Positions 1 through 29,035 of a stretch of 29,035 nucleotides of DNA are shown piece by piece. Below the pieces are notes generated by a model that ran no database searches, was not told the DNA's origin, and was given only the letters and a program-made list of their open reading frames with translations. Origin of the DNA: a virus. How positions within the stretch are numbered: the stretch's first letter is position 1; each line of letters starts with the position of its first letter. The stretch spans positions 1 to 29,035 of the IMG/VR virus record IMGVR_UViG_3300043568_001008. The stretch is one strand, 5' to 3'. The position numbers and the translations under genes are program-made.

Positions 1-1689
1 ACAATCAATATGTGTAGATCTAATAATAACTTTAGCATGGTCGTTTTCAAATCTGTTGGATTCTTTAAATAAAGTTTTTATTATATAATTTAGTTGTTTT
101 CTTAATTCAATACAACGTGTATTACTCTCAGGGTTATCTATTAATTTATTAAAATACTCATCTGTACGTTTTGTGATATAATTATTATCCCCATATTTTG
201 GTAATGTCATTTCATAATTATAAATTGGTTCTTCAATTTCCGTTGTTAGTCTATAATGACTAATATAACTGTCTGTCATATCTCGTAATGTCCAATCAAA
301 CTCTTCACCAATACCTCTTATATTTCTTTTAATTAAAAATTGTACCAAAAAAACAATTGAAAAATTAAGTTCATCACTACCACTACCAAATGATAAGTAT
401 TTTTCCATGGAGTCAGCCTCTTTATCATTTTCAGATTCATAACTTGCGTGTGATAAATCTGTGACGTCATCAATAAAGTAATCTTTTAAATTTTCATCTT
501 CGGCGTAATTATCAAAAAAATCTGTTTTAAATTGATCATATGTAGTAACCCCTAACTCTTCACGTAATACATTTTTATTATCTTCATAGTATTTTTTAAA
601 AACCTCTTCTAAGTCACTGGCGTAATCTTCTTGATCATAGTATCTACCGTTTTCCAAATCACTATGTACCCATTCCCATCCATTATTACCCTCCATTCTA
701 TATTGATCAATTGTGTTGTTCACACCATCAGCATCACCTTCTAATTCATCAACTTGTATAATAAGTCTACCTCTATTAATATAAACCGCACCATCCCTAT
801 TTTCACCATCAATTAAATCTTCTAATTTATCATCATCACCATTTAATATTGCTTCAACCAATCCATTATCAATAACACCAATTGATTTTCTTAATATTGT
901 CATTCCATCCTCATCAGGTAATATTGATATTCTATTAACCTCATTTTTAATTTCTTCTTCATTTGTTTCTCTAACTAACGACGGGAAGAAATAGTTTTTA
1001 ATCTCATCTTTACCACCCCAAAACTCAACAAAATTTAACCTTTTATCTTTTGGGTCCATGAATTGATTTGTCTCAAAATGAAATTGGTACTTGTCTGTCG
1101 GGTTAGTTTTATTCATCATAATGAATAATGGACCTTGTTTGTGATGTCTTTCAAAATGATTATCCCTTTCTTGGTATTTTTTATTTAAACAATATTGACC
1201 CCAAGTAGTACACCACTCAGTACTAAATCCTAAATAAGCGGATCCCTTTTCGGTTAATGGTTGATAGAAATCCCAATCCTTACCTTCATGTAATAATTTG
1301 TAATCCTCATTTATTATTAATGCTTTAAGTATTTCGTTAAAATTTAAGGTATCTGAAATAATGTATTTTTGAACTATTTTATAAAGATCTCCTAAACTTT
1401 TTAATTTGTTTATGTCCAATGCAATATTGTGTAAATAAACATACCCCAAGTATTCCTCGGCCTTAACCAAATCCTCATCTCTTAATGTTCCTTTTAGATA
1501 AAAAGACAATAACATTTTTGCATATTTTCCTAATGATAACAATTCACCCGTACCATCGATATTGGTTTTGGGGTCGGCCATTACTATATCTAAAAAAGTC
1601 TCATATGGTATTTTTGAGTAATATTTCTGATATATCTCTTTACCACTTAACTCAAGTAATAGTTCTTCAAAAATGTTGTTAAAGTTCAT
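1..1689 (-). CDS. Large phage protein with WCT motif (C-terminus outside window)
   Basis: Reads leftward from an ATG at 1689 and stays open to base 1, giving at least 563 residues with the C-terminus missing. It begins MNFNNIFEELLLEL. Residues 139-166 hold DWDFYQPLTEKGSAYLG followed by WCTTWGQY, and residues 186-206 hold GPLFIMMNK and KYQFHFET. I recognise this WCT plus QFHFE arrangement from uncharacterised proteins of large tailed phages but know no function for it. The rest is acidic and hydrophilic, with no signal peptide or membrane segment. The extreme N-terminus contains IFE and LLE tripeptides, so it may be a distant variant of the leaders on the neighbouring genes; this is a weak inference. 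A TATTTATA box (1694-1701) sits 4 nt before the start, and the terminator of the next gene lies just upstream. Confidence 0.8.
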   Translation of the reverse strand, partial: MNFNNIFEELLLELSGKEIYQKYYSKIPYETFLDIVMADPKTNIDGTGELLSLGKYAKMLLSFYLKGTLRDEDLVKAEEYLGYVYLHNIALDINKLKSLGDLYKIVQKYIISDTLNFNEILKALIINEDYKLLHEGKDWDFYQPLTEKGSAYLGFSTEWCTTWGQYCLNKKYQERDNHFERHHKQGPLFIMMNKTNPTDKYQFHFETNQFMDPKDKRLNFVEFWGGKDEIKNYFFPSLVRETNEEEIKNEVNRISILPDEDGMTILRKSIGVIDNGLVEAILNGDDDKLEDLIDGENRDGAVYINRGRLIIQVDELEGDADGVNNTIDQYRMEGNNGWEWVHSDLENGRYYDQEDYASDLEEVFKKYYEDNKNVLREELGVTTYDQFKTDFFDNYAEDENLKDYFIDDVTDLSHASYESENDKEADSMEKYLSFGSGSDELNFSIVFLVQFLIKRNIRGIGEEFDWTLRDMTDSYISHYRLTTEIEEPIYNYEMTLPKYGDNNYITKRTDEYFNKLIDNPESNTRCIELRKQLNYIIKTLFKESNRFENDHAKVIIRSTHIDC

Positions 1690-1693
1690 TGTA

Positions 1694-1701
1694 TATAAAT
1701 A
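1694..1701 (-). promoter_or_regulatory. TATTTATA box before the WCT-motif gene
   Basis: The coding strand reads TATTTATA followed by TACA and the ATG at 1689. Thirteen such boxes occur in the left half, all in this orientation relative to the downstream gene. It is the reverse complement of the T4 late -10 element TATAAATA, so equivalence to a T4 late promoter is not established. Confidence 0.6.
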
Positions 1702-1712
1702 TCCCTATAGAT

Positions 1713-1743
1713 ATAATAAAAAACCCCTCATTTCTGAAGGGTT
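1713..1743 (-). terminator. Rho-independent terminator of the 153-aa gene
   Basis: On the minus strand a 9-bp stem (AACCCTTCA / TGAGGGGTT, one G-U pair) with a GAAA tetraloop is followed by TTTTTTATT. It starts seven bases after the stop codon at 1750. The G-U pair becomes C-A on the other strand, so the hairpin works for leftward transcripts. Confidence 0.8.
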
Positions 1744-1749
1744 CATTAA

Positions 1750-2211
1750 CTATTGTTTTGGTTTCTTTAAAAACCTATCAAATTCGGTTTTATATTGTTT
1801 AATCGATTCGTTCATCATATCATCTTCTTTCATACCCATTTCATCCATAGATCTTCTTTTCTTCATACGTAATGGACCACGAAGGTTTTTATATGTACCA
1901 AACATTCCTCTTGCTCGATCTACCTCACCTTTACCTGAATAATGTGAATGGAAATTAGGATAAGCACTATGTAATGTATCAAAATCATCATACGTTTCAT
2001 CATCATAGTCACCGTCAGGTAAATCTTGATATGTTTTATTTGAACTACCCGTCCAACCTATATTATCTTCACCGTGTTTTGCAAAATATTCTTCTTTTGA
2101 AGGTCCATCAAGTTCTTCATCCATATATCCTTCATTTTGTTCTTGAACTCTACTTTTATTTTCCACCAATCTTTTTAATTGGTCTTCTGTGATTTTAAAT
2201 TTCTTTCCCAT
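1750..2211 (-). CDS. Leader-tagged phage protein of unknown function
   Basis: A 153-residue hydrophilic protein. It starts MGKKFKITEDQLKRLVENK, a member of the ITE-x-QL-type leader family shared with genes at 7.3-15.7 kb; ITE and LVE resemble T4 prohead-protease sites. Residues about 25-90 are strongly acidic (EGYMDEELDG, DGDYDDETYDDFD), while residues about 95-120 are basic (MFGTYKNLRGPLRMKKRR). I recognise no enzyme domain. The acidic-then-basic layout and the leader suggest a small internal virion protein, which is inference. A clear terminator follows. The start is supported by the leader itself and by TATTTATA about 16 nt upstream, farther than usual. Confidence 0.82.
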   Translation of the reverse strand: MGKKFKITEDQLKRLVENKSRVQEQNEGYMDEELDGPSKEEYFAKHGEDNIGWTGSSNKTYQDLPDGDYDDETYDDFDTLHSAYPNFHSHYSGKGEVDRARGMFGTYKNLRGPLRMKKRRSMDEMGMKEDDMMNESIKQYKTEFDRFLKKPKQ

Positions 2212-2227
2212 TTTATCTGTGTTTCTA

Positions 2228-2235
2228 TATAAATA
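2228..2235 (-). promoter_or_regulatory. TATTTATA box before the 153-aa gene
   Basis: TATTTATA on the coding strand, 16 nt before the ATG at 2211, within the 60-bp divergent gap shared with the SGNH gene. This is the longest spacing among those that clearly belong to a leader-tagged gene. Confidence 0.5.
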
Positions 2236-2271
2236 CTTGGATTTTAGATATAGTTTAGTTATATTATATTC

Positions 2272-3030
2272 ATGCCGTTAATTAACTTAAATAAAAAATA
2301 TGATAAGTTTGTAACATTTGGTTGTTCTTATTCAAATGGTCACAAAATTGGGGAAACGGGATCATGGGGGTATCACTTATCAAAATTACTTAATTGTGAA
2401 CATTATAATTATGGATTTAATGGATCGTCAAATAACCTTATAATGGACAACGTGGTTAAATTTTGTGAGTCTAATGACACTAATAATGTGTGTTTAGGGG
2501 TTCAATGGAGTGAGTGGAGTCGTCGTGAATTTTGGGTTGAGTCTGAAATGAAATATAAGTCATTTAATGTTCCATCATTAGAACGACTTGAATCTATGAA
2601 AAATGATTCTCCCGAATTATATTTTTTTAGAGATAACCAAGATTTTTTTGTTTCACTATGGTTTGATTATAAAGAAAATATTTTAAGAACAATTCAATCA
2701 ATGATTTTAACCAAGAATTACCTTGACAATAAAAATATTGATTATATTATGTTTGAGGGGTTAGGATCTATATTAGATATGTTCTACCCAAATAAAGAAC
2801 ATATATCGGGACATAACGATTTAGTCCTATTATCAGATGAATTTAAATTAAAAATATTAAATGATAAGTGTTTTTTTAATAAATTAGGTGACATGAGAAC
2901 CCTTATGAAAATTCACCCACTATATGAAGATATAAATGATGGTCACCCTAATCCTAAATTTTTAGAGTGGTGGTGTTTAGAAATGTATAACGATATAAAA
3001 GAAAAATATGGAAAAACCAATAGTAATTAA
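2272..3030 (+). CDS. SGNH/GDSL-type hydrolase-like protein
   Basis: 252 residues. The N-terminal block KFVTFGCSYSNG places a serine in the GDS-like position, NYGFNGSSNN fits a second SGNH block, and DGHPNPKF near the C-terminus supplies a plausible Asp-x-His pair. SGNH hydrolases act on acyl esters of sugars or lipids; many large phages carry divergent versions whose substrates are unknown. It is the first gene of a rightward operon and overlaps the cupin start by 23 nt, so its role is probably tied to the sugar-nucleotide genes downstream, for example glycan acylation or deacylation. No signal peptide is visible. A second, unrelated-looking copy of this fold occurs at 13467-14189. Confidence 0.75.
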   Translation: MPLINLNKKYDKFVTFGCSYSNGHKIGETGSWGYHLSKLLNCEHYNYGFNGSSNNLIMDNVVKFCESNDTNNVCLGVQWSEWSRREFWVESEMKYKSFNVPSLERLESMKNDSPELYFFRDNQDFFVSLWFDYKENILRTIQSMILTKNYLDNKNIDYIMFEGLGSILDMFYPNKEHISGHNDLVLLSDEFKLKILNDKCFFNKLGDMRTLMKIHPLYEDINDGHPNPKFLEWWCLEMYNDIKEKYGKTNSN

Positions 3031-3394
3031 CGCATTAGAAACCGAAGGATGTTGTGTTCCAAAAGGTTGGGGCGACGAAATTATAATTGAGAATAATGAA
3101 ATGTATTGTGGTAAACTTTTAAGGTTTAAACAAGGTGCGAAGTTTTCAATGCATTATCATATGATTAAAGATGAAACTTGGTACGTGGATAAAGGTGAGT
3201 TTATCTACAGATGGATAGATACGGAAACGGCAGAAACGATTGAACAACAATTAGGGGTTGGAGATACAGTTAGACAAAGACCAGGTCAACCCCATCAATT
3301 GGAGGCATTAACAGACGGTGTGGTGTTTGAAGTATCCACAGAACATAAAGACACAGATTCATACAGAGTATGGAAAGGTGATAGTCAAAAGTAA
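3008..3394 (+). CDS. Cupin-fold protein, sugar-isomerase-like
   Basis: A 128-residue single-domain cupin. The first cupin motif is visible as SMHYHMIKDETWYVDKGEF (metal-ligand pattern HxH...E...G) and the second as GDTVRQRPGQPHQLEALTD (P..H). The set KGWGDEIIIENNEMYCGK, STEH and SYRVW is typical of small cupins found beside surface-polysaccharide genes. It may be an epimerase, isomerase or sugar-binding partner; the exact reaction cannot be read from the sequence. It overlaps the SGNH gene and is followed 3 nt later by the HldE-like kinase, so it is part of the same transcript. Confidence 0.8.
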   Translation: MEKPIVINALETEGCCVPKGWGDEIIIENNEMYCGKLLRFKQGAKFSMHYHMIKDETWYVDKGEFIYRWIDTETAETIEQQLGVGDTVRQRPGQPHQLEALTDGVVFEVSTEHKDTDSYRVWKGDSQK

Positions 3395-3397
3395 AAT

Positions 3398-4156
3398 ATG
3401 AAAATAACAGTAATAGGTGAATTTTGTACGGATATATTCGTATATGGTGAAACAAAGAGATTAAGTCCTGAAGCTCCCGTCCCTGTTTTTAATCCATTAT
3501 ATGTGGAAAGAAATTTTGGAATGGCTGGAAATGTAGTTGAAAATTTGAAGTCGTTAGATCAAGATGTAACGATTAAACATCTACATCAATTTCAACCAAT
3601 TAAGAAGACAAGATATGTGGATGATAAATCTAATCATATGTTTATTAGAGTTGATGAGGGTGAGGAAACAATTACACCTTTGGAATTGACTGATGATGTA
3701 ATTGATGAAATAAAAGAATCTGACGCAATTATTGTAAGTGATTACAATAAGGGATACTTGAACGAAAAAATATTATTAGAAGTTGCATATCATTCTCGTT
3801 TTATTGTCATGGATACAAAGAAAAAAATAGGTAATAAAGTTTTATCTAGTTTCAATTTTATTAAATTGAATGAATCTGAATTTTTAAAACACGATTTTGA
3901 TGCATGTTGGTCAAACAAAATATTGGTTACGTTAGGATCAAAAGGAGCAAAATATATGGATACCATATACCCGTCACCTGATCCTCGTGAAACTATTGAC
4001 GTTAGTGGTGCTGGTGATACATTTACAGCATCGTTTACCGTAAAATATTTGGAAACTAAAAACGTTGAGGAGTCAATAATTTACGCAAATAAAATGGCAT
4101 CAATCGTTGTACAGAAAAGAGGGGTGAGTGTACCAATAACAAGACAAAAAAAATAG
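3398..4156 (+). CDS. hldE-like: HldE-like D-glycero-D-manno-heptose-7-phosphate kinase (PfkB family)
   Basis: 252 residues, PfkB carbohydrate-kinase family. The N-terminus (GEFCTDIFVYGETKRLSPE followed by APVPVFNP) closely follows the substrate-binding segment of the kinase domain of HldE/RfaE, and DVSGAGDTFTASF near the C-terminus is the catalytic GAGD signature. HldE kinases phosphorylate heptose-7-phosphate at C1 on the way to ADP-heptose. The cytidylyltransferase-like second domain of bifunctional HldE is absent and the kinase is shorter than the usual ~315 residues. Neighbouring HldD supports the heptose assignment. The isomerase (GmhA), phosphatase (GmhB) and nucleotidyltransferase steps are not in this window. 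Confidence 0.85.
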   Translation: MKITVIGEFCTDIFVYGETKRLSPEAPVPVFNPLYVERNFGMAGNVVENLKSLDQDVTIKHLHQFQPIKKTRYVDDKSNHMFIRVDEGEETITPLELTDDVIDEIKESDAIIVSDYNKGYLNEKILLEVAYHSRFIVMDTKKKIGNKVLSSFNFIKLNESEFLKHDFDACWSNKILVTLGSKGAKYMDTIYPSPDPRETIDVSGAGDTFTASFTVKYLETKNVEESIIYANKMASIVVQKRGVSVPITRQKK

Positions 4157-4158
4157 TT

Positions 4159-4971
4159 ATGAAAATTTTAATAACAGGAACAAATGGGTTTATTGGGAAA
4201 AACTTATTAAATGAGTTAAAAGACCAACACGAAATATTAGAAATTAATGAAGATATTTTTAATGTTGCCGATTGGTATAATGAAATATATTTTAAATTAA
4301 ATAAGTTCGATCCTGAAGTGGTATTTCACGTTGGTGCGTGTTCAGATACATTAGAAACTGATGTTAATTACATGATGACACGGAACTTTGAATTTACCCG
4401 TAGAGTTGCAGAATGGTGTCAGTTACTGGATAAAAAGTTTATTTATTCCTCCTCTGCCGCCAATTATGGGACAAATGAAGAATATCCATCAAATCTTTAT
4501 GGATGGAGTAAATATGTTGCTGAACAGTACGTTGTTAAATGTGGTGGTATTGGTTTACGTTATTTTAACGTTTACGGTCCATTAGAAGACCAAAAAGGGA
4601 AGATGGCATCCGTGGCGTATCAAATGTTGGAAAAACAAAAAGAAGGTCAGGAAATCAAGTTATTCCCCAAAAAACCACAAAGAGACTTCGTCTATGTTAA
4701 AGATATTATAAATGCCAATTTATTTGCATTAGAAAACTATGACGATAATAGAGGTCAATGGTATGAAGTTGGCAGTGGTGACGCGAGAACATTTGAAGAT
4801 GTTTTGGATATATTGAAAATTGAATACACCTACCATAATGAAAAAGATATCCCTGAAGGATATCAATTTCATACTAAAAGTAATTCTGAAAATTGGATGG
4901 TCGGTTGGCAACCACAATTCAATTTAGAAAAAGGTCTTAAAGATTATTTAAATTTTTTAATATATAACTAA
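4159..4971 (+). CDS. hldD: ADP-glyceromanno-heptose 6-epimerase (HldD-like)
   Basis: 270 residues, short-chain dehydrogenase/epimerase family. GTNGFIGKNLL is the NAD(P)-binding Rossmann glycine motif. GACSDTLETDVNYMM matches the HldD-specific signature closely, YSSSAANYG supplies the catalytic Ser region, and YGWSKY is the YxxxK pair. RYFNVYGPLEDQKGKMASVA and QRDFVYVKD are also characteristic of HldD. The enzyme inverts C6 of ADP-D-glycero-D-manno-heptose to the L-glycero form used in LPS inner core. It begins 2 nt after the kinase stop and ends the operon; the next gene is convergent with a 1-nt gap, and no terminator hairpin is visible. Confidence 0.88.
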   Translation: MKILITGTNGFIGKNLLNELKDQHEILEINEDIFNVADWYNEIYFKLNKFDPEVVFHVGACSDTLETDVNYMMTRNFEFTRRVAEWCQLLDKKFIYSSSAANYGTNEEYPSNLYGWSKYVAEQYVVKCGGIGLRYFNVYGPLEDQKGKMASVAYQMLEKQKEGQEIKLFPKKPQRDFVYVKDIINANLFALENYDDNRGQWYEVGSGDARTFEDVLDILKIEYTYHNEKDIPEGYQFHTKSNSENWMVGWQPQFNLEKGLKDYLNFLIYN

Positions 4972-4972
4972 A

Positions 4973-5170
4973 TTAAGCAGTTGGTACGTGTCTCTCTAAA
5001 AGAACGTATTTACTTTTAAATTCAAGTTCTGATCCCGCTTCATTTGGGGTATACTCTTGATGTGTTTCCAACCAAGCAATAGCATCTTCTTTATTTGTAA
5101 TATGTTCAGTACCAAGTGCCGGAGTATTTTCTCCAGGTAAGGTGATTGCAATAAATGTTGTCTCTTCCAT
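4973..5170 (-). CDS. Small protein of unknown function
   Basis: 65 residues, MEETTFIAITLPGENTPAL at the start and YVLLERHVPTA at the end. It has no leader of either class, no signal peptide and no membrane segment; a helix-like middle (NKEDAIAWLETHQEY) is flanked by strand-like ends. I do not recognise it. It converges on hldD. A TATTTATA box lies 67 nt upstream (5237-5244), which would leave an unusually long leader compared with the other boxes. Confidence 0.65.
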   Translation of the reverse strand: MEETTFIAITLPGENTPALGTEHITNKEDAIAWLETHQEYTPNEAGSELEFKSKYVLLERHVPTA

Positions 5171-5236
5171 TGTTTTTTGTTTTAATAACTAATTTTATTA
5201 TCCAGTATTATCTAGTTTTATTAATAATAGTGCTTT

Positions 5237-5244
5237 TATAAATA
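5237..5244 (-). promoter_or_regulatory. TATTTATA box, remote from start
   Basis: TATTTATA on the minus strand, 67 nt before the ATG at 5170 and 15 bases beyond the stop of the lipoprotein gene. It is the only one of thirteen boxes that is not close to a start codon, so it either drives a leadered transcript or is a chance match. Confidence 0.35.
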
Positions 5245-5258
5245 GTATGAAATTTCAA

Positions 5259-6728
5259 TTAGTTATTTAATTTTGAATTATTTTTTATAGAATTATCCCA
5301 ATTATAAAATAAATCCCACCAATCGTTCACTCCTGTTATTCCATTATTATACCCTGGCATACTCTGCATCCAAAATATTAACCATTTATATTGAGCGTCC
5401 CTATTATAATCATAAGTTATTGTTGGTACACTTGGCATTGTTGATAAAGTCGCGTTAATCCATCTATCACTATTAATTAATTTTTTATTACCTCCTGTTG
5501 GTTTCCAATCTTCTATATCACTTAGTACCGGTGTTTTATTATTCCAATCATAATCTTTATTTGTATTTGGTGGTTTATGTGTACAACCTAAATGAGTGCT
5601 GTCCGCATAACCATCGGTAGGGTTACCATAACTTCCCCAAAATCTAGAATCTAAATGAGACATTTGAGCTTCAATTTGGTGTCCTCTATTGTGAATATTA
5701 TTCCCTGGATTAGTCTCTAAATTATAACCATAAACAACATATGTTTTATTAAATACCGGAAGATCATTAGACATCCTGTAACTATTTGAAACATCTCCAG
5801 TTGAGGGACTAGCCATATTTGATTCTGGTAAATTTAAAAAATTTGCTGCGGTGATACCGTTATTTAATGAATCTTTAACAACGGGATAACCCCAACTTAA
5901 AGGTCTTAATGAAAACCACACTTCTTTAACATCGCTATTCTCAACAAGAGATTGTAAATTTATTTTACTAAATACGTCAAAATAATCTGGTTGATAATCT
6001 GGAGTCAATTTATCTTGGGCGTTCATGTAAACATCTTGTTTGTCCTTTAATCCTCTTTTAAGTTCATATACGTTTATGTATTTTACTATTTTAAAACTAA
6101 CATTAGATGTTTGAGATGGGTTATTATAACCTCTAAATTTACTTCCTTCCTCAAGGCCAAACTTAGTTAATGACAAATAATCTATTGTTTTATTTTTTAA
6201 ATCTTGTATTGTTACAGGTGATGTAGAATTTAAACCCGGCGCTCGTTTTGTGTCAACATCTACACCATTTAAAGTAGGGTAATAATTAACCACCACAACA
6301 GGTACTATTATCCTTGCATTTGGATTTGAAGGGGTTGATAGGAATGGTAACGTTTTTAAATCAACGTTTTCAATTTCACTTACATATGTTGTATCTTTTA
6401 TTGAAAATTCTTTAAAAGATATATTAAAATAAGAATATCCCGATTTTGCACCGTAATATGTTTTATTATGTAAAAAAACAGTATTATTAGATGAAGTTAT
6501 AATGAGACTATCTAAACTAACGACCGTATCAAATCCATTTGAATAATGGGCGATTACTTGAGGTTGGTATTTCTTACTAATTGAAATAGTGTCTTGACTT
6601 ATTAACTTAATTGATAATAAATTTACTGTTCCACTCCCTGTTATGGGGGTCGGTTGTTTGGTCACTTCCATGGTTTTAGAACAACTAAACAACACAACAA
6701 TTAATAACAAATAATGTATTTTTTTCAT
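5259..6728 (-). CDS. Predicted secreted lipoprotein with HNRGHQ motif
   Basis: 489 residues. The N-terminus is a lipoprotein signal peptide: MKKIHYLLLIVVLFSC, with Cys16 as the likely lipidated residue after LFS. Residues about 35-115 look like a beta-sandwich (Big-like). The core contains RIIVPVVVVNYYP, LEEGSKFRGYNNPS, ESNMASPSTGDVSNS, HNRGHQIEAQMSH, CTHKPPNTNKDYDW and DIEDWKP. I recall this motif set from secreted bacterial proteins of unknown function, so this may be a gene taken from a host. His and Asp/Glu residues in the core suggest an enzyme, unproven. No capsid leader. It has a host-type promoter and so is probably expressed early or independently of the late genes; a surface role in the infected cell is plausible. 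Confidence 0.8.
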   Translation of the reverse strand: MKKIHYLLLIVVLFSCSKTMEVTKQPTPITGSGTVNLLSIKLISQDTISISKKYQPQVIAHYSNGFDTVVSLDSLIITSSNNTVFLHNKTYYGAKSGYSYFNISFKEFSIKDTTYVSEIENVDLKTLPFLSTPSNPNARIIVPVVVVNYYPTLNGVDVDTKRAPGLNSTSPVTIQDLKNKTIDYLSLTKFGLEEGSKFRGYNNPSQTSNVSFKIVKYINVYELKRGLKDKQDVYMNAQDKLTPDYQPDYFDVFSKINLQSLVENSDVKEVWFSLRPLSWGYPVVKDSLNNGITAANFLNLPESNMASPSTGDVSNSYRMSNDLPVFNKTYVVYGYNLETNPGNNIHNRGHQIEAQMSHLDSRFWGSYGNPTDGYADSTHLGCTHKPPNTNKDYDWNNKTPVLSDIEDWKPTGGNKKLINSDRWINATLSTMPSVPTITYDYNRDAQYKWLIFWMQSMPGYNNGITGVNDWWDLFYNWDNSIKNNSKLNN

Positions 6729-6748
6729 ATATTTTTTTATTTACAGGA

Positions 6749-6779
6749 CAAAGATATACATATTTATGAATATTCCAAA
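6749..6779 (-). promoter_or_regulatory. Bacteroidota-type sigma promoter for the lipoprotein gene
   Basis: On the minus strand TTTG (6776-6779), 19 bp, TATCTTTG (6749-6756). This matches the Bacteroidota consensus TTTG-N19-20-TAnnTTTG exactly. The ATG at 6728 lies 20 nt below the -7 box. The spacer contains the palindrome GAATATTC. Confidence 0.8.
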
Positions 6780-6791
6780 AAAATATTAAGA

Positions 6792-6799
6792 TATTTATA
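6792..6799 (+). promoter_or_regulatory. TATTTATA box before the glucosaminidase gene
   Basis: TATTTATA on the plus strand, 6 nt before the ATG at 6806. It is the only rightward gene with the box, and the box is flipped with it, which shows that orientation follows the gene. Confidence 0.65.
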
Positions 6800-6805
6800 A
6801 AATAG

Positions 6806-7348
6806 ATGAAAATAGTTAAAATTAAACAAAAAGACCTTGAGAGGATGATTAATGAACAATTAACCAATCCCATACAAATTGGTAAATATGTGTATGATAC
6901 ATATAAGAAACTGACCTCCTCCCCTGAAGAAAAGAAGAAACCCCAAGAAGGTCCTTTACCATTTTCCGAGAAAAACTTAGGACAAGAACTTAAGAAACAA
7001 GGAGTTATGTATCCCGACGTGGCAATGGCTCAATCTATGTTAGAGACGGGTTATTTTAAAAGTGGTATATTTTTGGATAATAATAATCTATTTGGTATGA
7101 AACACCCAAGACAAAGACAAACACTATCTAAAGGACCAAATAGAGGACATGCAAGTTTTGAAAATTGGCAAGATTCGGTTAAAGATTATAAAATGTGGCA
7201 AGATTACAATAAGTTATCTAACTTATCTAAAGACCAATATATTGCAAAGTTAAATCGTATTTATTGTATGCCACCATCTTGTGGATCAAACAATTACGCA
7301 AAAAAAGTTCAAAGTTTGTTATCAAGAGCATTAAGTTCTCTTAGTTAA
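6806..7348 (+). CDS. Leader-tagged glucosaminidase-domain (FlgJ/LytD-like) cell-wall hydrolase
   Basis: 180 residues. Residues 1-18 (MKIVKIKQKDLERMINEQ) are a divergent form of the ITE-QL leader, ending in INE. A proline- and lysine-rich linker (residues 36-52) leads to a glucosaminidase domain (about 53-180): AQSMLETGYFKS with Glu80 as the likely catalytic acid, NNNLFGMK, and a repeated-helix tail containing GSNNYAKKV. This family cleaves N-acetylglucosaminyl bonds in peptidoglycan. Small size and lack of a signal peptide fit a virion-carried lysin for entry rather than a secreted enzyme. It converges with the gene at 7345, sharing 4 nt at the stop codons. Confidence 0.88.
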   Translation: MKIVKIKQKDLERMINEQLTNPIQIGKYVYDTYKKLTSSPEEKKKPQEGPLPFSEKNLGQELKKQGVMYPDVAMAQSMLETGYFKSGIFLDNNNLFGMKHPRQRQTLSKGPNRGHASFENWQDSVKDYKMWQDYNKLSNLSKDQYIAKLNRIYCMPPSCGSNNYAKKVQSLLSRALSSLS

Positions 7349-8769
7349 AGGTAATTTCCAAATCTTTTAAAGAATTCAGCTGGCATTTCACTATGTCCTA
7401 TATTAAGTAATACTGCATTACCTAACATTATTTTTGCCGCTTTTTTCTGACATTTAACAACCTCAGGAAATCCCCAATTACTTGGGTTATAAATCATGTG
7501 TACTCTTTTATCGTTAATGTGATATCTAAGTGAATCTTCTTTTGTTGTTGGGTCAATTAATCCAACAAACTCATATTCCCCACTTGCTGGCCACGCTTTA
7601 AGTCCACCTTGACTAAACCCTAAAATAGATTTTATAGGGGTTTTACCTAACATTCTCTTTGCCTGTGTTATATCACTTGTAAATGGTAATACTAAAATTG
7701 TTTTTTTATCTTTTAATTCTTGTGGCATTTGACTTAACATCCATTTAGGTGTTGCATAACCAACTCCACCAAAAACAACACAAGCAGTATTATCAACAGG
7801 TTTATCTGGCGTACTTAAAATACCCCCCTCAATTCTTTTCTCAAATGGTGGATTATTAGGATTTGGTTTGTCTTCGTTAATCTGTATTGTCTTTGGATCT
7901 CTATCTACATGGAATTTTTTTACATACTTTTTAAAGTCCGTCAATCCACCTCTTTTTTGAACCCATCTAACGGGATTTATATCTCTAAACCCAAATCTAC
8001 CTCCACCATCGGATAAATAAACAATACCTGTTGCAATTGAATTTAATTTAATCCCGATTTCTTGAATGACGTTAGTTTTTTGTTCTGTAGTCTCCCACGT
8101 TTCTAAAAAATTAACAATATTCTCCCTCCACAAAATATCTTTAATTTGAATATTATTTACCACCGTCTCATTCCACATACTTTCTCTATCTTCTCTATTT
8201 TTTTTAATATCGGTAAAATATTCTCTTATTTCTTTTGCATGTTCTTTAACTAAACTATCAATCAATCTATAATATTCAATTAAATCTTTTGACGGTCCTG
8301 AAGGTTCATTCATATGTCTAAACTTTTCACGAACCTCATATTCATGTTCTAATTTATTTTGAAAATCATAAGGAAAACTTCTAATGTTTACCCATCTTCT
8401 ACCTGTTTCATCGGGAGCACTCATAATATCTGTTGGTGCATCGAATTGTAAATCTCCTTCGATTTGATATAATATACCTCCTTCGGTTTGTACCCCTTTC
8501 ATGTTTTTAACCAATTCTTTATCCATAAATCTAAACGTGGATAATGATTTTCTTGTACCAACAATCTTACTCATATCATCAATACCGTGAACATCCCCGA
8601 CGTGGAATGTTGTAACTCTTTGTTTACCCCAAATGTAATTAACTAAGGATGGTGTTAATGGAACATCCATTCTAACAATATGAGATTGTACATTAGCTAA
8701 CCACTTCAGTTCATTTAACTGTTGTTGTTCAATAAGTTTTAATTGTGATTCTGTAACCTGAAGCTTCAT
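7345..8769 (-). CDS. Leader-tagged two-part protein: ART-like N-part and alpha/beta-hydrolase-like C-part
   Basis: 474 residues. The leader MKLQVTESQLKLIEQ has VTE and LIE sites. Residues 53-130 (TTFHVGDVHGID, GTRKSLSTFRF, DIMSAPDETGRRW) recall a family in T4-like phages; His56 and Ser75-Ser77 are laid out like the 173-aa ART-like protein next door, so an ADP-ribosyltransferase-like fold is a tentative idea. Residues about 335-474 resemble an alpha/beta hydrolase: ACVVFGGVGYA, nucleophile elbow GFSQGG (Ser386), GLIDPT (Asp406) and NIGHSEMP (His459) make a plausible triad. Substrate unknown. The gene sits 12 nt from its upstream neighbour, and that gap is filled by TATTTATA plus 4 nt. Confidence 0.72.
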   Translation of the reverse strand: MKLQVTESQLKLIEQQQLNELKWLANVQSHIVRMDVPLTPSLVNYIWGKQRVTTFHVGDVHGIDDMSKIVGTRKSLSTFRFMDKELVKNMKGVQTEGGILYQIEGDLQFDAPTDIMSAPDETGRRWVNIRSFPYDFQNKLEHEYEVREKFRHMNEPSGPSKDLIEYYRLIDSLVKEHAKEIREYFTDIKKNREDRESMWNETVVNNIQIKDILWRENIVNFLETWETTEQKTNVIQEIGIKLNSIATGIVYLSDGGGRFGFRDINPVRWVQKRGGLTDFKKYVKKFHVDRDPKTIQINEDKPNPNNPPFEKRIEGGILSTPDKPVDNTACVVFGGVGYATPKWMLSQMPQELKDKKTILVLPFTSDITQAKRMLGKTPIKSILGFSQGGLKAWPASGEYEFVGLIDPTTKEDSLRYHINDKRVHMIYNPSNWGFPEVVKCQKKAAKIMLGNAVLLNIGHSEMPAEFFKRFGNYL

Positions 8770-8773
8770 TAGA

Positions 8774-8781
8774 TATAAATA
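8774..8781 (-). promoter_or_regulatory. TATTTATA box in a 12-nt intergenic gap
   Basis: Coding strand TATTTATA then TCTA then the ATG at 8769. The box directly abuts the stop codon of the upstream gene (8782-8784), so the whole intergenic gap is box plus 4 nt. Confidence 0.65.
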
Positions 8782-9303
8782 TTACTTAATTCCAGATAGA
8801 TACTCATCTATCTTCTTTTGTACCTCGGGATCTTGACCTGTATAAATGATGTTTGTAATGTATTGTCTCAATGGATATATTCTATCTGTCAATACTCTTT
8901 CCTCAACCTCAGGATTTTTACGTGTACGTGGAACTGGATCCATCCATGCCTTGTTCGCAATTGTTCCATAATCAAAAGGAACCACCCTATAACGTGATTT
9001 AAGACGACTTCTATCTGCAACGAAGATTACGTTCAACATATCAGGTTTAATACGAGGACCGTCACCAGAATTACCAATAGACCCATCTGGTATAAAGTTC
9101 TTATCACGAGTAAATGAAACCATCGTTTTATGTTTGGATTGTTTTAATGTTCTATCTAAATTTAAAACCTCCTCGTATTGTTTAGATCCTTTTAACATAT
9201 TACTATTCATAATACCTAAAGCACGTTCCTCAGTGGTATGATGATAGATTGGGATTGATACCATATCTCTTAACTTCTCCAATAATATGTCTTGTAGTTT
9301 CAT
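8782..9303 (-). CDS. Leader-tagged ADP-ribosyltransferase/2'-phosphotransferase-fold-like protein
   Basis: 173 residues. The leader MKLQDILLEKLRD belongs to the MKLxDIxxE class, with LLE as a possible prohead-protease site. The body shows IYHHTTEERALGIM (His21/His22), MVSFTRDKNF (Ser63, Phe64) and PEVEERVLTD (Glu132-Glu135). This H ... S-F/T ... ExE order is what mono-ADP-ribosyltransferases and Tpt1/KptA-like folds show. I recall close relatives in T4-like phages of Proteobacteria whose first residues resemble the T4 capsid-targeting sequence. If active it could modify a host protein or nucleic acid on entry, as T4 Alt does; that is inference. The ATG overlaps the preceding small gene's stop codon by one base (TAATG). 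Confidence 0.72.
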   Translation of the reverse strand: MKLQDILLEKLRDMVSIPIYHHTTEERALGIMNSNMLKGSKQYEEVLNLDRTLKQSKHKTMVSFTRDKNFIPDGSIGNSGDGPRIKPDMLNVIFVADRSRLKSRYRVVPFDYGTIANKAWMDPVPRTRKNPEVEERVLTDRIYPLRQYITNIIYTGQDPEVQKKIDEYLSGIK

Positions 9304-9413
9304 TACCCCTTAAGTTTCTTTAAGATTTCTAAATTCTTCTTAACGATGTTTAATGATTTAACACCTGAACGTCTACTTCTCATAGCACGTGGTTTTTTTG
9401 GTCTTGTTCCCAT
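9303..9413 (-). CDS. Very small basic protein
   Basis: 36 residues, starting MGTRPKKPRAMRSRRSG and ending in LEILKKLKG, with about 14 Lys/Arg and a single acidic residue. The first half is arginine/lysine-rich and proline-containing, the second half is an amphipathic helix. It could bind DNA or RNA, or be a small packaged peptide. It has no leader and no TATTTATA box of its own; it lies 10 nt after the peptidoglycan-binding gene and overlaps the next start by one base, so it is co-transcribed and probably translationally coupled. Confidence 0.6.
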   Translation of the reverse strand: MGTRPKKPRAMRSRRSGVKSLNIVKKNLEILKKLKG

Positions 9414-9423
9414 ATATTTTGTT

Positions 9424-10068
9424 TTAGTCTTTTGAAAATAAATTATCTAACATTGCAATGTCTTCGTCTTCAGTTACGTCTTGTGCGGGTGGTGGTATGG
9501 CATTAGGTGTTAATGCTTTATATGTTTCAGGTCCAACAACACCATCTACTTTAAGACTATTCTTTTTTTGGAAGTCGGTTACTTTTTGTTTTGTTATTTT
9601 ACCGAAATAACCCGTTGGGTTTTTAAAATCTAATAATGTTTGTAGTTCTTTAACTCCTTGTGTTTTACAACCAAATTTAAGAAGACTACCATTAGTAATA
9701 TCTATTATTTGATTTGCACATGGCTTTGGTGTTTGTGGTGCTTTCTCTGTCCATTTTTCAGTTACACTATCATACGAATCTCCATCTTCAAAAACTAATT
9801 TAAAATCTGTTGTTCCTGAAGGGACAATTTCACCTGCAGTTACGGCTTTCTCATCTTTAGTTATATAATAACAATCACCTGAAGAGTAAAACCAAACTTT
9901 GTCACCATTAGATAGTATAATTTCTTTACCCTTACCAGATCGATTTGTTTTAACGTTATCCCCCCATTGATTTATAATCAATTTAAAAAATTGATTGTCT
10001 TCTTGATTAACAGTTTGTTCCACCATTTTCTTTAATTGACTCTCGGTCATTCTTATAACTTTCTTCAT
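9424..10068 (-). CDS. Leader-tagged peptidoglycan-binding protein
   Basis: 214 residues. Leader MKKVIRMTESQLKKMVEQ. Residues about 25-108 form a beta-rich region of unknown type (SNGDKVWFYSSGDCYYIT, FKLVFEDGDSYD). A Thr/Pro linker follows, then a PG_binding_1-type domain at about 128-187: GSLLKFGCKTQGVKELQTLL, GYFGKITKQKV, FQKKNSLKVDGVVGPETYKAL, the usual three-helix repeat that binds peptidoglycan. The C-terminal tail is acidic. No catalytic domain is seen. Together with the leader this suggests a virion component that contacts cell wall during entry. Confidence 0.87.
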   Translation of the reverse strand: MKKVIRMTESQLKKMVEQTVNQEDNQFFKLIINQWGDNVKTNRSGKGKEIILSNGDKVWFYSSGDCYYITKDEKAVTAGEIVPSGTTDFKLVFEDGDSYDSVTEKWTEKAPQTPKPCANQIIDITNGSLLKFGCKTQGVKELQTLLDFKNPTGYFGKITKQKVTDFQKKNSLKVDGVVGPETYKALTPNAIPPPAQDVTEDEDIAMLDNLFSKD

Positions 10069-10072
10069 ATCT

Positions 10073-10080
10073 TATAAATA
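10073..10080 (-). promoter_or_regulatory. TATTTATA box in a 12-nt intergenic gap
   Basis: TATTTATA then AGAT then the ATG at 10068; the box abuts the stop codon of the 547-aa gene (10081-10083). Confidence 0.65.
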
Positions 10081-11724
10081 TTAAATATTTTTTAATGTAT
10101 TCATTAATGATAATTTGGATTTGTTAAAATTTATTTTATCTTTATGTACAGGTTCTTTAGGTGTTTCTCTTTCCGGATAATCACCCAATGGTTTTATTTC
10201 ATTTTTCTCGACACCACCTTTCAATGCATTCTCTAATAATTTATCATATTGACCTTCTTTAAGGGTATGTGGTATACGAATCATTCCCAAACCGTAATTA
10301 TTAGTTTTAATAAATTCATTTTTTATATTATCACTTTCGTACAATATATTATAATTCATTTGTCTAGTATATTCTGATTTACCAAACGTAGGTTCAAAAT
10401 GTTGTTTTCCATCATATTCAATAAGAACATTATATTCGGGTAGATAGAAATCAAATTTTTGATTACCAAGTTCAGGATAATTCTTTTCTTTTTCAAATTT
10501 TATATCTTTCTTTCTTAATAGTTCACCAATATGTCTTTCATTTCTTGATTCCTGACATATCGGACAACCTTGTCCTGTAGAATGATTAGCTGGAGTTTGC
10601 CAAAACATTCCATGTTCTTCATCATTAGGTCCTTTAACGTGACATTCAATAGGAATTTTTGTATTTGCATTAACAAATTCTTTGTCAATATTTGGATAAG
10701 TATATTTAATAGATCTGTTAGACTGTGAGGATTCAAACGTTCTTTTGTAATTATTTAAACTATTAACCCTATCACATTCTTTACATTTAATTGACCCAAA
10801 TTTTTCAGTACTTTTCCAAATTGATGATGGAGATTTTATCACGACAGGATATGGAGTTTTCCCGTGTAAAGTACAACCAAGAGTAATTGGTGAATCACCA
10901 CCGATATAATCTGATAATAAAACAAATCTGTTACCATATAGTTCATGAATTTTATCCATGAATTTTTTTTCTTTAACCGATATTCTATTACATTCTGAAC
11001 ATAAAGGTACACCTGTGTAAAAATATTTACCCTTTACTCTTGTGACTTCTTCATTATGTTTTAAACATTTTATTTTAGTATTTCTTGATGGATTTGAATA
11101 TTCCATACCCTTCCAATCATACCAACTTATTGGAATGTGGTATAATTTCATTCTCTCTTTAACTTTTCTTATAAACTCCGCACGAGAAAGATTGGTTGGT
11201 TCTTGTTTAACAATTCCTTGTTCGTCTTTACATTTTCTACAACCAACATTTTGATATATGTGAAGTTGTGCGTTTTTTATACTTTGTTTACCATGGGGTT
11301 TTCCATCGGAACCAATTTTAGGACAATAAAAATCAAATTCATTATTAATACCTGTATATCTTCTCAAACCTGGTCTATTGTAGATATATAACGGATTTCC
11401 ATTTTCATCCTTCCATATATCTTTTACCTTACTATAAAAATCATTTTTAGTTGATTTAACATTACTTTGACTATCATCTTTCTTACACTCACCACATCCA
11501 TTTGGACCTGTACGACCTTTCAATAGATATTCAACAAGTGCAGGGAAATCAACATTATGTTTTTTACAATGAACATTTACCGTAGAGTTTTTTGTAAAGT
11601 TTTCCTGATTACCGAAATCATAAAGACTACCATTACGATAAGGAAAAAGTTCTTTCATCTTCAATAGAAAATCTTCCTTTGTTCTTGATTCGGTTCTTTC
11701 AGATATAATATCTAATAATTTCAT
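10081..11724 (-). CDS. Leader-tagged zinc-ribbon/Vsr-like nuclease (547 aa)
   Basis: Begins MKLLDIISERTES (MKLxDIxxE leader, ISE site). Several Cys/His modules follow: VHCKKHNVDF with GCGECKK, VGCRKCKDE, IKCLKHNEEV with PLCSECNR, LGCTLHGKT with IKCKECDR, and IECHVKGPN with GCPICQES. These resemble the zinc-binding DNA-recognition repeats that accompany phage Vsr/PD-(D/E)xK endonucleases. The nuclease domain lies at about residues 400-490: FDFYLPEYNVLIEYDGKQHF starts at 424, with Asp425, Glu436, Asp438 and His442 as candidate active-site residues. Freestanding homing nucleases of this type are common in phages; the capsid-type leader here is what is odd. The last 60 residues are Lys/Pro-rich. 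Confidence 0.82.
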   Translation of the reverse strand: MKLLDIISERTESRTKEDFLLKMKELFPYRNGSLYDFGNQENFTKNSTVNVHCKKHNVDFPALVEYLLKGRTGPNGCGECKKDDSQSNVKSTKNDFYSKVKDIWKDENGNPLYIYNRPGLRRYTGINNEFDFYCPKIGSDGKPHGKQSIKNAQLHIYQNVGCRKCKDEQGIVKQEPTNLSRAEFIRKVKERMKLYHIPISWYDWKGMEYSNPSRNTKIKCLKHNEEVTRVKGKYFYTGVPLCSECNRISVKEKKFMDKIHELYGNRFVLLSDYIGGDSPITLGCTLHGKTPYPVVIKSPSSIWKSTEKFGSIKCKECDRVNSLNNYKRTFESSQSNRSIKYTYPNIDKEFVNANTKIPIECHVKGPNDEEHGMFWQTPANHSTGQGCPICQESRNERHIGELLRKKDIKFEKEKNYPELGNQKFDFYLPEYNVLIEYDGKQHFEPTFGKSEYTRQMNYNILYESDNIKNEFIKTNNYGLGMIRIPHTLKEGQYDKLLENALKGGVEKNEIKPLGDYPERETPKEPVHKDKINFNKSKLSLMNTLKNI

Positions 11725-11728
11725 TATG

Positions 11729-11736
11729 TATAAATA
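11729..11736 (-). promoter_or_regulatory. TATTTATA box in a 12-nt intergenic gap
   Basis: TATTTATA then CATA then the ATG at 11724; the box abuts the stop of the 370-aa nuclease gene (11737). Confidence 0.65.
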
Positions 11737-12849
11737 TTAAACTTTAATAGTTGTGTCTCTCCATCCTTTATCAATTGGATATTTCGTACTTAAATACAAT
11801 TGGTTATTACTATCAAGACCCTTCATTAATTCTTCTTCTATGTTTTCTTTATCAAGATAACCAATACGAATAAGTTTTATGTTTTTTGCTTTTGCATATT
11901 CATTTTTTTCCCTATCGTTAAAAACTTGAGTTATGTAATCTTGGCTAATACGTGATTTTCTAAAGTGGTAAGCACCGTCAAATTCAATCAATGTATTTTG
12001 ATCTGGCAAATAAAAATCAAATGTCAATTTACGACATCCTTTTTTACTTATTCCTTTTTTACTTTTATATGAGATACAATCGTCATATTTTTTAAATGGT
12101 ATTAACTTAATATTTTTTTCAAACAATACCCGACCAATTGTTTTTTCTCCCTTCGATTCTTTACACCAAGGACATCCACGACCATTTAAATGACTATTTG
12201 GTGTTTGAGGAAAATCTCCACGTGTTGGGCTGTGTATTGGACAGGTTATCATCACTTTTATCTTTCCATTTACATAAATCACATTATCATATGTATATTT
12301 TGGTGTTCCGTCCTTATGTTGGTGTTCTTTCGTTGCTTGTGCTTTTTGAATAAACTCTTTGGTGTTAGATTTAGACGCATTTATAGCACATTTATCACAT
12401 CCAGCACCTTGTAGGTGATTAGATGGATATTGGGGAAAATCTCCATGTATTGGGCAAGTTATCATCACATTCACAAATGATCCACCATATATGACATTAT
12501 CATATGTATACTTTGGTATTTTTTTTCCATCATCATCATATAAAAAATGTATCTTTTGTGCTTTTTGAATAAACTCTTTGGCGTTAGATTTTCTACGTAT
12601 AGAATCACATTTTTTACATCCCTCTTTACCTGCTAAATGATTGTTCGGTGTTTGGGGAAAATCCCCATGTAACGGACAGGTAATGTTTACGGTTTTATTT
12701 AAACCATTCATAACCACATTATCATAAGTATATTTGTCACCGTGGACTTCCTTCGATTGTTTAACAAATTCATCCTTAGTCATTAGTTTACGACCACCAG
12801 CCTCATTCATATCAACAACACTCTCAAATATAATATCTAATAGTTTCAT
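11737..12849 (-). CDS. Leader-tagged zinc-ribbon/Vsr-like nuclease (370 aa)
   Basis: The start at 12849 is chosen over an in-frame ATG at 12888 because it gives MKLLDIIFESVVD, nearly the same leader as the neighbouring nuclease, and is preceded by TATTTATA. Three repeats follow, each with KYTYDNV, then ITCPxHGDFPQxPxxHLxGxGC and a CxxC/CxxxK end: a DUF723-like zinc-binding repeat. The nuclease domain has FDFYLPDQNTLIEFDGAYHF from residue 277, with Asp278, Glu289, Asp291 and His295. It shares the fold and order of the 547-aa gene but has tidier repeats, so the two are diverged paralogues. The product is a likely DNA-nicking or -cutting enzyme; its site is unknown. Confidence 0.83.
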   Translation of the reverse strand: MKLLDIIFESVVDMNEAGGRKLMTKDEFVKQSKEVHGDKYTYDNVVMNGLNKTVNITCPLHGDFPQTPNNHLAGKEGCKKCDSIRRKSNAKEFIQKAQKIHFLYDDDGKKIPKYTYDNVIYGGSFVNVMITCPIHGDFPQYPSNHLQGAGCDKCAINASKSNTKEFIQKAQATKEHQHKDGTPKYTYDNVIYVNGKIKVMITCPIHSPTRGDFPQTPNSHLNGRGCPWCKESKGEKTIGRVLFEKNIKLIPFKKYDDCISYKSKKGISKKGCRKLTFDFYLPDQNTLIEFDGAYHFRKSRISQDYITQVFNDREKNEYAKAKNIKLIRIGYLDKENIEEELMKGLDSNNQLYLSTKYPIDKGWRDTTIKV

Positions 12850-12856
12850 ATACACA

Positions 12857-12864
12857 TATAAATA
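12857..12864 (-). promoter_or_regulatory. TATTTATA box before the 370-aa nuclease gene
   Basis: TATTTATA then TGTGTAT then the ATG at 12849 (7 nt spacing). The 104 bp farther upstream hold GC-richer imperfect hairpins (around 12910-12960) ending in T-runs on the minus strand, perhaps a weak terminator of the gene at 12969. Confidence 0.55.
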
Positions 12865-12968
12865 TCCCACAAATATTAACGGACACAAAAAGAGAGAGAC
12901 AAATTTCGAACGGGGGTTCCGGCGTGTTAAAACAAAAAACCGTGAACGGGGTTATCGGAGGTTAGAAA

Positions 12969-13415
12969 TTAAGAACTGATCATATCAACACCGAAGTTAT
13001 CAAACTTCCTTTTATAGACAAATGATATCTCATGACCCTTATGCATCATAAATCTATCCAGATCGGTATCCCGTTGTGTTTCAAAGTTATGGAGGGTATA
13101 TTTCACCTTACCAACAACATCAAACATATAAGTAATCTCACCACCATTCTTAAGTTGTTTCTTAGTGGGATAGTCAATAACGATTGTGACGGTGTTTAAA
13201 GGGGGTAATTCGTAGGATACATCTAGGGGAGGGTAATTATCACCATGATATATCTGAACCAAGCCACGACCCTTAGACAGGGCCTTATAGACATTTACCA
13301 TCTTCTTAATCATCTTATGATCTTCTGGTGAACCATTATAACCATCTGGAACGTTACCATAGTATTTAACCCTTGGTTCATTAGTATTCTCGGTTAACAG
13401 GTCCATTAGTTTCAT
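12969..13415 (-). CDS. Leader-tagged protein of unknown function
   Basis: 148 residues from the ATG at 13415, chosen because it gives MKLMDLLTENTNE (MKLxDIxxE leader, LTE site) 3 nt after TATTTATA; an in-frame ATG 24 nt upstream would read through that box. The body has YGNVPDGYNGSPEDHK, a likely helix MIKKMVNVYKALSKG, then beta-rich segments (TVTIVIDYPTK, ITYMFDVVGKVKYTL) and ends with DNFGVDMISS. No domain recognised. It follows a copy of the 39-bp repeat. Confidence 0.78.
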   Translation of the reverse strand: MKLMDLLTENTNEPRVKYYGNVPDGYNGSPEDHKMIKKMVNVYKALSKGRGLVQIYHGDNYPPLDVSYELPPLNTVTIVIDYPTKKQLKNGGEITYMFDVVGKVKYTLHNFETQRDTDLDRFMMHKGHEISFVYKRKFDNFGVDMISS

Positions 13416-13418
13416 ATG

Positions 13419-13457
13419 TATAAATATATCGTATACCAAGATCCCCTAGGGTGGTAT
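13419..13457. repeat. 39-bp direct repeat, copy A, with TATTTATA and imperfect hairpin
   Basis: Begins with TATAAATA on the plus strand (the promoter-like box of the gene starting at 13415) and continues through GTATACCAAGA to CCTAGGGTGGTAT. It matches 14195-14233 with two mismatches. ATACCA and TGGTAT arms flank the palindrome CCTAGG, so it could form a hairpin or bind a dimer. The two copies flank the SGNH gene. Confidence 0.8.
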
Positions 13458-13466
13458 TATTTGTCT

Positions 13467-14189
13467 TTATATTATATTATTTTTTAAAATGTAATCATGT
13501 AAAATACCACCAAGAACAATATGTCCATTATTATTAAGATGCATATCATGGTAAGTTAATTTATTTTTTATGGACCATGTTAACATAGAATACTCATTAT
13601 CCACATTAAAGAAATTTCTTTTAACCAATTCTTTGTCGTTTTTTATATAGGGCCAATATAAAAATATGATTTTATTACCGGTACTTTCTACATATGACTT
13701 TAATGTATCTACATTATACAAAAGATGTTTAAAGTGTTCTTCATCATCATAGACATACATAAGATACGTTTCATACATTTTACTCAGTTCTTTATATTCC
13801 TTATCATGTATGTCGATGTTTTTAATTGGAACATCATATCCCGAAGTTACCATAATATCGTCTTTATCATATTTTATTACATTATCAATACTAATGTTAT
13901 GTATTATATGATTAATAATATTAGGTTGATAGTCTAACCAACAATTATATGAACTATGATACGTGCCCCATCTATGCGTATATGTCAATTGACATATGAA
14001 CAAGGTATCTTTTCTTTTATGAATGTTAATGTCATCATATATTTTCTTAGTTATTGAAACGTTACTTTGTCCCGCAACCGCAATGACCTCAACATCCATG
14101 TTGTAATGATTTTTTAATATCGACCCATAATCTACGCCATCATCAATCGAATAAGAACATCCCGACACTAAAATTTTTTTATTTACCAT
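13467..14189 (-). CDS. SGNH/GDSL-like protein in a repeat-flanked cassette
   Basis: 240 residues from the ATG at 14189, 5 nt after TATTTATA; a longer in-frame reading from 14342 would run through the box and the repeat and overlap the upstream gene. KKILVSGCSYSIDDG holds the GDS-like serine block, VAGQSNVS a second block, and YHDMHLNNNGHIVLGG a C-terminal Asp/His block. FICQLTYTHRWGT and YWPYIKNDK lie between. Large phages carry several such proteins of unknown substrate. It carries neither leader class, unlike almost all other genes behind a TATTTATA box. The gene lies exactly between two 39-bp direct repeats, suggesting insertion as a unit. Confidence 0.75.
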   Translation of the reverse strand: MVNKKILVSGCSYSIDDGVDYGSILKNHYNMDVEVIAVAGQSNVSITKKIYDDINIHKRKDTLFICQLTYTHRWGTYHSSYNCWLDYQPNIINHIIHNISIDNVIKYDKDDIMVTSGYDVPIKNIDIHDKEYKELSKMYETYLMYVYDDEEHFKHLLYNVDTLKSYVESTGNKIIFLYWPYIKNDKELVKRNFFNVDNEYSMLTWSIKNKLTYHDMHLNNNGHIVLGGILHDYILKNNII

Positions 14190-14194
14190 TACAT

Positions 14195-14233
14195 TATAAA
14201 TATATCGTATACCAAGAGTCCCTAGGGTGGTAT
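14195..14233. repeat. 39-bp direct repeat, copy B
   Basis: Second copy of the repeat at 13419-13457 (two mismatches). It contains TATTTATA for the gene starting at 14189 (box 14195-14202) and the TATACCA ... CCCTAGGG ... TGGTATA hairpin, and ends three bases before the stop codon of the upstream gene. Confidence 0.8.
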
Positions 14234-14235
14234 AA

Positions 14236-14757
14236 TTAATTAACGGGAGGAAATGAGTTAGGTTTTGTATAACGATAGAATATCTGTCTGAAGGAGTTAT
14301 TACCACCTTTATGTATATAATCGTTAACCTTCTCAATATCAATGTTAGATTCCTTAAATGTGGTCATTATTTTATTCTTAGCGGTTCCCATATCATTTCC
14401 TTGTGAAACGGACTCAGCACGGTTAATAACGTCATTATTACATCCTGCACCACGACTGGTGAAACCCATCCACGCTTTACCATCGGAACTCGGAGAAATG
14501 GTACAAGACCAATTAACGGTCATACCATTCACTTTAACATCCACCTTAGACACCATAGGGTTCATACCACCTTCATATAACTCTTTGAGTTTATTACCAA
14601 CGATAACATTCATATTACCAATAACCTTACCACCTGAACCTTGGAATGCGTGTAATTCATCACAGTCATTTGCGGTATATGTACCACTTACAACAACCGT
14701 GGATGATTGTTCCGTTATTATACGTCTAAGTTGTTGTTCTGATATTACGATCTTCAT
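14236..14757 (-). CDS. Leader-tagged protein of unknown function
   Basis: 173 residues from the ATG at 14757, 4 nt after TATTTATA; a longer in-frame reading would cross a terminator hairpin. MKIVISEQQLRRIITEQSS is a textbook leader of the ITE-QL class with two sites, ISE and ITE, nine residues apart. The body begins TVVVSGTYTANDCDELHAF, followed by GKVIGNMNVIVGNKLKELY and VKVNGMTVNWSCTISP, a beta-sheet pattern with three cysteines, then a helical C-terminus ending in PNSFPPVN. No family recognised. Removal of the leader at IITE would leave a compact ~155-residue domain, which is inference. Confidence 0.8.
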   Translation of the reverse strand: MKIVISEQQLRRIITEQSSTVVVSGTYTANDCDELHAFQGSGGKVIGNMNVIVGNKLKELYEGGMNPMVSKVDVKVNGMTVNWSCTISPSSDGKAWMGFTSRGAGCNNDVINRAESVSQGNDMGTAKNKIMTTFKESNIDIEKVNDYIHKGGNNSFRQIFYRYTKPNSFPPVN

Positions 14758-14761
14758 GTTA

Positions 14762-14769
14762 TATAAATA
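14762..14769 (-). promoter_or_regulatory. TATTTATA box before the 173-aa gene
   Basis: TATTTATA then TAAC then the ATG at 14757, immediately downstream of a terminator on the same strand, so the gene must be transcribed from here. Confidence 0.7.
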
Positions 14770-14771
14770 CA

Positions 14772-14806
14772 ACAAAAAAGGGATATGAGTAGCGAATTCA
14801 TATCCC
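14772..14806 (-). terminator. Rho-independent terminator of the 67-aa gene
   Basis: Minus-strand stem GGGATATGA / TCATATCCC (9 bp, 9-nt loop) followed by TTTTTTG. The 54 bp between it and the gene at 14861 also hold a small CGGGT/ACCCG hairpin. Confidence 0.82.
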
Positions 14807-14860
14807 AACGGAACGTTAACCATTCCGGTCCTAAGTCGGGTCTTCAAACCCGAGGTATCT

Positions 14861-15064
14861 TTATTTGAGTTTCTGTAAGTTGTGGATGATGTTGTTAATT
14901 AACCTCACCTTATGTCCTGCTTCCCCTTGGATAAACATAAACTCCTTCTGCATGGTCAACCAATCGATTTGTTCGGGTATACCGTAACCTTCCTCATCGG
15001 TGTATCTAATTGATCTTTCTCCAATGACTGTCTTTAGTTGAGATTCTGTAAGGATGATTTTCAT
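14861..15064 (-). CDS. Small leader-tagged protein
   Basis: 67 residues. MKIILTESQLKTVIGERS is the leader (sites LTE and IGE). Only about 50 residues remain: YTDEEGYGIPEQIDWL, then a helical MQKEFMFIQGEAGHK and VRLINNIIHNLQKLK. No domain recognised. Small leader-tagged proteins are what one expects of T4-style internal proteins, so this is a good candidate for a packaged peptide. It is followed by a terminator. Confidence 0.75.
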   Translation of the reverse strand: MKIILTESQLKTVIGERSIRYTDEEGYGIPEQIDWLTMQKEFMFIQGEAGHKVRLINNIIHNLQKLK

Positions 15065-15067
15065 ATG

Positions 15068-15075
15068 TATAAATA
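15068..15075 (-). promoter_or_regulatory. TATTTATA box before the 67-aa gene
   Basis: TATTTATA then CAT then the ATG at 15064 (3 nt), inside a 15-nt gap between genes. Confidence 0.65.
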
Positions 15076-15079
15076 TGTC

Positions 15080-15664
15080 TTAATAATGAACGTCATCATC
15101 ACTTGGGATATAGTCATGTCCCAAATTGGATAGTTTTTTATATAAGTCGGGATTTCTTTTCTTGAGGTCATTCATATCCTTATATTGTGAAGAAGCACGA
15201 TACATTAAACGATCTAAATATTTTTGTATATCTTTGTTATAGTATGGACTTTCGTCTCTATTACCAATATAAGTTCCTTGTACCACAGGATCAAAATCGT
15301 TATTTGGAAATAAATCTTTTAATAAGTTGTTTCTTAGGGCATATTGGTATGCTGTACCATTTTCTATTTCGAAGTCCGACACGGTTACATATTTACTTGC
15401 AAGTTCTCTTACCTTTTCATCGGTTAAATCCTCATTATATTTTTTTCTATTTGTGAATACATCATCAACCAATTTATTACCCCTTAGAAAATTCCATAGT
15501 TTCTTATGTTTCAATGCAAATTGTCTTGGATTAGGATAGTTAACCGCAAGTTCCTTAGCTTTCTTTAATCTTCTCTTATATAGACTTTCAGGTAACGAAG
15601 AACTACCAAACTTATGTTCGGTTATAATATGATTATATTGAGATTCCGTTATGAGGATTTTCAT
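15080..15664 (-). CDS. Leader-tagged helical-repeat protein, DNA-binding-like
   Basis: 194 residues. Leader MKILITESQYNHIITEHK with sites ITE and ITE. The body has two or three related helical modules: residues ~33-70 (AKELAVNYPNPRQFALKH ... LVDDVF) and ~80-120 (VRELASKYVTVSDFEIEN ... YQYALRNNLLKDLF), with a looser third near the C-terminus. The pattern A-x-x-[YN]-x-[ST/NP]-x-x-x-F ... Y/L-x-x-[AL]-x-x ... L-x-x-[LVD] recalls DNA-binding repeats found in phage homing-endonuclease-associated proteins; no nuclease domain is present. DNA binding is inference. It could be a packaged nucleoid-type protein. Confidence 0.75.
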   Translation of the reverse strand: MKILITESQYNHIITEHKFGSSSLPESLYKRRLKKAKELAVNYPNPRQFALKHKKLWNFLRGNKLVDDVFTNRKKYNEDLTDEKVRELASKYVTVSDFEIENGTAYQYALRNNLLKDLFPNNDFDPVVQGTYIGNRDESPYYNKDIQKYLDRLMYRASSQYKDMNDLKKRNPDLYKKLSNLGHDYIPSDDDVHY

Positions 15665-15667
15665 ATG

Positions 15668-15675
15668 TATAAATA
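15668..15675 (-). promoter_or_regulatory. TATTTATA box before the 194-aa gene
   Basis: TATTTATA then CAT then the ATG at 15664, immediately after a terminator on the same strand, so transcription of the gene must begin here. Confidence 0.7.
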
Positions 15676-15679
15676 CCCC

Positions 15680-15708
15680 GAAATAAAGAACCCTCCGTAT
15701 TGGAGGGT
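15680..15708 (-). terminator. Rho-independent terminator of the 114-aa gene
   Basis: Minus-strand stem ACCCTCC / GGAGGGT (7 bp, 5-nt loop) followed by TCTTTATTT, starting 8 bases after the stop at 15716. Confidence 0.8.
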
Positions 15709-15715
15709 CTGTATT

Positions 15716-16060
15716 TTAAAAAACCAATTTACCTAAACGTAACATCACCCGACCCATATACCCCACGGTTCTTTGGTCTTCCCACGTCTGTTGAGTATCC
15801 TTTATTATAAAACTTCTATAAGATGATTCAAACCTATATCCCCGAAATAACTGATTAAGTTCCTCTATACATTCCTGTTTGGTAAGATTCTCCGTTTCAG
15901 GATAATCCAACCGATGTTTCATCTCCTCCTGAATATAGGGTTTTAATACATTGAATATCTTATAGGACTTTTTTACGTGTAGTATATTCATCTCCATATA
16001 GTCCAATAGACTATCGTAAGAGTAATTGTTTCTTAGGAATTTGAATGTTGTGTATATCAT
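15716..16060 (-). CDS. Untagged small protein of unknown function
   Basis: 114 residues, MIYTTFKFLRNNYSYDSLL at the start and MGRVMLRLGKLVF at the end. Helical and basic, without leader, signal peptide or membrane segment; not recognised. Unlike the genes to its left it has no TATTTATA box; TATATTTG, a Bacteroidota -7 box, sits 4 nt before the ATG. It has its own terminator, so it is a single-gene unit, probably expressed with the early class. Confidence 0.7.
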   Translation of the reverse strand: MIYTTFKFLRNNYSYDSLLDYMEMNILHVKKSYKIFNVLKPYIQEEMKHRLDYPETENLTKQECIEELNQLFRGYRFESSYRSFIIKDTQQTWEDQRTVGYMGRVMLRLGKLVF

Positions 16061-16064
16061 ATCA

Positions 16065-16072
16065 CAAATATA
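16065..16072 (-). promoter_or_regulatory. Bacteroidota-type -7 box close to a start codon
   Basis: TATATTTG on the minus strand, only 4 nt before the ATG at 16060, which would give a leaderless or nearly leaderless mRNA. No clear TTTG -33 box. A perfect 16-bp palindrome lies 35 bp upstream. Confidence 0.45.
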
Positions 16073-16106
16073 CGAAAAAAATCTGAAAAATTTTTATTTC
16101 ACTTTT

Positions 16107-16122
16107 TGGAAATATATTTCCA
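16107..16122. promoter_or_regulatory. Perfect 16-bp palindrome, possible operator
   Basis: TGGAAATATATTTCCA is its own reverse complement, lying upstream of the promoter-like box of the 114-aa gene. A related GGAATAT/ATATTCC inverted repeat occurs in the ParB-like gene promoter at 21746-21767. Confidence 0.45.
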
Positions 16123-16164
16123 TTTACAGGTTTTTACCTCCCGAATGTATTGGGATATTGTAGG

Positions 16165-16186
16165 AATTAGAAATATAGTTCTAATT
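16165..16186. repeat. Inverted repeat after the HNH gene
   Basis: AATTAGAA, 6-nt spacer, TTCTAATT. It lies 34 bp beyond the HNH stop at 16220. AT-rich, without a strong T-run, so it is a weak terminator at best. Confidence 0.35.
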
Positions 16187-16219
16187 TTACTACTCAAAGA
16201 TATATTCAAGTCCCTTTTT

Positions 16220-17320
16220 TCACTTTTTGTTCCTTCTTCTTTGGTTCCTTATTTGTTCCGAATTGGTTGCCCATCTACAATTGGTTGGTTCATAATTACC
16301 GTCATTATTAATTCTATCTATACTATGTTTTGAAGAAGGTCTTGGTCCTATATCATTACAGAAATTTACAAATCCCATTCCTTTAGGTTCTAACCATCTA
16401 TCACATACAATTATTCCTCTTCCACCATAATTTGGATAGTTATCATTTTTTTCATTATAACAACGACGTTTCATATTCTTATAACGAGCATACATTAACT
16501 CTTTCTCCTTATTGTTCCTTGTAAATAAACCATTCTTATATGATCTTTCTTTTTGAAGACATCCACATGATTTTGTTGTAGGTAGTGTTAATCTTCTAAC
16601 CTCCTTTATTGTTCCACATTCACACTCCACAGTAAAAACCATATCATCACCAGTACCTATTTCAGATAAAATGGTTAATTTATTATGTTTATACCCCACT
16701 TTATACTTTCTCTCAGTTGGAGGTTTTTTATTCAGTTCACGTTCTATACGTTTTTGTTCTCTAATCTCTTCCACCTCTTTTTTCTTTATATCCCTTTCCA
16801 CACGTTTTAACTCCGCAGTCTCTTGTTTTAGTTTCCATGTACATCCACAGTCTTTTATTGCTTTTTTAGTTGCAGTTAATTTACTACTAACGACCTCCCT
16901 TGTTCCACCACATTCACATTTACATAAGAACGTTTTATTTTTCTCACCACCACTTGTAACACGATAACCTATAAACTCAATAACCGTTAATTTATGATAA
17001 ACATTACCCACTTCTATGTGTTTAATCTTTTTTCTTTCAACATTGTTTCTATCTAATACATCCATAACCCTTTCATCTCCAATTCCTAATTCTATTCCCG
17101 TTTTTTTTGCTGTCCCATATTCATGGTATTTGGATATAATATATTCATCAGTATATTTTTTATATTCACCGATAACCGAAACCCCATATGATCGAACGAT
17201 CTTTAATACCGTATTACCTGACAAACCGAATTCAATACCCGTCTTTATTGCATTCCCGTTTTTCTTATAAAATTCTATAAGTTTTTCTTTATCTATTCTA
17301 TTAGTCTTTACATTTTTCAT
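16220..17320 (-). CDS. HNH homing-type endonuclease (untagged)
   Basis: 366 residues. Two N-terminal helix-turn-helix-like repeats (residues ~10-50 GNAIKTGIEFGLSGNTVLK and ~55-95 GTAKKTGIELGIGDERVMD), then two zinc-ribbon-like units (FLCKCECGGTREV ... CGCTW; FTVECECGTIKEV ... SCGCLQ) separated by a charged coiled segment, then the HNH domain at ~275-366: YKNMKRRCYNEKNDNYPNYG, HSIDRINNDGNYEPTNCRWA and NSEQIRNQRR, the standard signature of phage HNH/AP2-type homing endonucleases. It lacks either leader and any TATTTATA box, in contrast to the two Vsr-like nucleases. It is the last leftward gene before the strand switch. Confidence 0.9.
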   Translation of the reverse strand: MKNVKTNRIDKEKLIEFYKKNGNAIKTGIEFGLSGNTVLKIVRSYGVSVIGEYKKYTDEYIISKYHEYGTAKKTGIELGIGDERVMDVLDRNNVERKKIKHIEVGNVYHKLTVIEFIGYRVTSGGEKNKTFLCKCECGGTREVVSSKLTATKKAIKDCGCTWKLKQETAELKRVERDIKKKEVEEIREQKRIERELNKKPPTERKYKVGYKHNKLTILSEIGTGDDMVFTVECECGTIKEVRRLTLPTTKSCGCLQKERSYKNGLFTRNNKEKELMYARYKNMKRRCYNEKNDNYPNYGGRGIIVCDRWLEPKGMGFVNFCNDIGPRPSSKHSIDRINNDGNYEPTNCRWATNSEQIRNQRRRNKK

Positions 17321-17408
17321 AAAATTCCCTAAAAATTTTTATTATGAATATACATAAAAAAAGTCATTTTTCAAAAAAATTCTGCAGAAATCCGGAACGC
17401 GTGATTGA

Positions 17409-17502
17409 CCCCCTGTTTAGACCCCCCCTAAAAACACTTAAAAAAGGGGGGATACGGGAGGGGGGACCCCCCCTACTACTATACCCACTACTGATAGGGG
17501 GG
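17409..17502. other. G/C homopolymer-tract region at the strand switch
   Basis: C-runs at 17409-17413, 17422-17428 and 17467-17473 and G-runs at 17446-17451, 17456-17458, 17460-17465 and 17497-17502 in an otherwise AT-rich sequence. GGGGGG-ACCCCCCC is nearly self-complementary and the last C-run can pair with the last G-run across 23 nt. The three close G-runs could also form a G-quadruplex. No coding sequence is seen in 17321-17641. Confidence 0.6.
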
Positions 17503-17551
17503 TTGCCACACAACATTAGTTCCCGAAGGTTCACCTATGGTTACCAACACT

Positions 17552-17575
17552 TTATCCACAACGGAATGTGGATAA
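17552..17575. promoter_or_regulatory. Two inverted perfect DnaA boxes
   Basis: TTATCCACA at 17552-17560 and its reverse complement TGTGGATAA at 17567-17575, both identical to the classic DnaA-box consensus and separated by 6 bp. They lie between the G/C-tract region and the first rightward gene. Confidence 0.65.
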
Positions 17576-17591
17576 CTTTATTTGTATATTC

Positions 17592-17622
17592 TAACTTTGT
17601 ATTAGTATATTCATTAACTTTG
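17592..17622 (+). promoter_or_regulatory. Tandem Bacteroidota-type -7 boxes for the first rightward gene
   Basis: TAACTTTG at 17592-17599 and again at 17615-17622, both exact TAnnTTTG; the second lies 19 nt before the ATG at 17642. No TTTG at the ideal -33 spacing for the second box. Confidence 0.6.
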
Positions 17623-17641
17623 TGGGAACAAACAATAAGAT

Positions 17642-18196
17642 ATGAATATTACAAAAACCGAACTAAAAGATATACTATCAGGTATAGATATCTTTGTCCC
17701 TAATGTGGGATTGACAACATTAAAAAAAGTTAAGATGAATAAGTATCTTGACTTCAAACAAAGTGGTAAACAAAACCCTAACCCTTACTACGACCAAGTT
17801 TTAGTGGAACAAAAGTTATCAAATATCCAAACGGGATTTGATTACGATAGTCAATTAGAACGAAAGTATAAGAACGAGGGAATTACCCCTATTGTAAACG
17901 AGGACAAAAAAGAAAGTCCTTATCAGTTAGTATCAAAGTGTTTAGTTATGTTAAAGTCGGATAACACGAAATTCTATTTTCGTTATCAAGACCACAATAG
18001 TTCTTACCTTGATACACGATATTTGATTGAGGGTAATAGTATTGAAAAGTTATTGTTTCAACAATATATGATTGATACCAAGTCCGACTATTCAAAGTAT
18101 CAAAATGGTTTAGAGAATACTTTAAACTATAAGGTAATGTCTTTAGACCACATTAAAAGAATTAAAATTCTTAAACAAGAATACACAATTCTTTAA
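17642..18196 (+). CDS. First rightward early-type gene, unknown function
   Basis: 184 residues, starting MNITKTELKDILSGIDIFV. The N-terminus superficially resembles a leader but lacks the Q-L-x-x-L core and the MKLxDIxxE form, and the gene has a host-type promoter. The body (YLDFKQSGKQNPNPYYDQV, FYFRYQDHNSSYLD, YKVMSLDHIKRIKILK) looks like a compact alpha/beta protein; the C-terminal KVMSLDHIKRIKIL could be a DNA- or RNA-contacting segment, which is speculation. Not recognised. It ends in a strong terminator and sits next to the candidate origin. Confidence 0.75.
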   Translation: MNITKTELKDILSGIDIFVPNVGLTTLKKVKMNKYLDFKQSGKQNPNPYYDQVLVEQKLSNIQTGFDYDSQLERKYKNEGITPIVNEDKKESPYQLVSKCLVMLKSDNTKFYFRYQDHNSSYLDTRYLIEGNSIEKLLFQQYMIDTKSDYSKYQNGLENTLNYKVMSLDHIKRIKILKQEYTIL

Positions 18197-18218
18197 GGTT
18201 AGTTCCCCCACTAACCGA

Positions 18219-18245
18219 CCACTCCGAAAGGGGTGGTTTTTTTTT
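18219..18245 (+). terminator. Terminator with GAAA loop
   Basis: Stem CCACTCC / GGGGTGG with a GAAA tetraloop followed by nine T. A second small hairpin (GGTTAGT / ACTAACC) lies just before it. Confidence 0.85.
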
Positions 18246-18274
18246 GACCATATTCACCTCCGTAATCCATAATG

Positions 18275-18600
18275 TTGTTTGGCATTTGTCATACAACCCA
18301 TAGATATCTGTGAATCATGTAAAGTTGTTTGGCAATTGTCATACACCCACAGATGTCTGGACACCGGGGAATATGGTTTGGCAAATTCAAATTGAAAGAG
18401 AAGATAAGGTTCCACGTCCGTGATTTTATTGTTTGGCAAAATTTGTCATACAAACCCTCTTGAGTCCCCGACGGGAAAATTGTTGTTTGGCATTTACGGA
18501 TATGGTATAGTATATCTACGGATATTATCGGATATGCCAATCAAGTTTTGGTAACCGATCAGGATGTTGGGGGTTCGGTATTACATGCCAATCAATATCG
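18275..18600. repeat. Array of TTGTTTGGCA-type motifs at about 50-bp intervals
   Basis: Forward motifs start at 18275, 18325, 18374 (TGGTTTGGCA), 18429 and 18483; reverse motifs TGCCAATCAA start at 18535 and 18586. Successive intervals are 50, 49, 55, 54, 52 and 51 bp. Three forward copies are followed by (A/T)TTGTCATACA, and the sequence between motifs varies. The 18246-18720 gap holds no convincing gene; open frames here just translate the repeats. Confidence 0.8.
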
Positions 18601-18637
18601 TAGCTCTGTCCACAGGTGAAAAATCTTGGTATTACAT

Positions 18638-18654
18638 TTAACATAGGTTTAACA
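18638..18654 (+). promoter_or_regulatory. TTAACA-N5-TTAACA element
   Basis: Two TTAACA half-sites 11 bp apart, upstream of the promoter of the 80-aa gene and directly after GTATTACAT (18629-18637). Six such elements precede early promoters. Confidence 0.65.
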
Positions 18655-18694
18655 AGTAATTCTTAATAGATAAGAATTATAAAGAAAAAAGTAT

Positions 18695-18702
18695 TATATT
18701 TG
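18695..18702 (+). promoter_or_regulatory. -7 box TATATTTG
   Basis: Exact TAnnTTTG followed by TGGTCTAAA, a downstream segment shared by most early promoters of the window. No good -33 TTTG; the TTAACA pair may replace it. Confidence 0.65.
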
Positions 18703-18720
18703 TGGTCTAAAACAAACAAA

Positions 18721-18963
18721 ATGAAAAAAGCAAATGTTGTGATTATCTCACAAAACGAATTCGGTGTTGAACCAAACATTACTAAATTGTTCTTATCTAC
18801 TAATGATGAATGTTTCAAAGAAAGTGGTGATACTTTTGATGAATACGTTATTGAACAAACTAATAATGTGGTAGGTATGTATAATCATTCAATCGTATTG
18901 GGTGAAGAAACTTTTGATAACCTCTATGAAGTAGAGTGTGAAGAAACTGAAATGGAGTATTAA
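18721..18963 (+). CDS. Small acidic early-type protein, unknown function
   Basis: 80 residues from the ATG at 18721. The upstream in-frame ATG at 18700 lies in the promoter. MKKANVVIISQNEFGVEPN leads into a very acidic C-terminal half (FDNLYEVECEETEMEY). Predicted to be an alpha/beta mini-domain; no family recognised. It is a single-gene unit with its own promoter and terminator, the usual form of phage host-takeover genes, though function is unknown. Confidence 0.75.
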   Translation: MKKANVVIISQNEFGVEPNITKLFLSTNDECFKESGDTFDEYVIEQTNNVVGMYNHSIVLGEETFDNLYEVECEETEMEY

Positions 18964-18994
18964 ATTATTGTTGGTTCTGGTTTTTCATAACTTT

Positions 18995-19026
18995 CCCCTC
19001 GTAGAAATACGGGGGGTTTTTGTTTT
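18995..19026 (+). terminator. Terminator of the CCCTCGTA-GAAA-TACGGGG type
   Basis: Stem CCCCTCGTA / TACGGGGGG with a GAAA tetraloop, then TTTTTGTTTT. Near-identical terminators recur at 20441, 21456 and 25866. Confidence 0.9.
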
Positions 19027-19062
19027 ATGAAGATTCCGTTGTAGAATCGTCTCCAGGAAATG

Positions 19063-19337
19063 TTGTTTGGCAGGAAAGTTCTCTAAATGTTGTCCCCTTG
19101 GTTTTACACTATTTACTAAAAGTTCTCTAAAATCCTATGAAACCCTTTGTGGTATTGAGTTGTTAGTCGGGGTGAATTCCCGACAGTGAAGTCCTGTACA
19201 ATTTGTTTGGCAATGCCAATCAAAATATTCTGATCAGTCGTCCCACGGGGGATTGTCGTATTACATATGCCAAACAATATATTGACCGGGTCTTCTTCCC
19301 ACGGGAACTCGTATTACATATTAACAATGTTTTAACA
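19063..19337. repeat. Spacer with TTG(T/A)TTGGCA motifs and TTAACA pair
   Basis: TTGTTTGGCA at 19063 and 19203; TGCCAATCAA at 19214 and TGCCAAACAATAT at 19268 (54 bp apart), each followed about 29 bp after its core by CGTATTACATA (19257, 19310); then TTAACA-N5-TTAACA at 19321-19337. The 19027-19404 gap holds no gene. Confidence 0.8.
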
Positions 19338-19354
19338 GATATATCATAATTTAT

Positions 19355-19385
19355 TTTGTGATATCAAAACTTTGTATTACCTTCG
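19355..19385 (+). promoter_or_regulatory. Bacteroidota-type promoter
   Basis: TTTG (19355-19358), 19 bp, TACCTTCG (19378-19385), followed by GGGTCTAAA. The downstream ATG at 19405 fits a 5' leader of roughly a dozen bases. Confidence 0.7.
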
Positions 19386-19404
19386 GGGTCTAAATATAAA
19401 TGAT

Positions 19405-19617
19405 ATGATAGTAAATGATGTTCTCGTAAACCCAAATATATTAATGGGTAAAAGAGTTAGACTTATTGAACCAATGGAAGATGACCCTCAACCAATTTTG
19501 GTTGGTCGTGAAGGAGTTGTTTACAATGTTGGTTTTGATGTTGTAAATGTTAAATGGGATAACGGAAGAAGTCTCGGTCTTATTATTGGTAAAGATATTT
19601 TTGAAGTATTAAATTAA
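19405..19617 (+). CDS. DUF4314-like small protein
   Basis: 70 residues from the ATG at 19405; a longer frame from a TTG at 19372 would begin inside the promoter and is rejected. GKRVRLIEPMEDDPQPILVG, GREGVVYNVG and VKWDNGRSLGLIIGKDIFEV match the pattern of DUF4314 (GxRVRLxxMxDDPxPxxxGxxGxV ... VxWDNGxSLGLIxGxDxFxV). This is an SH3-like small beta-barrel common in phages and mobile elements, role unknown. First gene of a four-gene operon with very short gaps. Confidence 0.85.
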   Translation: MIVNDVLVNPNILMGKRVRLIEPMEDDPQPILVGREGVVYNVGFDVVNVKWDNGRSLGLIIGKDIFEVLN

Positions 19618-19622
19618 TTATT

Positions 19623-19886
19623 ATGTTAGTAAAATATACAACCCAAGAATTTAAAACAAGTAGTGGTAATGAAGTATCTATCATACCTACTTTTTATAAA
19701 GTTAAAATTAAAGTAGATTACCTCAATAGAAAAGACGGAAATATGAGTAGTAGTATTATTACAATACCTATGAATAATCTTGGTGACCTTATTACCGAAC
19801 TTAAAAAATTAGAGAGAGAATATAAGGCACATAAAATTGTTGATGATATGTGTAAGGAATTAAATAATGAATTAAATATTAAATAA
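19623..19886 (+). CDS. Small early-type protein, unknown function
   Basis: 87 residues. Beta-strand-rich N-terminal half (YKVKIKVDYLNRKDGNMSS followed by SIITIPMNNLGD) and a helical C-terminal half (LITELKKLEREYKAHKIVDD). Not recognised; the layout of a small strand-strand-helix domain is clear. It starts 5 nt after the DUF4314-like gene and ends 2 nt before the zinc-ribbon gene. Confidence 0.75.
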   Translation: MLVKYTTQEFKTSSGNEVSIIPTFYKVKIKVDYLNRKDGNMSSSIITIPMNNLGDLITELKKLEREYKAHKIVDDMCKELNNELNIK

Positions 19887-19888
19887 AA

Positions 19889-20059
19889 ATGGAAAAATTC
19901 AAATGTTGTTTATGTGGTAAGGAAGTTGAGGGTTATGGTAATGACCCAAGTCCTATACAAACTGAAAATGAGAATGACGAATGTTGTGATGAATGTAATC
20001 TGGCAAAAGTCGTTCCTGCAAGAATGGAATTAATATTCACTAATCTAAAATTAAATTAA
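19889..20059 (+). CDS. Small zinc-ribbon-like protein
   Basis: 56 residues, starting MEKFKCCLCGKEVEGYG and continuing with ECCDECNLAKVVPARME. The CxxC ... CxxC spacing (Cys7-x-x? within KCCLCG, and CCDEC) is a typical two-knuckle zinc ribbon. Role unknown. It ends in LKLN with TAA directly followed by the ATG of the next gene, so the two are coupled. Confidence 0.75.
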   Translation: MEKFKCCLCGKEVEGYGNDPSPIQTENENDECCDECNLAKVVPARMELIFTNLKLN

Positions 20060-20410
20060 ATGTTAATTAAATTAACCCACAGAGGTACACCAACATTAGT
20101 AAATGTTGACCATATCGTTTCTATCTATATGGATACTGATATGAAAAGTGGTTTGGTACAATCCAAAGTAACCACAAGTAATGGAATTGTTTTCGTTGAG
20201 GAGACGTTGAATGTAATCCAAAAATTAGCTTGGCAAGTGAAGAATGGTATTCCACCTGAAATGGACTATGAAGTTCCTACTATTGATAGTAGAATAGAGA
20301 AATCATATAACAATGATAGACCTTTGTCTTACACTCCAACAAGTCATAGAGTTCGTACTCCTATGAGAAGAAATTATAACCCTCATAATTTCAACGATAA
20401 TAACTATTAG
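20060..20410 (+). CDS. Early-type protein, unknown function
   Basis: 116 residues. The N-terminal ~65 residues (MLIKLTHRGTPTLVNVDHI, VSIYMDTDMKSG, VTTSNGIVFVEETLNVI) look like the small strand-rich domain seen in flagellar FlbD-like and phage proteins with 'LVNxDxI' starts; this similarity is only suggestive. The C-terminal 45 residues are low-complexity, rich in Arg, Asn, Tyr and Pro, and probably disordered. Last gene of the operon; a terminator follows at 20441. Confidence 0.75.
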   Translation: MLIKLTHRGTPTLVNVDHIVSIYMDTDMKSGLVQSKVTTSNGIVFVEETLNVIQKLAWQVKNGIPPEMDYEVPTIDSRIEKSYNNDRPLSYTPTSHRVRTPMRRNYNPHNFNDNNY

Positions 20411-20440
20411 TTTTTCTGTTTGTGAGTTCATATTGTGTTT

Positions 20441-20473
20441 CCCCTCGTATTACGTACGGGGGGTTTTTATTTT
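20441..20473 (+). terminator. Terminator of the CCCTCGTA ... TACGGGG type
   Basis: Stem CCCCTCGTA / TACGGGGGG with loop TTACG, then TTTTTATTTT. The loop side reads CGTATTACG, which overlaps the spacer motif GTATTAC. Confidence 0.88.
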
Positions 20474-20515
20474 AACCCCTTAGGTACTACCCGTGAAGTT
20501 ACAGTGCCGCAGGAG

Positions 20516-20829
20516 GATATTGTTTGGCAACGTAATACAAGTCAAAATGAAACTTATCGTTCAAACACAAGTCATTTATTAATCATTTTGACACCTATTT
20601 GACCGATAAACGTATTACATATGATCGATAAACTTACCCCGTCACCCTGATCGTCCGTAGGAATTTTGTTTGGCATGTTCACGTATTACGAATGTTCACG
20701 GAACGTGAACAATAAGAATTAGTGAACAACACGACTTGCTACAGATCCTGGTGAGAATTTGTTTGGCATTTGCCAATCAATATCCGGATGGTGCCAACAG
20801 GTGAAAAATTCTTTAACAAAGTTTTAACT
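20516..20829. repeat. Spacer with TTG(T/A)TTGGCA motifs and TTAACA pair
   Basis: GATATTGTTTGGCA at 20516-20529; TTGTTTGGCA at 20666 and 20759; TGCCAATCAATATC at 20771-20784. The last two form a near-perfect inverted repeat with a 2-bp centre. CGTATTAC at 20611 and 20682. TTAACA-N5-TTAACT ends it at 20829. No gene in 20474-20885. Confidence 0.8.
20694..20710. repeat. 17-bp perfect inverted repeat
   Basis: GTTCACG-GAA-CGTGAAC. A further GTTCACG half-site sits at 20677-20683, 17 bp upstream. Operator-like; no T-run, so not a terminator. Confidence 0.5.
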
Positions 20830-20835
20830 ACAATA

Positions 20836-20867
20836 TTTGTGTATGTTATATAAAAGACTTACCTTTA
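20836..20867 (+). promoter_or_regulatory. Bacteroidota-type promoter
   Basis: TTTG (20836-20839), 20 bp, TACCTTTA (20860-20867), then TACTCTAAA. The ATG at 20886 follows 18 nt later. Confidence 0.75.
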
Positions 20868-20885
20868 TACTCTAAATTAAACACT

Positions 20886-21428
20886 ATGAAAAAATTTGAA
20901 TTAGAAGTCGTTCAAGACACAGACCCTGAAAGTCCTCGTACTTGGGATAACTTGGGTACAATGGTTTGTTTTCACAAAAGGTATGACTTGGGTGATAAGA
21001 CTGATTATCGTACGGAAGATTATGATAGTTGGGAAGAATTAAAAGAAGGTATCATTAAAAACGAAGGTGAAGTTGTTATCTTACCTTTGTATCTTTACGA
21101 CCACTCGGGTATAACTATATCCACAAGTTCGTTCAGTTGTCGTTGGGATAGTGGTCAAGTTGGTTTTATCTTTGTATCAAAGTATAAGATAAAGAAAGAA
21201 GGTATTGATGAAACAAAAGTTGAAGAATACCTTAAAGGTGAAGTTGAAACTTACGACCAATACCTTACGGGCGACGTTTGGGGTTATAAGGTATATGAAA
21301 TTGAAACTTGTGAATTAGGACACGAACATAAAAACGAAGTTGAAAGTAATTGGGGTATGTACGGACACGATGAATGTGAAAGTGAAGGGAAGTCCGTAAT
21401 AGAACATTGGGAAAAGATAGTTGTGTAG
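20886..21428 (+). CDS. Conserved phage protein of unknown function
   Basis: 180 residues. PESPRTWDNLGTMVCFHKRY, DLGDKTDYRT, VVILPLYLYDHSGITISTS, CRWDSGQVGFIFVSK and VETYDQYLTGDVWGYKVYEI form a motif set I recognise from a widespread family of uncharacterised phage and plasmid proteins. No known catalytic pattern. The last 40 residues are rich in Glu, His and Cys (ETCELGHEHKNEVES), perhaps metal-binding. Single-gene unit. Confidence 0.85.
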   Translation: MKKFELEVVQDTDPESPRTWDNLGTMVCFHKRYDLGDKTDYRTEDYDSWEELKEGIIKNEGEVVILPLYLYDHSGITISTSSFSCRWDSGQVGFIFVSKYKIKKEGIDETKVEEYLKGEVETYDQYLTGDVWGYKVYEIETCELGHEHKNEVESNWGMYGHDECESEGKSVIEHWEKIVV

Positions 21429-21455
21429 AAATACATAAGGTTGGAAAGGTGAAGA

Positions 21456-21484
21456 CCCTCGTAGAAATACGGGGGTTTTTTATT
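21456..21484 (+). terminator. Terminator of the CCCTCGTA-GAAA-TACGGGG type
   Basis: Stem CCCTCGTA / TACGGGGG with a GAAA tetraloop, then TTTTTTATTT. Confidence 0.9.
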
Positions 21485-21518
21485 TACGAGAAGTTTTGGT
21501 TCGGATCCCATCTGAATG

Positions 21519-21696
21519 TTGTTTGGCAGTTCGTATTACACTTACCTGATTCCCACAGCGCATGCGTTGAAACTTGTTTGGCATTTGCCAATCAATATCA
21601 CCACTGGACAGACATCCAAAATAAATGATCAATTTTGCCAAACAATATGTCCACTGGTCCTGAGCTGGAAATAAACTGGTTGAACATCGTATTACA
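21519..21696. repeat. Spacer with TTG(T/A)TTGGCA motifs
   Basis: TTGTTTGGCA at 21519 and 21574 (55 bp apart), TGCCAATCAATATC at 21586 (an inverted pair with the previous copy, 2-bp centre) and TGCCAAACAATAT at 21636 (50 bp on). CGTATTACA at 21532 and 21688. The two reverse copies are each followed by a CCACTGG block. No gene in 21485-21800. Confidence 0.8.
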
Positions 21697-21717
21697 TGTG
21701 GATAACTATGTGGATAA
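21697..21717 (+). promoter_or_regulatory. Two direct perfect DnaA boxes upstream of the ParB-like gene
   Basis: TGTGGATAA at 21697-21705 and 21709-21717. They occupy the place where other spacers have TTAACA-N5-TTAACA. The second continues into a TTTATT...ATATTCTAA segment shared with 17567 and 28090. Confidence 0.65.
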
Positions 21718-21742
21718 GTTTATTAAAATATATTCTAAATAA

Positions 21743-21776
21743 TTTGGAATATATAAAAAAATATTCCTTATCTTCG
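21743..21776 (+). promoter_or_regulatory. Promoter with inverted repeat between the boxes
   Basis: TTTG (21743-21746), 22 bp, TATCTTCG (21769-21776), then TGGTCTAA. The inverted repeat GGAATAT-N8-ATATTCC (21746-21767) fills the spacer, where a bound dimer would block polymerase. Confidence 0.7.
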
Positions 21777-21800
21777 TGGTCTAATCAAAAAATAATTTTT

Positions 21801-22568
21801 ATGTCACAACAAGACAAACAAGTAGGTTCTATCATAAAGACAACTTCTTATGATAGATACAAGTTCAACTCATTACAAAGAGTAACAAAAGAGAAACATG
21901 TAAAAGACTTAATGGAAAAGATGAAATCTCATGGATTCTTACCAAACAAGGCTATTAGTGTTAATGAAAAGAATGAAATCATTGACGGACACCACCGATA
22001 TTTGGCGGCTAAGTCATTAGGTATTCCAATGTTAATTCAAGTTTGTAAGGGTATGACACAAGATTCAATTATCCAAGCGAATCAGTTACAAGAGAATTGG
22101 AATAAACACGATTTTACAAACACCTACGCGATTCAAGGTAACCCTAACTATATCGCGTTAAAGGAGTTTATGGAAAAGTATCCTAAGTTTAAAATGACAC
22201 AAGCTTTAATCTTATTGGTAAATGAACCTAACGCTCACCCAAGAGCCAAAGTTTTCCAAAGTGGAGAATTTAAAATTGGTTCTATTAAAAAAGCTGAAGA
22301 AGTTGCTAAGAAGGTTGAAGAATTGGCGATACACCACCCTAAAGCTTATGGTTCTAAATGTATCTCAGCCTTAATGTGTTGTGAAATGAGATGTAAAGGA
22401 TTCTCATTCAAAGAATTCATTGAGAAGTTATCTAAATTCCCTGACAAATTAACCCCAAGTATTACAACTAAAGCTTACTTAGAGAAATTTGAAGAAGTTT
22501 ATAACTATCACAGAGCGAAGAAACAACAACTTAGACTAAGAGATTTATCTTCGGATTTTGAAAAATAA
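21801..22568 (+). CDS. ParB/Srx-fold N-terminal-domain protein
   Basis: 255 residues from the ATG at 21801; an in-frame ATG at 21696 lies upstream of the promoter and is rejected. The ParB-like core is at residues ~15-90: FNSLQRVTKEKHVKDLMEKM, KAISVNEKNEIIDGHHRYLA and AKSLGIPMLIQV. The IIDGHHRYLAA segment is the ParB/sulfiredoxin box that binds nucleotide (CTP or ATP) in ParB proteins. The C-terminal ~150 residues are helical and basic, with no clear ParB helix-turn-helix. Possible roles: DNA-binding regulator, partition-like protein or small-molecule-binding factor. DnaA boxes and a promoter palindrome suggest that it is regulated, perhaps by itself. Confidence 0.82.
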   Translation: MSQQDKQVGSIIKTTSYDRYKFNSLQRVTKEKHVKDLMEKMKSHGFLPNKAISVNEKNEIIDGHHRYLAAKSLGIPMLIQVCKGMTQDSIIQANQLQENWNKHDFTNTYAIQGNPNYIALKEFMEKYPKFKMTQALILLVNEPNAHPRAKVFQSGEFKIGSIKKAEEVAKKVEELAIHHPKAYGSKCISALMCCEMRCKGFSFKEFIEKLSKFPDKLTPSITTKAYLEKFEEVYNYHRAKKQQLRLRDLSSDFEK

Positions 22569-22595
22569 AATGTTTTGGTTAGTTGATAATAGGAG

Positions 22596-22628
22596 TCCTC
22601 ATCGTTAATTCGGTGGGGATTTTTTATT
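22596..22628 (+). terminator. Terminator of the ParB-like gene
   Basis: Stem TCCTCATCG / CGGTGGGGA (two G-U pairs), loop TTAATT, then TTTTTTATTT. Confidence 0.82.
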
Positions 22629-22760
22629 TGGTATAACACCTGTGGACATAAAATATATTGTTTGGCAAACGTATTACAACCCATCTTGAGTCAGTTTACT
22701 CAGTTAATGTTGTTTGGCATTTGCCAATCAATATCGGGGGATCGCAGCAGGTGGACACAT

Positions 22761-22792
22761 TTACATCAAATAGTGTATTATATTACACATTC
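22761..22792 (+). repeat. 32-bp perfect direct repeat, copy 1
   Basis: Starts TTACATCAAATAGTGTATTA and ends TTACACATTC; identical to 22822-22853, 61 bp downstream. Found only in this spacer. Confidence 0.85.
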
Positions 22793-22821
22793 GTTTGTCT
22801 TTTTATTATTCGTATTACATA

Positions 22822-22853
22822 TTACATCAAATAGTGTATTATATTACACATTC
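22822..22853 (+). repeat. 32-bp perfect direct repeat, copy 2
   Basis: Second copy, ending immediately before the TTAACA-N5-TTAACA element, so the tandem duplication is fresh or under selection. Confidence 0.85.
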
Positions 22854-22878
22854 TTTAACAAAGTGTTAACAACTATTA

Positions 22879-22909
22879 TTTGGTGAGTAATATAAAAAGA
22901 CTACCTTTA
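22879..22909 (+). promoter_or_regulatory. Bacteroidota-type promoter
   Basis: TTTG (22879-22882), 19 bp, TACCTTTA (22902-22909), then TGTTCTAAA. The ATG at 22928 follows. Confidence 0.75.
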
Positions 22910-22927
22910 TGTTCTAAATTAATTTAT

Positions 22928-23776
22928 ATGAACGAACAAGTAAAAACATTATTAGACAAAACCAACCTGAATTGGTCGGTACGTCAAGAGAACATTCAAA
23001 CCACAAGTGGTATTATTGTTCCAAACAAAAAGGCAATCGTTAGAGATGACAACAACATGATCGTTGGTTTGCATTCTGATGGTTATGTTCCTTATCAGAA
23101 CCATGAGTTGATGGACTTATTACATCAAGTATCGGGTAGAACGGGTTTAGAAATTCATCGTGGAGGTGAGTTCAAGGATGGCGGTCGTATCTACGTTCAA
23201 CTAAAAGGAAATGATTTGAAGTTAGGTAATGACAGAATTGAAGGTTTCTTAACGGGGGTGAATTCTTTTGATGGTTCAACATCATTAGCATTTGGTCATT
23301 CTAATACGACTATCAGTTGTATGAACACGTTCTTTAGAGTTATGAGTGGACTTCAAAACAAAGTTCGACACACAAAGTCTATGTCTTTAAAAGTTGAAGA
23401 CATCTGCAGACGTTTGGATATTGTTTTGCAAGAAGAGAAAGAAACATTCAGATTCATTACTGAATTGAGTGAAACACGTTTTGACGATTTGTTGAAGGAG
23501 AAGGTGACACGAAAATTGTTTGGCATCAAACCTGAAGTTGATTTAAATGATGAAGATGCGTTATCTACAAGAACACGTAATAACTTATCAAGATTCTACA
23601 TTGACTTAAATGGTGAGTTGTCTCAAAAGGGTGATAATATGTGGGGTTTATTTAGTGGTGTAACAAAATACACTACACACTCTTATAGTAAGAACGATAA
23701 TACCGAAGCAAAAATGTTCGGTGGTATTGGTCAAGTTGAACAAGAGATATTTTCAGATTTGGTTCATATGGTTTAA
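22928..23776 (+). CDS. DUF932 phage/plasmid-like protein
   Basis: 282 residues from the ATG at 22928; an upstream in-frame ATG at 22880 lies in the promoter. Residue blocks NKKAIVRDDNNMIVGLHSDG, YVPYQNHELMDLL, VQLKGNDLKLG, FLTGVNSFDGSTSLAFGHSN and ISCMNTFFRVM follow the DUF932 family (phage/plasmid-like protein), and WGLFSGVTKYTTH is its usual C-terminal block. The family is very common on mobile elements; its biochemical function is not settled. The gene contains one exact TTGTTTGGCA at 23516-23525, one of the few copies inside a gene. Confidence 0.88.
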   Translation: MNEQVKTLLDKTNLNWSVRQENIQTTSGIIVPNKKAIVRDDNNMIVGLHSDGYVPYQNHELMDLLHQVSGRTGLEIHRGGEFKDGGRIYVQLKGNDLKLGNDRIEGFLTGVNSFDGSTSLAFGHSNTTISCMNTFFRVMSGLQNKVRHTKSMSLKVEDICRRLDIVLQEEKETFRFITELSETRFDDLLKEKVTRKLFGIKPEVDLNDEDALSTRTRNNLSRFYIDLNGELSQKGDNMWGLFSGVTKYTTHSYSKNDNTEAKMFGGIGQVEQEIFSDLVHMV

Positions 23777-23805
23777 TAGTTAGGTTTGTGTTTTCCCCCT
23801 CCCGA

Positions 23806-23836
23806 CCCTCTACGAAAGTAGGGGGTTTTTTATTTT
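23806..23836 (+). terminator. Terminator of the DUF932 gene
   Basis: Stem CCCTCTAC / GTAGGGGG with a GAAA tetraloop, then TTTTTTATTTT. Confidence 0.88.
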
Positions 23837-23867
23837 ATCAAAATACGCACAGTGCCGGCGAGGAATA

Positions 23868-24039
23868 TTGTTTGGCAATCGTATTACAAATACTAGCGCC
23901 TGGTAAGCATTGTGATGTTGTTTGGCAACAGCGTATTACACTTGTTACCTTTTTATATAAATTAGTAACACTGCCAAACAATATCGTAGATCCGATCACA
24001 GGTATTACATCTGTTAATTTCTTTAACAAAGTTTTAACA
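23868..24039. repeat. Spacer with TTG(T/A)TTGGCA motifs and TTAACA pair
   Basis: TTGTTTGGCA at 23868 and 23918 (50 bp), TGCCAAACAATATC at 23972 (54 bp on). CGTATTACA follows each forward copy within 2-4 bp (23880, 23932) and GTATTACA at 24002. TTAACA-N5-TTAACA at 24023-24039. No gene in 23837-24096. Confidence 0.82.
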
Positions 24040-24045
24040 ATTCAA

Positions 24046-24077
24046 TTTGTTTGATAAAGAAAAAACAATTATCTTCG
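24046..24077 (+). promoter_or_regulatory. Bacteroidota-type promoter of the five-gene operon
   Basis: TTTG (24046-24049), 20 bp, TATCTTCG (24070-24077), then TGGTCTAAA. Confidence 0.75.
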
Positions 24078-24096
24078 TGGTCTAAACTTATTAAAC

Positions 24097-24354
24097 ATGG
24101 ACAAGAAAGAAATTACCCGACAACTACAAGAAGCTTCTAATTGGATTTATGAAATATCTAATTATGAAGAAAATAATGAACCACATATCAAAGATATGTT
24201 GGAGGGTATTCAAAATGCAATTAATAAATTATCTATGGATGTTATTGAAGTAGATGTTAGTTTTTATCACCCTGACGATGATGAAACCAAAAAGGTTTAT
24301 GATGAAGAAGGTATGAGAGAAGAATTTGAAAACAAATTAAAACAATTAATATGA
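24097..24354 (+). CDS. Small early-type protein, unknown function
   Basis: 85 residues, acidic and helical: an N-terminal helix (KEITRQLQEASNWIYEI), a second helix (IKDMLEGIQNAINKL), a strand (VIEVDVSFYHPDDDE) and a final helix. Not recognised. First gene of a five-gene operon in which every junction overlaps or nearly touches; its stop overlaps the next ATG by 4 nt (ATGA). Confidence 0.75.
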   Translation: MDKKEITRQLQEASNWIYEISNYEENNEPHIKDMLEGIQNAINKLSMDVIEVDVSFYHPDDDETKKVYDEEGMREEFENKLKQLI

Positions 24355-24605
24355 AACTACACATTTTAAAAATCCACGACAGGAATGACCACTTATCTGA
24401 TGATTTTTTTCTTACTATTCCATTCTTAAGAGATAGAGTGGTAAAAGATTGGTATGATATATGGAATGAATCAACTATTACCAAACAACAAATAATCGAG
24501 AGTGATGAATTGTTATTCGACTATATGGATAGTTTTGGTTATGATGTTGAAACCATTTTAACAATCACCGAACACGACATTAATCAAGTTTTAAATAAAG
24601 TATAA
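24351..24605 (+). CDS. Small early-type protein, unknown function
   Basis: 84 residues. MKLHILKIHDRNDHLSDDF, LTIPFLRDRVVKDWYD and YDVETILTITEHDINQVLN are visible segments of a mixed alpha/beta protein. Not recognised. It overlaps the upstream stop by 4 nt and the downstream ATG by 1 nt, which supports translational coupling. Confidence 0.75.
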   Translation: MKLHILKIHDRNDHLSDDFFLTIPFLRDRVVKDWYDIWNESTITKQQIIESDELLFDYMDSFGYDVETILTITEHDINQVLNKV

Positions 24606-24844
24606 TGATAGTAGAACTAAAATCCGTCGCATCAGTAATCGACACAGAAACCAAGATTGTTTATCCCAAATATGAGATGGGAGGGTTCGACAAATTGTCT
24701 GGCAGACATCTCGACGATTTGGATAAGAAGTTTGTGGATGAGATATCCGAAGCTGATATCACACTAATTAACGAATCACTTAAACCAAAAGTAGACCCAT
24801 ACGACGATTTGTTTCGTAAGGTGGGTGTAAGAAATAAATTTTAA
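24605..24844 (+). CDS. Small early-type protein, unknown function
   Basis: 79 residues, MIVELKSVASVIDTETKIV at the start. It reads as a strand pair followed by a helix (LDDLDKKFVDEISEAD) and a basic tail (LFRKVGVRNKF). Not recognised. It overlaps the upstream stop by 1 nt. Confidence 0.72.
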   Translation: MIVELKSVASVIDTETKIVYPKYEMGGFDKLSGRHLDDLDKKFVDEISEADITLINESLKPKVDPYDDLFRKVGVRNKF

Positions 24845-24847
24845 GTT

Positions 24848-25141
24848 ATGAAAAATAATGATAGAATAATTGAGTTATTGGATGAGTTGAATACTTTGAC
24901 TTTAAATGATTTTTTAGATAATTTGAAGTGGGAAGATATTAAACACTACAAATATAAACAGCCATCAGGTACTCCAATATATAGACATTTTGTTACCATA
25001 CCACAATATTATCCGAAGGGTACTAAAGATATTAGATATCGTTGTAAACCCATTTATGGTGGTAGAATGGATGAAGTGGATTTAAACAATATTAATTATA
25101 GGTCATATGTAATTACTAAAATTAAAAATAAACTAACATGA
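24848..25141 (+). CDS. Small early-type protein, unknown function
   Basis: 97 residues: an N-terminal helix (NNDRIIELLDELNTLTLN) followed by aromatic-rich strands (FVTIPQYYPKGTKDIRYRC, YVITKIKNKLT). Basic overall. Not recognised. It overlaps the next gene by 4 nt (ATGA). Confidence 0.74.
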   Translation: MKNNDRIIELLDELNTLTLNDFLDNLKWEDIKHYKYKQPSGTPIYRHFVTIPQYYPKGTKDIRYRCKPIYGGRMDEVDLNNINYRSYVITKIKNKLT

Positions 25142-25422
25142 AAACATTTGAATTCTTTTTAGACCAAAAGGTTACCACGTGGATGAGAACCGACTTTGAA
25201 GTTAAGGCTAACGACTTAAATGAGGCAGTTAAGATTGCCAAACAAATGTATGAAGACGGAGACCTTGAACAGATTAGTTGGGAAGAGATTATGGATACAA
25301 AGGAAGTATTACAACCAAAGGATAATGGTGGTGAATCTACGGCTGAGATATACAATATGAATCAGTTGGGTGATGTATTAGAAGTTTTCTCTAATAAAGT
25401 TGACCAAGTCAAAAATTTTTAG
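25138..25422 (+). CDS. Small acidic early-type protein, unknown function
   Basis: 94 residues. The start MKTFEFFLDQKVTTWMRTD and the motif VKANDLNEAVKIAKQMYEDG match the small 'strand - helix (EAxxxA)' pattern seen in many phage early proteins of about 60-90 residues that resemble DpnD/PcfM-type domains; this is a tentative family call. The tail is acidic. It is the last gene of the operon; a UACG-loop terminator follows. Confidence 0.74.
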   Translation: MKTFEFFLDQKVTTWMRTDFEVKANDLNEAVKIAKQMYEDGDLEQISWEEIMDTKEVLQPKDNGGESTAEIYNMNQLGDVLEVFSNKVDQVKNF

Positions 25423-25468
25423 TATATTATATAGTGTTTAATAATTAAGTGTTTGGTTAGTTGTACAA

Positions 25469-25496
25469 TGGAGATCTACGGATCTCCATTTTTATT
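25469..25496 (+). terminator. Terminator with TACG (UNCG) loop
   Basis: Perfect 8-bp stem TGGAGATC / GATCTCCA closed by TACG (UACG in RNA, an extra-stable tetraloop), then TTTTTATT. Confidence 0.92.
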
Positions 25497-25525
25497 AGAT
25501 GTAATACCAGTAATGGGCCTGGTGA

Positions 25526-25539
25526 GATATTGTTTGGCA
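25526..25539 (+). repeat. Single GATATTGTTTGGCA motif
   Basis: One full-length copy in a short spacer, preceded by CCTGGTGA. This spacer (25497-25661) lacks both GTATTACA and the TTAACA pair, the most stripped-down example. Confidence 0.7.
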
Positions 25540-25607
25540 AGATCTGTTTAACTTTTTTGATTAAATCTTCCACATATAATAAAAAAATAAATAATTTAAA
25601 AAATTTG

Positions 25608-25638
25608 TTGGTTTGTATTAAAATATGTATTACCTTTG
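25608..25638 (+). promoter_or_regulatory. Bacteroidota-type promoter
   Basis: TACCTTTG (25631-25638) is an exact TAnnTTTG. TTGG at 25608-25611 lies 20 bp upstream as a partial -33 box; a second TTTG at 25612 is too close. Confidence 0.6.
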
Positions 25639-25661
25639 TACTTCATTAAATCCGTATAATT

Positions 25662-25838
25662 ATGACCACGAAGATAATTTTATCTCCAAGTAAAAAAACG
25701 TACGATGTTTGGTATTCCAATAACGGCAATACTTTCGTATTACACAAGAGTTTTAAATCAATAGACGAAGCGATTAAAGAGACGACTATAATAAATGGTT
25801 CTTTAAAGTTATTTAAAGACGTATTACAAAATAAATAG
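25662..25838 (+). CDS. 58-aa protein, possible single-gene cassette
   Basis: Reads MTTKIILSPSKKTYDVWYS at the start and LKLFKDVLQNK at the end, with FKSIDEAIKETTI as a likely helix. It is basic. Not recognised, but the layout strand-strand-helix resembles other small early proteins here. A promoter with an exact -7 box lies 23 nt upstream and a strong terminator 27 nt downstream, which supports a real gene. The sequence contains CGTATTACA twice (25736, 25820) and GATGTTTGGTATT, close to the spacer motif. Confidence 0.7.
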   Translation: MTTKIILSPSKKTYDVWYSNNGNTFVLHKSFKSIDEAIKETTIINGSLKLFKDVLQNK

Positions 25839-25865
25839 AGAAGGTGGGTTAGTAAGTTTAGTTAG

Positions 25866-25896
25866 ATCCCTCGTAGAAGTACGGGGGATTTTTTTG
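25866..25896 (+). terminator. Terminator of the CCCTCGTA-GAAG-TACGGGG type
   Basis: Stem ATCCCTCGTA / TACGGGGGAT with loop GAAG, then seven T. Confidence 0.9.
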
Positions 25897-25937
25897 CGCT
25901 GAAGTAGCTGTGCAAATTTCTAGCGCAGCACAGCACC

Positions 25938-26105
25938 GATATTGTTTGGCAATTTAAGTTTTATTGATAATCAACGAGTTATGTTTGCCAAACAAATTCC
26001 CCCTGTGCGCCTCTGCTGGATTTTACAGCGCAAATGTTGCCAATCAATATCAGCCAGCTGCGCCTACCAGTTTTTCTGGTAAAATCCTTTAGCAAAAATT
26101 TAACA
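25938..26105. repeat. Spacer with TTG(T/A)TTGGCA motifs and TTAACA-like pair
   Basis: GATATTGTTTGGCA at 25938, TGCCAAACAA at 25986, TGCCAATCAATATC at 26038 (52 bp on) and TTAGCA-N5-TTAACA at 26089-26105. It is unusually rich in GCGC/TGTGC-type GC segments between motifs. No gene in 25897-26180. Confidence 0.8.
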
Positions 26106-26123
26106 AAAAATACTTGGATTATT

Positions 26124-26156
26124 TTTGGTGGTATAAAAATAAAAAGTTTATCTTTG
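26124..26156 (+). promoter_or_regulatory. Bacteroidota-type promoter
   Basis: TTTG (26124-26127), 21 bp, TATCTTTG (26149-26156), then TATCCTAAA. Confidence 0.75.
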
Positions 26157-26180
26157 TATCCTAAACTTAAAAATTATATT

Positions 26181-26777
26181 ATGGGAACAAGAAATTTAAC
26201 AATGGTAATCTCCAATGGAGAAACAAAAGTAGCACAATACGGACAATGGGATGGATACCCATCAGGTAATGGTCTTATTGTGTTAGAGTTCTTACAAACA
26301 ACCAATTTGGAAGAATTTAAAAAGAAACTAAACAAAGTTTTCTTTACAAACGGAAACAAAGAAAAAGAAATTCAGAATTGGTTAAAGACTATTGGATGTG
26401 AGAATGGTTGGATGACAGGAGACCAGTCAAAGTTATATCAAGAGAAGTATCCATACCTCACAAGAGATAATGGTGCAAGAATTCTCGAAATGATTAGAGA
26501 TGGTGAAGAAGATGAGATTTGGATTACCGATAGTACAGACTTCGCAGGTGATAGTTTATTCTGTGAGTGGGCTTATCTTGTAGATTTGGATAAGAATGTA
26601 TTAGAAGTTTATGAGGGTTTTAATAAAGAACCACTAACAATAGAGGATAGGTTCTTTAATCTAACTGATAAAGAAAGTGAGTATCACCCAATCAAATTGA
26701 TTAAATCTTATCAGTTAAATAATTTACCATTTGAGGACGAGTTCCTAAATGATTTTAAACAAGAACAAGAAAATTAA
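26181..26777 (+). CDS. Conserved phage protein (MGTRNLT family), unknown function
   Basis: 198 residues from the ATG at 26181; an in-frame ATG at 26034 would read through the spacer motifs and promoter. MGTRNLTMVISNGETKVAQY and GQWDGYPSGNGLIVLEFLQ are a start I recall from uncharacterised phage and bacterial proteins; EIWITDSTDFAGDSLFCEWA and YLVDLDKNVLEVYEG follow. These suggest a self-contained alpha/beta domain, function unknown. First gene of a run ending at 28123, 5 nt before the Api92-like gene. Confidence 0.82.
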   Translation: MGTRNLTMVISNGETKVAQYGQWDGYPSGNGLIVLEFLQTTNLEEFKKKLNKVFFTNGNKEKEIQNWLKTIGCENGWMTGDQSKLYQEKYPYLTRDNGARILEMIRDGEEDEIWITDSTDFAGDSLFCEWAYLVDLDKNVLEVYEGFNKEPLTIEDRFFNLTDKESEYHPIKLIKSYQLNNLPFEDEFLNDFKQEQEN

Positions 26778-26782
26778 TTATC

Positions 26783-27448
26783 ATGCCAAACTGGTGTAAT
26801 AACAACATAACAATAAGTGGTGATGAGGGTACAATTCGTACTCTCACCGCCGTTCTTAAGAGTATTAAGACTTCAGATGAAGAACAAAGTAATAATGTCT
26901 TCCAATCCCTTATAGGGTTACCCCAACATATGTCTGAAGGTGATTACAAAGAGAAGTGGTACGATACTAACATTGAATGGTTCGGTACTAAATGGGACAT
27001 CTCATATAGTGAGGATATGTTTACATTTACCAAAGATGAAATCAGTTTCTTCTGTGAAACGGCTTGGTCACCACCAATTCCATTCCTACAGAACTTATGT
27101 GAGATGTACAAGGTGAATGCACACCTGTTCTATTCTGAAGGCGGTGTTGGATTCGCAGGTGAAACAACATTTAATTGGACAAAACCTGACTACTCCGCTG
27201 GTGAAGTTGAAGGTGAATTAGAAGTATATGACGACGAATGTGGATACCTCGAGGGAATATACAAATACTCAAGAGAGGAGTTTTGGTCTGAAGTTGAAAG
27301 TAGAGTAGATTGTATATTGGATGAGGAACAAACATTAGAAGACTTCATATCCGAGTTCGACTTCGTATCTGATGAAGACAAGGAAGAATTAACAAGATTA
27401 TATAACGAAACAATTAAAGAAAATGACGAAGAATCCGAAGGTGAGTAA
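26783..27448 (+). CDS. Api92-like ferredoxin-fold protein
   Basis: 221 residues. MPNWCNNNITISGDEGTI is the start of the Api92-like/DUF1281 family (MPNWxxNxxxIxG), a small ferredoxin-like domain in phages and plasmids. NIEWFGTKWDISYSEDMF and FFCETAWSPPIPFLQNLCEM are also characteristic (tryptophan-rich middle). The last 60 residues are strongly acidic. Function unknown; family known from phage APSE and many mobile elements. It overlaps the next gene by 26 nt. Confidence 0.85.
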   Translation: MPNWCNNNITISGDEGTIRTLTAVLKSIKTSDEEQSNNVFQSLIGLPQHMSEGDYKEKWYDTNIEWFGTKWDISYSEDMFTFTKDEISFFCETAWSPPIPFLQNLCEMYKVNAHLFYSEGGVGFAGETTFNWTKPDYSAGEVEGELEVYDDECGYLEGIYKYSREEFWSEVESRVDCILDEEQTLEDFISEFDFVSDEDKEELTRLYNETIKENDEESEGE

Positions 27449-27644
27449 GACCACCTATCCCGAAAAACAACTGACTCAACAAGAGTGGTTCGAACAATTT
27501 GGTGTGGCAAGTGCGTACACCAAACCAACTCCATACTATGGAGGCAATGAGTTCAACACCCGAGTCTTTCTCGGAGGAATGACCAGGCCGAATTGGTTTG
27601 GCAAAATTATTAACATATTAAATCCATTATCATGGGCAAATTAA
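27423..27644 (+). CDS. Small protein, possibly spacer-derived
   Basis: 73 residues, MTKNPKVSKTTYPEKQLTQ at the start and NWFGKIINILNPLSWAN at the end. Not recognised. It overlaps the upstream gene by 26 nt and the downstream one by 13 nt in other frames. The codons for NWFGKI contain TTGGTTTGGCA (27593-27603), almost the spacer motif. It has good operon context, but a recent origin is possible. Confidence 0.62.
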   Translation: MTKNPKVSKTTYPEKQLTQQEWFEQFGVASAYTKPTPYYGGNEFNTRVFLGGMTRPNWFGKIINILNPLSWAN

Positions 27645-28123
27645 ACAACGGAGTTTTCCTTAAGGTCACGGGGAACCAAGAACAAAGACCGCAGTGGGAA
27701 CAATTTATAACTGATGATCACGGAACAGATCTCCATCCGGAAATTGGTTTGGCAAGATTTGTAGAGGTTTATAAAGACCGAATAACTTCGGTGAAGACAA
27801 ACATACAAGAATTAGCCGACTTAGAGGTGATCATACTTCAGATCCGAGCACTGTCAAATTTGGTTGGCAATGTGAAACTATATACCGTTAAGGACAAGTA
27901 TATCTATGCCAGAACAAATTTCTACAGAAGCGATAACGAGATCAATGAACTTCGTATTCTAATAGACCCAATAGACCTCTACTTCCCGAACGGCACAGTG
28001 GATCCTCAGATATTGTTTGGCAATGAGGACTTTATGAAGAAGGTGTATTACAAGTTAAGGACATGTATGTTAGAAACTATCATAGAGAATGTGGATAACT
28101 TTACTAAAATATATTCTAACTAA
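27632..28123 (+). CDS. Protein of unknown function with spacer motifs in its coding sequence
   Basis: 163 residues, MGKLNNGVFLKVTGNQEQR at the start; hydrophobic helices and strands in the middle (LADLEVIILQIRALSNLVG) and YFPNGTVDPQILFGNED near the end. Not recognised. The coding sequence carries TTGGTTTGGCA (27744), a looser TTTGGTTGGCA (27859) and a full GATATTGTTTGGCA (28009-28022), the last preceded by GGCACAGTGGATCCTCA, similar to the flank of the intergenic copy at 23868. A DnaA box (28090) and the start of the next promoter overlap its end. The frame is open and protein-like, so I call it a gene, with a mixed origin possible. Confidence 0.68.
   Translation: MGKLNNGVFLKVTGNQEQRPQWEQFITDDHGTDLHPEIGLARFVEVYKDRITSVKTNIQELADLEVIILQIRALSNLVGNVKLYTVKDKYIYARTNFYRSDNEINELRILIDPIDLYFPNGTVDPQILFGNEDFMKKVYYKLRTCMLETIIENVDNFTKIYSN
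28090..28098 (+). promoter_or_regulatory. Perfect DnaA box inside the end of a gene
   Basis: TGTGGATAA, continuing as CTTTACTAAAATATATTCTAA, nearly the same ~30-bp segment as at 21709 and related to 17567. Confidence 0.6.
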
Positions 28124-28124
28124 A

Positions 28125-28156
28125 TTTGGTATATACGAATAAACGATTTAACTTTA
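28125..28156 (+). promoter_or_regulatory. Bacteroidota-type promoter
   Basis: TTTG (28125-28128), 20 bp, TAACTTTA (28149-28156). There is no terminator or repeat spacer between it and the preceding gene, unlike the other early promoters. Confidence 0.7.
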
Positions 28157-28181
28157 TCCCCATAAACTAAACTAAATTAAA

Positions 28182-28805
28182 ATGAATCAAATTACTCTCT
28201 CCGAAAATGTAATGGTGTCTGACCCTTGTTATACACCCGACACTTGGTGTCAAACCAAATTAAATAATGTATTACCCGGTAAGTACAATGTCGAGGTAGA
28301 TAAACACGACGAAGGAACAGGTTGGGGTGTACGAGTGTCAAGTATTACAGTAATCCACGAGGATTATACTGATACTGATGATTGGGAACAACACAGTGAA
28401 TGTGGTGTTGACTCAGGTCAGTGTGGAATCTTTTGTATGACAAGTTACCGTAATGATGAAATGTCTGTAGGTATTACAACACCCACACTTGATAACCCAT
28501 TTGTATTACCTTACAATGATAAGGGAGGTGATATGTGGTATGAGAAGATGTGTCACTTCACACTACATAAAGATCAGTGGGGTTTGTATGACACAGGTGT
28601 GGTATCCTCATCAGGTATCGGGGATGGTCAATATCCTTTGGATGTAATGATGGATGGAGATAAGATTGTCGGGATGAGGATTACATATCTTGGGAACTCC
28701 GACGAGGACCTCTTAGATGAGGGTGATTGTTGTGGGGTATGTGGAGGTGAGTTAGAATCCGACGGGGAATGTGTTTATTGTTGTGACGAATCAAAAGATA
28801 AATAA
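28182..28805 (+). CDS. Conserved phage-type protein with C-terminal zinc ribbon
   Basis: 207 residues. SDPCYTPDTWC near the start, KHDEGTGWGVRVSSITV, GVDSGQCGIFCM, VVSSSGIGDGQYPLDVMM form a set I recall from uncharacterised phage and bacterial proteins (SDPCY ... VDSGQ.GIF ... SSGxGDGxY). The final 30 residues add a Cys-rich knot, CCGVCGGELESDGECVYCC, a likely zinc ribbon. Function unknown. It is followed by the next gene after 1 nt. Confidence 0.82.
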   Translation: MNQITLSENVMVSDPCYTPDTWCQTKLNNVLPGKYNVEVDKHDEGTGWGVRVSSITVIHEDYTDTDDWEQHSECGVDSGQCGIFCMTSYRNDEMSVGITTPTLDNPFVLPYNDKGGDMWYEKMCHFTLHKDQWGLYDTGVVSSSGIGDGQYPLDVMMDGDKIVGMRITYLGNSDEDLLDEGDCCGVCGGELESDGECVYCCDESKDK

Positions 28806-28806
28806 T

Positions 28807-29035
28807 ATGAACTACAATTCAAGGGAAGAAGTAAAGAACTTAAGAATCAAGTTCTGTAATGAGATAGAGAATCTATTTCAAGTTGGTCAGACCATAGAGT
28901 TTACCAACCCGTTCACAGTGTATGTAACGGAGGAGAATGAATTTGATTCCTCAATGATTAAGGTACCATACATAGTTAAGACAATGTCTGATGGGCAGTA
29001 CTTTACAGGTACCACACCATATGGGGATGAGTTCG
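28807..29035 (+). CDS. Partial gene at the right edge, unknown function
   Basis: Open from the ATG at 28807 to the window end, 76 residues. It starts MNYNSREEVKNLRIKFCNE and continues with GQTIEFTNPFTVYVTEENE and VPYIVKTMSDGQYFTG. Beta-rich; not recognised. It begins 1 nt after the zinc-ribbon protein's stop, so it is in the same operon. Confidence 0.7.
   Translation, partial: MNYNSREEVKNLRIKFCNEIENLFQVGQTIEFTNPFTVYVTEENEFDSSMIKVPYIVKTMSDGQYFTGTTPYGDEF

What the first reader, a model, noticed from the sequence alone, without database searches (positions are those of the whole stretch)
1750..15664. Two recurring N-terminal leaders on at least eleven otherwise unrelated proteins
Seven proteins begin with a version of [IVLM][ST]E-x-Q-[LY]-x-x-[LIM]-(I/V)-x-E (starts at 2211, 6806, 8769, 10068, 14757, 15064, 15664; the 6806 one is divergent) and four with MKLxDIxxE (9303, 11724, 12849, 13415). 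The bodies share nothing: glucosaminidase, peptidoglycan binding, hydrolase-like, ART-like, nucleases, unknowns. Each leader holds one or two (I/L/V/M)xE tripeptides; T4 prohead protease cuts after (I/L)xE and T4 internal proteins carry an N-terminal capsid-targeting sequence (MKTYQEFIAE-like). I infer that both leaders target cargo to the prohead and are then removed. I recall similar ITESQL starts in marine phage proteins but know of no functional description.
Basis: partly seen in the sequence, partly recalled or inferred. Interest (0 to 1): 0.85.

Follow-up and report, generated by a model that had tools for sequence, protein, structure and literature searches.

The report
Cleavable head-packaging tags on phage proteins
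Many unrelated proteins of this large T4-like phage start with one of a few short tags that end in the cut site of the phage's own head protease, so they are probably loaded into the virus head, trimmed and injected into the host; knowing the tags lets one read a phage's injected cargo straight from its genome.

Summary
Eleven window proteins carry one of two N-terminal leaders, against about 0.05 expected by shuffling. A twelfth probable one is cut by the window edge. Both leader types end in [ILVM]xE, the T4 gp21 prohead-protease motif.

Among 229 non-redundant leader proteins from related viral contigs, sequence conservation stops at that Glu. [IL]xE is enriched (z about 19) while [ILVM]xD is not. 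Synonymous codons in the leader are randomised, so selection acts on the peptide. Orthologous bodies with unrelated leaders keep [ILVM]xE at the junction.

Leader genes, like gp17 and gp20, sit behind a TATTTATA late-type promoter (window: 11/12 leaders versus 1/29 other ORFs). A close relative of 335.6 kb has a complete T4-type head module with protease, scaffold and a major capsid protein cut site LINE|A, plus about 21 leader genes. Other large genomes carry further leader types ending the same way.

Best explanation: a modular set of T4-type capsid-targeting propeptides, removed by gp21 after loading cargo into the prohead. The principle is known from T4; the leader families and their number per genome appear undescribed.

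The parts
2161..2211 (-). Leader A, MGKKFKITEDQLKRLVE| (gene 1750-2211, unknown body)
   Evidence: in relative G053 the same leader sits on a different 63-aa body
6806..6856 (+). Divergent leader A, MKIVKIKQKDLERMINE| (gene 6806-7348, glucosaminidase PF01832)
   Evidence: relative L379 has MKLVISESQLKKIIE| on the same body
8710..8769 (-). Leader A, MKLQVTESQLKLIEQQQLNE| (gene 7345-8769, no family match)
   Evidence: LNE or LDE in all orthologs
9277..9303 (-). Leader B, MKLQDILLE| (gene 8782-9303, weak Tox-ART-HYD1 match)
   Evidence: (E=0.016, below cut-off)
10018..10068 (-). Leader A, MKKVIRMTESQLKKMVE| (gene 9424-10068, PG_binding_1); three orthologs have a second site ending INE|QS (TINE) or VNE|QS (TVNE)
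11698..11724 (-). Leader B, MKLLDIISE| (gene 10081-11724, endonuclease-like, PHROG 559)
12823..12849 (-). Leader B, MKLLDIIFE| (gene 11737-12849, endonuclease-like, PHROG 559)
13389..13415 (-). Leader B, MKLMDLLTE| (gene 12969-13415, unknown)
14710..14757 (-). Leader A, MKIVISEQQLRRIITE| (gene 14236-14757, unknown); in relative G053 the leader is kept and the body replaced
15017..15064 (-). Leader A, MKIILTESQLKTVIGE| (gene 14861-15064, 67 aa); orthologs IDE and INE
15617..15664 (-). Leader A, MKILITESQYNHIITE| (gene 15080-15664, PHROG 20046)
1651..1689 (-). Probable further leader, MNFNNIFEELLLE| (615-aa gene running off the window edge)
15668..15675 (-). TATTTATA, T4-late-promoter-like box, 3 nt before the ATG of 15664
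   Evidence: the same box precedes gp17 and gp20 in G053
15068..15075 (-). TATTTATA box before the ATG of 15064
13419..13426 (-). TATTTATA box before the ATG of 13415

Best explanation
The leaders are exchangeable capsid-targeting propeptides of a large T4-like phage. The genes are transcribed late from TATTTATA promoters, together with the head genes. The N-terminal part of the leader binds the prohead core, probably the gp22-type scaffold, so the protein is enclosed in the prohead. The S77 (gp21-type) protease then cuts after the terminal [IL]xE, as it is inferred to do in the major capsid protein (LINE|A). The mature cargo stays in the head and probably enters the host with the DNA. Shown by sequence: the leaders, the end motif, conservation stopping there, swapping, the promoter, and protease and scaffold in close relatives. 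Inferred: binding to the scaffold, cleavage, packaging, injection.
For: 1) The position profile of 229 non-redundant leaders shows Glu peaks at +6/+7 and +11 after the motif Gln, with I or L two residues before, and no strong residue preference afterwards. [IL]xE was found in 66% against 21.5% in shuffles (z 19), [ILVM]xD 10.9% against 10.9% (z 0), and the reversed ExI is depleted. T4 gp21 cuts after L/I-x-E, and Asp at the last position of the IPIII targeting sequence blocks cutting (PMC9026906). 2) Leader B, defined without requiring Glu, has Glu at residue 9 in 27 of 39 cases, and in 19 of 22 with the promoter. 3) Leader swaps: bodies whose homologs carry leaders of another class have [ILVM]xE within 3 residues of the junction in 19 of 33 cases, against 1-8 of 33 in control windows (mean 10%). 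Nine of the 33 come from one non-leader family; leaving it out gives 18 of 24. One family shows seven different leaders ending in xxE|[ST]G[IL]R. In the window's own lineage, leaders are kept while bodies change and vice versa. 4) Leader codons follow background synonymous usage, so the peptide is conserved, not the DNA. 5) Close relatives G053 (335.6 kb) and G054 encode the S77 protease with conserved His and Ser motifs. G053 has terminase, portal, protease, scaffold and gp23 in T4 order. The MCP reads LINE|, LLSE| or IVSE| at the expected site. 6) The TATTTATA box stands before leader genes and before gp17 and gp20. 7) Cargo includes a DarB-like/InPase polyvalent protein of the kind predicted to be packaged and injected.
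Against: There is no virion or N-terminus data. 61 of 229 class A leaders lack [ILVM]xE at +5..+13, notably a paralogous ~105-aa MKYLITES family. S77 co-occurrence in contigs of 60 kb or more (14/28 against 4/17 in control contigs, p = 0.12) is not significant alone, because many contigs are fragments. Several cargo proteins are peptidoglycan enzymes, not usual for T4 heads. The window's own contig lacks the head module.
Confidence: 0.85

Rival explanations
1. The leaders target cargo to the virion but are not removed; the terminal [IL]xE is part of the docking helix.
For: 27% of class A leaders have no site at the expected place. In T4 IPIII targeting and processing are separable (PMC9026906).
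Against: Glu-only specificity with no Asp enrichment, at two discrete positions, and conservation of the site between unrelated leaders on the same body.
Confidence: 0.08
2. The shared starts are a mobile promoter-plus-start cassette: selection is on transcription or translation initiation, and the peptide is a by-product.
For: Nearly all window leader genes share a TATTTATA box a few nt before the ATG.
Against: Synonymous codons in the leader are randomised; non-leader late genes (gp17, gp20) have the same promoter but no leader; the conserved stretch extends to a protease site.
Confidence: 0.03
3. The leaders address proteins to some other place (tail or baseplate, membrane, cell wall), which would suit the lysozyme, LysM and glucosaminidase cargo.
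For: About a tenth of leader proteins longer than 140 aa match peptidoglycan families.
Against: No tail pathway known to me uses an [IL]xE-cut N-terminus; nucleases, DHH-type proteins and polyvalent proteins carry the same leaders.
Confidence: 0.04

Closest known systems
T4 capsid targeting sequence (CTS) of internal proteins IPI, IPII, IPIII and Alt, cut by gp21 (Peptidase_S77)
   Same: Short N-terminal propeptide, L/I-x-E at its end, Glu and not Asp, unrelated bodies, T4-order head module with S77 protease, late expression. Leader B has the layout of the T4 CTS (recalled as MKTYQEFIxE).
   Different: Leader A and the other classes do not look like the T4 CTS. T4 has about four targeted proteins (PMC9026906); G053 has about 21 leader genes and G019 has 31 proteins in one N-terminus cluster. 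Cargo includes peptidoglycan enzymes and nucleases.
phiKZ, 201phi2-1 and SPN3US head propeptides, cut by a gp21-like protease
   Same: Many processed ejection proteins, a Glu-specific cut, proteins with identical N-termini (gp53/gp54 of SPN3US, PMC5694885).
   Different: phiKZ and SPN3US use S/A-x-E or A-x-E, with mostly long propeptides (often >100 residues in SPN3US); here the leaders are about 9-25 residues with I/L-x-E.
P1 DarB-like and polyvalent proteins injected with phage DNA
   Same: A leader-bearing 836-aa protein (G007) matches DarB-like antirestriction and InPase polyvalent families.
   Different: The encapsidation signals described for those proteins are not these leaders, as far as I know.

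Membership tests
T4-type capsid targeting sequence | Short N-terminal extension shared by proteins with unrelated bodies | tested here: met
   (122 proteins, conservation only in the first ~20 residues)
T4-type capsid targeting sequence | Leader ends in the L/I-x-E cut motif | tested here: met
   window 11/11 [ILVM]xE, 10/11 [IL]xE; 61 of 229 class A proteins lack it at the expected place
T4-type capsid targeting sequence | A gp21-type (S77) protease and gp22-type scaffold in the same phage | tested here: met
   Met in close relatives G053 and G054 (protease) and G053 (scaffold by position and composition); not visible in the window's own fragmentary contig
T4-type capsid targeting sequence | Sequence similarity to the T4 CTS | tested here: inconclusive
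   Leader B has the same layout, judged from recall of the T4 sequence; leader A does not; no T4 sequence was aligned
T4-type capsid targeting sequence | Protein is enclosed in the prohead because of the leader | not testable with these tools
   needs virion proteomics or fusion tests
T4-type capsid targeting sequence | Leader is cut off by the protease | not testable with these tools
   needs mature N-termini; indirect support
phiKZ-type head propeptides | Cut motif S/A-x-E | tested here: not met
   P3 residue is I or L

The most novel reading that the evidence does not exclude
A large clade of T4-like jumbo phages, possibly of Bacteroidota, uses several unrelated, freely exchanged cleavable head-address tags to load dozens of different proteins (nucleases, ADP-ribosyltransferase-like proteins, peptidoglycan enzymes, anti-restriction and unknown proteins) into each virion. 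The tag then serves as a genomic barcode for injected effectors.
Probability: 0.6. Interest if true: 0.87.

Novelty: new variant of a known kind. Interest (0 to 1): 0.78.

Why it matters
If right, the set of proteins a phage injects can be read from sequence alone across a large group of uncultured phages, which turns hundreds of 'hypothetical proteins' into candidate host-takeover or anti-defence factors. It would also show that T4's capsid-targeting sequence is one of several interchangeable address tags, and it gives a ready set of new tags for loading proteins into T4-like heads. A single virion proteomics run would test it.

Tried and rejected
tblastn of a 22-aa consensus leader against the phage collection found nothing, so leaders were found with anchored DNA patterns instead. 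tblastn of two window proteins and of one conserved leader protein gave no cultured phage shown to carry leader A. Flavobacterium phage immuto, among the nearest annotated isolates by MCP, has a related head module and another leader type (SEQFRRMQKLAGIITE) but no clear leader A. S77 was not found in the window or in its 66.8-kb extension; those are fragments, and six large S77-negative contigs also lack the terminase gene next to the head module. S77 enrichment in leader contigs is not significant alone. AlphaFold of the ART-like protein without an alignment failed (pLDDT 34), so its fold is unconfirmed and no fold search was run. PDB sequence searches of two cargo proteins gave nothing. The anchored leader pattern in bacterial genomes gives about the chance number of hits and mostly lacks promoter and site. 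One apparent leader family (MPVRGIELTEEQ..., LGAPLRSVELEDE) is a mis-called start of a larger conserved protein. Literature searches for earlier descriptions found none in the held library.

Full report
What was checked. The window is a complete IMG/VR record of 29,035 b that is 99.997% identical to part of a 66,855-b contig, here G001. All eleven reported leader starts are present at the stated coordinates. Shuffling the ORFs gives a mean of 0.05 class A and 0.001 class B starts, against 6 and 4 found with a strict regex. A probable twelfth, MNFNNIFEELLLE|, starts at 1689 on the minus strand and runs off the window. G001 has several more outside the window, for example MKKYIFTESQIKKIIDNQIVE|, MKKVILTEEQIKRMVDNLVINE|, MEKIIITENQVKNILDKVLME|, MKLLDILNE| and MKLMDILLE|.

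Late promoter. The sequence TATTTAT lies within 25 nt upstream of 11 of 12 leader starts (only 9303 lacks it) but of only 1 of 29 other ORFs in the window (p = 4e-8). In the 335.6-kb relative G053 it precedes 14 of 21 leader genes and 52 of 410 other ORFs (p = 5e-8), and it also stands directly before the terminase and portal genes gp17 and gp20. It resembles the T4 late box TATAAATA (own knowledge).

The leader across phages. An anchored DNA pattern for M-K-x-h-h-T-E-x-Q-L found at least 120 stretches in viral contigs before the scan stopped. A codon-permuted control found 17 in the whole collection. Bacterial genomes gave 111 in 257 Gb, roughly the chance number; of those, 8/30 had the end motif and 1/30 the promoter, against 48/86 and 38/86 in viral loci. 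From all loci, 229 non-redundant leader proteins were collected. Their profile is conserved up to a Glu at +6/+7 or +11 after the motif Gln, with I or L two residues before it, and is nearly featureless after it. [IL]xE occurs in 66% against 21.5% in shuffles (z 19). [ILVM]xD is at the shuffled level and Ex[ILVM] is depleted. Class B defined without the Glu still has Glu at residue 9 in 27 of 39.

Protein or DNA. Codons for T, E, S, Q and L inside the motif follow roughly the synonymous usage of the same genes' bodies; Ile codons are somewhat shifted. Conservation is therefore of the peptide, not of a recently copied DNA cassette.

Leader swapping. BLAST of mature bodies against all ORFs finds homologs with leaders of another class. 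The [ILVM]xE lies within 3 residues of the aligned junction in 19 of 33, against 1-8 of 33 in control windows. Nine of the 33 rows are one non-leader family (LGAPLRSVELEDE); without it the count is 18 of 24. One family shows the junctions LIKE|SGIRDIN, MIKE|SGIRDIN, LILE|SGIRGIK, LISE|SGLRDIN, IISE|SGIRNIR, LINE|SGIRDIN and LLKE|TGLRDIN behind seven different leaders. Within the window's lineage, the glucosaminidase carries MKIVKIKQKDLERMINE| in the window and MKLVISESQLKKIIE| in L379; the leader at 2211 sits on another body in G053; the leader at 14757 is kept in G053 while the body is replaced; and the x of [IL]xE varies (IGE, IDE, INE; ISE, ILE) while I/L and E stay.

More leader classes. 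Clustering of N-termini inside single genomes shows a cluster of 31 in G019 and further classes, including MKKVIRLTESDLxRIVKRVIxE|, the (E)E-x-x-RIL-x-LHE-x-ATK-x-x-YLxE| type, MNLQExIRKVLREE and LNExxRxxxIMGLxLxE|. Phage immuto has SEQFRRMQKLAGIITE|. Most listed members end in [IL]xE; these classes were judged by eye.

Protease and head. PF03420 (Peptidase_S77, T4 gp21) is found in 15 of 40 leader contigs. All 13 with gp23 also have S77. The 214-kb contig G018, S77-negative, is collinear with G019 but lacks the stretch holding the head module, and six large S77-negative contigs also lack the terminase next to that module, so absence reflects fragments or cannot be judged. Against control contigs of 60 kb or more the difference is 14/28 versus 4/17, p = 0.12, weak on its own. 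The direct test is the window's own lineage. The ART-like protein led to G053 (335,630 b) and G054 (105,374 b), which match the window over collinear blocks at 72-97% nucleotide identity. Both have S77, with the conserved (N/D)HP His and GxSSRG Ser motifs. G053 has gp17, gp20, gp21, a gp22-like acidic scaffold and gp23 in T4 order at 117.8-126.7 kb, with MCP site SYLINE|AAVADASGSFET. G053 has about 21 leader genes, almost all of them between 15 and 80 kb.

Cargo. Of 122 leader proteins of 140 aa or more, the commonest Pfam matches are phage lysozyme (6), LysM (4), PG_binding_1 (3), glucosaminidase (2) and cell-wall hydrolase (2), plus single M23, alpha/beta hydrolase and InPase/polyvalent matches; most have none. 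PHROGs adds DarB-like antirestriction. InPase polyvalent proteins were proposed to be packaged and injected (PMC5512222). The peptidoglycan enzymes are the least expected cargo and remain unexplained. One protein matched ribonucleotide reductase in Pfam and was not followed up.

Mechanism and known biology. T4 internal proteins carry 10-19-residue targeting sequences; in IPIII, residues 4 and 7 matter for targeting and 8 and 10 for cutting, and Asp at 10 blocks cutting (PMC9026906). Alt is cut after ITE-6 (PMC5694885). The leaders here fit this scheme. That the N-terminal part binds the scaffold is inferred by analogy.

Limits. No experiment on these phages was found in the held library, and subscription journals are largely missing from it. 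The host is unknown; relation of the MCP to Flavobacterium phage immuto and Rhodothermus phage RM378 suggests Bacteroidota, although the top MCP hit is a Microcystis phage. The ART-like assignment is weak (E = 0.016, below cut-off) and its model failed. 27% of class A proteins lack the site in the expected place, so some may be paralogs in which the start became part of the protein.

Noticed in passing
L200:17461-19308 (G014:77461-79308): The gp21 protease of G014 has an in-frame insertion of roughly 390 aa directly after the catalytic His motif (ELNHPS|CHTGDVD...HWTGN|SS), which looks like an intein. The portal genes of G014 (1287 aa) and G032 (938 aa) are also far longer than the ~600 aa of relatives.
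   Followed up: partly
window 3008-4971: Cupin-like protein, carbohydrate-kinase-like protein and NAD-dependent epimerase-like protein in a row, suggestive of nucleotide-sugar synthesis carried by the phage; judged from sequence only.
   Followed up: no
L153:10113-10604 (G019), also G021, G041, G053:127536, G024: A conserved leader-bearing protein (YMFFSNLEQMxRQC) lies near the major capsid gene in most large leader genomes and carries different leaders in different phages.
   Followed up: partly
G021:1186-3500, G019:31641-34180: Tandem arrays of ~105-aa paralogs starting MKYLITES[KQ]..; the homology continues into the body and the usual [IL]xE site is missing.
   Followed up: no
window 13467-14190 (minus): The only non-leader window gene with the TATTTATA box directly before its start (MVNKKILVSGCSYS...).
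   Followed up: no
L174:5570-8077 (G007): 836-aa leader-bearing protein with an InPase polyvalent domain (DarB-like and minor-head-protein PHROGs) and a cREC receiver domain: a likely injected anti-restriction protein.
   Followed up: partly
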